A program made the position numbers and the translations under genes. A DNA stretch of 50,968 nt from Bacteroidales bacterium. GTDB taxonomy: Bacteria; Bacteroidota; Bacteroidia; Bacteroidales; P3. This document shows, piece after piece, positions 1 through 50,968 of this stretch. The stretch spans positions 1 through 50,968 of the forward strand of contig JAIKVZ010000046.1 of NCBI GenBank assembly GCA_024685285.1, in the 5' to 3' direction. The notes under the pieces were generated by a model. That model was not told the origin of the DNA and searched no databases. It saw nothing but the letters and a program-made list of their open reading frames with translations. Position 1 is the first letter of the stretch. Each line of letters starts with the position of its first letter.

Positions 1-107
1 TCGTTGCTCGTCAAAGACAACATGATGGAATTGTTGTCCACAGCACCCCAGCCCATCAGCGAGTGTGCTCCATTCAACCAGTTGTCCTTGAATTTTGGAT
101 AGCATAT
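1..107 (-). other. Open frame fragment at window edge, unidentified
   Basis: Directly after the stop of the broken DUF1016 gene the minus strand has two open frames that run off the window. One has no start codon, follows a TAG at 108-110 and reads YPKFKDNWLNGAHSLMGWG and onward; its composition looks protein-like. The other starts with an ATG at 105 (MLSKIQGQLVEW). I recognise neither. The first fits an internal remnant of another gene joined here by rearrangement. Which frame is coding, if any, cannot be decided from 107 bases. Confidence 0.25.
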
Positions 108-114
108 CTATTTG

Positions 115-906
115 TTAATTTTTTTTAGGAAACACTAATGGGTCAATAAGTATAAAACAGCGCAATATACGATGGTAAAAAACCAAATCGACATGATAAT
201 GGTGATTGTTTATCGTCAACGGATATTGTCGTCCATAAAGGGAGAATCCTTTGCCAAGTTCGAGCAAGAAGGTTTGCATATTGTCTATTAGACGTTGCTC
301 CAATTCACTCTCGGAATATATGTCTTTCATGCCAAGGAATTCAAGGGTGTAGGTACTCTTTACAACATCCTGCGGCTTTTGCACGGTCTGTCCATCACGT
401 GCCAGTTGAAGTATGCCTTGCTTATCCTTGCTTACTGCCAATCGAAGAAAGAGTCCACTCTCCATCTGGCGGTGTAGCGAACGCACATCCCAATTGCCAG
501 ACACACATTCTTTCTCGTAGAACTCACGCTCCAACGGGTTGTCAATCGTTATCAGCTCACAAATATGCGACCATGTTAATTTGTCAGACGTCTGACAAAT
601 TGGGTACATTAGGTAAAACTTGCGCATATTGTTCAGGTTAGGACGACTGTATCCACGTCCCAAGCGTACGCGAAGCATCTGTGACAAGTTGGTCAAAAGA
701 GATTTTCCGTATTCCGCTCGAGCATTACCAGCTTGTTCAAATTCCACAATATATTTACCAACATTCCAATATGTGTTCTTGACCGTCGTGTTAATATTGA
801 CAGCCAATTGTGTTCGGCCATGCTCTATTTCGTTGACAATTTTATCAACAAGAGGCAACAACTCAACTTTCCGGTCTTCCACAGCGTAAATCATAGGAAT
901 TACCAA
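115..906 (-). pseudogene. Truncated DUF1016 (YhcG-like) PD-(D/E)xK nuclease
   Basis: The reading frame gives 263 residues. Residues 1-165 or so match the DUF1016 N-terminal helical domain (TYWNVGKYIVEFEQ, LRVRLGRGYSRPNLNNMRKFY). The nuclease domain then begins (EFLGMKDIYSESELEQRLI, YHVDLVFYHRILRCFILID). In full-length relatives the last strand continues with an acidic-x-Lys motif and about 70-80 more residues. Here the match stops after FILID and the frame ends seven residues later (PLVFPKKN), so the catalytic lysine and the rest of the fold are missing. I infer an inactive remnant. Family members are often found near type I restriction-modification genes, but none is visible here. Its promoter box at 929-936 is intact, so it may still be transcribed. 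Start ATG at 906; an in-frame ATG 12 bases later is an alternative. Confidence 0.75.
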
Positions 907-928
907 TGTTTTAATATATTTCCGACTG

Positions 929-936
929 CAAAGATA
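929..936 (-). promoter_or_regulatory. Promoter -7 box upstream of the DUF1016 remnant
   Basis: On the minus strand this reads TATCTTTG, the Bacteroidetes -7 consensus, 22 bases before the ATG at 906. It sits in a T-rich stretch, and the base just outside the box is a C (TATCTTTGC), as in most promoters of this window. Confidence 0.6.
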
Positions 937-1027
937 CGTTTTTTTTCAAAACTGGCAAAATATTTCGCACCCGCAAAGTCAATATATTGATTTTCAATCA
1001 GTTGGCAGATGCGATGTAACGTGATGA

Positions 1028-1092
1028 ATATCAGTCCGTTAGATAGGTTAGGTTCGGGTTAAGGTCGGGTTAAGGTCGGGTAGGGGTCGGAG
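1028..1092 (+). repeat. G-rich dispersed repeat, copy 1
   Basis: The core at 1046-1092 reads as units: GGTTAGGTTC, GGGTTAAGGTC, GGGTTAAGGTC, GGGTAGGGGTC, GGAGG. The flank at 1028-1045 (ATATCAGT...TTAGATA) is also shared with copy 2. Four further copies lie at 12763-12828 (same strand), 21876-21929, 30278-30342 and 45098-45166 (opposite strand). This copy lies 57 bases past the cca stop and upstream of the DUF1016 promoter. The G-rich strand has almost no C, so it cannot fold as an ordinary hairpin. The rest of the gap 907-1148 shows only the DUF1016 promoter. Confidence 0.9.
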
Positions 1093-1148
1093 GTCTATGC
1101 ACGGGCTCCGAACAAATGGTGGTGGTGCTGTATCTCAAGTACTGATAT

Positions 1149-2654
1149 TCAGATTGTTGATACTGGTTTTAGCCCTAATTTGGCGGCTTCGTCCATCATC
1201 ATCTGCAGGGCTGCCTCGCGGTCGTTGGGTATGCGGCCGTCGAGGATGGCGTCTTTGATGGCATCTTTGATTATGCCGATTTCACGGCACGGCGGCAGGG
1301 CGAAAGTGGTCATGATGTCTTCGCCCGAGACGGGTGGCTGGAAGTTGCGTATGCGGTCTTTCTCCTCAAGTTCCACCAATTTTTGGCGCACCAAGGCGAA
1401 GTTGGCCAAGTAGCGTCGCACCTTGGTTTCGTTTTTCGACGTAATATCGGCCTCGCAGAGTGTCATCAGGTCGTCGATGTCGTCGCCGGCGTCGAAGAGC
1501 AGTCGGCGCACCGCCGAGTCGGTCACCTCGTCTTCGGCCAGGATTATGGGCCTGAGGTGAAGCATGACGAGTTTTTCTACATATTTCATCTTGGCGTCGA
1601 GCGGCAGGCGCAGGTTGGCGAAGATGCGTTTCACCATGCGGCTGCCCCGAGCTTCGTGGCCGTGGAAGGTCCATCCTGATTGAGGGTCGTAGCGTTTGGT
1701 GCATGGCTTGCCGATGTCGTGCAGCAGGGCCGCCCAACGCAGCCATAGATTGTCGCTCTTCGAGGCCACATGGTCGAGCACCTCGAGGGTGTGGTAGAAA
1801 TTGTCCTTGTGGCTGCGCCCCTCGACAGTCTCGGTGCCTTTGAGGGCCGACAGTTCGGGGAATATGATGGGCAGCAGGCCGCTCTTGTCGAGTAGTTTGA
1901 AGCCAATAGAGGGCACCTGCGAGAGCATTATTTTGTTGAGCTCGGTGGTTATGCGCTCGTGCGAGACGATGCTGATACGGCTGGCGTTGCGGCCTATGGC
2001 GGCAAAGGTGTCGTCGGCAATGCGGAAGCGTAGCTGGGTGGCGAAACGTACGGCACGCATCATGCGCAGTGGGTCGTCGCTAAAGGTGATGTCGGGCTCG
2101 AGGGGGGTGCGCAGCAATCCGGCATCGAGGTCGCGTATGCCTCCAAAGGGGTCGAGCAGGGTGCCGAAGCAGTCGGCGTTGAGCGCCACGGCCATTGCGT
2201 TGATGGTAAAATCGCGCCGGTTTTGGTCGTCTTGCAGGGTGCCGTTTTCGACAATGGGCTTGCGGCTGTCGTTGCGGTAGCTCTCGCGGCGGGCTCCAAC
2301 AAACTCGACCTGCCACAACTCGCCGTTATGGTGCAGGTTGAACGAGGCTGTGCCGAAATTCTTGAACACCGAGACCTTTGTCGCGCTGAAGCCTTTCTGT
2401 TCCAAATCGTTCACAGCCTTGGCGGCGGCGTGGGCCAGTTCTATGCCTATGCTCGGCGCGCCGTCGGTTTCTGGACTTTTGGTTTGGTCGGGTTGCTCTT
2501 GTTGCGGCTTGCAGCACACAATGTCGATATCGGTACAGTGACGTCCAAGGAAATAGTCGCGAACAACTCCGCCCACAGCATAGGCCTGCACACCGATTTC
2601 ATCGGCGGCGCGGCCAACAATGGCGTATACGGGGTTGTCGAGTTGGACGTCCAT
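1149..2654 (-). CDS. cca: CCA tRNA nucleotidyltransferase / poly(A) polymerase family, HD domain
   Basis: This enzyme adds or repairs the 3' CCA end of tRNA from CTP and ATP in the cytoplasm. The head domain carries GGVVRD (28-33) and the metal-binding TDIDIV (41-46), followed by RRDFTINAMA (146-155), DPFGG (168-172) and DDPLRMMRAVRFA (193-205). An HD-type hydrolase motif HDIGKP is at 312-317, so it is the head-plus-HD class common in Bacteroidetes (501 residues, a usual length). Between TDIDIV and the next strand there is a charged Gln/Pro-rich insert (about residues 48-68) that looks like a surface loop. The gene starts 6 bases after the stop of the YwqK-like lipoprotein gene, so the two are probably co-transcribed. 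Adding CCA rather than A alone is inferred from the single-copy context and not proven. Confidence 0.9.
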   Translation of the reverse strand: MDVQLDNPVYAIVGRAADEIGVQAYAVGGVVRDYFLGRHCTDIDIVCCKPQQEQPDQTKSPETDGAPSIGIELAHAAAKAVNDLEQKGFSATKVSVFKNFGTASFNLHHNGELWQVEFVGARRESYRNDSRKPIVENGTLQDDQNRRDFTINAMAVALNADCFGTLLDPFGGIRDLDAGLLRTPLEPDITFSDDPLRMMRAVRFATQLRFRIADDTFAAIGRNASRISIVSHERITTELNKIMLSQVPSIGFKLLDKSGLLPIIFPELSALKGTETVEGRSHKDNFYHTLEVLDHVASKSDNLWLRWAALLHDIGKPCTKRYDPQSGWTFHGHEARGSRMVKRIFANLRLPLDAKMKYVEKLVMLHLRPIILAEDEVTDSAVRRLLFDAGDDIDDLMTLCEADITSKNETKVRRYLANFALVRQKLVELEEKDRIRNFQPPVSGEDIMTTFALPPCREIGIIKDAIKDAILDGRIPNDREAALQMMMDEAAKLGLKPVSTI

Positions 2655-2660
2655 GGGGTA

Positions 2661-3278
2661 TTAGTATTGTTTTGTTGTCACAAGGTTGCCGTCGCGGTCG
2701 TAAACCTCCCAGGTGCCAGTGCGCTGGCCGCCACTGTACTGGCCGAGGTAGTAGGGCGAGCCGTTGTCGCGGTAGACGTTGTAGCGGCCCTCCTCAAGTC
2801 CGTTCACAAAGGTGGCCTCGGTCTGGACCTGTCCGTTCGGGTAGTAGAACAGCCAGCGGCCTTGTCGAACTCCGCCCACTGTTATGCCGTTGCTGCGAGG
2901 GGTACAGGTGCTGTAGAACTGGTGCCAGCCTATGGTGTCGGCTTTGTGCAGGCACACAGTTGCCGGGGTCTCGCCCTCGCCCAGCTCGGTAACGGTAAGC
3001 GAGTCGTAGGTGGCGGAGAAGTAGGGCTTCCCGTCCTCTTTATAGAACTGCCAGTTGGTTCCGGTGGGGTATTCGGTACCGAATGTGGCAGTGGCAAACA
3101 GTTTGCCGCTGGGGTAGTAGTAGCGCCACTCGCCCTCGGGCTGGCCGGTCTTGCTGTTGTATATTTTTTCGGCTTGCAGCGAGCCGTCGGCACGTGTGTC
3201 GACCACCTTGTTGTGCTTGCGTTGGCAGGCACCGCCCAGCAGGGCTATGGCTATGAGTATGATTGTCAGTTGTTTCAT
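2661..3278 (-). CDS. YwqK/MORN-like repeat lipoprotein
   Basis: A 205-residue protein with a lipoprotein signal (MKQLTIILIAIALLGGAC), so it is expected to be lipid-anchored in the envelope. The body has repeated MORN-variant units with the pattern G-x-W-x-YYYPSG-x-L: GEWRYYYPSGKLFATATF, GRWLFYYPNGQVQTEATF, GRYNVYRDNG and GTWEVYDRDGNLV. Such proteins are often annotated as 'toxin-antitoxin system YwqK family antitoxin', but no toxin partner is present and that name says little about function. I chose the ATG at 3278 rather than the upstream in-frame ATG at 3350 because a TATCTTTG box lies at 3305-3312 and the lipoprotein signal begins here. It leads the operon with cca. Confidence 0.8.
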   Translation of the reverse strand: MKQLTIILIAIALLGGACQRKHNKVVDTRADGSLQAEKIYNSKTGQPEGEWRYYYPSGKLFATATFGTEYPTGTNWQFYKEDGKPYFSATYDSLTVTELGEGETPATVCLHKADTIGWHQFYSTCTPRSNGITVGGVRQGRWLFYYPNGQVQTEATFVNGLEEGRYNVYRDNGSPYYLGQYSGGQRTGTWEVYDRDGNLVTTKQY

Positions 3279-3304
3279 TGTTTTCGATGTTTGGTTTTTC
3301 GGTG

Positions 3305-3312
3305 CAAAGATA
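3305..3312 (-). promoter_or_regulatory. Promoter -7 box of the ywqK-like/cca operon
   Basis: The minus strand reads TATCTTTG followed by CACC, 26 bases before the ATG at 3278. It decides the start of the lipoprotein gene, since the upstream alternative ATG would not be on the transcript. Confidence 0.7.
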
Positions 3313-3397
3313 CAAAAAAAAACCGAATGGCAGAAAAATGCGAGCGCCAAAAAGGTTCAACTTCCTGGCGCTCGCTGTTGTTTATGTGCCGGTGGGT

Positions 3398-4234
3398 TTA
3401 GTATTTGTAGAAACCTTCGCCGGTTTTGCGGCCCAGCAGACCGGCACGCACCATCTTGCGTAGCAGGGGGTGGGGACGGTATTTGGGGTCGCCGAATTCT
3501 TTGTAGAGCACCTCCATGATGGCCAAGTTGACATCGTTGCCGATGAGGTCGGCCAAAGCCAGCGGGCCCATGGGGTGGTTGGCACCGAGCTGCATACATT
3601 TGTCGATGTCTTCGGCGCTTGCAATGCCGTCGGCCAGGATGCCCACAGCCTCGTTGATCATGGGTATAAGTATGCGGTTGACCACGAAGCCGGGAGCCTC
3701 TTTGACTTCGACGGGCTGCTTGCCGATTTCGGTGGCGAGGGCCATGATGTTCTTGCACACCTCGTCGCTGGTGAGCTGGCCGCGGATTACTTCGACCAGT
3801 GCCATGCGGTCGGCGGGGTTGAAGAAGTGCATACCGATGAATTGGGCCGGACGTTTGGTGCAGGCGGCTATCTCGGTGATGGAGAGGCTCGACGAGTTGG
3901 TGGCGAAGACGGTCTCGGGTTTGCAGATGCCGTCGAGCTCGGTAAAGACGTCTTTCTTGAGCTGCATTTCCTCGACGGCGGCTTCGATGACGAGGTCGGC
4001 GTCGGCAAAGGTGGTGTAGTCGGTGGTGGTGCTGATGTTGGCCAGCAGGGCGTCGACGGCATCCTGGGTCATTTTGCCTTTCTCAACCAGTTTGGCATAG
4101 CCTTTGCCAATTGAACCCATTGCCTTGTCGAGGCTGGCCTGGGTGCGGCTCTTCATGGTGACGGGCATTTTGGCGGCGAAGGCTTTGACGATGCCTTTGG
4201 CCATGGTGCCGGTTCCTATAACGCAGATTTTCAT
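3398..4234 (-). CDS. hbd: 3-hydroxybutyryl-CoA dehydrogenase
   Basis: Reversibly oxidises 3-hydroxybutyryl-CoA to acetoacetyl-CoA, a cytoplasmic step of butyrate formation and of amino-acid fermentation. It aligns with clostridial Hbd along its whole length (278 residues): TNSSSLSIT (112-120), the catalytic-region GMHFFNP (134-140, His136), [18 protein letters not shown] and [16 protein letters not shown], ending GEGFYKY. The nucleotide-binding loop reads GTGTMAKG (7-14), with Ala where NAD enzymes have the third Gly. The end of the second strand is KSR (28-30) where NAD-type Hbd has an Asp. Both changes favour NADP(H); this is an inference. It follows crt by 33 bases in the same direction. 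No thiolase or butyryl-CoA dehydrogenase is in the window. Confidence 0.92.
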
Positions 4235-4267
4235 AATGATAAATGTTTTATTTTTTAATGGTTTGAC

Positions 4268-5047
4268 TTATTTGCCTTGGAATTGTACTTTCTCCTTTTT
4301 CAGGAAGGCGGCCATGCCGTTTTTCTGGTCTTCGGTCGAGAAGCACTGGCCGAATTTGGCGCTTTCGTAGGCTATGGCTTCGTCGGCGGCGAGGTCATAC
4401 TCGGCGTTGATGCAGTCTTTGGCCAGTTTGATTGCCACCGGTGCGTTCTTGCATATCTGCTGGGCCATCTGCATGGCTGCCGGCAGCAGTTCGGGCTGGG
4501 GGTACACGGCGTTGACGAGGCCTATGCGCAGTGCTTCGTCGGCACGTATGGCCGAGCCGGTGTAGATGAGCTGTTTGGCCATTCCCATGCCAACAAGTTT
4601 GGCCAGACGGTAGGTGCCGCTGAAGCCCGGTATGATGCCCAGTCCCACCTCGGGCTGGCCGAATTTGGCGTTGTCGCTGCATATACGTATGTCGCATGCC
4701 ATGGCCAGCTCGCAGCCTCCGCCCAAGGCGAACCCGTTGACGGCGGCTATGACCGGGATGGGCAGCTGCTCTATGCGGCGGAACACGCCGGCTCCGCGCT
4801 TGCCGAACTCTTCGCCGGCTTGGGGGCCAAGGGTTGCCATCTCGCTTATGTCGGCTCCGGCCACAAACGACTTTTCGCCGCTACCGGTTATTATCATCAC
4901 ACGGGTGGAGTTGAAGTCCAGGCTGCCGATGAAGCTGTTCATCTCGTTGAGGATGGTGCTGTTGAGTGCGTTGAGCGACTGCGGGGCCGCAATGGTCAAG
5001 GTGCACACGGGCCCCTCATGGGCTATCTGCAGATATTTGTATTCCAT
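4268..5047 (-). CDS. crt: Enoyl-CoA hydratase (crotonase)
   Basis: Hydrates crotonyl-CoA to 3-hydroxybutyryl-CoA (or the reverse) in the cytoplasm, next to Hbd in the pathway and in the genome. The crotonase fold shows both oxyanion-hole segments, FVAGADI (61-67) and ALGGGCEL (107-114), and the two catalytic glutamates, Glu113 in GCEL and Glu133 in PEVGLG. Length 259 residues is normal. A promoter-like TAAATTTG box lies at 5075-5082, 28 bases upstream of the ATG, so crt-hbd is probably a two-gene unit separate from porX. Sequence alone cannot exclude a wider substrate range. Confidence 0.9.
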   Translation of the reverse strand: MEYKYLQIAHEGPVCTLTIAAPQSLNALNSTILNEMNSFIGSLDFNSTRVMIITGSGEKSFVAGADISEMATLGPQAGEEFGKRGAGVFRRIEQLPIPVIAAVNGFALGGGCELAMACDIRICSDNAKFGQPEVGLGIIPGFSGTYRLAKLVGMGMAKQLIYTGSAIRADEALRIGLVNAVYPQPELLPAAMQMAQQICKNAPVAIKLAKDCINAEYDLAADEAIAYESAKFGQCFSTEDQKNGMAAFLKKEKVQFQGK

Positions 5048-5074
5048 AGTTTGGTTTGTTTAAAAACGATTTTG

Positions 5075-5082
5075 CAAATTTA
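5075..5082 (-). promoter_or_regulatory. Putative promoter -7 box of crt-hbd
   Basis: The minus strand reads TAAATTTG, matching TAnnTTTG, 28 bases before the crt start and just after the porX stop. It is the only candidate in the 76-base gap. Confidence 0.5.
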
Positions 5083-5123
5083 CGCAAAAAAATTTAATTG
5101 GCGGCCGATTGGGTTCGATTTTT

Positions 5124-6674
5124 TTATTTTGGGCGCAGCATGATGAAGGGCACCAAGCACTCTTCGAGCGAGATGCCGCCGTGCTGGAAGGTGTTCATGT
5201 AGTACTGCACATACTGGTTGTAGTTGTTGGGATAGGCAAAAAAGTCGTTTTCGTGGCAGAATATGTAGGGCGAGGTTACGTGCAGACGGGGCAGGAATAT
5301 CTTCGACGGGTCTTTGACCTCGAAGACGTCGCGCGGGTTGTAGTCGAGCAGTCGGCCCTGCTTGTAGCGCAGGTTGACGCTTATCTCGCGGTCGCCTTTG
5401 ACGCGCACCGGCCTGTCTATGCGCACCGAGCCGTGATCGGTGGTTATGAGCAGGTTGACGTCGCGTGTCGCCAGGTCGGCAATGACCTCCATGAGCGGCG
5501 AGTGCTCGAGCCACGAGAGGGTGAGCGAGCGGTAGGCGCGCTCGTCGCCGGCCAGCTCGCGCACTATGTCGGAGTCGGTGCGAGCGTGCGAGAGCATATC
5601 TATAAAGTTATATATAATAACGTTGAGCCTGTTCTGCATGAGGCTCGGTATGCGTTCAACCAGTTTGTGGCCATACTGGGCGTTGAGCACCTTGTGGTAC
5701 GAGTGCTTTATGCCCAGCCCGTGGCGGCGCAGGTTCTCGTCGAGGAGTTCGTTCTCATACTGGTTCTTCCAGCCCTCCTCGTTCTCGCCAACCCAGTACT
5801 GCGGATATTTGCGCTCTATCTCCGACGGCATGAGGCCGCTGAACATGGCGTTGCGGGCAAACTGGGTGGTGGTGGGCAGTATGGTGTAGTATAAGTCGTC
5901 GCGCTCGGTGCGGAAGTAGTGCTCCACGGCGTTCTGTATGTATTTCCACTGGTCGTAGCGGAAGTTGTCGATAACAATCAGGAAGGTGGGCTTCTCCTCG
6001 GCCAGCAGGGGGAACATCTTCTCGCGCAGCACGGTGGTTGACATCAGAGGCTTCTCGGCGGCGCCGCTCAGCCAGTCCATATAGTTGCGCTCGTAGAAGC
6101 GGCAGAACTGGCGGTTGGCCTCGGCCTTCTGAGATATGAATATGTCGTGAATGTTGGCGTCATCGGTGGCCGAGAGTTCCAGCTCCCAGTACACCAGCTT
6201 GCGGTAGAGCTCCACCCACTCGTCGGCGGTCATGTTGCCGGCCAGCTCCATGCCTATCTCGCGGAACTGCTGCTGGTATGAGAGGGTCGACTTCTGCGAC
6301 CGCAGGCGGCGTGCCTCGGTGTGTTTCTTTAGGGTGAGCAGAATCTGGTTGGGGTTGACGGGCTTGATGAGGTAGTCGCTGATCTTGCTGCCGAGGGCCT
6401 CGTCCATGATGTGCTCCTCTTCGCTTTTGGTAATCATGATCACGGGTACCTGTGGGTACTTCTCCTTGATAACGCTTAGGGTGTCGAGGCCGCTGAGGCC
6501 CGGCATATTCTCGTCGAGGAAGACAATGTCGACAGCCTGTTCGCCGAGGGAGTCGAGAGCGTCGGCGCCGCTGGTCACGGCAATCACGGTGTAGCCGCGT
6601 TCTTCGAGGAAAAGGATGTGGGGCTTGAGGAGGTCGATCTCGTCGTCGGCCCATAGAATTGTGAGGTTTGACAT
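5124..6674 (-). CDS. porX: PorX: response regulator with PglZ phosphatase-like domain (type IX secretion)
   Basis: The 516-residue protein has an N-terminal receiver domain (ILWADDE at 6-12, phospho-acceptor Asp54 in FLDENMPG, and the conserved Lys in DYLIKPVNP). A helical linker follows, then a C-terminal PglZ/alkaline-phosphatase-superfamily domain (FLIVIDNFRYDQW, TILPTTTQFARNAMFSG, TTDHGSVRID, FCHENDFFAYPN). This architecture is that of PorX, the regulator of the type IX secretion system in Porphyromonas and relatives, where it works with the sensor PorY and a sigma factor. Neither partner is in this window. The start ATG at 6674 puts the first beta strand directly at the N terminus, as expected. 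The gap to typA (6675-6789) has no clear TAnnTTTG box, so its promoter is uncertain. Confidence 0.9.
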   Translation of the reverse strand: MSNLTILWADDEIDLLKPHILFLEERGYTVIAVTSGADALDSLGEQAVDIVFLDENMPGLSGLDTLSVIKEKYPQVPVIMITKSEEEHIMDEALGSKISDYLIKPVNPNQILLTLKKHTEARRLRSQKSTLSYQQQFREIGMELAGNMTADEWVELYRKLVYWELELSATDDANIHDIFISQKAEANRQFCRFYERNYMDWLSGAAEKPLMSTTVLREKMFPLLAEEKPTFLIVIDNFRYDQWKYIQNAVEHYFRTERDDLYYTILPTTTQFARNAMFSGLMPSEIERKYPQYWVGENEEGWKNQYENELLDENLRRHGLGIKHSYHKVLNAQYGHKLVERIPSLMQNRLNVIIYNFIDMLSHARTDSDIVRELAGDERAYRSLTLSWLEHSPLMEVIADLATRDVNLLITTDHGSVRIDRPVRVKGDREISVNLRYKQGRLLDYNPRDVFEVKDPSKIFLPRLHVTSPYIFCHENDFFAYPNNYNQYVQYYMNTFQHGGISLEECLVPFIMLRPK

Positions 6675-6789
6675 AATTGCGACGTGTTAGAGTACAATAT
6701 AAACGGCGCAACGCCACATTTATTGTCCCGCCCGATGAAAAAAACATCCAGACACCTCCAAAGTGAAACCATTACTGGTGGCAATGGCT

Positions 6790-8631
6790 TCATTCTTCGT
6801 TGTCACGGTTACCGGCTGCGATGGCGGCACGCTTGCGCTCTATCTCGTCGAGGATTATCTTGCGGATGCGGAGGCTGTGGGGGGTGATTTCGAGGTATTC
6901 GTCATCGCGTATGTACTCCATGGCCTCCTCGAGGCTCATCTTGATGGCGGGGCTACAGGTGCTCTTCTCGTCGGCGCTCTTGGTGCGCATGTTGGTGAGG
7001 TTCTTGGCGGTGACGACGTTGATGACGATGTCGTTGCCGGGCCGCAGGCTTTCGCCTATGACCTGACCGGCGTAGACGTGGTCGCCGGGTTCGATGAAGA
7101 ATGGACCGCGGTCTTGCAGCTTGCTGATGCTGTAGGCGGTAGCTTCGCCGGTTTCTTTGGCAATTAGGGCGCCGTATTTGTGGTCGTCGATGTCGCCTTT
7201 CCAGGGTTGGAATTCGAGGAAGCGGTGGGCTATGACGGCTTCGCCGCCCGTGGCGGTGAGGAGGGTGTTGCGCAGGCCTATGATGCCGCGCGAGGGGATG
7301 GTGAAGTCGAGCTGCACGCGGTCGCCCTTGGTGTCGATGGTGCCCACCTCGCCTTTGCGGCGGGTGACGATGTCGATGACTTTGCTGGAGTGCTCTTCGG
7401 GCACGAGGACGGTGAGCTGCTCGACGGGCTCGCAGCGCTGGCCGTCGATTTCGCGTATGATGACCCGTGGCTGGCCCACCTGCAGTTCGTATCCCTCGCG
7501 GCGCATGGTCTCGATGAGGACGCTGAGGTGCATGATGCCGCGTCCGTAGACGAGGAGCCGGTCGGGCGAGTCGGTCTCTTCGATGCGCATGGCGAGGTTT
7601 TTTTCGAGCTCGGCATAGAGGCGGTCGCGCAGGTGGCGGCTGGTGACGTATTTGCCCTCTTTGCCGAAGAAGGGCGAGTTGTTGATGGTGAAGAGCATTG
7701 ACATGGTGGGCTCGTCGACCTTGATGGGCGGCAGAGCCTCGGGGTTGACGCTGTCGCAGATGGTGTCGCCGATTTCGAACATGACGTTTTTGTCGAGTTC
7801 CATGAGTACGGCGCATATCTCGCCGGCTTCGACGGTTTGTTTGGTGCGTTCTTTGCCGAGGCCCTCGAAGGTGTAGAGCTCTTTGATTTTGCTGCCTATG
7901 TGGCTGCCGTCGCGTTTGACGAGGGTGATGCTCTGGCCGGCTTGGAGGGTGCCGCGGTGCAGGCGTCCCACGGCTATGCGGCCGAGGTAGGAGCTGTAGT
8001 CGAGCGAGGAGATCATCATCTGGGTGCTGCCGTCGTCGGTTTTGGGCTCGGGGATGTGCTCGATGATGAGGTCCATGAGGTAGCTGATGTCGTCGGTGGG
8101 GGTCTGCCAGTCTTCGCCCATCCAGCCCTGCTTGGCGCTGCCGTAGGCGGTGGGGAATTCGAGTTGGTCGTTGTTGGCGCCGAGGTTGAACATAAGGTCG
8201 AAGACGGCCTCCTGGGTGGCCTCGGGGTCGCAGTTGGGCTTGTCGACTTTATTGACGACCACTATTGGTTTGAGGCCCAGCTCGATGGCTTTCTGCAGCA
8301 CGAAGCGGGTCTGCGGCATGGGCCCCTCGAAGGCGTCGACCACCAGCAGCACGCCGTCGGCCATGTTGAGCACCCGCTCAACCTCGCCGCCAAAGTCGCT
8401 GTGGCCCGGGGTGTCGATGATGTTGATTTTGTAGCCCTTGTAGCGAACACTGACGTTCTTGGAGAGTATGGTGATGCCGCGTTCACGCTCGAGGTCGTTG
8501 TTGTCGAGTATGAGTTCGCCGGTCTCCTGGTTGTCTCTAAAAAGTTTGGCCTGATGGAGCATACGGTCGACGAGGGTGGTCTTGCCGTGGTCGACGTGGG
8601 CTATAATTGCAACATTTCGAATGTTTTGCAT
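6790..8631 (-). CDS. typA: Translational GTPase TypA/BipA
   Basis: Ribosome-associated GTPase of the elongation-factor G/LepA family, involved in ribosome assembly and stress adaptation. From the chosen start ([10 protein letters not shown]) it has G1 AHVDHGKTT (11-19), the [15 protein letters not shown]3 region and G4 NKVDKPN, then domains II, III and V and the TypA-specific C-terminal part ([27 protein letters not shown] end). 613 residues is the usual length. An in-frame ATG at 8661 lies inside the promoter box (8659-8666), so the ATG at 8631 is the start. Transcribed alone towards porX. Confidence 0.95.
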
Positions 8632-8658
8632 TTCTCTGCTGTGTGTTGTTTGAACCTG

Positions 8659-8666
8659 CAAAGATA
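8659..8666 (-). promoter_or_regulatory. Promoter -7 box of typA
   Basis: The minus strand reads TATCTTTG followed by CAGG, 28 bases before the ATG at 8631. Divergent from the nfo promoter about 60 bases away. It rules out the longer typA frame. Confidence 0.7.
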
Positions 8667-8719
8667 CTGCTTTTTCCTGGAATGGCGAAAATAATTTTTG
8701 CTGTTAGCGTTTTTTTGTG

Positions 8720-8727
8720 TAATTTTG
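8720..8727 (+). promoter_or_regulatory. Promoter -7 box of nfo
   Basis: TAATTTTG, with a TTG about 20 bases upstream (near 8698) as a -33 element, and 25 bases before the nfo ATG. Confidence 0.65.
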
Positions 8728-8752
8728 CAAGCCATAAAACAGTTAGCAAACC

Positions 8753-9601
8753 ATGACAAAACACATCGGAGCACACGTAAGTGCCAGCGGCGGCGTGTGC
8801 AACGCCATCCTCAACGCCGAATCCATCGGGGCCGACGCATTCGCCCTCTTCACCCGCAACCAGCGCAGATGGGTGAGCAAACCCCTTGAGCCGGCCGAGG
8901 TGGCGGCTTTCCGCTCGCTGTTGGCCGAGCGCGGTTTCAGCCCCGACTATGTGCTGCCGCACGACAGCTACCTCATCAACCTCGGCTCGCCCGACCCCGA
9001 CACACTGGCAAAGAGCCGAGCCGCCTTCCTCGACGAGATGCAGCGGGCTCAGCAACTTGGGCTGAAGCTGATGAACTTCCACCCCGGTTCGCACCTCGGC
9101 AAGATTGGCGAGAAGGAGTGCTTAGACCAAATTGCCGCCGAGATCAACCGAGCGCTGGCGCAGACCAAGGGCGTTACCGCCGTTATTGAGAACACGGCAG
9201 GGCAGGGGAGCAACCTCGGGTGGCGTTTTGAACACATAGCACGTATCATCGAGGGCGTGGACGACAAGGAGCGGGTAGGTGTCTGCATCGACACCTGTCA
9301 CACCCTTGCCGCCGGCTACGACATCTCGACCGAGATGGGCTACCAGTTCTGTTTCGACGAGTTTGAGCGTGTGGTGGGCTTCAAATATCTGCGAGCCATC
9401 CATCTCAACGACAGCAAGAAAGGTGTTGGCAGCCATGTCGACCGTCATGAGAGTCTCGGCCTCGGAACCATGGGTAGCGACTTCTTTGTACGCTTCATGA
9501 ACGACCCCCGCTTCGACTCAATGCCCATTATCCTCGAAACTCCCGATCCGACCCGCTGGGCCGACGAGATCAAGTGGCTCCGCAGCCTTGAAAAGAGATA
9601 A
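8753..9601 (+). CDS. nfo: Endonuclease IV (AP endonuclease)
   Basis: Cleaves DNA 5' of abasic sites in base-excision repair, using a trinuclear zinc centre. The AP-endonuclease-2 TIM barrel is complete in 282 residues. It starts at [12 protein letters not shown], and the zinc-ligand segments are visible in order: [53 protein letters not shown] and ILETPDP. Own promoter at 8720-8727. The DUF2461 gene follows 12 bases after the stop, so the two are probably one transcript. Confidence 0.95.
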
Positions 9602-9613
9602 CATTATTATAGT

Positions 9614-10306
9614 ATGAAATCAATCCATCCCGATACACTGCCCTTCCTCAAAGAGCTGGCAGCCAACAACAACCGCGAGTGGTTCAACGACCATAAGCCG
9701 CACTGGCTAGAAATCAAGGAGGCCTTCGAAGCCTTCACACAGGACCTTATCGATGCCATGGTTCCGCTCGACAGCTCCCTCGACGGCCTCAGTGCCAAGC
9801 AATGCGTCTACCGTATTTATCGCGACACACGCTTCTCGGCCGACAAGACGCCCTACAAAACCCATGTAGCCTGCTACCTACCCTCATTCGGCAACAAAAA
9901 CAGCGGCCCCGGCTACTATTTCCAGATAGGTGTTGACGAAGCTTTCGGCCTCAAGGGCATCTGCAACACTGGCGGCGGAATATTCATGCCTTCGCCCGAA
10001 GCCTTGGCCGCCATTCGTCAGGAGATATTCTATTGCACAGACGAATTCATTGCCATCATGGCCGAGCCTAACTACAAAAAATACTATGGCGACACTTTCT
10101 TCACCTCCAAGGTGCTGAGCCGTGTGCCCAAAGGCTATCCGTCGGATTGGGAGCACGCCCATCTGCTGCTCTACAAGGACTACTGCACCGCCTATACCAT
10201 ACCCGAGCGCTTCATAGCCTCGCCTCAGCTGGCCGACGAGGTGTTCAAGGCTTGGCGAGCCTCGGTGCCGCTCAACCGCTTCCTGATAAGGGCAATGTTT
10301 GACTGA
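9614..10306 (+). CDS. DUF2461 family protein (TIGR02453-like)
   Basis: A 230-residue soluble protein of the DUF2461 family, whose function is not established. Recognisable family segments are FLKELAANNNREWFNDHK near the N terminus, the central VYRIYRDTRFSADKTPYKTH, YYFQIGVDEAFGLKGICN in the middle and LSRVPKGYPSDWEHAHLL towards the C terminus. No signal peptide or membrane segment is seen. It follows nfo by 12 bases and is followed by rnpB with its own promoter. Confidence 0.85.
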   Translation: MKSIHPDTLPFLKELAANNNREWFNDHKPHWLEIKEAFEAFTQDLIDAMVPLDSSLDGLSAKQCVYRIYRDTRFSADKTPYKTHVACYLPSFGNKNSGPGYYFQIGVDEAFGLKGICNTGGGIFMPSPEALAAIRQEIFYCTDEFIAIMAEPNYKKYYGDTFFTSKVLSRVPKGYPSDWEHAHLLLYKDYCTAYTIPERFIASPQLADEVFKAWRASVPLNRFLIRAMFD

Positions 10307-10408
10307 AGTGTAGCTGGCGGACATTTTCGGACGGAAGTCTATCGCATTGAACCATACCGCTTTGGGTAAAAAATAACGGAGCAGGTGTTCAAATCCAATT
10401 TTTTTGTG

Positions 10409-10416
10409 TAACTTTG
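10409..10416 (+). promoter_or_regulatory. Promoter -7 box of rnpB
   Basis: TAACTTTG followed by CAGG, with an upstream T-rich tract; the RNA is expected to begin about 6-8 bases further on, near 10423. Confidence 0.7.
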
Positions 10417-10431
10417 CAGGCCGAAAATGTA

Positions 10432-10845
10432 GCTGAGAGCAGAAAGCGGCAGCGGTTCCATCGCCGGGCTGGCAACAGCCGGGAGGAAAGTCCGGGCAAC
10501 ACGGGCCACCATACTTCCTAACGGGAAGGGGCCGGCAACACAGGGGCAACCCACCGGTCACAGCAAGTGCCACAGAAACCAGACCGCCGGCCACCGCAAG
10601 TGGCAGGCAAGGGTGAAACCGCGAGGCAAGAGCTCACGACCGAGCGCAGCGATGCGCCGGATGGTAAACCTTATGGGTTGAAAGACCAAATATATCGGCC
10701 GCATGTAGGGCTGGCCCGCCCGATGGCCGAGGGGTAGGTCGATAGAGGCCGTCGGCGACGGCGGTCGTAGATAAATGATGGAACGCAGCCTACTAAGGCT
10801 GCCGACAGAACCCGGCTTACACGCTGCCACTTTCGGCTGTCAGCA
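10432..10845 (+). ncRNA. rnpB: RNase P RNA, bacterial type A
   Basis: The catalytic RNA of RNase P, which matures tRNA 5' ends. Universally conserved core elements are present: GAGGAAAGTCCGGGC near the 5' side (about 10482-10496), GCAAGGGTGAAACCG in the middle, and ACAGAACCCGGCTTAC near the 3' side (10805-10820). The P1 helix can be drawn between GAAAG/GGCAGC at 10442-10453 and GCTGCC/CTTTC ending at 10834. An outer GCTGA (10432-10436) matches TCAGC (10840-10844). The ends are estimated from these pairings. No U-tract terminator is seen after it. Confidence 0.96.
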
Positions 10846-10880
10846 ACACATCTTCGCAACAACAAACACAAACGCACCAA

Positions 10881-11918
10881 GTGAAACGTACAACCCTCAT
10901 AACCGCCCTCTTGTTGTCTGCCATCCTGTTGGCAGGCTGCTCCGGACAGTACCGTGCAGTTTCTCATGCAGCCCTGCTCGACTGGCACGAGGCTCAGACC
11001 TACCAGAACCTTAGGCAGCTGGCCGAAGCCTACGCCCTGACCATCAACGCCGCCGAGAAAGCCGACACCATCCACCCGGGTCTGCTGGCCGACTATGGCG
11101 TGGCCATGGCCATGTTGGGCGAGGAAGAGGAGGCCAACCGTGCCTTCAACCGCGAAATAAGCGCTTTCCCGCAGTCGCGCACCTACGTCGAAGCCCTCAA
11201 ACGCCGCTATGTGCCCGATTTTATTAACGACCACAGCGTCGGCAACGCCGACACTATCGACCTCACAGTGCTGCGAAATATTGTGCTCGACAGCATTACG
11301 GCCGAGCGTGTAGTGCCCCATGCCGGCCGCATTATAGATAGCACCGACACTGTGCGCATTTCAGCCCAGACCCCGACCGACTCAGTGCAGGCCGAGGTGC
11401 GCCTCACCGCCAACCAAAAGCGAGAGCGGCTAGCTGCAGAGCAGGCCGAAGCCGAGCGCATAAAACGCGAGCAAGCCGAAACAAAGGCGCAGGCAAAGCT
11501 TGATCGCGAAAAGGCAAAAAAGGAGGCCGACAATCTAAAGAAACAGCAGAAGAAAGACAAGGACAAGGCTCGCAAGGCCGAGCAGAAACGTCGCGACAAG
11601 GAGCGCAAACAGCTCCAACAACAACGCGAAAAAGAGCGTCAAGCCGCTGCCAAAGCCAAAGAAGAGCAGAAACAGGCCGCCGCCAAGGCCAAGGAGCGTC
11701 AGCGCAAAGAAGCCGCTGAGGCCAAAGAAGCAGAAAAACGTGCAGCCGACGAGGTTCGCAGGGCACAGCAGAAAGCACAGAAACAAGCCGAACAGGAAGC
11801 CGCAAAGGCTCAGAGAGAGGCCGAAAAAGAGGCCAAAGCCGCCGAGAAACGCGCCGCCGACGAAGCTCGCAAGGCTCAGAAAGAGGCCGCCAAACAACAG
11901 CAAACCAAGCAGCAATGA
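10881..11918 (+). CDS. DUF4810-like lipoprotein with long Lys/Glu/Ala coiled-coil tail
   Basis: Residues 1-20 are a lipoprotein signal (LLLSAILLAGC). Residues about 25-110 resemble the DUF4810 lipoprotein, including the TPR-like end (LLADYGVAMAMLGEEEEANRA, FPQSRTYVEALKRRY). DUF4810 is normally a protein of about 120 residues encoded between a CsgG-like and a DUF799 (GNA1162) lipoprotein, and the DUF799 gene does follow here with a 4-base ATGA overlap. From about residue 170 to 345 the protein is a nearly pure Lys/Glu/Ala/Gln/Arg tract (AKERQRKEAAEAKEAEKRAA-type), expected to form a long coiled coil. Such a tail is not typical of the family. The role is unknown; an envelope complex with the DUF799 protein is inferred. 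Confidence 0.72.
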   Translation: MKRTTLITALLLSAILLAGCSGQYRAVSHAALLDWHEAQTYQNLRQLAEAYALTINAAEKADTIHPGLLADYGVAMAMLGEEEEANRAFNREISAFPQSRTYVEALKRRYVPDFINDHSVGNADTIDLTVLRNIVLDSITAERVVPHAGRIIDSTDTVRISAQTPTDSVQAEVRLTANQKRERLAAEQAEAERIKREQAETKAQAKLDREKAKKEADNLKKQQKKDKDKARKAEQKRRDKERKQLQQQREKERQAAAKAKEEQKQAAAKAKERQRKEAAEAKEAEKRAADEVRRAQQKAQKQAEQEAAKAQREAEKEAKAAEKRAADEARKAQKEAAKQQQTKQQ

Positions 11919-12718
11919 AACCGCAGACACTCATAACAGCGCTGGCGGCCCTGCTCGCCATAAACCTCACGGGTTGCAAAACTACCCAGAAAACGGCCTT
12001 CTACGAAGATATCTACAAGGAGCAAACCGCTACCATATACGTGGCCCCGCTCAACGATCTCTCGGCACGCAACGCCGAGCGCGAACTGAACGACAAAAAC
12101 CACAACGCCTCGCTCAACACTGCGGCCAAGTACCTCTATATCAGTGCCTCGACGCCGTTAATCACCAGCGGCTACTACGTTATACCGCCATTGGCCTCGG
12201 CACAGATTGCCGCCGCCGAGCAGCGTACCCGCAAAGAGCTTATGACAGGCAAGATTGACGACTACGCCACCCGCTACGGGATCGACGCCGTGCTATTCAC
12301 CACCATCCACGGCTGGCGTGAAACCTCGTGCCAGTGGACCCTCTTTGCCGAATACGTGCTGCGCTCGACAAAAAGCAACGACGAGCTCATGCATGTGTGG
12401 GTCGAAGCCTCGAAACTGCTGCCCACCGACCATCGTGGCAACCCTCTGCCGCTTAAAGCCGACCAGGATTTTGCCGACCAGTGGGACTGTGATCTCGCCA
12501 CAGCACAGCGTTGCCGTCTGGCCGAAATACTCAACCAGTTTGTGCTCAACGACTTGCCGCTCGGCAACCGTAGCCGGCAGTACAATGAAGACCGCTACAT
12601 ACCGTCGCGCTCAACCGAGTATATCAAGCTTATGGTAGACCGCGACGGCACCCTCGAGATGAAGCGCATCTCGTTGGAGCAATTCGAAGAGGATTGCTTT
12701 TTGCAAGACGAAAAGTAA
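11915..12718 (+). CDS. DUF799 / GNA1162-family lipoprotein
   Basis: A 267-residue protein with a lipoprotein signal (LITALAALLAINLTGC). Family-like segments include IYVAPLNDLSARNAERELN (an early beta strand and loop), the central SGYYVIPPLA and YGIDAVLFTTIHGW. In Proteobacteria this family forms an operon with DUF4810 and a CsgG-type outer-membrane lipoprotein and is thought to act at the outer membrane. The DUF4810-like partner overlaps it upstream, but no CsgG gene is adjacent. It ends convergently with mltG, separated by a G-rich repeat. Annotation rests on these segments and on gene order. Confidence 0.72.
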   Translation: MKPQTLITALAALLAINLTGCKTTQKTAFYEDIYKEQTATIYVAPLNDLSARNAERELNDKNHNASLNTAAKYLYISASTPLITSGYYVIPPLASAQIAAAEQRTRKELMTGKIDDYATRYGIDAVLFTTIHGWRETSCQWTLFAEYVLRSTKSNDELMHVWVEASKLLPTDHRGNPLPLKADQDFADQWDCDLATAQRCRLAEILNQFVLNDLPLGNRSRQYNEDRYIPSRSTEYIKLMVDRDGTLEMKRISLEQFEEDCFLQDEK

Positions 12719-12762
12719 AGCCTTGAAAATTAACACTTTAAATAATTATATATAACCCGCTG

Positions 12763-12828
12763 TATATCAGTGGCTTAGATGGGTTAGGTTCGGGTTAAGG
12801 TCGGGTTGACATCGGGTAGGGGTCGGAG
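12763..12828 (+). repeat. G-rich dispersed repeat, copy 2
   Basis: Units GGTTAGGTTC (12782-12791), GGGTTAAGGTC, GGGTTGACATC, GGGTAGGGGTC (to 12824), GGAG, preceded by TATATCAGT...TTAGATG as in copy 1. Same strand as copy 1. It lies between the stop codons of two convergent genes (12718 and 12901). The remainder of this 182-base gap is AT-rich and shows no other feature. Confidence 0.9.
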
Positions 12829-12900
12829 TTATATGCCCGGATTGCGTCCCTGTCCCGATGATTTACCGTCTATAGCCTATATTATAGGTAGTTATGTGGC

Positions 12901-13878
12901 TTATTTAATGCCTCGTTGGTTCAATGCCCGGTGGAACTTGGCCGCGTTGGTCTGGTGCTCTGCCAGGGTTGAGGCGAAACGGTGGGTGCCGTCCATTTCG
13001 GGCGAGGCGCAGAAATAGAGGTAGTTGGTCTTGGGTGCATTGAGCACGGCGTCGACAGAAGCATCGGATGGCAGGCATATTGGCGCTGGTGGCAGACCGG
13101 CGTGGAGGTAGGTGTTGAATGGCGACTCGGTGGCAAGGTGCCTGTTGAGGATGCGGCGCAGGGCAAAATCGCCTACGGCGTACTTGACCGTTGGGTCGGC
13201 CTGCAGGGGCATACCGCGTTCCAGACGGTTGATGTAGACGCTGGCAATTAGGGGCTTTTCGGCTGCGTTGTTGGTCTCTTCCTCTACGATTGAAGCGAGT
13301 ATGATTATGTTTTCAAGGCTGTAGTCGTAGCGGCCGTGTTCGATTAAGTCGGCCCGCAGTTCGCCGCCAGGCCCTATGGCTTTGTTCCAAAATTGGGCAT
13401 ATTCTTTCTCCATACGCTCCATAAAGGCCTCGGGAGTTACGGTCCAGTAGAATTCGTAGGTGTTTGGGCGGACGAGGTAGAAGCTGTCGATGGTGACATT
13501 GAAACCGTTGCACATCAGCTTTTTGTCGAGGTATTCGTTTAGCTGTTGCGGAGTGCGGAATTTGCCTATGGTGAGGCGGAGAGGGTCTTGCTGGCCGTTG
13601 CGCAGTTTGTGTGCAAGGTTGACTTCGCGCATATTTGCGTCGATGACGTAGCTGCCTGGGCGCACATGGCTGTCGAGTTTTAGGGCGTGGGCAATGAGTC
13701 TGAATGTCGGTGAGGCGTCAATACTGTCGCACAGGGCCTCGTATGTAGTGCCTTCGGGAATGTAAATCCGCACGGCCTCGCTGTTGGCGGTGCGCTGCAT
13801 TGCGACGCATAGCACGCCTCCTGCTCCCAGGACTGCTGCGGCGATGACCGCAAGTGCAATTGCTGTTGTGCGTTTCAT
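12901..13878 (-). CDS. mltG: Endolytic murein transglycosylase MltG (YceG-like)
   Basis: Cuts nascent peptidoglycan strands at the outer face of the inner membrane and is thought to end glycan synthesis. The N-terminal TM anchor is ALAVIAAAVLGAGGVLCVA. A LysM-like region follows (YIPEGTTYEALCDSI), then the YceG catalytic domain with the glutamate in ILASIVEEETN, the INRLERGMPLQADPTVKYA motif and NTYLHAGLPPAPICLPSD. 325 residues is usual. It is the last gene of the topA-to-mltG run, 3 bases after the acetyltransferase stop. Confidence 0.93.
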   Translation of the reverse strand: MKRTTAIALAVIAAAVLGAGGVLCVAMQRTANSEAVRIYIPEGTTYEALCDSIDASPTFRLIAHALKLDSHVRPGSYVIDANMREVNLAHKLRNGQQDPLRLTIGKFRTPQQLNEYLDKKLMCNGFNVTIDSFYLVRPNTYEFYWTVTPEAFMERMEKEYAQFWNKAIGPGGELRADLIEHGRYDYSLENIIILASIVEEETNNAAEKPLIASVYINRLERGMPLQADPTVKYAVGDFALRRILNRHLATESPFNTYLHAGLPPAPICLPSDASVDAVLNAPKTNYLYFCASPEMDGTHRFASTLAEHQTNAAKFHRALNQRGIK

Positions 13879-13881
13879 GGT

Positions 13882-14265
13882 TTAGAGCATTTTTTGAAGT
13901 CTTAGGACATCTATCCATTTGTCCCCGATTTCGACCCATTCTTGCATCTGGCCGCAGATTTTATATCCACATTTTTTGAACAGTGCTGTGCTGGCGGTGT
14001 TGACCACGGCCACGTCGCAGTATAGTTGATGTAGGGCGTACACCTCGCTGCACAACCTCTCCAATTCGGCTATCATTGCTGTAGCATAGCCTTTGTGACG
14101 ATGATCGGTGGCCACCGCAACACCAATGGCGGCGCGGCGGTTGAGAGGATCGTAGGCGTAGAGTTCGACGGTGCCCACGGGTTCAGTGTCGACAGGGGTG
14201 GGGTAGGCGTAGAAAGTTATAGAGCCCGACGAGAGCGAGGCTCCGGGTAGAGATTTAAGTGTCAT
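13882..14265 (-). CDS. GNAT-family acetyltransferase, N-terminally short
   Basis: A 127-residue protein with the core of a SpeG/RimJ-like acetyltransferase: PVGTVELYAYDPLNRRAAIGVAV, the acetyl-CoA loop DHRHKGYATAMIAEL (motif A) and ASTALFKKCGYKICG (motif B). Relatives have about 50 more N-terminal residues forming the first strand and two helices, absent here; residues 1-30 do not resemble that part. It starts 4 bases after the recG stop and ends 3 bases before mltG, so it is retained within a compact operon. Whether the short form is active is unclear; the substrate is unknown. Confidence 0.75.
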   Translation of the reverse strand: MTLKSLPGASLSSGSITFYAYPTPVDTEPVGTVELYAYDPLNRRAAIGVAVATDHRHKGYATAMIAELERLCSEVYALHQLYCDVAVVNTASTALFKKCGYKICGQMQEWVEIGDKWIDVLRLQKML

Positions 14266-14269
14266 GACG

Positions 14270-16360
14270 TTAACTTATCTTTTCCCAGCTTGGTTTGGCG
14301 GCTTGCTGGCGTATATATTTGAGCAATAGTGCGTTGTCTGGACTTCTGAGTTCAGGGTCGGCCTCCAATATGGCGGTCACGCTTTGCCGGGTGGTGGCCA
14401 CCAAGGGCTCGTCGTCCACAATGTCGGCCACCTTTAGGTTCAAAATACCGCTTTGCTGCAAGCCCTGTATGTCGCCAGGGCCGCGCAGGCGCAGGTCGGC
14501 TTCGGCAATGCGGAAACCGTCGGTAGTGGCGCACATGGTGCTTATTCGCTCAGCAGCGTTTTTGGCCAGACGGTCTTTGGTCATGAGAATGCAATACGAC
14601 TGTCCGCCGCCGCGTCCTACACGGCCCCGCAACTGGTGCAACTGACTCAGCCCGAAACGCTCGGCGTTCTCGATAACCATCACCGTGGCGTTGGGCACAT
14701 CGACGCCGACCTCTATAACGGTGGTGGAGACCATGATGTTGGTCTCGCCCCGTTTGAAACGCTCCATCTCGTAGCTCTTGGCCTCGGCCGGCATTTTGCC
14801 GTGAACGATTGAGAGTTGGTATTTAGGTTGTGGAAATGAACGCGAGATACTTTCGTATCCGTCCATGAGGTCCTTTAGGTCGAGCGATTCCGACTCGTTA
14901 ATGAGTGGGTAGACTACATAAACCTGCCTGCCTGCAGCAATCTGCTTGCGCATGAAATCGAACACCAACAGGCGTTTGGCATCGGTTGCGTGCATCGTTT
15001 TGATTGGTTGACGGCCGGGAGGTAGCTCGTCTATTACCGAGCACTCCAAGTCGCCGTAGAGTGTCATGGCCAATGTGCGCGGTATTGGTGTGGCGGTCAT
15101 CACCAAGATGTGTGGTGCTATGCTGTTTTTTGCCCATAGTTTGGCTCGTTGCTGCACCCCGAAGCGATGCTGCTCGTCAATAACTACCAATCCTAACTGG
15201 TTGAATGTCACAGAGTCCTCTATGAGTGCGTGGGTGCCTATAAGTATGTCTATATGGCCTTCGGCAAGGTTACGTTTGATGGTTCTTTTCTCGACGGGAC
15301 GCAGTGAGCCGGTGAGTAGTGCCACGTTTATTCCGAGTCCGTCGAGCATCTTGGTAAAAGTATTGTAATGCTGTGTAGCCAATATCTCGGTGGGAGCCAT
15401 TAGGCATGATTGGCAGCCATTGTCGAGGGCAATCAGCATTGTCATTAGAGCAACGAGGGTTTTACCACTACCCACATCGCCTTGCAGCAAACGGTTCATT
15501 TGGCGACCGGTACGCATATCGGCACGTATCTCCTTTATTACTCGTTTCTGGGCGTCGGTTAGAGTGAAAGGTATTTTTTCGGCAAAGAAGCGGTTGAAGT
15601 TGTCGCCAACGGTCTGGAACACTAACCCCGACGAATGCAGGTTGCGAGCGGTGCGACGGTACTGGTAGTTGAGTTGCAGGAAGAACAATTCATCGAACTT
15701 TTGTCGTTCTATGGCCTGGCTTAAGGCTTGTGGCGATGTTGGGAAGTGTATGTTGTGGAGCGACTGATTGCGTGGCATGAGGCCGTGGCGTGCAATCACA
15801 TATTGCGGCAGTGTCTCAGGTATGGTGTCGCCAATTTGTTTTAGCAAAGTGTCGACCAAGCGGCTTATGGCTTTGGTGTTTAGTCCTGCGGCCTTGAGTT
15901 TCTCGGTGGTAGAGTAGACAGGTGTGTAGTTGTGGTGGTCATCGCTGTATGAGTAAGGTTCGATTTCAGGGTGGGTAATTTGCCACATACCGTTGTATTG
16001 CGACGGGGTACCCATCACTAAATACTCCACATTTGGTTTCAGTTTCTCGCGTATCCATTTTACCCCTTGAAACCACACGAGTTCTATGCTTCCGCTTCCG
16101 TCGTATAGGTCGACGGTAAGCCGCTCGCTGCGAAGAGAGGTTTTGACGGTATGCATATTGCGCACAATGCCCTTGAATACTGCAAAAGAGGTGTCGTTAT
16201 CGATTTGGTCAACACGGGTGATTGAGGAACGGTCGACGTACCTGAAAGGGAAAAGCATGAGCAAGTCGGCATAGGTGTATATGGATAGTTCTTTGCCGAG
16301 CAGTGCCGCACGCTGTGGGCCGACACCTTTCAAATATGATATTTCGGTGTCAAGAGTCAT
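14270..16360 (-). CDS. recG: ATP-dependent DNA helicase RecG
   Basis: Branch-migrating helicase that remodels stalled forks and recombination intermediates. At 696 residues it has the N-terminal wedge/OB-fold part (about 1-250), then helicase motifs: Walker A GDVGSGKT (about 291-298), Walker B with the RecG-type VVIDEQHRFGVQQR, TATPIPRTLA, VSTTVIEVGVDVP and QLRGRVGRG. The start overlaps the end of coaD by 11 bases, which suggests translational coupling. Confidence 0.96.
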   Translation of the reverse strand: MTLDTEISYLKGVGPQRAALLGKELSIYTYADLLMLFPFRYVDRSSITRVDQIDNDTSFAVFKGIVRNMHTVKTSLRSERLTVDLYDGSGSIELVWFQGVKWIREKLKPNVEYLVMGTPSQYNGMWQITHPEIEPYSYSDDHHNYTPVYSTTEKLKAAGLNTKAISRLVDTLLKQIGDTIPETLPQYVIARHGLMPRNQSLHNIHFPTSPQALSQAIERQKFDELFFLQLNYQYRRTARNLHSSGLVFQTVGDNFNRFFAEKIPFTLTDAQKRVIKEIRADMRTGRQMNRLLQGDVGSGKTLVALMTMLIALDNGCQSCLMAPTEILATQHYNTFTKMLDGLGINVALLTGSLRPVEKRTIKRNLAEGHIDILIGTHALIEDSVTFNQLGLVVIDEQHRFGVQQRAKLWAKNSIAPHILVMTATPIPRTLAMTLYGDLECSVIDELPPGRQPIKTMHATDAKRLLVFDFMRKQIAAGRQVYVVYPLINESESLDLKDLMDGYESISRSFPQPKYQLSIVHGKMPAEAKSYEMERFKRGETNIMVSTTVIEVGVDVPNATVMVIENAERFGLSQLHQLRGRVGRGGGQSYCILMTKDRLAKNAAERISTMCATTDGFRIAEADLRLRGPGDIQGLQQSGILNLKVADIVDDEPLVATTRQSVTAILEADPELRSPDNALLLKYIRQQAAKPSWEKIS

Positions 16361-16766
16361 GGCTAAGCTGTTCGCGCAGGAGGGTGGAGGAGATGTCTCG
16401 GTGCTCGTCGTCAGCCAGTAAAAGTACTGTTTCTATCGAAGAATCGAGCTTGTGGTTGACGGCGGAGATCGTTTGCTCATAGTCCAAGTCGGCCGATGTG
16501 CGTATTCCTCTAACAATACATGTAGCACCAAGTTGATGGCAGATGTCGATAGTCATGCCACTGTAAGATGTAACCTCGACTTGTGGAATGTCGGCAAAAA
16601 TATCTCTGATGCGCGCAACACGCTCTTCTGGACTAAACAAATAGTGCTTGTCGGTGTTAACGCCGACAGCTATGACCAACTGGTCGAAAAGCCGTAGAGC
16701 ACGTCGTGCAATGGCCTCGTGACCTGGAGTGAATGGGTCGAATGAACCTGGAAAGAGTGCTTTCAT
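16350..16766 (-). CDS. coaD: Phosphopantetheine adenylyltransferase
   Basis: Transfers AMP to 4'-phosphopantetheine, the penultimate step of coenzyme A synthesis. Diagnostic segments: GSFDPFTPGH (7-16), RGIRTSADLDYE and ISSTLLRE near the end. At 138 residues it is shorter than the usual 150-165. The C-terminal helix that normally follows the ISS-x-x-RE motif is nearly absent, because the frame stops where recG begins. The start ATG overlaps the stop of the upstream outer-membrane protein gene by 4 bases. Confidence 0.92.
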   Translation of the reverse strand: MKALFPGSFDPFTPGHEAIARRALRLFDQLVIAVGVNTDKHYLFSPEERVARIRDIFADIPQVEVTSYSGMTIDICHQLGATCIVRGIRTSADLDYEQTISAVNHKLDSSIETVLLLADDEHRDISSTLLREQLSHDS

Positions 16767-17446
16767 TTCCTATTGCGTTTACGTTTGTAAGTAGGTTCAT
16801 CGCCGAACTGCCATAATAACCTCAATGTTACAGAATTGTTGTAACAGTTGTTGGTCCATTTCTGGGTTTCAATAGTTGTGACGCGCTCTGTAAAGAGCCA
16901 GTCTTTTTTGATAGGAAACACAGAATACTGCCATTTTAATCCAATCTCAAGTCTGCGCCACACTTTAAAGCGGAGTTCGGCGGCTATTGCTATGTCATTT
17001 TTGAGGAATGCCATATTGGATGTGTCGGGGTAGAGGTATGAGTATCTTATTTCTTCATGCGGTTGCTGTACCAAACGACCGTAGACTGGCCCAAGTCCTA
17101 TCATCATATTGCCAATAGGGTCGCGGTAGAATATTGTTACCGGAATGTCGATGTAGTCAAGTGGCAGATATATGTTGTACTTGAAGTTGTTTGGGTTTAT
17201 TGTGTTATTAAATGCCCCGCGGCGGGTATAGTCAATCTCTGTTGTTAGCAGCCAGTTGCCATATTTGTCTACTGTGGTGACGGCGCCGATGCCAAAATGC
17301 CACCCAATGTTGTCGAAGCCTCGTAGTTCATCGCCTTCAATCTGCGACACAGTTGCCCCAGCGCTCACGAATGTTCGTATCTGTTGTGCGTTTGAGGATA
17401 GGCACAGTAACAGGGAAATTATGACTGTTGTGAAGTGTTTTTTCAT
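16763..17446 (-). CDS. Outer-membrane beta-barrel protein (porin/PorT-like)
   Basis: A 227-residue protein with a signal peptide (TTVIISLLLCLSSNAQ) followed by alternating amphipathic strands (IRTFVSAGATVSQIEGDELR, GWHFGIGAVTTVDKYGNWLL, MMIGLGPVYGRL, LRFKVWRRLEIGLKWQYSVF). The pattern fits a small Bacteroidetes outer-membrane barrel of the 'PorT family/OMP_b-brl' kind. The C terminus is basic (KRKRNRK) rather than the aromatic end common in barrels. It overlaps both neighbours by 4 bases. Substrate or partner unknown. Confidence 0.65.
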   Translation of the reverse strand: MKKHFTTVIISLLLCLSSNAQQIRTFVSAGATVSQIEGDELRGFDNIGWHFGIGAVTTVDKYGNWLLTTEIDYTRRGAFNNTINPNNFKYNIYLPLDYIDIPVTIFYRDPIGNMMIGLGPVYGRLVQQPHEEIRYSYLYPDTSNMAFLKNDIAIAAELRFKVWRRLEIGLKWQYSVFPIKKDWLFTERVTTIETQKWTNNCYNNSVTLRLLWQFGDEPTYKRKRNRK

Positions 17447-19320
17447 AGCCTGCCGATGTTACGAGTTAGTATCTTCCAGTCAGTGGATACGCGATACTTT
17501 CGCATATACTTATAGTTTAGGTGTTCGGCCAATTGGGTGGAGGCTCCCCTAACAATATTAGCCGGCATAAATACACCGTCTCTACCGCTGTAGCCTACCC
17601 AACTCAAGGTGCCAAATAACACTGAGATGCAATGCCTCAGATAGCGGCCTTTGTCCTCCTGTGACCATATTAATATGGGCGAAAGTAGTAGCAAAGCAAA
17701 TGAAGTGGTTATGTCGAATAATCTCTTCTTGCGTCGGTTGGTAGGCGAGGCTACGGTATCAAGCTCTACCGATAGTATGTCTTCATCGGATGCAATACCG
17801 TTGCTGCCTATTATATAGTCGCCTTCGCTAGGGGCTATCTTATATTCTAAGCCAGTAGTTTTGAGCGATGCCATCAAGGTGATTATCTGCTGTGGAGGGA
17901 GGTCTTTGGCGCAGAATATTACCTCTCCGGCGTTGTAATAGCGTATTAGTTCGGACAATCTACTTGTTTCGTTCGGGTTAACATCGGTGGTGGGTGCCAA
18001 ATTCAGGGAGGCATACATATCGGCCACGCGTTTGCACTCCGACGGATTGCCAACCACAAGGCACATCTTGCGTTTCCGTGCTGTCAGGGTGTAGCCGTCT
18101 GCACCTATGGCACTCAGCACCATACGTATTATTACGTGTGATGCCAATGTCCATATTGATCCGAGTATTAGCAACATTCTCGAGTACCGCTGTGTCTCGT
18201 CAAGTAGTGAGTAGAATGCCAACAACAGTGCCAGTCCTATGGCCATCCCTCTGATTGTACGGCTTAGCTTTATGGGCTTGTCGTAACCTCCGCTGAGCCA
18301 TGAGGCTGCCATTAAAGTCAAAATGTACAATGGTATGACAATTGTTGTGTATTGCGGTGGGTAGTAGTTGATGTTTGCAGCCCAATATGTGGCCCATAGG
18401 TTTTTGATGACGACAAAGCCGGCATACGACAACGCAAAATCGGCCAGTGGTACAGCTACCTGCCGTGCGATGCGTTGCAGAAACGAGAGTCCAGCCCTGA
18501 GCCAAATGGCTGTTTGCAACAGCATATTAAAGATGCGGGCATTGCTGCCGCTGAAGTAGTGTCTGGCAAAGATGGCCATAGCATTGTAGAAGGTGTAGAC
18601 ATAGTTCATCGAGCCCTTCTTAGTGCTTTCTCCCTTGTAGTGTATTATTCTAGCCGACGGTAGATAGTAGTTCTTGTATCCGGCAAGTTTTATGCGCCAT
18701 GAATAGTCTATGTCTTCACCATACATGAAGTAGCTTTCGTCAAGCAATCCCACGGCATTGAATGCGCTTCGGCTAAACATCATGAAAGCACCTGGCAGTA
18801 TTTCTATCTCATTAGTCTCATCCTCCGACAGATGTCCCATATAGTATGCTGCAAAACGCTTTGAGTGGGGAAATATTCGTGTGAGACCTGTTAATTTATA
18901 GAACGAGGTTTCTGGCGATGGAAATCCACGCTTGCTCTCTCTGAGGTAGTTTCCTTTGCCGTCAATCATTTTAACGCCCAAACCACCGCAGGTTGGGTGT
19001 TGTTGCATAAAGTCTATACATCTGGCAAAGGTGTCGCGTTCAACAAGTGTGTCGGGGTTGAGTAGCAGCAGATAGTCACCGGAGCATTGCCGTAGGGCTT
19101 GGTTGTTGGCTTTGGCAAAGCCTACGTTGTCGGTATTTGCAATCAGTTGTACCTGCGGAAAACGATTCTGCACCATCTGCACCGAATTGTCTACCGAGTT
19201 GTTGTCGACCACAAATACTTCAAGTTCGGTACCGCCTGTCTCAGAAGCAAATACCGACTCCAAGCACTGTTCAAGGAAGTACTTGACGTTGTAGTTGACA
19301 ATAACTACCGAGAGTGTCAT
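17443..19320 (-). CDS. GT2 glycosyltransferase fused to membrane and degenerate sugar-phosphotransferase-like region
   Basis: Residues 1-260 are a family 2 glycosyltransferase: SVVIVNYNVKYFLEQCLESV, VVDNNSVDNS, LLLNPDTLVERDTF and SYFMYGEDIDYSWR. Residues about 285-400 contain several hydrophobic segments (AVPLADFALSYAGFVVI, TTIVIPLYILTLMAASWL, MAIGLALLLAFYSLL). A Rossmann-like stretch follows (KMCLVVGNPSECKRVA), then a C-terminal part resembling polyprenyl-phosphate sugar transferases (KKRLFDITTSFALLLLSPIL, LFGTLSWVGYSGRDG) but without their substrate-binding middle. I infer a membrane-bound transferase for cell-surface glycan with a non-catalytic C-terminal half. It overlaps topA and the OMP gene by 4 bases each. 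Acceptor and sugar unknown. Confidence 0.78.
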   Translation of the reverse strand: MTLSVVIVNYNVKYFLEQCLESVFASETGGTELEVFVVDNNSVDNSVQMVQNRFPQVQLIANTDNVGFAKANNQALRQCSGDYLLLLNPDTLVERDTFARCIDFMQQHPTCGGLGVKMIDGKGNYLRESKRGFPSPETSFYKLTGLTRIFPHSKRFAAYYMGHLSEDETNEIEILPGAFMMFSRSAFNAVGLLDESYFMYGEDIDYSWRIKLAGYKNYYLPSARIIHYKGESTKKGSMNYVYTFYNAMAIFARHYFSGSNARIFNMLLQTAIWLRAGLSFLQRIARQVAVPLADFALSYAGFVVIKNLWATYWAANINYYPPQYTTIVIPLYILTLMAASWLSGGYDKPIKLSRTIRGMAIGLALLLAFYSLLDETQRYSRMLLILGSIWTLASHVIIRMVLSAIGADGYTLTARKRKMCLVVGNPSECKRVADMYASLNLAPTTDVNPNETSRLSELIRYYNAGEVIFCAKDLPPQQIITLMASLKTTGLEYKIAPSEGDYIIGSNGIASDEDILSVELDTVASPTNRRKKRLFDITTSFALLLLSPILIWSQEDKGRYLRHCISVLFGTLSWVGYSGRDGVFMPANIVRGASTQLAEHLNYKYMRKYRVSTDWKILTRNIGRL

Positions 19321-21653
19321 TTTTTGCGGGCCGACTTTTTGGTGCTTGAGGCTTCGATAGTCTTTTTGGCCTCATCAAGGGTTATCTTCAGTGGGTCAGT
19401 GTTTTTGCCTATACGATAGTTGTTGCCTTTATGGCTCAGGTATGGACCGTATTTGCCTATGTTCGACACCACTGGCGAGCCGTCCAGTATGCCAATCTCA
19501 TGTGGATAGAGTTCTTTCAGCTTCTCTTTCGCGGCTTCGGCGCTGCGTTTTGTCTCGATGATTTCAATGCAGCGCTCACATGTTACTTCATATGGGTCGT
19601 CGTTTTTGCCTAACGAGTAGAACTTGTTACCCAATCGTACGTATGGACCAAATTTACCAATGCTCACAATCACTTCCGAGCCCTCGAATGTGCCCACTGT
19701 TCGCGGCAGGTTGAAGAGGTTGAGGGCCTCGTCAATGGTTATGGTCTCAATGCTTTGTCCCTTCTTGAGGCTGGCAAAGCGCGGTTTTTCGTCGCTGTTT
19801 GTCTCGCCAATCTGCACAAGGGTGCCGAAACGGCCAATCTTTGCATATACATTTTTGCCGCTCTTATGGTCGGTGCCAAGCAGACGGGCACCAGTGGAGC
19901 GGTGGCTGTTCTGCTGGGTGAGCAGTATGTTGCGGTGGAATGGCTTGTAGAACTTGTCAATCACGCTGCGCCACTGTTTCTTACCGTCGGCAATGTCGTC
20001 GAAATCCTTTTCAACAGTAGCGGTGAAATTGTAGTCCATGATTTCGTTGAAGTTGTTCATCAAGAAGTCGTTCACCACGCTGCCAATGTCGGTCGGGCGC
20101 AGCTTGTTCTTCTCGGCGATGCCCTTTTCGGTGCGAACCTCCCTTGTGGTGGTTTTGTCTTGCAAACCAAGTCTTACATAGTTATAACTCTCTGGTTGCA
20201 GGTCTTCTTTGATTATATATTCGCGCTTCAATATGGTGCTGATGGTTGGTGCGTATGTCGAGGGACGGCCAATACCGAGGTCTTCGAGCTTCTTGACCAG
20301 GCTGGCCTCGGTGTAGCGCGGAGCGTGCTGTGTGTAGCGCTGGGTGGCGTCGCACGCGGTCATGGCAACCTTGGCGCCTACTGCCAATCGCGGCAACAGT
20401 GTGGCTTGGCTCTCGCCTGTGGTCTCCATCTCGTCGTCGGTCGATTCAATATAAACTTTCAGGAAACCGTCGAAGAGCAGCTGTTCGCCAACGCATTCGA
20501 ACTGTGAATCGAGAGTGGGGCTGGTCGCGGCAATCTCCATACGGGTGCGCTCCAACTCGGCGTCGGCCATCTGGCTTGCCACAGTGCGTTTCCATATCAG
20601 CTCGTACAGGCGGCGCTGCGACGGGTCCTCATCCACCGTGTGCTTGTCCATGTGGGTGGGACGGATAGCCTCGTGAGCCTCCTGGGCCCCTTTGGTCTTG
20701 GTTTGATAGCGGCGGGTCTTGACGTAGCGCTGACCGTACAGGGCGGCAATTTCCGTTTTTGCCATATTCAGGGCAGTGTCGCTCAGGTTTACGCTGTCGG
20801 TACGCATATAGGTAATGTGTCCGCTCTCGTATAGTTGCTGGGCAATCTGCATGGTGCGTGCTACGCTGAAACCCAACTTGCGGCTGGCTTCCTGTTGCAG
20901 TGTCGAGGTGGTGAAAGGCGGCGCCGGGGTGCGATGGGTTGGCTTGGTCTCGGTGCTGCACACCTCAAAGGTCGCTCCTTTGAGCCTGTTGAGAAGCGCG
21001 GCGGCCTCCTCCTCGGTGTCGCAGCGGCGGCTTAGCTCGGCGGTCAGCGTGTCCTGGCCGGCTTTGAATTTGGCTGTGATGCGGAAGTAGCTTTGCGGTA
21101 CGAAGGCCTTGATTTCCTCCTCGCGCTCTACAATGAGGCGAACTGCCACGCTCTGCACGCGGCCGGCGCTCAGGGCGGGCTTGATTTTGGCCCACAGTAT
21201 GGGGCTAATTTCGTAACCCACCAAGCGGTCCAGCACGCGGCGTGCCTGCTGGGCGTCAACCAAGTTCATGTCAACCGTGCGCGGGTTCTCGATGGCGTGC
21301 AGGATGGCCGGCTTGGTGATCTCGTTGAACACTATGCGGCGCGTGCGCGCAGGGTCTGGCTTGAGGGTCTCCTGCAGATGCCATGCTATGGCCTCTCCCT
21401 CGCGGTCCTCATCGGATGCCAGCCACACCTGCTCGGCGGCAGCCACGTCCTTCTGCAACTCGGCAACTATCTTACGCTTGTCGTCCGCAATTTCATATTC
21501 CGGCTCATAGCCGTGGTCTATGTCAACACTCATCTCCTTTTTTGCCAGGTCGCGTATGTGACCGTAGCTCGACTTGACGGTGAAGTCTTTGCCGAGGAAC
21601 TTTTCAATAGTCTTGGCTTTGGCCGGAGACTCAACAATAACAAGGTTTTTCAT
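19317..21653 (-). CDS. topA: DNA topoisomerase I
   Basis: Relaxes negative supercoils through a 5'-phosphotyrosine intermediate. At 778 residues: Toprim domain (LVIVESPAKAKTIEKFLG, ASDEDREGEAIAWHL), the active site with Tyr282 in YMRTDSVNLS, GRPSTYAPTIS, then three topoisomerase C-terminal repeats (VYAKIGRFGTLVQIGE, VSIGKFGPYVRLGNKFYSL, SNIGKYGPYLSHKGNNYRIG). A Lys/Ser-rich tail ends the protein. No zinc-finger cysteine pairs remain in the C-terminal repeats, as in other Bacteroidetes TopA. It heads the seven-gene operon down to mltG, with a promoter at 21691-21698. Confidence 0.96.
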   Translation of the reverse strand: MKNLVIVESPAKAKTIEKFLGKDFTVKSSYGHIRDLAKKEMSVDIDHGYEPEYEIADDKRKIVAELQKDVAAAEQVWLASDEDREGEAIAWHLQETLKPDPARTRRIVFNEITKPAILHAIENPRTVDMNLVDAQQARRVLDRLVGYEISPILWAKIKPALSAGRVQSVAVRLIVEREEEIKAFVPQSYFRITAKFKAGQDTLTAELSRRCDTEEEAAALLNRLKGATFEVCSTETKPTHRTPAPPFTTSTLQQEASRKLGFSVARTMQIAQQLYESGHITYMRTDSVNLSDTALNMAKTEIAALYGQRYVKTRRYQTKTKGAQEAHEAIRPTHMDKHTVDEDPSQRRLYELIWKRTVASQMADAELERTRMEIAATSPTLDSQFECVGEQLLFDGFLKVYIESTDDEMETTGESQATLLPRLAVGAKVAMTACDATQRYTQHAPRYTEASLVKKLEDLGIGRPSTYAPTISTILKREYIIKEDLQPESYNYVRLGLQDKTTTREVRTEKGIAEKNKLRPTDIGSVVNDFLMNNFNEIMDYNFTATVEKDFDDIADGKKQWRSVIDKFYKPFHRNILLTQQNSHRSTGARLLGTDHKSGKNVYAKIGRFGTLVQIGETNSDEKPRFASLKKGQSIETITIDEALNLFNLPRTVGTFEGSEVIVSIGKFGPYVRLGNKFYSLGKNDDPYEVTCERCIEIIETKRSAEAAKEKLKELYPHEIGILDGSPVVSNIGKYGPYLSHKGNNYRIGKNTDPLKITLDEAKKTIEASSTKKSARKK

Positions 21654-21690
21654 TATTATATATTATTTATTGTCGTTATATTTCGGGCTG

Positions 21691-21698
21691 CAAAGATA
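21691..21698 (-). promoter_or_regulatory. Promoter -7 box of the topA operon
   Basis: The minus strand reads TATCTTTG followed by CAGC, 37 bases before the topA ATG. The gap 21654-22026 otherwise holds AT-rich sequence, repeat copy 3 and nothing else I can support. Confidence 0.7.
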
Positions 21699-21875
21699 AC
21701 ACCTTTTTTTTAATTGGCAAAAAAATATTGAATAAATTATATTTTACGGATAACGCTAACAAAAATACCTAAATAATTTGGATTAAGATGATTGAGTTGG
21801 AAATATGGTTGCAACGTGTTGAAAACCAGTCAAAATATAATTAAAGTAGGGGTTTTGTTCGGGAATTTTGTGTCG

Positions 21876-21929
21876 ACCGCCGAACCTTACCTGACCTCAA
21901 CCCGACCTTAACCCGAACCTAACTTATAT
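21876..21929 (-). repeat. G-rich dispersed repeat, copy 3
   Basis: On the minus strand: AGTTAGGTTC, GGGTTAAGGTC, GGGTTGAGGTC, AGGTAAGGTTC, GGCGG. It lies about 100 bases past the stop of the TPR gene (22027) and about 180 bases upstream of the topA promoter. It is the most diverged copy in the outer units. Confidence 0.85.
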
Positions 21930-22026
21930 AACGGTTTGATAGCCAGTATGTTGTGTGTCGTTATCTAACCAATTGAATTTCAGTTGGTTGGATGTTTGTG
22001 GTATTTTTCTAAACGAAAAGATGGTT

Positions 22027-23133
22027 TTACCATTTGATGCCTCGCTTGATGCACCACGACTGGGAGTCGGTGTGGCCGAGTTTTGCGGCGCGTTTGCGGT
22101 TGGCCTGTTCCCGTTTGGGGTTGTTCTGACGCTCATACAGGTCGGCGATGAGGCTGTAGGTCTCGCCGTCGGCGCTGTTGAGTTCGGCTGCTTTCTGGTA
22201 ATTGCGTATGGCTGCGGCGTAGTCGCCTTTGAAGGTATAGGCGCGTCCCATGTGTTTGTATGCCTCGGGTTGTGAAGGGGCTTTTTTAGCGGCTTGGCGG
22301 TGCATGGCTATGGCACGCTCGTAGTCGCCCTGTTCGCAGTATATCTGACCCATGCTGTTGTAGGCGTCGATGTAGAGGCTGTCGAGCCCTATGGCGGCCT
22401 GGTAGCACTCTATGGCTTTTTGTTTGTCGCCGCGCAGACGGTAGGCCCATCCCAAGCAGTTGTAGAGCCTTACCGAGTTGCGGTGGCGTTGCAGCCCTTT
22501 GCGCAGGGTGTTGATGGCCGACTCGTGGTTGTTGCGCAGGCAGTACATGGTGCCGAGGTTGAAGTAGGCGTCGCAATTGTCAGGGTCGGCTTGCAGCGCT
22601 TGCCTGAACTGGCGTATGGCTTCGTTGTCCTGCCCTTTGCTGTAGCATACTATGCCTGCGGCGTTGAAGGCCCTAGCGCTGGTGTGGTTGGCTTCGAGAG
22701 CTCGTTTGGCCCACATCTCGGCGTTGGTGTAGCTTTTGTTATGGCAGTGGTAGAGGCAGAGTGTGGACATGGCCGACGATAGGTCGGTTTTGTCTGTGGC
22801 AATCTCCACGGCTTTTTCGGCGGCCTGTTTGGCAGGTCCCCACAGACCCAGTTCGGCCCGGCAGAGAGCTAGGTGGGCCATGGTGGCGCCTGTGGTGTCG
22901 GCTTGTGAGAGCCACCGCTCCGCTTCGGTGTAACGCTCTGCATTCTCGCAAATTATGCCAAGTTGTAATCGAGCGTTGCTGCTGTCGGCAGTGGCGAGGG
23001 CTTGCTTGAAATAGTCGGCGGAGAGGTCTGTAAGGCCTTTTTCGAGGGCATCGACACCTTTTTTGTAGGGTGTCTGGCCGACGATTGTAGCAGCCAAAAC
23101 GGTGAACAACAGTGTTATGGGTAGTCGTTTCAT
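22027..23133 (-). CDS. Secreted TPR-repeat protein
   Basis: A 368-residue protein with a signal peptide (LPITLLFTVLAATIVGQ) and about nine tetratricopeptide units covering most of the mature part (for example AFNAAGIVCYSKGQDNEAIR, AYFNLGTMYCLRNNHESAI, LYNCLGWAYRLRGDKQKAI, AYNSMGQIYCEQGDYERAI and AYKHMGRAYTFKGDYAAAI). TPR arrays bind other proteins; the partner is unknown. It is expected in the periplasm or on the envelope. It is divergent from dnaB with 67 bases between the starts, and no clear TAnnTTTG box faces it. Confidence 0.85.
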   Translation of the reverse strand: MKRLPITLLFTVLAATIVGQTPYKKGVDALEKGLTDLSADYFKQALATADSSNARLQLGIICENAERYTEAERWLSQADTTGATMAHLALCRAELGLWGPAKQAAEKAVEIATDKTDLSSAMSTLCLYHCHNKSYTNAEMWAKRALEANHTSARAFNAAGIVCYSKGQDNEAIRQFRQALQADPDNCDAYFNLGTMYCLRNNHESAINTLRKGLQRHRNSVRLYNCLGWAYRLRGDKQKAIECYQAAIGLDSLYIDAYNSMGQIYCEQGDYERAIAMHRQAAKKAPSQPEAYKHMGRAYTFKGDYAAAIRNYQKAAELNSADGETYSLIADLYERQNNPKREQANRKRAAKLGHTDSQSWCIKRGIKW

Positions 23134-23187
23134 TGATTAAATAACGGATTTGTGCAATTTTTATTGTGCGGCATTGAAAAAAATGTG

Positions 23188-23195
23188 TATCTTTG
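23188..23195 (+). promoter_or_regulatory. Promoter -7 box of dnaB
   Basis: TATCTTTG followed by CAATC and then the ATG at 23201. Only five bases separate box and start codon, so the transcript is expected to begin at or within a few bases of the AUG. Confidence 0.65.
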
Positions 23196-23200
23196 CAATC

Positions 23201-24718
23201 ATGGAAGATGTTCAAAGAAACGTCGCAAGACGCAAAGAACGAATTAGTTACGAGTCGGCATTTGGCATGAACGGCATGACTCCGCCGCAAGCCATCGAAC
23301 TCGAGGAGTCGGTGCTGGGGGCTCTTATGCTTGACCAGACGGCTCTTATCAATACTATAGAGGCTCTGCATACCGAATATTTTTACACCCAACAGCATCA
23401 AGTTGTGTTCGCCGCCATTAGGAGGCTTTTCGAACAGTCGCAGCCTGTGGACCTGCTTACGGTGGTTGAACGCCTGCGCCTCGACGGCCAGTTGGAGGCA
23501 GCTGGCGGAGCCTACGCTGTGTCGCAACTGACCAAGAATGTGGTTAGCGCTGCACACATTGAATATTATGTAAGGGTTCTGAGTGAGAAGTTTATTCAAC
23601 GTGAGCTGATTAGAATTTCGACCGAAACCATCAAGTCAGCCTATGACGAAACCACCGATGTAGTGGACTTGCTTGATAGGACGGAGCAGAACCTGATGGA
23701 TATCAACGACCGCAATTTCAGGTCGGACTACCACCCGATGTCGGACTTGGTGACGGTGGCCATGGACCAAATCAAGGCTGCACAGGAATCAGAGTCGCAT
23801 TTCTCGGGCCTCGAGACGGGCTATGTTGATCTGGACCGCCACACTTCGGGCTTCCAGCCAGGCACACTCATCATATTGGCTGCCCGTCCGGCTATGGGTA
23901 AGACGGCATTCGCCCTCAGCATGGCCCGCAACATGGCTGTAGATTTCAAGAAGCCAGTGGCTTTCTTTTCGTTGGAGATGACGGGCGTTGAGCTGACTAT
24001 GCGACTGCTTTCGAGCGAGGCCAAGATTCCGGGCGACAGGCTGAAGAAGGGCGACGCCATGTCGGCCAGCGACCGTGAGCAGCTGATGGCCGGTTCGCTG
24101 CCTTTGGCCGATGCACCTATTTATATTGACGACACCCCCCAGCTCACTATCTTCGAGTTACGAGCCAAGTGCCGCCGATTGAAGCAACGTTTCGATATCC
24201 AGATGGTCTTCATTGACTATCTGCAACTGATGAGCGGCGCAAGCGACAATAACCGCAATGGCAACCGTGAGCAGGAAATAAGCGCCATATCGCGCCAGTT
24301 GAAGGCTCTGTCGAAAGAGCTCAACATTCCGGTGCTGGCCATGTCGCAGTTATCACGTGCGGTAGAGACCCGCGGTGGCACCAAAGAACCAATGCTGAGC
24401 GACCTGCGAGAGTCGGGCGCCATTGAGCAGGACGCCGACATTGTGATGTTTATCTACCGTCCCGAATATTACGGTATTGACAGTGATGAGAAAGGCTCGA
24501 CGGCTGGCATGGCTGACATTATAATTGCCAAGCACCGCTCGGGCGCAACGGGTAAGGTGAGGCTGCGTTTCGTGAACCAGTTTGCACGCTTTGAGAATCC
24601 CGAGTTTGTATCGCCAGACACGTTTGCCATGCCGCAGAACACGGCGTTCGACTCCGGTGCCGGCCCTACAATCATTGTTGACTCGAAGATGAACCGTGAC
24701 GACGATGTGCCGTTTTAA
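23201..24718 (+). CDS. dnaB: Replicative DNA helicase DnaB
   Basis: Hexameric 5'-3' helicase that unwinds the fork. 505 residues from MEDVQRNVARR: N-terminal DnaB domain (PPQAIELEESVLGALMLD), linker helix, RecA-like C-terminal domain with Walker A AARPAMGKTAF (about 226-236), Walker B MVFIDYLQLM, then MSQLSRAVETRG, LRESGAIEQDADIV and HRSGATGKVRL. Upstream in-frame codons back to 23150 lie within the promoter and are not used. The ATG at 23201 gives the usual basic N-terminal tail; the next in-frame ATG at 23267 would start 10 residues before the conserved domain. The promoter box ends 5 bases before this ATG, suggesting a leaderless or very short-leader mRNA. Confidence 0.95.
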   Translation: MEDVQRNVARRKERISYESAFGMNGMTPPQAIELEESVLGALMLDQTALINTIEALHTEYFYTQQHQVVFAAIRRLFEQSQPVDLLTVVERLRLDGQLEAAGGAYAVSQLTKNVVSAAHIEYYVRVLSEKFIQRELIRISTETIKSAYDETTDVVDLLDRTEQNLMDINDRNFRSDYHPMSDLVTVAMDQIKAAQESESHFSGLETGYVDLDRHTSGFQPGTLIILAARPAMGKTAFALSMARNMAVDFKKPVAFFSLEMTGVELTMRLLSSEAKIPGDRLKKGDAMSASDREQLMAGSLPLADAPIYIDDTPQLTIFELRAKCRRLKQRFDIQMVFIDYLQLMSGASDNNRNGNREQEISAISRQLKALSKELNIPVLAMSQLSRAVETRGGTKEPMLSDLRESGAIEQDADIVMFIYRPEYYGIDSDEKGSTAGMADIIIAKHRSGATGKVRLRFVNQFARFENPEFVSPDTFAMPQNTAFDSGAGPTIIVDSKMNRDDDVPF

Positions 24719-24750
24719 TAATGAAATTATAATCATAGGAGATATTAATC

Positions 24751-25893
24751 ATGAAGAAATTGTTTTTAGCAGCAATGCTGGTTCTGGCCGCAACGGTGGC
24801 CATGAGCAACCCCATCAGGTACTTTACACGCAGCCAGGCTGCGCGCGTGGTGACCTACCTCAATTCGCAGGACGAGCTGATGATCTACTGCGGCTATGAG
24901 TATGAGATTGAAACCTACGTGTTGATAAACGAGGTGTGGGCCGAACCATTCAACTCGGCATACTACGAGATTTGGGTGTATGGCTACGATGCATACACCG
25001 GCGACGAGGTGTATATGCCTCTTGACATGGCATGTGTGTGGCTTTTCAGCAACAACAAGATTTACAGTGCCGCCCGCTACCTTCGTTTTCGCACTACAGC
25101 CCAGGTTCCGCCAATAAAATGGTATGTGCCAAGCTACAACAGCTATGTACGCACACCGCACCGCACAGGTCAGGTTCGTACATACCACTATGACGTGCAC
25201 ACTTATGGATGGATGCCGCCTGCACCGCCAAAACATCAAGGTCCACACTACGACGGTCCGCACCATGACGGTCCTCATCACCACGATGCGAAGCCCCCGC
25301 TGCCGCCATACTATATGCGTACCCCACAAACACCCGCACCGAAACCAGAGAACAAGTGGACTCCCGGCACTGACCGTCCTGTGGTGGTAAATCACGACAT
25401 AATGGGCGGTAACGTTGTGCGTCCGTCAGGTAGAGTCTCAACGCCTACCAATGGCTCTGGTGACGGTACCGGCAGCAATTCCGGTACACGTGGTGTCACT
25501 GTCAAACCAGCTCCCAGAGGTTCCACACAAGGCGGGACTGTTACAAATGACAATAAGGACGATAAAGGCGGGAAAGGTGGTGACAAGCCAAAGCCGCAGG
25601 ATCCAAAGAAAACCGAGCCAAGCGCCACAAAGACTACAACGAATACACGCACAACTACAACCACAACCCAGGGCTCGAAAAATAACTCTTCGTCGGCCAC
25701 CGCGACTCATACAAGACCTGGTGCCAACAACAATAATTCAAATACAGGTTCAACCACTAAGAAAAAAAATAGTACTACCGCCACAACAGCCAATACTAGG
25801 ACTACAACCAAAACTGAATCAAACAGCCGCCAGACAACAACCACGACTCCGGCCAACACGCGGCAAGATCGTATGGGTAATAGCAAAAAGTAG
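24751..25893 (+). CDS. Secreted protein with His-rich linker and Thr/Asn-rich tail, unknown function
   Basis: I do not recognise the family. Residues 1-19 are a signal peptide (LFLAAMLVLAATVAMS). Residues about 20-125 form a compact aromatic domain rich in Tyr and Trp (YCGYEYEIETYVLINEVW, YEIWVYGYDAY, CVWLFSNNKIYSAARY). Residues about 150-190 are Pro/His-rich with repeated HYDGPHHDGPHHHD, a possible metal-binding stretch. From about residue 230 to the end it is low complexity, Thr/Asn/Ser/Gly/Lys-rich (TTTNTRTTTTTTQ). The tail looks like an extended, possibly glycosylated stalk, but no cell-wall or T9SS anchor is seen. An AGGAG-like site lies a few bases before the ATG. It follows dnaB by 32 bases. 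Confidence 0.7.
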   Translation: MKKLFLAAMLVLAATVAMSNPIRYFTRSQAARVVTYLNSQDELMIYCGYEYEIETYVLINEVWAEPFNSAYYEIWVYGYDAYTGDEVYMPLDMACVWLFSNNKIYSAARYLRFRTTAQVPPIKWYVPSYNSYVRTPHRTGQVRTYHYDVHTYGWMPPAPPKHQGPHYDGPHHDGPHHHDAKPPLPPYYMRTPQTPAPKPENKWTPGTDRPVVVNHDIMGGNVVRPSGRVSTPTNGSGDGTGSNSGTRGVTVKPAPRGSTQGGTVTNDNKDDKGGKGGDKPKPQDPKKTEPSATKTTTNTRTTTTTTQGSKNNSSSATATHTRPGANNNNSNTGSTTKKKNSTTATTANTRTTTKTESNSRQTTTTTPANTRQDRMGNSKK

Positions 25894-25899
25894 GTGGAA

Positions 25900-26778
25900 A
25901 TGGGTACTAACATAAGAGAGAGCGAGCTCGTGCTTTCGCCACAGGGCTCGCTCTATCATATAGGATTGACTGGCGATACTTTGGCCGATGACGTGATATT
26001 AGTTGGCGACCCTGGCCGCGTGGCAATGTTGCGCGAAATGTTTGACAGCGTAGAACACGAGTCTTCGAACCGCGAGATGAACGCCGTAACCGGTATCTGT
26101 CATGGACATCGTTTCACAGTTCTTTCTACGGGAATGGGGTGTGATAATATCGACATTGTAATGACGGAACTCGATGCTGCAGCCAATTTTGATTTGGCTA
26201 CCCGTACCCAGAATACAGAACTTCGCCATCTTCGTATAGTGCGTATCGGAACCTGCGGCTCTTTGCAGCCCAATGTGCAGTGTGGCTCGTTTGTGGCCAG
26301 TAGGTATGTGGTTGGTTTGGATGGCCTTATGAATTATTATGATTGTGAAGAGAGCCATTTCGAACAAACCATGAATGATGCCATCATTGACCATCTTGGC
26401 ATCGACGTACCTTTTGCCAAGCCATATTCGGTGTGCTGTTCCAAGGTGCTTATGGATGGCATAGGTTATGATATGCAGCAGGTAATAACGGCGACTGCTC
26501 CAGGTTTTTACGGCCCGCAGGGACGTCGTGTTCGTATAGCCCCGAAGCTTGCTGGTTTGAACGAGCGTCTCTCGTCATTTGAATGGGAAGGATTGCGGCT
26601 CACAAACTTAGAGATGGAGACTTCGGCCATCTATGGCTTCGCAAAAGCTATGGGACATGAGGCTCTGACTGTCTGTTTAGTGGTGGCTAACCGTCCAACC
26701 GGCCGTTTTATCAACGCCTATCACAATGAGATGAGAAGTCTTGTTGCAACTGTTCTGGAACGTTTTGCCAAGATTTGA
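25900..26778 (+). CDS. Nucleoside phosphorylase (uridine phosphorylase-like)
   Basis: Phosphorolyses nucleosides to base and ribose-1-phosphate, in cytoplasmic salvage. NP-I fold: VILVGDPGRVAMLREMFDS (phosphate loop), STGMGCDNIDIVMTELDA, IVRIGTCGSLQPNVQCGSFV and TNLEMETSAIYGFAKAMGHEA, the base-binding glutamate segment. This resembles Bacteroidetes proteins annotated as uridine phosphorylase; the exact base specificity is not certain. A GTG at 25894 directly after the preceding stop is possible, but I chose the ATG at 25900. It follows the secreted-protein gene with almost no gap. Confidence 0.82.
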   Translation: MGTNIRESELVLSPQGSLYHIGLTGDTLADDVILVGDPGRVAMLREMFDSVEHESSNREMNAVTGICHGHRFTVLSTGMGCDNIDIVMTELDAAANFDLATRTQNTELRHLRIVRIGTCGSLQPNVQCGSFVASRYVVGLDGLMNYYDCEESHFEQTMNDAIIDHLGIDVPFAKPYSVCCSKVLMDGIGYDMQQVITATAPGFYGPQGRRVRIAPKLAGLNERLSSFEWEGLRLTNLEMETSAIYGFAKAMGHEALTVCLVVANRPTGRFINAYHNEMRSLVATVLERFAKI

Positions 26779-26824
26779 TGCGCCAATTTTAAATAATTGT
26801 AAATTAAATCAGTACGTCAAAAAA

Positions 26825-26856
26825 TCAACCGAGCTCCCATCTGGGAGCTCGGTTGA
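26825..26856. other. Perfect 15-bp inverted repeat (hairpin), terminator-like on the minus strand
   Basis: Arms 26825-26839 and 26842-26856 (TCAACCGAGCTCCCA and its complement) with a two-base centre. A run of A lies on the left, so a U-tract would follow the hairpin only in minus-strand transcripts, although both flanking genes are on the plus strand. On the plus strand it is followed by CCCTAAATAAC, with no U-run. It lies in the 229-base gap between the phosphorylase and pfk. A nine-codon frame (26869-26898, MKKLLSVSI) follows but is not supported as a gene. Confidence 0.7.
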
Positions 26857-26960
26857 CCCTAAATAACTATGAAAAAACTACTATCAGTAAGTATTTGAAC
26901 TTACCGAAAAATTTGTACCACTTTTTTTTGAAATATTGCACACAATTGCAAAAAAAAATG

Positions 26961-26968
26961 TATCTTTG
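26961..26968 (+). promoter_or_regulatory. Promoter -7 box of pfk
   Basis: TATCTTTG followed by CAAA, 39 bases before the ATG at 27008, with TTG elements upstream in an A-rich region. It decides the pfk start, because the upstream in-frame ATG at 26936 is not on the transcript. Confidence 0.7.
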
Positions 26969-27007
26969 CAAAAAATTTTGTCTAACCAAGCAATAAACCT
27001 CAAAATC

Positions 27008-28237
27008 ATGAAAAGTATAGCAATTCTCACTGGTGGCGGCCCTGCGCCTGGAATGAATACCGTTGTGGCCTCTGTGGCCAAAACTTTCTTGCGCGACGGA
27101 TACCGTGTCATCGGTTTGCACGGTGGCTACAGCGCACTCTTTACCGAGACACCACGTATGCAGGACATAGATTTCCTCACTGCCGACGAGATTTTCAACA
27201 AAGGTGGCTCAATTCTTAAGATGAGCCGTTTCAAACCAACCGACGAGGATTTTGAGAAACGTTTCAACTTGAATCTTTTTACCTCCAACGATATAAAGTT
27301 GTTAGTGACTGTCGGTGGCGACGACACCGCTTCAACCGCCAACCGCATTGCCAAATTCTTAGCAGGCAAGAACTATCCCATTGCCAACATCCATGTACCC
27401 AAGACGATTGACAACGACCTGCCTCTGCCAAATTCGAGCCCCACGTTTGGCTACAATTCAGCCAAGGCCCAGGGATGTGTGTTGGCCACAGCAGTGATGG
27501 AGGACGCCCGCACCAGCGAAAACTGGTTTGTTGTGAGTGCCATGGGTCGCTCGGCCGGACATCTGGCCCTCGGCATTGCCGGCGCTTGCCATTACCCGAT
27601 GGTGATTATACCTGAGTTTTTCAACAAGACAGAAATCACTGTCGACAAGATAATCAATATGGTTGTGTCGTGCATAGTGAAACGTAAGATAATGGGCATC
27701 AACTATGGTGCAGCCATGATTTCAGAGGGCGTATTCCACAGTTTGAGCGACGATGAGATTCGCAATAGCGGCATCCATTTCAGTTACGACGACCACGGCC
27801 ATCCGGAGCTGGGTAAGGTGTCGAAGGCTCACATCTTCAACGACTTGCTGGAACGCAAAGTCAAAGAGCTCGGGCTCAAAGTCAAGTCGCGTCCGGTTGA
27901 GATCGGCTACGAGATACGTTGCCATACCCCGATTGCATTTGACCTCACATACTGCTCGTTGATGGGTATGGGTGTGCACAAACTTTTCAATGACGGCTGT
28001 ACAGGTTGTATGGTTTATGTCGACCATCAGGGTGGTGTTAGCCCACTTTACCTCAAAGACTTGCAGGATCCTGTCACCGGCAAGATACCGCCACGTTTGG
28101 TCAATGTCAACAGCAACAAGGTGATATCGTATGTGAACGACATTATGGATTACATCACCCCGGCCGATTACGATGCCGCCCGCAAGTACCTTCCCAATCC
28201 CGAGGTGTATGACTTCAAAAAAATCCTCAACTGGTAA
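27008..28237 (+). CDS. 6-phosphofructokinase, PPi-dependent type by signature
   Basis: Phosphorylates fructose 6-phosphate at C1 in glycolysis. From MKSIAILTGGGPAPGMN the protein has 409 residues, the length of the non-allosteric PFK/PFP group. The phosphoryl-donor motif is GGDDTAST (103-110), with Asp at the second position, whereas ATP enzymes have Gly (GGDGS). Asp there is the known mark of pyrophosphate use. PKTIDNDLPLP (131-141) is the catalytic region. Also visible: MGRSAGHLALGIAGA and PVEIGYEIRCHTPIAFD. Donor choice is inferred. Transcribed from its own promoter; the EnvC-like gene follows after 7 bases. Confidence 0.9.
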   Translation: MKSIAILTGGGPAPGMNTVVASVAKTFLRDGYRVIGLHGGYSALFTETPRMQDIDFLTADEIFNKGGSILKMSRFKPTDEDFEKRFNLNLFTSNDIKLLVTVGGDDTASTANRIAKFLAGKNYPIANIHVPKTIDNDLPLPNSSPTFGYNSAKAQGCVLATAVMEDARTSENWFVVSAMGRSAGHLALGIAGACHYPMVIIPEFFNKTEITVDKIINMVVSCIVKRKIMGINYGAAMISEGVFHSLSDDEIRNSGIHFSYDDHGHPELGKVSKAHIFNDLLERKVKELGLKVKSRPVEIGYEIRCHTPIAFDLTYCSLMGMGVHKLFNDGCTGCMVYVDHQGGVSPLYLKDLQDPVTGKIPPRLVNVNSNKVISYVNDIMDYITPADYDAARKYLPNPEVYDFKKILNW

Positions 28238-28243
28238 AGGAAA

Positions 28244-28334
28244 AATGAGAATTGAGAATTTAGAATTGAGAATCGGCAAGAGGTTTTTTCTGCTTGCCGT
28301 GATTCTCATTTCTCAATTCTCAATTCTCAACTCC
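28244..28334 (+). repeat. Short-unit inverted repeat forming the envC signal-peptide region
   Basis: The left arm (28244-28280) and the right arm (28293-28334) are near-complements built from repeats of TTGAGAA: TGAGAATTGAGAATT on the left, matched by its complement on the right, and GGCAAG/CTTGCC at the inner end, with a loop of about 12 bases (AGGTTTTTTCTG). The two arms differ at only a few positions. The ATG of the EnvC-like gene is the first codon of the left arm, and the element encodes residues 1-30. Confidence 0.85.
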
Positions 28335-29507
28335 ATACAAGCTCAAACCAAATCACAGCTTGAGAAAGACAAAGCTCGTGTCGAGCAGGAAATCAAAAAC
28401 CTCAACTCCGAGCTGGCCAAGACCAAGCGCGGCAGCAAGAAGAGCGCCAACCAAGTGCAGTTGATAGACCGCAAGATAAAAGAACGCACTAAACTCATCA
28501 ACAACCTCAACGGCCAGGTCAATCTACTCAACATACAGATAGGACTTACACAGGACAGTATACGCGTAATGCAGACGCGCATTGACAGTTTGAAGAACGA
28601 GTATGCCGCTGTAACACGCCGCTTGTATGCCGAGCGGGGCAATTTGGACAAGCTGGTGCTGGTGCTCGACACCAAGTCGTACAACACTGCCTATCTGCGT
28701 ACCAAATATTTTCGCGACTATAGCCGCTATCGCCGCCGCCAGGCTGGCTTTATATGTCAGCGCGAGGATGAACTGATGAGTGTTACACTCGACCTCAACC
28801 GTCAGCAACGCGAGAAGTCGACCCTAATAGTGCAGGAGAAAAAGCAGAAAGATGAGTTGGCCAAGGAGCAGCGCGAGCACCAGAAGATACTGACAACTTC
28901 GAAGCAGCGTGAGAAGACATTGCAGCAGCAAATCAAGGATAAAGAGAAACAGAAGAACCAGTTGCAGCAGCAAATTCAGCGCATTATCAACGAGGAGATA
29001 GCCAAGTCGTCCAAGAAAGGCAAAGCAACTCCCACTTCGACCGGCAAGGGTGGAAGTACAGTGAAGTCGACGCCAACAGACCCGGCCTATGAGGCCCTAA
29101 GTGACGATTTTGTATCCAACAAGGGCCGTTTCTCGTGGCCAGTATATTACAAGAGCGTGTCGCGCGAGTACGGACGCTACACCCATAGCTCGGGAGGGCA
29201 GAATATGAACTATGGCATCGACCTTGTATGCGCTTCAGGAACATCGGTGACGGCTGTTTTCAACGGCACAGTGACACGCGTATTCACCTGTCCCAACGGC
29301 ACCAAGGGCATCATCATACGCCACGGCGAGTACATGACAGTCTATGCCAACATGGGTTCGGTGACAGTGAGCGAAGGTTCCAAGGTTACAACCAAGCAGA
29401 ATCTTGGCACTGTTTATACAAACAGCGATGGTGTGGCTGAGTTCAGTTTCCAGCTATGGCAGGGCACTAATTCGCAAAATCCCCGCAATTGGCTGCGTAA
29501 AACCTGA
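28245..29507 (+). CDS. EnvC-like murein hydrolase activator (coiled coil + degenerate LytM/M23)
   Basis: The 420-residue protein has a signal peptide (FFLLAVILISQFSILNSIQAQ), long coiled coils over residues about 35-280 (KSQLEKDKARVEQEIKNLNS and KEQREHQKILTTSKQREKTL are examples), and a C-terminal peptidase M23 domain over about residues 325-420. The zinc ligands are missing: the first motif reads NYGIDL where active enzymes have H-x-G-x-D, and the second reads EFSFQLW in place of H-x-H. That fits an EnvC-type activator of amidases at the division site rather than an enzyme. Start at the ATG at 28245, 7 bases after the pfk stop. Its signal-peptide codons lie in an inverted repeat. Confidence 0.85.
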   Translation: MRIENLELRIGKRFFLLAVILISQFSILNSIQAQTKSQLEKDKARVEQEIKNLNSELAKTKRGSKKSANQVQLIDRKIKERTKLINNLNGQVNLLNIQIGLTQDSIRVMQTRIDSLKNEYAAVTRRLYAERGNLDKLVLVLDTKSYNTAYLRTKYFRDYSRYRRRQAGFICQREDELMSVTLDLNRQQREKSTLIVQEKKQKDELAKEQREHQKILTTSKQREKTLQQQIKDKEKQKNQLQQQIQRIINEEIAKSSKKGKATPTSTGKGGSTVKSTPTDPAYEALSDDFVSNKGRFSWPVYYKSVSREYGRYTHSSGGQNMNYGIDLVCASGTSVTAVFNGTVTRVFTCPNGTKGIIIRHGEYMTVYANMGSVTVSEGSKVTTKQNLGTVYTNSDGVAEFSFQLWQGTNSQNPRNWLRKT

Positions 29508-29512
29508 CCGCT

Positions 29513-30277
29513 ATGCGAGACTGCCTGTATTTCATAACCGACGCACACCTCGGCAGCGGAACCGACAGCATGGAACGCGAGCGTGAACTTTGCCACCTGC
29601 TCGATACCATTGAGCCACGTTGCCACACGTTGGTTCTGCTGGGCGATATGTTCGATTTCTGGTTCACATACCGCTTTGTGGTGCCGCGTGGTCATGTGCG
29701 TCTGCTGGGCAAATTGGCTGAGTTGGTCGATAAAGGGGTGCAATTGCACTTCTTTACAGGCAACCATGATATGTGGCTGTTCGACTACTTGGAGCGAGAA
29801 GTTGGAGCCATCATGCATGATGAGCCCGTTGTTATGGAGTTTGGTGGCAAGCGTCTGCTTGTAGGGCACGGCGATGGCCTCGGCAACACCGACCCCGCCT
29901 TCAACTGCCTACGTGGTGTATTTCATAATAAGTTGTGTCAGAGATTGTTCGCTATACTTCCTTCAAGTCTTACTTTTGGCATCGCTCACCGCTGGAGCGA
30001 TAGCAACAAGCTAAAGCACGCCAAGCAAGACACGCTGCATTTTATGGGCGAAGAGCACGAGGAAATAGTGATGTACTGCCGTAAACGTATGGCCAAGGAG
30101 CATTTCGACTACTGTGTGTTCGGACACCGCCATACTCCGCTCAAACACCGCTTAGGTCCCGATACGGTATACGTAAACGTAGGCGACTGGCTTATAAATC
30201 GCAACTATGCAGTATGCCTTCCGACGGGAGAAATACAGCTCTACAACGGGCAACAGACGGTCGAAGAATGGTGCTAA
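29513..30277 (+). CDS. UDP-2,3-diacylglucosamine diphosphatase (LpxH-like)
   Basis: Calcineurin-like metallophosphatase of 254 residues. Metal-binding motifs are in order: FITDAHLG (D-x-H), LLGDMFDFW (GD), GNHDMW (GNHD), VGHGDGLG and FGHRHTPLKH (GH-x-H). The D-x-H-LG start and DFWF motif are typical of the LpxH-type enzyme that hydrolyses UDP-2,3-diacylglucosamine to lipid X in lipid A synthesis. It starts 5 bases after the EnvC-like gene, so both belong to the pfk transcript or a sub-operon. It ends beside repeat copy 4. Confidence 0.85.
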   Translation: MRDCLYFITDAHLGSGTDSMERERELCHLLDTIEPRCHTLVLLGDMFDFWFTYRFVVPRGHVRLLGKLAELVDKGVQLHFFTGNHDMWLFDYLEREVGAIMHDEPVVMEFGGKRLLVGHGDGLGNTDPAFNCLRGVFHNKLCQRLFAILPSSLTFGIAHRWSDSNKLKHAKQDTLHFMGEEHEEIVMYCRKRMAKEHFDYCVFGHRHTPLKHRLGPDTVYVNVGDWLINRNYAVCLPTGEIQLYNGQQTVEEWC

Positions 30278-30342
30278 GTCGGAGGATGCCGAACAGTACC
30301 CGATGTCAACCCGACCTTAACCCGAACCTAACCTATGTAAGG
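30278..30342 (-). repeat. G-rich dispersed repeat, copy 4
   Basis: On the minus strand: GGTTAGGTTC, GGGTTAAGGTC, GGGTTGACATC, GGGTACTGTTC, GGC. The third unit is identical to copy 2. It fills the space between two convergent genes and even supplies the stop codon of the HAD gene: ATAGGTTAG gives Ile-Gly-stop at 30328-30336. Confidence 0.9.
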
Positions 30343-31329
30343 TGTTGATGGAGAGGGTGTTACGGCTGCGATTTGTGAATTGAGGCTATCTATTTGGTTT
30401 TCAATGAATTCTTCCGAATATTTAGCATCGGCGAATCCGTTGCCTCGGGCAATGTAGGCAGGGTCGTCGCTGCAGTCGGTCAGGAGCTCTTCGTAGTTGT
30501 GCATTGTGCGGCGCAGGCGCAGTTGTTCGGCGGCCTCGGGGGTGGGGGAGAATAGCAATCCTTGCAGGGCTTGTGCAATGCCTTCGTGGTCTACATCGGT
30601 GGTCACATAGTCGGCATGGCGTTTCACCTTGTCGGCTGCGTTGCCCATAGCCACGCCAATGCCGGCCCAACGCAGCATTTCGATGTCGTTGCCTCCGTCG
30701 CCGAAGGCTATGGTTTCGCTCTGGTCGATACCGAATCGGCGGCATATACAGTCCATACCTACAGCTTTGCTATTGGCCGAACACACAATGTCGGTGAAAA
30801 CGTTGTGCCAGCGCGGCAGTCGGCAGGCCGGCAGCATCCGTGCCACCTCGGCATCCATCTCGGGCGGCATCAAGGCTATAATCTGGTATATCTTGCTTTG
30901 GGCCAGTTGTTCTATGGGTGTGAGGGGCGGCATGGTAAATTCCAGCTGGTCTCGCAGGGCCTGGGCTTCTGGGGTTATTTTGTTCACCGCCATGCCATGT
31001 GCTGTGAAGAGCATGGTGCAGAGGTCGTGTTCTTCGGCAAATCGCAGCCAGCGTTGGCTCTCGGCTTGTGGTATAGGGCTGTCGACGAGCAGTTCGCTGC
31101 CAGCAAATACGTAGCCGCCGTTCATTGTTATATAGCCGTCGAAGACGACAGGCATTTCCGGTATGAGAATCTCAGGTCGTCCAGACGAAATGAAGGTGCG
31201 CACCCCCATGCGGCGCAGTTGTTCCAAGGCCTTGACGGTGCCTTCTGACAGGCGGTGGCTCTCGAAACTGAGCAATGTGCCGTCAATATCGAAGAATGCG
31301 GCTTTTATTTTTTGCGGTTGTAATGCCAT
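30328..31329 (-). CDS. HAD-superfamily (Cof-type) phosphatase
   Basis: Cytoplasmic phosphatase of the haloacid dehalogenase class IIB. Motif I is AAFFDIDGTLLSF (near residue 10), motif II is in FISSGRP, and motif IV is IAFGDGGNDIEMLRWAGIGVAMGNA, with the Cof cap between. At 333 residues it is about 60 longer than usual; the extra C-terminal part (from about residue 275) is not conserved, and its last codons come from repeat copy 4. Substrate is unknown (sugar phosphates or FMN-type in relatives). Its start overlaps the end of the transporter gene by 25 bases. Confidence 0.88.
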   Translation of the reverse strand: MALQPQKIKAAFFDIDGTLLSFESHRLSEGTVKALEQLRRMGVRTFISSGRPEILIPEMPVVFDGYITMNGGYVFAGSELLVDSPIPQAESQRWLRFAEEHDLCTMLFTAHGMAVNKITPEAQALRDQLEFTMPPLTPIEQLAQSKIYQIIALMPPEMDAEVARMLPACRLPRWHNVFTDIVCSANSKAVGMDCICRRFGIDQSETIAFGDGGNDIEMLRWAGIGVAMGNAADKVKRHADYVTTDVDHEGIAQALQGLLFSPTPEAAEQLRLRRTMHNYEELLTDCSDDPAYIARGNGFADAKYSEEFIENQIDSLNSQIAAVTPSPSTPYIG

Positions 31330-32198
31330 AACTGCCAGGAATTGAATACGTTTTGGAATATGCTATAGAAGGCCATGAACACCGAGGCCAACGGGTGCAG
31401 AAAGGTGTTAGCCATCCATATGCCCATGGCTGTGTTTTTCTGGCCCAGCAGCTGGCCGCCGCTCACAGTGTCGCCATAACGGCGCCCCAACAGTCTTCCC
31501 AAGCCAAATTGGGCAATGCAGAACGACAGCGATGCCACACCCAGCCAGACTATTGCGCTCCAGTTGCCGCGGCCGTGCAGGATTATGAAGTCTATGGTCT
31601 GGCCCAAGGTGAGCAGTAGCGCCAGGCTCCATAGATAGAAACCGAGCCCGTTGATTTTGGCAATGGTTTGCTTTGCTTTCGGCCATAGCAGTTGTAGCCC
31701 GAGGGCTATGAAAAATGGCAGGCCAAGCGTCGGTGCTATCTTCTTTAGTATTAGCCAAAACGAGGCTATGAATGAAAGTTCAGGTTTAACTCCTATTATT
31801 GTGAAAATGGCCGGTGCTGCAACGGCCACCATAAGGTTGCCGACTATGGTATAAGTGGTCACTGTCTCACGGTTGGCTCCAAGCATACAGCTTATCACAG
31901 CCACCGATGAGGCCACGGGGCATAGAACTCCAATGAGTACCCCCTCGGCTACTATGTGGCTTGCACCTGCGAAGAGCAATATGGCGTAGCTGCCGGTGCT
32001 CACCACAAGCTGGAAGAGCATAATCCATACGTCGATCATGGTGAGGCGCAGCTTGCGTAGGTCGACAGCACAGAAGGTGAGTAGCAGTATCGCGAAGATG
32101 ACGTAGGGCACTGCCGGGCTCAGCATGGTGCAGAATCGGTGCAGCAGCAATCCGAGCACGAGGGCTATGGGTAGTACGTATGGGCGCAGCTTGCTCAT
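31305..32198 (-). CDS. BASS-family (bile acid:sodium symporter-like) transporter
   Basis: A 297-residue integral membrane protein with about nine hydrophobic segments (YVLPIALVLGLLLH, VIFAILLLTFCAVDL, VWIMLFQLVVSTGSYAILLF and others). The BASS-like crossover segments are GVLIGVLCPVASSVAVIS and LGQKNTAMGIWMANTFLHPLAS. The substrate is not known; family members move organic anions or pantoate with sodium. It overlaps the PNP gene by 4 bases and the HAD gene by 25, so the three are one operon. Confidence 0.8.
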   Translation of the reverse strand: MSKLRPYVLPIALVLGLLLHRFCTMLSPAVPYVIFAILLLTFCAVDLRKLRLTMIDVWIMLFQLVVSTGSYAILLFAGASHIVAEGVLIGVLCPVASSVAVISCMLGANRETVTTYTIVGNLMVAVAAPAIFTIIGVKPELSFIASFWLILKKIAPTLGLPFFIALGLQLLWPKAKQTIAKINGLGFYLWSLALLLTLGQTIDFIILHGRGNWSAIVWLGVASLSFCIAQFGLGRLLGRRYGDTVSGGQLLGQKNTAMGIWMANTFLHPLASVFMAFYSIFQNVFNSWQLWHYNRKK

Positions 32199-33031
32199 TT
32201 GCAGTTGTTTATCATATTGCTTACAAGGGTTGTCATGCGGTCGGCGGCGGCGTTGGCAGCCTGTACCACGTCGTTGCCGTCGTTGTGGCAGTCGGTGCCT
32301 AGGTCGTTGGCCTGGTTAGTGATGACGCTGAGTCCGAACACCTCTATGCCGCAGTGGCGGGCAACAATGACTTCGGGTACGGTTGACATACCCACAGCGT
32401 CGCCGCCAACTGCGCGGTACATACGGTATTCGGCAGGCGTTTCGTAGGTGGGCCCGGTCACGGCCACATACACTCCGTGCCGCAAAGAGAGCCCCATACC
32501 GACTGCTTCGCGGTTGGCAATCTGCCGCAGACGAGGGCTGTAGGCCTCGGTCATGTCAGGAAAACGGGTGCCAAAACTGTCTAAGTTAGGGCCGATGAGG
32601 GGGTTGGGCATGAAGTTGATATGGTCGTCGATAACCATCATGTCGCCAATCCTGTACTCTGGATTGACAGCTCCGGCGGCATTGCTCACAAATAGGGTGG
32701 TGATGCCAATACGGCTCATTACGCGCACCGGCAGAGTGACTTCCTGCATAGTGTAGCCCTCATAATAGTGGAAACGGCCCTGCATTGCCAATACACGGCG
32801 GCTGCCCAAAGTGCCGGCAATGAGGTTGCCTTTGTGGCCTACGGCGGTTGATTGCTTGAAACCTGGTATAGTGGAGTAAGGGATAACGGTTTGTTTGTCG
32901 ATATGGTCGACCAATCCGCCCAAACCGCTGCCAAGGATAATGGCCACCTCTGGCGTTGGTGCGTCGGCAATGCGGTTGGCCACGAAAGTTGCGGCCTCGT
33001 CCACTAATCGGGTATACACTTCTCTATTCAT
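32195..33031 (-). CDS. Purine-nucleoside phosphorylase, trimeric class
   Basis: Phosphorolyses guanosine/inosine in purine salvage. 278 residues with the PNP/MTAP class motifs: IILGSGLGGLVDHI (phosphate site), VGHKGNLIAGTLG, MQGRFHYYEGYTMQEVTLPV, SNAAGAVNPEYRIGD, MVIDDHINFM, GPTYETPAEYRM (catalytic Glu) and VGMSTVPEVIVARH, ending with the Asn/Asp base-recognition region VITNQANDL. Asn there favours 6-oxopurines. First gene of the PNP-BASS-HAD operon; the promoter is not clear. Confidence 0.93.
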   Translation of the reverse strand: MNREVYTRLVDEAATFVANRIADAPTPEVAIILGSGLGGLVDHIDKQTVIPYSTIPGFKQSTAVGHKGNLIAGTLGSRRVLAMQGRFHYYEGYTMQEVTLPVRVMSRIGITTLFVSNAAGAVNPEYRIGDMMVIDDHINFMPNPLIGPNLDSFGTRFPDMTEAYSPRLRQIANREAVGMGLSLRHGVYVAVTGPTYETPAEYRMYRAVGGDAVGMSTVPEVIVARHCGIEVFGLSVITNQANDLGTDCHNDGNDVVQAANAAADRMTTLVSNMINNCK

Positions 33032-33125
33032 AACTTAAGCCGTTAGTCTGAGGCGGCAAAGACCGACCCCAATAAAACTAAAACGTGAAAACGGTTGCTT
33101 TATTGCCCCGCCTTGCCAAAAAATA

Positions 33126-33671
33126 TCAACCTTTGATGCGGCGTATTTGCTCCAATATATCGGCGGCACGCTCGTACTCTTCATTCTCCTCGCAACGGTG
33201 TAGCTCGGCTTCGAGTTCTTCGAGCGAGGGTTCTGCTGTAGATTGTTGCTCAATAAGCGAGTAGGGCTCGATACCAACCTCGTTCAGAACGTCGTCGCTA
33301 ATCATTATCGGGCTTTTTTCGATCAGAGCCAGGGCAATGGCATCGCTTGGGCGGCAATCGATTTTCTTCTCGCCAAAACCGTCGGTCACCCACAATGTAG
33401 CATAAAAAACGCCCTCTAAAAAACGGTCTATTGTGACTTTGCGAACACTCAGTCCATACTCTGACATGAGTGTTGCCATGAGGCTGTGGGTCAATGGACG
33501 GCTGGCCGCGATGTTTTCTTTGGCAATGATAATGGCCTGGGCTTCGAATGCCCCAACCACTATTGGAACCTGCTGATTGCTTACAGGCTCGGCCAACAAC
33601 ATGATGTAAGAGCTGTAGGAGTCGAAGTTTTGCAGCAGAATATCGTCAGGGAAAACGGGATGGTATGTCAT
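33126..33671 (-). CDS. Bifunctional nuclease family protein (DUF151) with UVR motif
   Basis: 181 residues. The N-terminal two thirds are the DUF151/BFN domain (VPIVVGAFEAQAIIIAKENI, RPLTHSLMATLM, IDCRPSDAIALALIEKSPIM). The C terminus carries a UvrB/UvrC-type helix pair (LEELEAELHRCEENEEYERA). The combination is common in Bacteroidetes. The 'bifunctional nuclease' name comes from a plant protein, and the bacterial function is unsettled. It overlaps rdgB by 4 bases. 94 bases separate it from the PNP gene. Confidence 0.88.
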   Translation of the reverse strand: MTYHPVFPDDILLQNFDSYSSYIMLLAEPVSNQQVPIVVGAFEAQAIIIAKENIAASRPLTHSLMATLMSEYGLSVRKVTIDRFLEGVFYATLWVTDGFGEKKIDCRPSDAIALALIEKSPIMISDDVLNEVGIEPYSLIEQQSTAEPSLEELEAELHRCEENEEYERAADILEQIRRIKG

Positions 33672-34264
33672 TTTTCGTTGCCGTTTGTAGTTGACTTGAG
33701 GTATTCTGCCAATTTAGCCACAGCTCTGCCGCGATGACTTATCATATTTTTGACATCGAGAGGCATTTCTGCAAAGCTCACTGCAAAGCGGTCGGGCATA
33801 AAAACTGGGTCGTAGCCGAAGCCGCCTTCGCCGTAGGGCTGTGTGAGGATGTGTCCGTCGACACGGCCTTCAAACAGATGGGGTTCACCGTTTTGCAACA
33901 AGCATATCACTGTACGGAAATCAGCTTTGCGATTGGTTTCGCCTTCAAGGGCGTTGAGAAGTTTGGCCACATTGTCGGCAAATGTGCAGTGCTCTCCGGC
34001 GTAACGTGCACTGTAAACGCCCGGGGCACCGCCGAGGGCATCGACCTCAAGGCCGGTGTCGTCGGCAAAGCAGTCGGCTCCGGTACGGTCGTAAACCCAC
34101 ATGGCTTTCTGTATGGCGTTGCCGTCGAGGGTGTCTGCGGTTTCAGGTATATCGCCTGCCAGCCCCACTTCGTCGAGACTGAGCACCTTTATTGTATCGC
34201 CCAACAAAGCTCTGACTTCCTGTAATTTGTGTTTGTTGTTAGTGGCAAAAATCAACTCTTTCAT
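33668..34264 (-). CDS. rdgB: Non-canonical purine NTP pyrophosphatase (RdgB/HAM1)
   Basis: Removes ITP, dITP and XTP from the nucleotide pool. 198 residues from MKELIFATNNKHKLQEVRAL. Motifs: TNNKHK (phosphate binding), DDTGLEVDALGGAPGVYSAR, GYDPVFMPD and SHRGRA. An upstream in-frame ATG at 34297 lies beyond the promoter-like box at 34271-34278, so the ATG at 34264 is chosen. That leaves a very short leader. First gene of rdgB-DUF151. Confidence 0.93.
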   Translation of the reverse strand: MKELIFATNNKHKLQEVRALLGDTIKVLSLDEVGLAGDIPETADTLDGNAIQKAMWVYDRTGADCFADDTGLEVDALGGAPGVYSARYAGEHCTFADNVAKLLNALEGETNRKADFRTVICLLQNGEPHLFEGRVDGHILTQPYGEGGFGYDPVFMPDRFAVSFAEMPLDVKNMISHRGRAVAKLAEYLKSTTNGNEK

Positions 34265-34270
34265 AGGTTG

Positions 34271-34278
34271 CAAATTTA
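34271..34278 (-). promoter_or_regulatory. Putative promoter -7 box of rdgB
   Basis: The minus strand reads TAAATTTG followed by CAACCT and then the ATG at 34264. With 6 bases between box and ATG, a leaderless or near-leaderless mRNA is implied, as for dnaB. Confidence 0.5.
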
Positions 34279-34351
34279 CACTTTTTTTTCGAAACACATT
34301 ATATATTGATAAAAAATTGTAAAAACATTTTGTGGATTGACAATAATTTGT

Positions 34352-34359
34352 TATCTTTG
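34352..34359 (+). promoter_or_regulatory. Promoter -7 box of ppdK
   Basis: TATCTTTG followed by CAGTC, with a TTG about 20 bases upstream and a leader of about 55 A/T-rich bases before the ATG. It probably serves the run ppdK-pckA-LRR-gcvP-kdd at least in part. Confidence 0.7.
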
Positions 34360-34418
34360 CAGTCTGTTTTGAAAAATAATAATAAAAATAAAAAATTAAA
34401 TATCAACAATTTAGTACT

Positions 34419-37136
34419 ATGACAAAATTTGTTTACACATTCGGAGGAAAAACTGCCGAAGGAAAAGCTGACATGAAAAACCTACTCGGAGGTAAAGGAG
34501 CAAACCTGGCCGAGATGTGCCTGTTGGGGCTCCCGGTGCCTGCCGGTCTCACTATAACTACAGAGTGCTGCACAGCATATTATGCCAACAACTGCCAATT
34601 GCCCGCCGGTTTGATGGACGATGTGTGGGCTGCTATGAAGAATGTAGAGAACCTGATGGGTATGAAGTATGACGATGCCGAGAATCCACTGCTGGTTAGC
34701 TGCCGCTCCGGCGCACGCAGTTCAATGCCCGGCATGATGGACACTGTTCTCAACATCGGTCTCTCAAGCAAAACCATACCTGGTATGCTCAAGAGAACCA
34801 GTAATCCACGCTTTGTTTACGACTCATATCGCCGCCTTATTATGATGTATGCCGACGTGGTTATGGAGAAGAGTGAAGGCATTGAACCCGCTGACGGCAA
34901 GGGTATACGCAAGCAACTTGACGATATGCTTGACGCATACAAAGAGAAAAAAGGATACAAGAGCGATACAGACCTCACTGCCGACGATCTTAAATTTTTG
35001 GCCGAAGAATTCAAGAAAAAGGTAAAAGAAGTGCTTGGTACTGAGTTTCCAGACGATGCTCGTGCCCAAATGGAAGGTGGTATCAAGGCTGTCTTTAAGA
35101 GCTGGAATGGCAAGAAAGCTGTGAGCTACCGCAAAATCGAAGGTATTCCTGACGACTGGGGTACTGCAGTTAATGTGCAGGCTATGGTGTTCGGCAATAT
35201 GGGCGACAATAGTGCCACTGGTGTTGCCTTTACGCGTAACCCTGCCACCGGCGACAACCAGTTCTATGGCGAGTGGCTCATCAATGCCCAAGGTGAGGAC
35301 GTGGTGGCTGGTATCCGCACCCCCAACCCACTTAACGATGACACCAAGAACGAGCAGAACAAACATATGCACTCCATGCAGGAACTTATGCCAGAGACGT
35401 ACAAGGAATTGTGTGATATCCGTCAGATTTTGGAACACAATTTCCATGATATGCTCGACATTGAGTTTACAATCCAGGATGGCAAGCTCTACATGCTTCA
35501 GTGCCGCGTAGGCAAACGTACTGGTGTTGCAGCTCTAACTATGGCAATGGATATGCTTAAGGAGGGTCTGATTGACGAGCAGGAGGTGGTGATGAGAATA
35601 TCGCCCGCCCAGCTTGACGAGTTGTTGCACCCGATTCTTGACGCAGCCGACGAGAAGAAGCACACTGTATTGGCAAAAGGTTTGCCTGCCGGCCCTGGCG
35701 GTGCCGTTGGTGTAATAGCACTCACCAGCGAAAAGGCAAAAGAATATAATGCCAAAAAGATTAAAAATATACTCGTTCGCGAAGAGACTAACCCTGAAGA
35801 TGTTGAGGGTATGCGTGCTGCCGACGGTATATTGACTGCTCGCGGCGGCATGACCAGTCACGCCGCCCTTGTCGCTCGTGGTTGGGGTAAATGTTGCATA
35901 GTGGGTTGCGATGCCGTGAAAATCGATATCGAGAATGGTATTGTAAATATTGACGGCAAGAAGTTCAAGGAGGGAGATCTCCTCTCGCTCAACGGAACCA
36001 AAGGTTGGGTATACGATGAAGAGGTGAAGATGATTGATGCAACAGAGAATCCCCTCTTCAAGCAGTTTATGAAGTTAGTCGACAAGTATCGCAAGATGGG
36101 AGTCCGTACCAATGCCGACAATCCAATTGATGCCCAGAAAGCCATTGATTTCGGTGCAGAAGGTATAGGCCTGTTCCGTATAGAGCATATGTTCTATGGC
36201 GAAAACAGTGAGGTGCCTTTGGAAAAACTTCGCAACATGATTTTGGCCGATACCCTTGAAGCACGTAAAGCAGCTTTATCAGAACTTGAACCCTACATCA
36301 AGGAGAGTGCTAAGGGTACCCTCAAGGTTATGGATGGCAAGCCTCTGACATTCCGTCTGATGGATCCCCCGCTGCATGAGTTCGTGCCCCAAGGCGAGGA
36401 GAAACAGCGCGAAGTGGCCAAGGTTCGTGGCATTGACTACGAAACTCTTCATGCACGCATCGAAAGTATGCATGAGGTGAATCCTATGATGGGTCTTCGT
36501 GGTGTGCGTCTTGGAATCATTTATCCTGAGATTACTGAGACTCAGTTCCGTGCCCTATTCAGTGCTACTGCCGAACTAAAGAAAGAGGGTATGAACCCGA
36601 TGCTTGAAATAATGGTACCTCTGACCATTAACGCTGCTGAATTGCGCCACCAGAAAGCTATTGCTACAGCTATCAAGGGAGAAGTCGAAGCCAAATATGG
36701 CATTAAATTTGATTATAAGTTCGGCACCATGATAGAAATACCGCGTGCCGCTCTTGTGGCTAACCAGATTGCAGAGGTGGCAGAATTTTTCAGTTTCGGA
36801 ACAAACGACTTGACCCAGATGACATTTGGTTTCAGCCGTGACGATGTCAATGCCATAGTGCATAAATACGTTGATGAGAAGATTATACCTGCCGACCCGT
36901 TCAACACCTTCGACCGTGAATGTGTTGGCGAATTGGTCAAGATAGGTATTGAGCGTGGCCGCACCACCAGAGCTAACTTGAAATGCGGTGTATGTGGTGA
37001 GCATGGAGGTGACCCCACTGCTGCCGAATTCTTCTACAAGAATGGTATGAACTATGTCAGCTGCAGTCCGTTCCGTGTGCCTGTGGCTCGCCTTGCCGCT
37101 GCCCAAGCTGCTATTAAGGAGAATAGAGAAAAATAA
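34419..37136 (+). CDS. ppdK: Pyruvate phosphate dikinase
   Basis: Interconverts pyruvate, ATP and Pi with phosphoenolpyruvate, AMP and PPi. 905 residues in three domains: N-terminal nucleotide-binding domain (VYTFGGKTAEGKADMKNLLG, SCRSGARSSMPGMMDTVLN), central phosphohistidine domain with His481 in GGMTSHAALVARGWGK, and a C-terminal PEP/pyruvate barrel (PMMGLRGVRLGI, FSFGTNDLTQMTFGFSRDD) with the catalytic CGVCGEHGGDP (Cys859). It is followed by pckA after 90 bases with a structured gap. Confidence 0.97.
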   Translation: MTKFVYTFGGKTAEGKADMKNLLGGKGANLAEMCLLGLPVPAGLTITTECCTAYYANNCQLPAGLMDDVWAAMKNVENLMGMKYDDAENPLLVSCRSGARSSMPGMMDTVLNIGLSSKTIPGMLKRTSNPRFVYDSYRRLIMMYADVVMEKSEGIEPADGKGIRKQLDDMLDAYKEKKGYKSDTDLTADDLKFLAEEFKKKVKEVLGTEFPDDARAQMEGGIKAVFKSWNGKKAVSYRKIEGIPDDWGTAVNVQAMVFGNMGDNSATGVAFTRNPATGDNQFYGEWLINAQGEDVVAGIRTPNPLNDDTKNEQNKHMHSMQELMPETYKELCDIRQILEHNFHDMLDIEFTIQDGKLYMLQCRVGKRTGVAALTMAMDMLKEGLIDEQEVVMRISPAQLDELLHPILDAADEKKHTVLAKGLPAGPGGAVGVIALTSEKAKEYNAKKIKNILVREETNPEDVEGMRAADGILTARGGMTSHAALVARGWGKCCIVGCDAVKIDIENGIVNIDGKKFKEGDLLSLNGTKGWVYDEEVKMIDATENPLFKQFMKLVDKYRKMGVRTNADNPIDAQKAIDFGAEGIGLFRIEHMFYGENSEVPLEKLRNMILADTLEARKAALSELEPYIKESAKGTLKVMDGKPLTFRLMDPPLHEFVPQGEEKQREVAKVRGIDYETLHARIESMHEVNPMMGLRGVRLGIIYPEITETQFRALFSATAELKKEGMNPMLEIMVPLTINAAELRHQKAIATAIKGEVEAKYGIKFDYKFGTMIEIPRAALVANQIAEVAEFFSFGTNDLTQMTFGFSRDDVNAIVHKYVDEKIIPADPFNTFDRECVGELVKIGIERGRTTRANLKCGVCGEHGGDPTAAEFFYKNGMNYVSCSPFRVPVARLAAAQAAIKENREK

Positions 37137-37159
37137 CCATAATTTCAAAGAACTTGTGT

Positions 37160-37205
37160 AGGCGTACTAATATTAGTACCATCAAAAAGCTTTTATTGTA
37201 CGCCT
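37160..37205 (+). promoter_or_regulatory. Competing palindromes in the ppdK-pckA gap
   Basis: GTACTAATATTAGTAC (37164-37179) is a perfect 16-base palindrome. AGGCGTAC (37160-37167) is also complementary to GTACGCCT (37198-37205), and the two pairings share the GTAC at 37164-37167, so they exclude each other. AAAAGCTTTT (37185-37194) lies in between. No U-tract follows directly. Could be a switch in the leader of pckA, an RNA-processing site, or a protein-binding palindrome; no evidence decides. Confidence 0.5.
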
Positions 37206-37226
37206 GCCTCATAAAAAAAGTTAAAT

Positions 37227-38840
37227 ATGAACGACAAGATTATCAAAGCCCTGGAACAGAATGGTATAGTGGGTGTAAAGACTGTCCACTACAACCCTTC
37301 GTATGAGGAATTGTTCAGAATGGAAACCAATCCAGCTCTGACAGGTTATGACAAAGGCCAGCTCACAGAGCTTGATGCCATAAACGTAATGACTGGTATC
37401 TACACAGGCCGCTCGCCCAAAGATAAATATATCGTCATGGATGCCAATTCCAAGAACACTGTATGGTGGACATCTGACGAGTACAAAAACGACAACCATC
37501 CAATGAGTGAAGCTGTGTGGACTGAACTTAGGGATGTGGCTAAGAAAGAATTGAGCAACAAAGAGCTTTTCGTTGTCGATGCATTTTGTGGTGCCAATAA
37601 AGACACTCGTATGTCGGTCCGTTTCATCATGGAAGTCGCATGGCAAGCTCATTTTGTGCGCAATATGTTCATAAAACCTACAGAAGATGAGTTGAAGAAT
37701 TTCGAGCCCAACTTTACAGTCTATACCGCCAGCAAGGCAAAGGTTGAGAATTATAAGGAACTGGGGCTCAATAGCGACACCTGCGTTGCGTTTAATGTCA
37801 CCAGTCGCGAACAAGTGATATTGAATACATGGTACGGTGGTGAGATGAAAAAAGGCATGTTCAGCATGATGAACTACTATCTGCCGCTACAAGGCATCGC
37901 TTCCATGCACTGCTCTGCTAATACCGATATGCTGGGCAAGCACACTGCAATATTCTTCGGCCTTAGCGGTACTGGCAAGACCACACTAAGCACCGACCCC
38001 AAACGTTTGCTTATTGGCGACGATGAGCATGGTTGGGACGATGATGGAGTGTTCAACTTTGAGGGTGGATGCTACGCCAAGGTTATTAATCTTGACAAAG
38101 ACAGCGAACCAGATATTTACAACGCCATACGTCGTAACGCTTTGCTTGAGAATGTAACTGTTGATAAAGACGGTAAAATCGATTTTGCAGACAAGAGTGT
38201 TACCGAGAATACTCGCGTCAGTTACCCAATAGATCATATCGAAAAGATAGTTCGTCCTGTTAGTGCAGCTCCCGCAGCCGAGAATGTTATATTCCTGTCG
38301 GCCGATGCCTTTGGCGTTTTGCCGCCAGTGTCGATTCTTACCCCAGATCAGTGCAAATACTACTTCCTTAGTGGTTTCACTGCCAAGTTGGCCGGTACCG
38401 AGCGTGGCATAACTGAGCCGACACCTACATTCAGCGCTTGCTTCGGCCAGGCTTTCCTCGAATTGCACCCAACCAAGTATGCCGAGGAACTTGTGAAACG
38501 AATGGAGCGCAGTGGTGCCAAAGCCTATTTAGTCAATACTGGTTGGAATGGTACTGGCAAACGCATTTCAATTAAAGATACACGTGGAATTATTGATGCT
38601 ATTCTCGACGGTTCTATTGACAAGGCTCCAACCAAGCATATCCCATATTTCGATTTTGAGGTGCCCACAGAACTACCTGGTGTAGATACCAAGATACTCG
38701 ACCCTCGAGATACATATACAAATTCCGCCGACTGGGAAACAAAGGCTAAGGATCTGGCCAACCGTTTTATTAAAAATTTCACAAAGTTTACTAATAACGA
38801 AGCTGGAAAAGCTTTGGTCGCTGCTGGTCCTAAACTCTGA
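37227..38840 (+). CDS. pckA: Phosphoenolpyruvate carboxykinase (ATP type)
   Basis: Interconverts oxaloacetate + ATP with PEP + CO2 + ADP; in Bacteroidetes it often fixes CO2 from PEP during fermentation to succinate. 537 residues: substrate loop [11 protein letters not shown] (57-67), the Walker A type loop [11 protein letters not shown] (245-255), metal-binding [10 protein letters not shown] (261-270) and the C-terminal [16 protein letters not shown]. Length and loop match the ATP-dependent family rather than the GTP one. It is followed by the LRR protein gene after 5 bases. Confidence 0.97.
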
Positions 38841-38845
38841 TATTT

Positions 38846-40402
38846 ATGAAGTTGCGAGTCGTCATAGTCCTGGTGTTGGCGTGTATAGCCTCCATAGATG
38901 CAAGAGCCTATGATTTTGCGTTGCGCTTGAACTATGGCGACTCGCTCTATTTCTCAATAACTAATCAAGACCTCAATTATGTGAAAGTGGTGGCGCCTAA
39001 GGGTAACACACTTAACAACTACCAAAACTATACCAAACCGTCTGGGGTTGTAAAGATCCCATCAACTGTGCATTACAATGGCAAACGTTACACTATCACA
39101 GCCATCGGCGCAAGAGCATTCGCTTCGTGTCAAGATTTGACATCGGTATTGCTACCGCTAACGGTGACAACAATTGAGGACTACGCATTTTATGGATGTA
39201 CAGGCTTGAAAGGAACAGTGGTTGTTGGCGAAAACGTGAGCAAAATAGGTTCGTCAGCTTATTACGGCTGTACCTCAATCACATCATTGCTATTTAAAGC
39301 CACTAACTGTAGGTTTATGGGCTCCTCTATGAGTAGCACAGTCTTTGGTAATTGCACATCGCTTACTTCTCTTGACATTGCACAAGGTGTTACTCGTATA
39401 CCAGATTATGCATTTTGTGGACTTGATATGCTGGCCACCGTGCCGGTAATACCAACCTCGGTTAGCTATGTGGGTAATTATGCGTTTGCCTATTGTAGCG
39501 CTATGTCTGGCGGTTTACAAATTCCTGATGCCGTAGACACCATAGGAAATTGCGCTTTTTTGCATTGTCACAAGATAACTGATGTGGAGATGGGCCGAAA
39601 TGTCAAGGTTATCGGCTACAGTGCTTTTGGCAATTGCTTGGCTCTTACCGAAGTAAATGTCAAAGCTTACGAGCCTCCACAGTTAGGTACGATGGCTTTT
39701 GCAGAGACGCCAAGTCGATTCGAGGTGAGTATACCGTGTGTTAGTGCACCAAGTTACCAGGCCAACCGTATGTGGCGTGAGGTACCGCGTGTTCCTATTG
39801 GCAGTTGCCAGTTCAGTGTACAAGCACAACTCTCATTGTCTGAAGCAGGCCAGTTGACAGGCTCTGGCAATTATAACTTTGATGATACTGTTGTTCTTAC
39901 TGTTCTTTGTGCGTCAGGCTATGGTTTTGATGGATGGAGCGATGGCAATGTCGACAATCCACGCCGCTTTGTTGCCAATAGTGATATGGAACTTACGGCC
40001 CGAATGCGACCATCAGGGACTATAACAGTACGAGACACTGTATTTATTACAGACACTGTGTATGCAGATGGTGTTAAGGTGATTCACGACACAGTGGAAC
40101 TCAACGATATCGCCAGACCAATCAACTCATACTCAAATATAACATACAACCCCAAGACAAAGCGTATATCGTGGATTTTACGTAATAGGGAGAAACCTGT
40201 ATCTGTGTCGTTATACAATCAACAAGGGGAGTGCATATACACTTCTACCGGCAAACGCTCACATATAGATATGGGAAGGCAGCCATCTGGGTCGTATATA
40301 GTTCGGGTTGAGACCGACGAGCGAGTGATGAGAGCCCGTTTTTTCCTATCCGCCTCGGTAACCCGTAACCAGCATAGCGTCACAAAATCCAAGCGACACT
40401 AA
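38846..40402 (+). CDS. BspA-like leucine-rich-repeat surface protein with T9SS sorting domain
   Basis: 518 residues. Signal peptide at 1-21 (LRVVIVLVLACIASIDARA). From about 65 to 310 there are LRR_5 (BspA/Treponema-type) repeats (ITAIGARAFASCQDLTSVLL, TTIEDYAFYGCTGLKGTVVV, VKVIGYSAFGNCLALTEVNV). About 325-390 is a Listeria-Bacteroides type repeat (VVLTVLCASGYGFDGWSDG). At 430-500 is a type IX secretion C-terminal sorting domain (VSVSLYNQQGECIYTSTG, PSGSYIVRVETDERVMRA). A basic tail of about 17 residues follows the sorting domain, which is unusual. Expected to be exported by T9SS and held at the cell surface. It sits 5 bases after pckA, an odd neighbour for it. Confidence 0.85.
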   Translation: MKLRVVIVLVLACIASIDARAYDFALRLNYGDSLYFSITNQDLNYVKVVAPKGNTLNNYQNYTKPSGVVKIPSTVHYNGKRYTITAIGARAFASCQDLTSVLLPLTVTTIEDYAFYGCTGLKGTVVVGENVSKIGSSAYYGCTSITSLLFKATNCRFMGSSMSSTVFGNCTSLTSLDIAQGVTRIPDYAFCGLDMLATVPVIPTSVSYVGNYAFAYCSAMSGGLQIPDAVDTIGNCAFLHCHKITDVEMGRNVKVIGYSAFGNCLALTEVNVKAYEPPQLGTMAFAETPSRFEVSIPCVSAPSYQANRMWREVPRVPIGSCQFSVQAQLSLSEAGQLTGSGNYNFDDTVVLTVLCASGYGFDGWSDGNVDNPRRFVANSDMELTARMRPSGTITVRDTVFITDTVYADGVKVIHDTVELNDIARPINSYSNITYNPKTKRISWILRNREKPVSVSLYNQQGECIYTSTGKRSHIDMGRQPSGSYIVRVETDERVMRARFFLSASVTRNQHSVTKSKRH

Positions 40403-40435
40403 TAAATATGTATAATAATAAAAACATAAATTAAT

Positions 40436-43285
40436 ATGAATGTCAATAATTTTACAACTCGTCACAACGGTGTCTCCAAGGCTGTTGAGGAGGAGAAAAT
40501 GCTCAAAACCATCGGTGTGAGTTCGATGGACGAACTTATCGAGAAAGCAGTTCCGGCCGCTATTCGTCTGTCTCAACCGCTACCTCTCGAGGATGGTATT
40601 AGCGAGTATCAATTCTTAAACCACTGCCGCTCGTTGGCAAAGAAAAATAAACTCTGGCGTACATACATCGGTATGGGCTACTACGGTACCGTCACACCTG
40701 CTGTCATCATGCGCAATGTGTTTGAGAACGCAGGCTGGTACACCAGCTACACCCCATACCAGACCGAGATAAGCCAAGGCCGTCTTGAGGCTCTGATGAA
40801 CTACCAGACAATGATAGCCAGCATGACCGGTATGCCGCTTAGCAACGCCTCGTTGCTTGACGAAGCTACAGCTGCTGGTGAAGCCATGATAATGTTCTTC
40901 AACAGCCGTTCTCGTCAGGCTGTCAAAGATGGTGTTTCAAAAGTGTTTGTTGACGATGGAATACTGCCTCAGACTCTTGCCGTTATGCAGACCAATGCTG
41001 CTCCACGTGGCATTGAGATTGTAACAGGCAAAGCTGCTCAAGTAGAACTTGATGGCAGCTATTTTGCTGCATTTGTGCAATATCCCAACCAATTTGGCGA
41101 AGCCCAAGATTGGACAGGCTTCATTTCCAAGTGCCACGAAAAAGGTATATTTGTCGGTATGGCTACCGACCTTATGGCTCTTGCATTGATGAAAACTCCT
41201 GGCGAGATGGGAGCTGACTGCGCAATAGGCAATGCCCAGCGCTTTGGCCTGCCTATTGGTTATGGTGGTCCTCATGCCGGTTTCTTCGCTTTTACCGAGG
41301 CTTTCAAGCGCGCCTTCCCCGGCCGTATCATAGGTTGGAGTGTCGACGCCAAGGGCAATCCCGCATTACGTATGGCTCTCGGAATGCGCGAACAGCATAT
41401 CAAACGCGATAAGGCTACATCCAATATTTGCACAGCAGCCGCATTGGTGGCCAATATGAGTGGATTTTACGCTGTGTGGCATGGCCCGGAAGGCATACGA
41501 AACATTGCAGTCCGTATATGTGCCCGTGCCCACCGCTTGGCAATGGAACTCGAACAATATGGCTACAAGCAGCATAACCGCGTGTTTTTTGATACCCTTG
41601 CCCTACAGTGCCCAGTGCCTACGGCCAAGGTGCGCGAAGTGGCAGAGAAGCATGAAATCAATTTCCGTTATATCTGTGATGAGTGCATAGGAATCTCCAT
41701 CGATGAAACAACCGAGAAATGCGACCTTGATGCCATTGTGGCTTGCCTGGCCGAAGCTGCCGGCAAAAGTGCCAAACCGTTGGAATGTAAAGGCTGTTGC
41801 TGCAAGTTTGCCGACGAGGCGATACCAGCAGAGTTGAAACGCAACGGAGCCTACCTAACCCAGAAGGTGTTCAACTCATACCACGACGAGACTTCCATGA
41901 TGCGCTATATCAAGATGCTTGAGGAAAAAGACCTCAGCCTCAACCGCGCAATGATACCGCTGGGCTCCTGCACAATGAAGCTCAATGCAGCTGCCGAGAT
42001 GATGCCACTCAGTTGGAGCAAATTTGCCGGTATGCATCCTTTCGCTCCCGCCAATCAGGCCCAGGGCTACCTTGAGATGATACACGACATAGAGCGCCGT
42101 CTGGCTGTCATCACCGGCTTCGCAGGCTGCTCTCTCCAGCCCAATTCCGGTGCCTATGGCGAATACAGCGGTCTCACGGTCATCCGCAACTATTATATTG
42201 CCAATGGTCAGCCTCAGCGCAATGTGTGTCTTATCCCCGCCAGTGCCCACGGCACCAACCCCGCAAGTGCTGCCAAAGCCGGTATGGTGGTTGTTGTTGT
42301 GAAATGCAACGACAAAGGTGACGTAGATATCGACGACCTCCGTGCCAAAGCTGAGCAGTACAAGGACACTCTCAGCTGCCTCATGATTACTTATCCGTCG
42401 ACTCACGGTGCTTTCGAGGAGGGTATACTTGATATTATCAATATCATCCACTCCATGGGTGCACTCGTTTATATGGACGGTGCCAACATGAATGCTCAGG
42501 TTGGTCTTACCAGCCCGGGTCGTATGGGTGCCGATGTGTGCCACCTCAACCTACACAAGACCTTCGCAATGCCTCACGGTGGCGGCGGTCCCGGAGTAGG
42601 CCCCATCTGCGTCAGCCAGAAATTGGTCGACTACCTGCCCACGCACCCTGTGGTCGAAGTCGGTGGCAGCAAAGGCAATACCATGGCTGCAGCCCCATTC
42701 GGCAGCGCTATGCTCCTGCCCATCACTTATGGCTACCTGCTTATGCTTGGCGGCGAAGGCCTCACCGAAGTTACCAAACACGCCATCCTCAATGCCAACT
42801 ATCTCCGTGCCCGCTTGCAAAAATACTACAAGATTCTCTATACCAACCGCAACGGTATGTGCGGCCACGAGATGATTGTCGACTTCAACGAGTTTAGTCT
42901 TAAGGTCGGTGTTGGCGACATTGCCAAGCGCCTAATGGATTACGGGTTCCACGCTCCCACGGTGGCATTCCCGGTGCACAACACACTCATGGTCGAACCC
43001 ACCGAGAGCGAGCCCTTGAGTGAGATGGACCGCTTCTGCGACGCTATGATAGCCATTCGCCAAGAGATTGACGACATTATGACCGGAAAGAGCGACGAGC
43101 ACAACAATCCAATCGCTAACGCGCCCCACACCATGCAGGTGGTTTGCGCCGACGAATGGACGTTGCCCTACAGCCGACAAAAAGCCGCTTTCCCACAGCC
43201 CCACTGCGAGAAGTATTGGCCCACTATTAGCAAGATTGACGATGCATACGGCGACCGCAATCTCCAGGCTGTTTGGGCAGAGTAG
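40436..43285 (+). CDS. gcvP: Glycine dehydrogenase (decarboxylating), P protein
   Basis: PLP enzyme of the glycine cleavage system: decarboxylates glycine and loads the aminomethyl group on lipoyl-GcvH. 949 residues with both halves fused. The N-terminal half is the structural half (YTPYQTEISQGRLEALMNYQ), and the C-terminal half carries Lys708 in HLNLHKTFAMPHGGGGPGVG. GcvH and GcvT are not in the window; lplA at 47.1-48.0 kb could supply the lipoyl group. It is preceded by the LRR gene (33 bases) and followed by kdd (59 bases). Confidence 0.97.
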   Translation: MNVNNFTTRHNGVSKAVEEEKMLKTIGVSSMDELIEKAVPAAIRLSQPLPLEDGISEYQFLNHCRSLAKKNKLWRTYIGMGYYGTVTPAVIMRNVFENAGWYTSYTPYQTEISQGRLEALMNYQTMIASMTGMPLSNASLLDEATAAGEAMIMFFNSRSRQAVKDGVSKVFVDDGILPQTLAVMQTNAAPRGIEIVTGKAAQVELDGSYFAAFVQYPNQFGEAQDWTGFISKCHEKGIFVGMATDLMALALMKTPGEMGADCAIGNAQRFGLPIGYGGPHAGFFAFTEAFKRAFPGRIIGWSVDAKGNPALRMALGMREQHIKRDKATSNICTAAALVANMSGFYAVWHGPEGIRNIAVRICARAHRLAMELEQYGYKQHNRVFFDTLALQCPVPTAKVREVAEKHEINFRYICDECIGISIDETTEKCDLDAIVACLAEAAGKSAKPLECKGCCCKFADEAIPAELKRNGAYLTQKVFNSYHDETSMMRYIKMLEEKDLSLNRAMIPLGSCTMKLNAAAEMMPLSWSKFAGMHPFAPANQAQGYLEMIHDIERRLAVITGFAGCSLQPNSGAYGEYSGLTVIRNYYIANGQPQRNVCLIPASAHGTNPASAAKAGMVVVVVKCNDKGDVDIDDLRAKAEQYKDTLSCLMITYPSTHGAFEEGILDIINIIHSMGALVYMDGANMNAQVGLTSPGRMGADVCHLNLHKTFAMPHGGGGPGVGPICVSQKLVDYLPTHPVVEVGGSKGNTMAAAPFGSAMLLPITYGYLLMLGGEGLTEVTKHAILNANYLRARLQKYYKILYTNRNGMCGHEMIVDFNEFSLKVGVGDIAKRLMDYGFHAPTVAFPVHNTLMVEPTESEPLSEMDRFCDAMIAIRQEIDDIMTGKSDEHNNPIANAPHTMQVVCADEWTLPYSRQKAAFPQPHCEKYWPTISKIDDAYGDRNLQAVWAE

Positions 43286-43344
43286 GGGATATTGACCGGA
43301 AAATACTAATCAATTTAATAACATAAAACAAAACACCAAGAATT

Positions 43345-44418
43345 ATGCAAAAGAAAGGCAACAAGTACGGTACCCACCGCGTCATCGAGCCCAAAGGCGT
43401 GCTCCCGCAGCCGGCCAACAAACTCGACAACAACATGGACGAAATTTGGGACAACGAGATTCTTATTGATGTACAGACCCTTAACATCGACAGTGCTTCG
43501 TTTACTGACATCCACAACTACGCCAGACAGCAGGCCGGCGAAGGCGCCAGCCAGGAACGTATCATGGAAGAGGTGAAGAAGGAGATGCTTCTCAACGTCG
43601 AGCTTCAGGGCAAGCACCGCAACCGTCGCACCGGTTCTGGCGGTATGCTCCTTGGTAAAGTCGAGAAGATTGGCGATGCCCTCAAGGGTAAAATCGACCT
43701 CAAAGAGGGCGACCGTATTGCCACCCTCGTCAGCCTCTCGCTGACCCCACTCCGTATTGACGAAATACTCGATATACGTCCCGATGTTGACCAGGTTGAC
43801 ATCAAGGGTAAGGCCATCCTTTTCGAAAGCGGCATCTATGCCAAGATACCCACCGATATGCCAGAGAAACTCGCTCTCAGCGCTCTCGACGTGGCCGGTG
43901 CTCCCGCACAGACAGCCAAGCTGTGCCAGTATGGCCAGACTGTAGTTATTCTCGGCGCTGGTGGTAAGAGTGGTATGCTTTGCTGCTATGAGGCTAAGAA
44001 ACGTGTTGGTGTCACTGGCAAGGTCATAGGTATCGCCAACAGCCCCAAGAGCACCCAGCGTATCAAGGACCTCGGTTTCTGCGACATCGTTGAAAGTGCT
44101 GCCGGTATGACTCCCGTCCAGGTGTATGAACTCATTGAGCGCCTCACCAACGGCAAGATGGCCGACGTCACTATCAACTGCGTCAACGTTCCCGACCAGG
44201 AGATGACTGCTGTGCTCTGCACCAAAGACGACGGCATTGTCTACTTCTTCTCGATGGCTACCAGCTTCACCAAAGCCAGCCTCGGCGCCGAGGGTATTGG
44301 TAGCGATGTGAACATGATTATGGGCAACGGCTATACCAAAGGCCATGCCGAGTTCACACTGCAGGAGCTCCGCGAGAGCCCCAAACTGCGCAAGATCTTC
44401 GAAGAACTCTACGCTTAA
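43345..44418 (+). CDS. kdd: L-erythro-3,5-diaminohexanoate dehydrogenase
   Basis: Oxidatively deaminates 3,5-diaminohexanoate to 5-amino-3-oxohexanoate in lysine fermentation, downstream of lysine 2,3-aminomutase. 357 residues matching Kdd of fusobacteria and Bacteroidales: N-terminal KYGTHRVIEPKGVLPQPANK, the NAD(P)-binding VVILGAGGKSGMLCCYEAKK, GVTGKVIGIANSP, VNVPDQEMTAVLCTKDDG and MATSFTKASLGAEGIGSDVN. KamA, the first enzyme, is at 49.1-50.4 kb on the other strand; the intermediate mutase (KamDE) and the cleavage enzyme (Kce) are not here. The gene ends 10 bases before a strong terminator. Confidence 0.9.
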   Translation: MQKKGNKYGTHRVIEPKGVLPQPANKLDNNMDEIWDNEILIDVQTLNIDSASFTDIHNYARQQAGEGASQERIMEEVKKEMLLNVELQGKHRNRRTGSGGMLLGKVEKIGDALKGKIDLKEGDRIATLVSLSLTPLRIDEILDIRPDVDQVDIKGKAILFESGIYAKIPTDMPEKLALSALDVAGAPAQTAKLCQYGQTVVILGAGGKSGMLCCYEAKKRVGVTGKVIGIANSPKSTQRIKDLGFCDIVESAAGMTPVQVYELIERLTNGKMADVTINCVNVPDQEMTAVLCTKDDGIVYFFSMATSFTKASLGAEGIGSDVNMIMGNGYTKGHAEFTLQELRESPKLRKIFEELYA

Positions 44419-44428
44419 CATTACAGTG

Positions 44429-44478
44429 ATGAGTGATGAACGGTGAATTAATTCACTGTTCATCACTCATTTTTTTTT
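44429..44478 (+). terminator. Intrinsic terminator after kdd, long palindrome
   Basis: The left arm 44429-44449 and right arm 44450-44470 form a 21-bp stem with one G-U pair and essentially no loop (centre AATTAATT), followed by eight T (44471-44478). The arms are built from repeats of GTGATGA. It ends the ppdK-to-kdd run. Confidence 0.9.
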
Positions 44479-44485
44479 ATTCATT

Positions 44486-45043
44486 ATGATACAGTCCCGA
44501 GCCGATTACCACAATTATGTGCGAGCCGATATAGCCGCCTACGGTCTCAAACGGCTAAGTCTGCGCACGTGGCTGCAGGCCGACCACATACGTTTCCTGC
44601 TTCGGTTACGTCGCATAGAATACCTCGCCAACTGCCAACCTTGGCGACTGTTTTCGAGGGCGCTGCTCGTGGCTGTTAACCATAGGCTGGCGGTGAGGCT
44701 CGGTTTCACCATACCGCCCAACACCTTCGGCCCCGGACTTTGCATAGCCCATCGCGGCACCGTCATAGTTAATCCTGCCGTGCATGTGGGTTCCGGCTGT
44801 AAACTCCATGCCGACACAAACATAGGCGACTACAATGGCACCCCCGTCATAGGCAACGATGTCTATATTGGCCCGGGGGCAAAAATATTCGGAGCCATCA
44901 CAATAGGCGACAATGTGGCCATAGGTGCCAATGCCGTTGTCAACCGCTCATTTGGGTCCAACTGCACCATAGGCGGTATCCCGGCGCACGTTCTATCGGA
45001 CACCGGTGCTCGTGAGCGTGGCCTTTTCAATCGTGATAAATAA
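44486..45043 (+). CDS. Hexapeptide-repeat acetyltransferase (CysE/serine acetyltransferase-like)
   Basis: 185 residues. N-terminal helical part (residues 1-75), then a left-handed beta helix of hexapeptide repeats (LCIAHRGTVIVNPAVHVG, IGDYNGTPVIGNDVYIGPGA, ITIGDNVAIGANAVVNRSFG) and the closing IGGIPAHVLSD. The pattern matches serine O-acetyltransferase-like enzymes often found in surface-polysaccharide loci; true CysE has a longer N-terminal domain. The substrate is therefore open. It begins 8 bases after the T-run of the terminator; its own promoter is not evident. Confidence 0.8.
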   Translation: MIQSRADYHNYVRADIAAYGLKRLSLRTWLQADHIRFLLRLRRIEYLANCQPWRLFSRALLVAVNHRLAVRLGFTIPPNTFGPGLCIAHRGTVIVNPAVHVGSGCKLHADTNIGDYNGTPVIGNDVYIGPGAKIFGAITIGDNVAIGANAVVNRSFGSNCTIGGIPAHVLSDTGARERGLFNRDK

Positions 45044-45097
45044 CTGATTCTTAGGGTAAAGAATGTCTTTGGCCGCAAGAACATCGGAAATTTGTAG

Positions 45098-45166
45098 TTG
45101 GCCTCCGAAGTAGATCCGACCTTGACCCGACCTTAACCCGAACCTAACCTATCTATTAGTCTGATT
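45098..45166 (-). repeat. G-rich dispersed repeat, copy 5
   Basis: On the minus strand: GGTTAGGTTC, GGGTTAAGGTC, GGGTCAAGGTC, GGATCTACTTC, GGAGG, preceded by AATCAGACTAATAGATA, similar to the flank of copies 1 and 2. It lies between the convergent acetyltransferase and ygiQ genes. The remaining sequence of the gap (45044-45237) shows nothing else. Confidence 0.9.
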
Positions 45167-45237
45167 TTTAATTGGTTGTAAAACAGACCGCCACGGCATT
45201 GCCTCAGACGGTATAACCGCCTGTGTAGTAAGCATTT

Positions 45238-47073
45238 TCAGCGATTAATGGGTTTCGGCGGAAACAGCTTCGCAATATACCGCTCGTTGTGAGACTTGCG
45301 TAGCGACTGCACTATTGCCGGACGCAGTTCGCTCTTGTAATAGAAGAAGAGCTGGTTCTGCTCTCGTTTCTCGTCGGGGCGTGTGGCTACGTATACGGGC
45401 TGCAGGGTCTGTGGGTCAAGTCCGGTGTAGTACATCTCGGCCGAGAGGGTCATAGGGGTGGGGGTGAAGTCTTGAATTTGCTCCAAGCGGTAGCCCATGC
45501 GCTTCATCTGCACCGCAAGGTCGGCCATGTCTTGCAGGCGGCATCCCGGGTGGGAACTGATGAAGTAGGGTATTAGCTGGTAGCGGCGTCCTGCCTGGCG
45601 GCATATCTCGTCAAAACGGCGCTTTGTCTCAACGAAGAGTTCGAACTGTGGTTTGCGCATATATTTGAGCACCGTGGGCGAGGTGTGCTCCGGAGCCACT
45701 TTGAGACGTCCGCTGACGTGGTTTAGTACCACGTGGCGAAAGTAGTCCCATCCATGATTGTCTTCGGTGAACAGGTCGCACCTTATGCCGCTGCCTATGT
45801 AGACGTGCTTCACGCCTGGCACTGCACTTACCTTGCGGTAAAGGTCTATGAGGGGGCGATGGTCGGACTGTAGGTTGGGACACATGGCTGGATGTATGCA
45901 GCTATAGCGTTGGCAGCGGCGGCAGAGCTCGCGGTCGCGCCCTACCATATGGTACATATTGGCCGACGGGCCGCCGAGGTCGCTGATGGTTCCGTGGAAG
46001 TCGGCCGACCGGGCTATAGCGTTTACTTCGGCCATTATTGAGCGCTCGCTTCGCGATGCAATTTGCTTGCCTTGATGGGCTGATATGGTGCAGAAAGCGC
46101 AACCGCCGAAGCAGCCACGATGTATATTGACCGAGTTTTTTATCATCTCGAATGCCGGAACGGGGCCGCGCTTTTTGTACTTTGGGTGCGGCTGGCGCAT
46201 ATAGGGCAGGTCAAACGAGGCATCAATCTCGCTGGTGGTCATGGGTGGTTCTGGCGGGTTTATCACTACATAGTCCGACCCATGCTGCTGTACTAATGTG
46301 GCGCACTCAATCTTGTTGCTCTCGCGCTCCACAATGTTGATGTTCATGGCCTGCGAGCGTTTCGATTTTAGGCACTCTTCATATGAGTTTAGGTTTATGA
46401 CATCCTGACACATCGGGGCCTGATTGGTCATATAGGCAACCTGGGGCAGGGTGCGTAGTGCTTCGAGCCCCAGGCCACGGTTGAGGATGTCAGCCATCTT
46501 AAGCATAGTTCTCTCACCCATACCGTATACTAATAGGTCGGCTGGGCATGAGGCCAATATTGACGGGTGAAGGCTATCGTCCCAGTAGTCGTAGTGAGCC
46601 ACACGACGCATGGAGGCCTCTATGCCGCCGATGATTATGGGTACCTCGGGATAAAGTTGCCTGAGTATACGGGTGTAGACGCATGTGGCTCGGTCGGGTC
46701 TGAAACCATAGGCACCACCAGGGGTGTAGGCGTCGTCGTGACGCAATCGGCGTGCTGCTGTGTAGTGGTTGACCATGGAGTCCATTACACCTGCCGAGAC
46801 ACCGAAGAATAGGCGAGGGGTGCCAAACTTGCGAAAATCGCGCAGATCGTCACGCCAGTTGGGCTGTGCGATGATGGCCACACGATAGCCTGCGGCTTCG
46901 AGAACACGCCCGATTACGGCAGTGCCAAACGATGGATGGTCCACATAGGCATCGCCAGAAACCATCACCACGTCGACATAGTCCCAACCGAGGCGTTTCA
47001 CCTCGTCCAATGTTATAGGCAAGAATCCGGCCATCAATATAGATAACGAGCCTCGCGGCTCTATATTGTGCAC
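45238..47073 (-). CDS. YgiQ-family radical SAM protein
   Basis: 611 residues. N-terminal cobalamin-binding-like (UPF0313) region (LGWDYVDVVMVSGDAYVDHP, IGGIEASMRRVAHYDYWDD), then the radical SAM core with the 4Fe-4S motif CFGGCAFC in NIHRGCFGGCAFCTISAHQG. Further Cys appear in LCRRCQRYSCIHPAMCPN. The C-terminal part is PMTLSAEMYYTGLDP. The family is very common in anaerobes, and its reaction is not known. Last gene of the kamA-porQ-lplA-ygiQ run, 15 bases after lplA. Confidence 0.92.
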   Translation of the reverse strand: MHNIEPRGSLSILMAGFLPITLDEVKRLGWDYVDVVMVSGDAYVDHPSFGTAVIGRVLEAAGYRVAIIAQPNWRDDLRDFRKFGTPRLFFGVSAGVMDSMVNHYTAARRLRHDDAYTPGGAYGFRPDRATCVYTRILRQLYPEVPIIIGGIEASMRRVAHYDYWDDSLHPSILASCPADLLVYGMGERTMLKMADILNRGLGLEALRTLPQVAYMTNQAPMCQDVINLNSYEECLKSKRSQAMNINIVERESNKIECATLVQQHGSDYVVINPPEPPMTTSEIDASFDLPYMRQPHPKYKKRGPVPAFEMIKNSVNIHRGCFGGCAFCTISAHQGKQIASRSERSIMAEVNAIARSADFHGTISDLGGPSANMYHMVGRDRELCRRCQRYSCIHPAMCPNLQSDHRPLIDLYRKVSAVPGVKHVYIGSGIRCDLFTEDNHGWDYFRHVVLNHVSGRLKVAPEHTSPTVLKYMRKPQFELFVETKRRFDEICRQAGRRYQLIPYFISSHPGCRLQDMADLAVQMKRMGYRLEQIQDFTPTPMTLSAEMYYTGLDPQTLQPVYVATRPDEKREQNQLFFYYKSELRPAIVQSLRKSHNERYIAKLFPPKPINR

Positions 47074-47088
47074 TGGTTGAAAAAAACA

Positions 47089-48048
47089 TCAACAATAGAC
47101 CAGTCCTATGATGTCGCGCTCTATCTGTCCGTTGGCTTCAGGCATATGGTCTACCCTGGCACCACGTAGCAGTTGTTCGGCGTGGGCAATAGCATCAAGG
47201 TCGAGGGCGTCGGTGGCAATGCGCACATTTTCAATAACCCTATGGACATTGTCGATTTTGAGCGAGAGCTCTACCTCGCCCCATGCAAACTGCCCAGAAC
47301 GCTGGGCTTCGAAACTACGCCAAGGGTCATAGAGCCATTCTGGGCTGGCAAATTTGTTGCGCAGATGCTGCACCTCTGGCATAGCGGCCAAGTTGCTGAA
47401 CTCAAGTACATCGGCCGATTCACCATATATTTCCTCGAAGGCTGCAATTAAATGTGGCACAATGGTTTGTGTTGTAATTTCGGCATTAATGTCCGAGAGG
47501 TTCACCACACGGCTTTGCACCGACTGCACTCCGTGCTTGAGCAGTTTGGCTGGCTTAGGTTTAAGGTAGCGTTGCAGGTCGGTCATATTGCCTGCAATGA
47601 GCAAAGTGCCGTGGTGCAACTTATTGTGGCGGCCAACCGAGAAAGCGTTGCCCGAGAATTTGCGGCCATTGCATAGCATATCGTTGCGCCCACTCACCTC
47701 GGCTTCAAGGCCGAAATGTGCCAATGCGGCGGCTACAACGGCAAATTGGCGCTCGGTGCTGTATAGGTTGTGTGGAGCCACAAACGAGAAGTTGATGTTG
47801 CCGCCGTCATGGTAGACAGCGCCGCCGCCGGTGCCTCGACGCATAAGGTGACCGCCGTCGGCTTCGAGCCGCTCAAGGTTACACTCGGCAAAAGGGTTCT
47901 GGTTGCGTCCTATCACCACGGTGCGGTGATTACGCCATAAGTAGAGCGTCACCGTATCATGTACAGGCTGTGCCAGCAGGTAGTTTTCTACAGCTACGTT
48001 GAGATAAGGGTCGGTCTGGTCTGATACAACAATGTGCAGCATAGACAT
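47089..48048 (-). CDS. lplA: Lipoate-protein ligase A
   Basis: Activates lipoate with ATP and attaches it to acceptor proteins such as GcvH. 319 residues with the LplA fold: LYLWRNHRTVVIGRNQNPFAE, RRGTGGGAVYHDGGNINFSF (lipoyl-AMP loop), GRNDMLCNGRKFSGNAF and the lysine region HHGTLLIAG. A C-terminal accessory domain is present (FAWGEVELSLKIDNVHRVIE). 3 bases after porQ. GcvP elsewhere in the window is a likely user pathway through GcvH. Confidence 0.92.
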   Translation of the reverse strand: MSMLHIVVSDQTDPYLNVAVENYLLAQPVHDTVTLYLWRNHRTVVIGRNQNPFAECNLERLEADGGHLMRRGTGGGAVYHDGGNINFSFVAPHNLYSTERQFAVVAAALAHFGLEAEVSGRNDMLCNGRKFSGNAFSVGRHNKLHHGTLLIAGNMTDLQRYLKPKPAKLLKHGVQSVQSRVVNLSDINAEITTQTIVPHLIAAFEEIYGESADVLEFSNLAAMPEVQHLRNKFASPEWLYDPWRSFEAQRSGQFAWGEVELSLKIDNVHRVIENVRIATDALDLDAIAHAEQLLRGARVDHMPEANGQIERDIIGLVYC

Positions 48049-48051
48049 GAT

Positions 48052-49092
48052 TTAAAATTTGTAAACCAGCGATATGTGGTTTGGTGCTTGCGAGAGGTGG
48101 TAGTTGTTGCGGGCGTAGACAAATTCTATACGTTTGGCCCTGAATCCTATGCCGAATGAAAATGCGCTGAGGTTGAAGGCTTCAATACTACGCATTTCGC
48201 GAGCTTGGCGATAGCTGTAACCTAAGTCGACAAAGAACATTTTGCCGATGTATACCTCGGCTCCCACATCGATATGCCGTCCGATATTGTCGAGCACTTG
48301 GGTAAGCACTCCTGGACTGTTAATCTCGCCGGTGAAAGGGTCGCGTATTGTGGTTGGCTCCAGTGGGTCTTCATAGGCAATCTGCCAGTGCTGCAAGTGG
48401 CGTGCGGCGGCGAACAGCCTGAAAGGTGCACGTAGCATCTTGTACGAGACGGCCGCTGTCAACTCGAATGGGATTTTTTGAGGCTCCACTCCCATGGTGA
48501 CCACCTGGGTTCCGATGTTGCGGGCCAGTGCGGTTGCCGACAGGCGACCCTCGGCGGCGGTGTAGGTAGCGGCCACGTCAAAAGCTATCGTAAACGCCGT
48601 GTAGCTCTCATATTGCGATAACACTGGCTTGAAGGTGGCTCCAAAGGAGAATGCCGAGTCGACCTTGAGCCCCCACCCAATGCCCAACTGGTAGTCGGCG
48701 GCGCCAAATGTGCCCTCCCAATGCTCCTGCTCATCGTATGATGTGAAGCGGCCATAGGAGTTGAAACGCAGCGAAACGAGAAATGTACCGAACCGTTTGC
48801 TGTCGAGCGCATAGGCCACCGAGCCGAAACTACCACCACTTAGCATGGCGGTATAGTTCAGAGCCATGCGCCGGGTATCGTTGGGACTTATGAGCGATGG
48901 GTTGTCGAGTCCGGCGTTTATGCCGCCCCCCTGCATGGAGATAAAGTCCATACCAAGTCCTGCGGTACGCGCCGAGGTGGGCATATCGAGTACTGCCATG
49001 GTTGTCATTCCCGCCAGTTGGGCGTAGGAAGGTAAAAAGTAAAAACTAAAAACTAAAAGGATAATGGCACGAATTCTTTTCATGGATCTCAT
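48052..49092 (-). CDS. porQ: Type IX secretion system protein PorQ
   Basis: 346-residue outer-membrane beta-barrel. The mature N terminus carries the PorV/PorQ-type signature (AVLDMPTSARTAGLGMDFIS, GLDNPSLISPNDTRRMALNY). Barrel strands follow to an end close to Phe (NHISLVYKF), typical of outer-membrane proteins. In T9SS, PorQ is a PorV-like barrel in the attachment complex at the surface. The signal peptide is MKRIRAIILLVFSFYFLPSYAQ in two pieces: basic start plus the hydrophobic stretch LLVFSFYFLPS, which is encoded by an inverted-repeat arm. ATGs at 49092 and 49083 are both possible starts. Confidence 0.88.
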   Translation of the reverse strand: MRSMKRIRAIILLVFSFYFLPSYAQLAGMTTMAVLDMPTSARTAGLGMDFISMQGGGINAGLDNPSLISPNDTRRMALNYTAMLSGGSFGSVAYALDSKRFGTFLVSLRFNSYGRFTSYDEQEHWEGTFGAADYQLGIGWGLKVDSAFSFGATFKPVLSQYESYTAFTIAFDVAATYTAAEGRLSATALARNIGTQVVTMGVEPQKIPFELTAAVSYKMLRAPFRLFAAARHLQHWQIAYEDPLEPTTIRDPFTGEINSPGVLTQVLDNIGRHIDVGAEVYIGKMFFVDLGYSYRQAREMRSIEAFNLSAFSFGIGFRAKRIEFVYARNNYHLSQAPNHISLVYKF

Positions 49093-49118
49093 TTAGTTTT
49101 TAGTTTTTACCTTTTTCG
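49029..49118 (-). repeat. Short-unit inverted repeat around the porQ start
   Basis: The arm at 49029-49060 (plus-strand GTAAAAACTAAAAACTAAA) is complementary to the arm at 49092-49118 (TTTAGTTTTTAGTTTTTAC). The loop of about 30 bases contains the porQ start codons. On the minus strand the inner arm encodes the hydrophobic core of the PorQ signal peptide, and the other arm is the 5' leader after the kamA stop. Units are AAAAACT. Confidence 0.85.
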
Positions 49119-49128
49119 ATGGATTGGT

Positions 49129-50379
49129 TTAGTTCTTCTTGTTTCTTTCGTGGCGCATGAGGTGGCTGGGCTCGAGGGCCATACGGTCGGTCTCCAGCAG
49201 ACTGGCTACGCCTTCGTCCACGCGGCGCTTGGCCTGGCAGGCTTCGCAGTGGCATTCCTCGTGATATTCGCGCGGCTCGGTGTAGGTGGTGATGACACCC
49301 TCGAAGTTGCGCAGGATGACCTTGTCGGGGCTTTGAGAGATGACATATTGGGGCATGACGGGCGTTTTGCCGCCACCGCCGGGGGCATCTACCACAAAGG
49401 TGGGCACAGCGTAGCCGCTGGTATGTCCACGCAGGTTCTCGATAATCTCTATACCCTTGCTCACCGGAGTGCGGAAGTGCTCCAGACCCATACTCAAGTC
49501 GCACTGATAGATATAGTACGGACGTACGCGGTTGCGCACCAGCTCGTGCATAAGTTTCTTCATCACGTGCACACAGTCGTTCACGCCGCGCAGCAGCACG
49601 GTCTGGTTGCCAAGGGGTATACCGGCGTTGGCCAGACGGGCCAGAGCCTGCTCGGCCTCGGGGGTGAACTCGTTGGGGTGGTTGAAGTGGGTGTTGAGCC
49701 AGATGGGATGGTATTTCTTCAACATCTCGCACAGTTCGGGAGTAATACGCTGGGGGCATACCACCGGTGTGCGGCTGCCAAGGCGCACAATCTCCACGTG
49801 TGGAATCTTGCGCAGACGCTGGATGATGTACTCCAGCTTCTGGTCGCTCACCATCAGACAGTCGCCGCCGCTGAGCAGCACGTCGCGCACCTGAGGTGTT
49901 TTCTCAATGTAGGCCAGGCACTTCTCTATGCGCTCGCTGGGGCTCTCGTCGTCTTTCTGACCGGCAAAACGGCGTCGGGTGCAGTGGCGGCAGTACATCG
50001 AGCACATGTCGGTGATGAGGAACAGCACACGGTCCGGATAGCGGTGGGTCAATCCGGGAGCGGGCGAATCCTCGTCCTCGTGCAGCGGGTCGTTCAAATC
50101 GGCCGGGGCTATATTGCACTCCTCGCCGGCGGGGATGGCTTGGCGGCGAATGGGGTCGTACGGGTCGTTGGGGTCGATGAGGCTCAGGTAGTAGGGCGTG
50201 ATGGCCATACGGAACTTGGCCAAAGCCTTCTTGATGCCCTCGGCCTCCTCAGGGGCGAAGGTGAAATACTTGCTCAGCTGCTCATAGGTCTCAATGCGGT
50301 TCTTCACCTGCCATTTCCAGTCGTTCCACTCGGCGTCGCTAACGGTGGGGAACAATTCTTTTCTGCGATTGACTTTCAT
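49129..50379 (-). CDS. kamA: L-lysine 2,3-aminomutase
   Basis: Radical SAM, PLP and zinc enzyme that converts L-lysine to L-beta-lysine, the first step of lysine fermentation. 416 residues, colinear with the clostridial enzyme. The 4Fe-4S cysteines are 126, 130 and 133 (CSMYCRHC), the PLP lysine is Lys338 in DAPGGGGKTP, the lysine-binding acids are Asp294 (YQCD) and Asp331 (VVDAP), and the zinc-type cysteines are 269, 376, 378 and 381 (CHCEAC). All substrate residues are kept, so it is a true lysine mutase and not an EpmB-type relative. Own promoter at 50461-50468. PorQ follows after 36 bases. Confidence 0.95.
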   Translation of the reverse strand: MKVNRRKELFPTVSDAEWNDWKWQVKNRIETYEQLSKYFTFAPEEAEGIKKALAKFRMAITPYYLSLIDPNDPYDPIRRQAIPAGEECNIAPADLNDPLHEDEDSPAPGLTHRYPDRVLFLITDMCSMYCRHCTRRRFAGQKDDESPSERIEKCLAYIEKTPQVRDVLLSGGDCLMVSDQKLEYIIQRLRKIPHVEIVRLGSRTPVVCPQRITPELCEMLKKYHPIWLNTHFNHPNEFTPEAEQALARLANAGIPLGNQTVLLRGVNDCVHVMKKLMHELVRNRVRPYYIYQCDLSMGLEHFRTPVSKGIEIIENLRGHTSGYAVPTFVVDAPGGGGKTPVMPQYVISQSPDKVILRNFEGVITTYTEPREYHEECHCEACQAKRRVDEGVASLLETDRMALEPSHLMRHERNKKN

Positions 50380-50460
50380 ATTTTAAAGTTTTTCCTTATT
50401 GTTTATTATTCAACAACATAACACCATTTGCAGACATAAAAGCCTGCAATATAGGTTCTG

Positions 50461-50468
50461 CAAAGATA
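50461..50468 (-). promoter_or_regulatory. Promoter -7 box of the kamA operon
   Basis: The minus strand reads TATCTTTG followed by CAGAACC, about 81 bases before the kamA ATG, so the leader is long for this window. A T-rich stretch lies upstream. Confidence 0.7.
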
Positions 50469-50548
50469 CAAAAAAAGCCCGAACAAACAAAAATTTTTTA
50501 TTGGTATCTATTATAAATTATTCAAATTGGATTAAAAAGTGCAACAAA

Positions 50549-50617
50549 CTGCAACGATTCTTCAGATTCGGGGCTTTTGCGAAAAATATCGTTGCAGTTT
50601 TAGTTTTTTCGTTGCAG
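50549..50617 (+). promoter_or_regulatory. Possible operator sites: three CGTTGCAG/CTGCAACG boxes
   Basis: CTGCAACGA at 50549-50557 is inverted relative to TCGTTGCAG at 50589-50597 and 50609-50617. The two direct copies are spaced exactly 20 bases, two helical turns, and end about 28 bases before the -7 box at 50645. Between the divergent kamA and ncRNA promoters, they could bind a regulator of either. No regulator is identified. The rest of the gap 50469-50640 shows no gene. Confidence 0.45.
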
Positions 50618-50644
50618 TCGCTTGCCCGGTCCGGAAAAATTTCG

Positions 50645-50652
50645 TAACTTTG
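50645..50652 (+). promoter_or_regulatory. Promoter -7 box of the orphan structured RNA
   Basis: TAACTTTG followed by CAGCAG, with TTG (about 50622-50624) 20 bases upstream as the -33 element. The spacing is standard for Bacteroidetes, so transcription should begin near 50657. Confidence 0.65.
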
Positions 50653-50656
50653 CAGC

Positions 50657-50880
50657 AGTCATTCCCGTGAAAGCGGGAGGATTAGTCGCCCGGCAATCAA
50701 GCCGGATCACCCGCGCACTTTGGAAGAAAACGGGTCAGAAGTCGGGTTAGAGGTCTGCCACAGGATGGCACACCGAGTTGTCCCCGATAGCGACGAAAAC
50801 AGTGCAGCGCGCAAGCTCTGCATCAAACCAGTGGGGCGGCTCGCTGTCGCTCGCCGCCCCCAAGGGACTAAATCTTAATC
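50657..50880 (+). ncRNA. Candidate structured non-coding RNA, family not identified
   Basis: No protein frame is supported here. Pairings visible by eye are: TCCCG/CGGGA (50663-50667 with 50674-50678); a closing stem GATTAGTC (50680-50687) with GACTAAATC (50866-50874, one bulged A); and inside it CCGGC/GCCGG (50690-50705), ACCCG/CGGGT (50709-50735), and TCGGG/CCCGA (50742-50787) enclosing TGCCA/TGGCA. TGCAG/CTGCA (50803-50822) and an 8-bp GGGGCGGC/GCCGCCCC (50833-50860) complete the set. It has its own promoter and the gene to its right is antisense, which argues against a riboswitch for a plus-strand gene. It lacks the marks of tmRNA, SRP RNA or RNase P. A 6S-type or Bacteroidales-1 RNA is a possibility that I cannot confirm. 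Confidence 0.55.
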
Positions 50881-50914
50881 AGACTTTTCAGAATATTCCG
50901 AATACCCCGAAACC

Positions 50915-50968
50915 CTACCTCACCACCGCGACCTTGCGGGCTGTGTGGTTGCCTATCTTGGCCATATA
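50915..50968 (-). CDS. C-terminal end of a T9SS-sorted protein (partial)
   Basis: The last 17 residues and stop of a gene entering from the right: YMAKIGNHTARKVAVVR. This matches the final strands of the type A C-terminal sorting domain of type IX secretion (pattern Y-x-V-K-x-G plus K-V-x-V-x). The gene product is therefore probably an exported, surface-attached or secreted protein; nothing else can be said. The gap to the structured RNA is about 35 bases. Confidence 0.7.
   Translation of the reverse strand, partial: YMAKIGNHTARKVAVVR

What the first reader, a model, noticed from the sequence alone, without database searches (positions are those of the whole stretch)
1028..45166. Dispersed repeat family of about 11-bp units, five copies, each just 3' of a gene
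Copies at 1028-1092, 12763-12828, 21876-21929, 30278-30342 and 45098-45166 share GGTTAGGTTC followed by GGGTTAAGGTC and two more degenerate 11-base units. Inner units are identical in all five; outer units diverge. All lie in intergenic space downstream of at least one stop codon, three between convergent genes, and none in a 5' leader between promoter and start. The 11-base period is close to one helical turn, which would put every unit on the same DNA face. Roughly one copy per 10 kb suggests hundreds per genome. It is not a hairpin terminator or a REP palindrome.
Basis: seen in the sequence. Interest (0 to 1): 0.75.

Follow-up and report, generated by a model that had tools for sequence, protein, structure and literature searches.

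The report
Evenly spaced chromosomal DNA sites
Three related rumen bacteria each carry dozens to hundreds of copies of their own version of a short DNA site, which in two of them is spread along the chromosome at nearly regular intervals of about 10,000 letters, usually where two genes end facing each other; it looks like a built-in chromosome ruler or a tag for DNA exchange.

Summary
The five copies are real and belong to a large family: 215 matches to a 24-bp core (up to 3 mismatches; some elements count twice) in this 2.0-Mb rumen Bacteroidales genome, none for the reversed pattern. Of 120 genus genomes searched with a relaxed pattern, only this species and its two nearest relatives have it in bulk, each in its own 11-mer dialect.

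Placement follows rules. Convergent gaps of at least 60 bp are occupied in 28/33, 20/25 and 20/27 cases (three species), tandem gaps in 29/246, divergent gaps in 4/96, never twice in one gap. Copies are quasi-evenly spaced: 39 intergenic spacings average 9.9 kb with CV 0.44 and none under 4 kb, versus CV 0.80 for random gaps; a second species agrees, the third is inconclusive. Copies inside genes mostly sit in long empty intervals, and one site differs from its orthologue by substitutions only. Terminator-like hairpins often flank the core, but in-gene copies suggest termination is not its main role.

Best reading: a chromosome-wide sequence-specific site kept about once per 10 kb, probably a binding array that organises or insulates the chromosome. 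Rivals: an uptake sequence without known pili, or a mobile element with target immunity. Function is inferred.

The parts
976..1122 (+). Element copy 1 (core 1046-1069), tandem gap, 3' of the CCA tRNA nucleotidyltransferase-like gene 1149-2654(-); core strand opposite to that gene
   Evidence: outer limits approximate
12712..12860 (+). Element copy 2 (core 12782-12805), convergent gap between 11915-12718(+) and the MltG gene 12901-13878(-)
   Evidence: outer limits approximate
21840..21994 (-). Element copy 3 (core 21901-21924, one mismatch), tandem gap between topA 19317-21653(-) and 22027-23133(-); lies in about 265 nt that are missing at the same gap in relatives G132 and G016
   Evidence: outer limits approximate
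30278..30342 (-). Element copy 4 (core 30310-30333), convergent gap of 50 bp; core overlaps the stop codon of 30328-31329(-)
45080..45220 (-). Element copy 5 (core 45126-45149), convergent gap between 44486-45043(+) and the YgiQ radical SAM gene 45238-47073(-)
   Evidence: outer limits approximate

Best explanation
A chromosome-wide, sequence-specific DNA site. Its heart is (in this species) TTAGATR followed by three or four 11-bp direct repeats, so that the units fall on one DNA face, and it is kept about once every 10 kb in either orientation. Most copies sit in convergent 3'-3' gaps, where positive supercoils from facing transcription meet and no promoter is disturbed. Where no such gap is at hand the site is found in a tandem gap or even inside a gene. 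I infer that a species-specific DNA-binding protein oligomerises on the 11-bp array and marks or insulates domains of about 10 kb (topological or nucleoid organisation). The flanking hairpin is an accessory transcription terminator in a share of copies. Shown: copy number, dialects, placement, spacing in two species, scarcity of close pairs, in-gene copies in long intervals. Inferred: the protein, the organising role, the link to supercoiling.
For: Spacing in four G000 contig stretches (421 kb): 39 intergenic spacings, mean 9.9 kb, CV 0.44, 0 under 4 kb; the same numbers of copies put on random convergent/tandem gaps give CV 0.80 +- 0.12 (0 of 5000 as even). With the 4 in-gene copies: 43 spacings, CV 0.33, 4.2-15.9 kb; four random points do as well with P 1.5e-4, a 4-kb dead-zone exponential with P 8e-4. 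G016: 27 intergenic spacings, CV 0.43 versus 0.90 +- 0.14, 0 of 3000. Exact sites, from capped lists: 1 of 84 spacings (G016) and 0 of 69 (G000) under 4 kb, 23 and 18 expected. In-gene copies: 3 of 4 in G000 lie in its two longest intervals (28.1 and 19.1 kb), 5 of 6 in G016 in intervals over 15 kb. Convergent gaps of at least 60 bp: 28/33, 20/25, 20/27 occupied, never twice; in G000 and two G016 contigs those over 4 kb from another copy 41 of 44, nearer ones 0 of 8. Bimodal core: 28 gaps with 0-3 mismatches, 5 with 8-14. One G132 in-gene site differs from its orthologue by substitutions only. Dialects in three nearest kin.
Against: No binding protein was identified. The evenness test in G132 was not significant (16 spacings, CV 0.53 versus 0.62, P 0.20). 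The exclusion zone is not absolute: one G016 intergenic pair is 2.2 kb apart, one listed exact pair 3.7 kb and one in-gene variant 3.1 kb from the next copy. Adding in-gene copies shortens the longest G016 interval (20.3 to 15.5 kb) but does not lower its CV (0.39 to 0.42). 117 of 120 genus genomes have no bulk family by the pattern used, so the role is not universal unless other dialects exist. A 20-kb stretch of G016 (C3:60001-80000) has no copy. Uptake sequences are also reported as evenly spaced (PMC1939737, passage), so spacing alone does not prove an intracellular role.
Confidence: 0.4

Rival explanations
1. DNA uptake sequence: the site is a self-recognition tag for natural transformation, spread by molecular drive; spacing reflects the length of incoming fragments, so a second site nearby gains nothing.
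For: Hundreds of matches to a nearly invariant core with diverged flanks, species dialects, no consistent strand bias, even spacing, an in-gene site that differs from its orthologue by substitution, association with terminator-like hairpins, ComEC present in all three genomes, partly separate histories of left and right flanks.
Against: No match over the Pfam cut-off to the type II/IV secretion-pilus ATPase family PF00437 in G000, G016, G132, G008, G123 (no other pilus family was searched). About 1 site per 10 kb versus about 1 per kb in Haemophilus (PMC7811141, passage). Core of 22-24 bp. In-gene share 4 of 49, 6 of 39 and 5 of 38 versus 65% and 35% reported for H. influenzae and N. gonorrhoeae (PMC1939737, passage).
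Confidence: 0.25
2. Mobile element (MITE or BOX-like) whose transposase avoids DNA near existing copies (target immunity, as in Tn7 and Mu, recalled) and prefers 3' ends.
For: One gap (topA) has about 265 extra nt in G000 that G132 and G016 lack. The only two tandem-gap copies whose neighbours are conserved in the sampled orthologue pairs (three comparisons, the topA copy counted twice) are not shared between species. Immunity would give an exclusion zone.
Against: Core conserved but most flanks diverged; an in-gene site without an indel relative to its orthologue. No Y1 transposase in G000 or in the 100%-complete G016 (one in G132); other transposase families were not searched. The one listed G016 pair under 4 kb flanks a gene that reads as ileS, with no transposase between (gene named by eye). 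No target duplication was recognised at the one empty site.
Confidence: 0.17
3. Bidirectional transcription terminator or insulator for convergent genes.
For: High occupancy of convergent gaps, one per gap; left palindrome with A-tract and T-tract edges; the three G000 convergent gaps of 60-150 bp without it show ordinary hairpins by eye; hairpin plus T-run in 17/29, 10/18 and 14/20 element-bearing convergent gaps.
Against: In-gene copies and even spacing are not expected of a terminator. Element-free convergent gaps carry hairpin plus T-run as well (4/5, 2/5, 8/8; G008 6/6). Left regions fold with z below -2 in only 39%, 17% and 38% of copies (controls 11%, 0%, 15%). Convergent gaps close to another copy do without it.
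Confidence: 0.1
4. Recombination site or hotspot that reshuffles gene neighbourhoods at 3' ends.
For: Some copies share only the left or only the right flank with another copy, with change-points in or near the core. Element-bearing convergent neighbours were changed (or not recognised) in 9 of 9 genes in G000-G132 and 9 of 9 in G000-G016.
Against: Convergent gene ends without the element were also changed, 3 of 3 in each comparison. In G132-G016 4 of 10 such genes (two gaps) kept their neighbour. Left and right likeness are still positively correlated (0.29). No recombinase was identified or searched for.
Confidence: 0.08

Closest known systems
DNA uptake sequences (USS of Pasteurellaceae, DUS of Neisseriaceae)
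   Same: Hundreds of copies of a core in both orientations, species dialects, copies in and between genes, reported even spacing, link to terminators (PMC1939737 and PMC7811141 passages; PMC1852404 search listing only)
   Different: About ten times sparser, longer direct-repeat core, strong preference for convergent gaps, almost no pairs under 4 kb, no PF00437 pilus ATPase found
REP/BIME elements of enterobacteria
   Same: Extragenic, many copies, hairpins; hypothesised roles in supercoiling, termination and mRNA stability (PMC3733652, abstract start in listing)
   Different: Core not palindromic; Y1 (RAYT-type) transposase family absent in two of three genomes; 11-bp direct repeats; regular spacing
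BOX elements of pneumococcus (recalled)
   Same: Modular: end module, variable number of inner repeats, second end module
   Different: Core invariant while end modules vary; regular spacing; in-gene cores
Intergenic heptamer arrays such as TAACTGA repeats in Beggiatoaceae, Cyanobacteria and five Bacteroidetes (PMC4679880, abstract read)
   Same: Short direct repeats between genes in many sets
   Different: 7-nt period and mostly just before start codons there; 11-nt period, 3' placement and even spacing here
Nucleoid-organising sites: matS/MatP, Noc and SlmA sites (recalled)
   Same: Dedicated short site scattered over the chromosome and read by one protein
   Different: Those sites are short palindromes, fewer or regional; no protein is known here

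Membership tests
DNA uptake sequence | Hundreds of copies of one short near-invariant core, both strands | tested here: met
   215 match positions, 101 + and 114 -; 197 in G016 at up to 1 mismatch
DNA uptake sequence | Type IV pilus-type uptake machinery | tested here: not met
   PF00437 below cut-off in 5 of 5 genomes (only this family searched); ComEC present in 3 of 3
DNA uptake sequence | Core enhances DNA uptake | not testable with these tools
   needs a cultured strain
REP/BIME with RAYT | Palindromic unit | tested here: not met
   core is a set of direct repeats, not self-complementary
REP/BIME with RAYT | Y1_Tnp (RAYT-type) gene in the genome | tested here: not met
   0 in G000 (90% complete) and G016 (100%), 1 in G132
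Integron attC | GTTRRRY core at site (motif recalled) | tested here: not met
   by eye: GTTAGGT fits in G000 only; G016 GTTARGG and G132 GTTCGGG do not; integrase not searched
MITE/BOX-like mobile element | Clean insertion with target duplication | tested here: inconclusive
   one gap with about 265 extra nt, no duplication recognised by eye
Intrinsic terminator | Stable hairpin followed by T-run | tested here: inconclusive
   present in 17/29, 10/18, 14/20 convergent element gaps and in 4/5, 2/5, 8/8 without element; the core itself has none
Known structured RNA (Rfam) | Match at gathering score | tested here: not met
   only RNase P in the window; in three loci two sub-threshold miRNA hits

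The most novel reading that the evidence does not exclude
A bacterial chromosome carries a dedicated ruler: about two hundred protein-binding sites kept at near-regular intervals of about 10 kb with hardly any pair closer than 4 kb, preferentially where transcription converges and otherwise written into tandem gaps or coding sequence. Each species has its own 11-bp dialect that co-evolves with its reader, and the sites define loop or supercoil domains.
Probability: 0.35. Interest if true: 0.92.

Novelty: new variant of a known kind. Interest (0 to 1): 0.78.

Why it matters
Regular positional marks at the 10-kb scale would give a sequence handle on bacterial domain organisation, which is usually inferred only from Hi-C or supercoiling probes. 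If the site is an uptake sequence instead, it would be a new uptake-sequence system outside the two classic families, in a group of rumen bacteria. Either way three sister dialects allow reader-site co-evolution to be tested.

Tried and rejected
Three-frame stop cassette: TAG, TAA and TGA fall in the three frames of G000 and G016 cores, but the common G132 core has no such stops, so dropped. Replication-strand marker: copies versus GC skew of the stretch 27/17, 10/20, 17/12, no consistent bias. Nested RNA stem between 11-mers and the 3' side: no clear covariation over shuffled tails for units 0-3; only a short right hairpin (4.93 versus 4.52 +- 0.13) and the left palindrome (6.36 versus 5.03 +- 0.18) exceed shuffles. 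REPIN/RAYT. Phage or plasmid origin: no exact 21-mer in the viral contigs, no match of copy 2 in phages or plasmids; one search asked only about RNase P RNA. Contig ends at sites: looked at by eye in the lists, not computed. (first protein) and 80 used the wrong G000 gene (coordinate slip); redone. In one search the script took a 148-column alignment row for the window; the window was read correctly from then on.
Full report
Observation. The five copies exist as described. The 24-bp core GGTTAGGTTCGGGTTAAGGTCGGG has 215 match positions at up to 3 mismatches in the 2,007,956-base genome G000 (101 +, 114 -), and none for the reversed control; some elements match twice (7 of 30 loci). No Rfam family covers it at gathering score. 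G000 is a draft, 90% complete with 6% contamination.

Anatomy. Among 59 copies with at most one core mismatch the conserved stretch runs from about -32 to +44: TAAC....CTG.....CAG....TTAGATR, then 11-mers GGTTAGGTTCG, GGTTAAGGTCG, a variable third (GGTCAACATCG 16, GGTTGACATCG 10, GGTTGAGGTCG 9 of 59) and a looser fourth. The core looks invariant partly because copies were chosen by it. The unbiased check is by gap: 28 of 33 convergent gaps of at least 60 bp have 0-3 mismatches and the other five have 8-14; shuffled gaps have 9-13. The left side is a palindrome whose arms match better than shuffles (6.36 versus 5.03 +- 0.18) and folds with z below -2 in 39%, 17% and 38% of copies in G000, G016 and G132, against 11%, 0% and 15% of control stretches. 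A right hairpin is weaker.

Distribution. In the 120 genomes held for the genus, a relaxed two-unit pattern matched 8; only G000 (260 matches), G016 (248) and G132 (90) in bulk, G008 14, G023 4, three others 1 each. More distant dialects would be missed by that pattern. By TopA, G132 (81%) and G016 (76%) are the nearest kin; all other full-length matches are at 74% or less, and three genomes had no match. Dialects: G016 GGTTARGGTCGTRTTGAGGTCG, often after TGTTAAAGAGG; G132 GGTTCGGGTCG-GGTTTGGTTCG-GCCTTACATCG with the same kind of left palindrome. The 24 genomes searched from other families had none of the 24-mer.

Placement. With a home-made hexamer gene caller on 441 kb of G000, 320 kb of G016 and 351 kb of G132. 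Stretches were not random: large G000 contigs with many hits, and for G016 and G132 largely contigs that appeared in hit lists. Convergent gaps of at least 60 bp occupied 28/33, 20/25, 20/27; tandem 13/94, 8/74, 8/78; divergent 2/38, 1/25, 1/33; no gap holds two (matches within 120 bp merged); Fisher P, convergent versus tandem, 2e-13, 2e-10, 9e-10. Gaps under 60 bp: convergent 1/7, 0/1, 0/9; tandem 0/171, 1/143, 0/129. Of 49, 39 and 38 elements, 4, 6 and 5 are inside genes and 1, 3 and 4 at stretch edges. Twenty further G000 loci (L001-L020) gave 11 convergent and 9 tandem, a weaker preference than in the sampled contigs.

Spacing. In four contig stretches of G000 (421 kb) the 39 intergenic spacings average 9.9 kb, CV 0.44, minimum 4.2 kb; random choice of the same numbers of convergent and tandem gaps gives CV 0.80 +- 0.12 and 7.8 spacings under 4 kb against none seen. 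Of the four in-gene copies two fall in the 28.1-kb interval, one in the 19.1-kb and one in a 12.2-kb interval; with them CV is 0.33 and the maximum 15.9 kb (P 1.5e-4 for random points; P 8e-4 against a 4-kb dead-zone model; without them the dead-zone model is only marginal, P 0.05). G016: 27 intergenic spacings, CV 0.43 versus 0.90 +- 0.14, one under 4 kb (2.2 kb). On its two long stretches 5 of 6 in-gene copies lie in intervals over 15 kb; including them brings the maximum from 20.3 to 15.5 kb but leaves CV at 0.42 (0.39 before) with one spacing of 3.1 kb. G132: CV 0.53 versus 0.62, P 0.20, 16 spacings. Capped lists of exact sites agree: 1 of 84 (G016) and 0 of 69 (G000) spacings below 4 kb, 23 and 18 expected at random. 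Convergent gaps more than 4 kb from another element are occupied in 41 of 44, nearer ones in 0 of 8 (four G000 and two G016 stretches). Site-poor places: on G016 C1 the next copy I found after the listed site at 121,581 is at 155,837 (I read only from 140,001), past a run of small same-strand genes with a SecY-like one, read by eye; a 20-kb stretch of C3 with GC 48% against 54% has none.

Turnover. The topA gap holds about 265 nt in G000 that G132 and G016 lack. Two tandem-gap copies with conserved neighbours (this one included) are not shared between species, while the two convergent gaps with conserved neighbours in G132-G016 carry copies in both. Flank comparisons over 64 copies give 18 pairs alike on the left, 2 on the right, 1 on both, with change-points in or near the core. 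Several of the left-alike pairs follow paralogous gene ends that look like T9SS sorting domains (my reading of the translated end, no database call), so gene duplication explains part of this.

Inside genes. A G132 gene (L116:4542-5489) carries a site with 2 mismatches to the G132 pattern; there it reads SGSGRV where its 85%-identical G000 orthologue reads SPSRRF, with no indel. I infer that the site was made by substitution; this is one case. In a Mur ligase-domain gene that reads as folylpolyglutamate synthase, an 11-mer array is present in both G000 and G016 with different length and dialect (domains of the G016 protein). These copies argue against termination as the main role and against simple insertion as the only origin.

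Wider context. Intergenic DNA of this genus shows an excess of 6-mer recurrence at lag 11: in at least one gap class in all seven larger samples and at 5 per thousand or more in 11 of 20 further genomes sampled with at most 20 kb each, versus at most 1.0 in the 8 genomes of other families that gave data. Units differ between species and are sometimes inverted arrays. Lag 7 is as strong or stronger in several. In G008 such arrays sit in divergent gaps, so the convergent rule belongs to the G000 clade.

Literature. No paper on these repeats was found in the searches, nor on an uptake sequence in Bacteroidetes (open-licence PMC only; listings seen). For uptake sequences I read passages of PMC1939737, which reports that Karlin et al. 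took their even spacing as a sign of a role in replication, repair or compaction and itself argues that they are not even enough for compaction, and passages of PMC7811141 (spacing about 1 kb); for heptamer arrays the abstract of PMC4679880.

Judgement. Rule-like placement in three species and even spacing in two make a maintained chromosomal site the best reading. Whether its reader works inside the cell (organisation) or at the envelope (uptake) is open.

Noticed in passing
L127-L146, L072-L075, L167-L186 (other species of the genus): Intergenic regions across much of the genus are rich in species-specific tandem repeats of period 11 and 7 (e.g. inverted arrays of TTCTTCAGTAG units in G008 and G023, TCGAAGAACAA in G029), not seen in eight genomes of other families of the order.
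   Followed up: partly
L143-L146 and L072-L074 (G008): In G008 the inverted 11-mer arrays sit in divergent gaps, not at convergent ends.
   Followed up: partly
L043:2871-4205 and L059:17823-19199: Folylpolyglutamate synthase-like gene with an in-frame 11-mer array in a loop, different in length and dialect in G000 and G016.
   Followed up: partly
L026, L041, L042, L047, L015: Several copies follow gene ends that look like T9SS C-terminal sorting domains, with near-identical left flanks but mostly different right flanks.
   Followed up: partly
L269 (G016 C3:60001-80000): No element in 20 kb, and no exact site listed before C3:120268; GC 48% versus 54%: possibly a chimeric or foreign part of that contig.
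   Followed up: no
window 10445-10835: Bacterial RNase P RNA class A on the + strand.
   Followed up: no
L033 (G016 C22:34631-34784): A tandem array of about 14 units of GGTTRAGGTCG, far longer than in ordinary copies.
   Followed up: no
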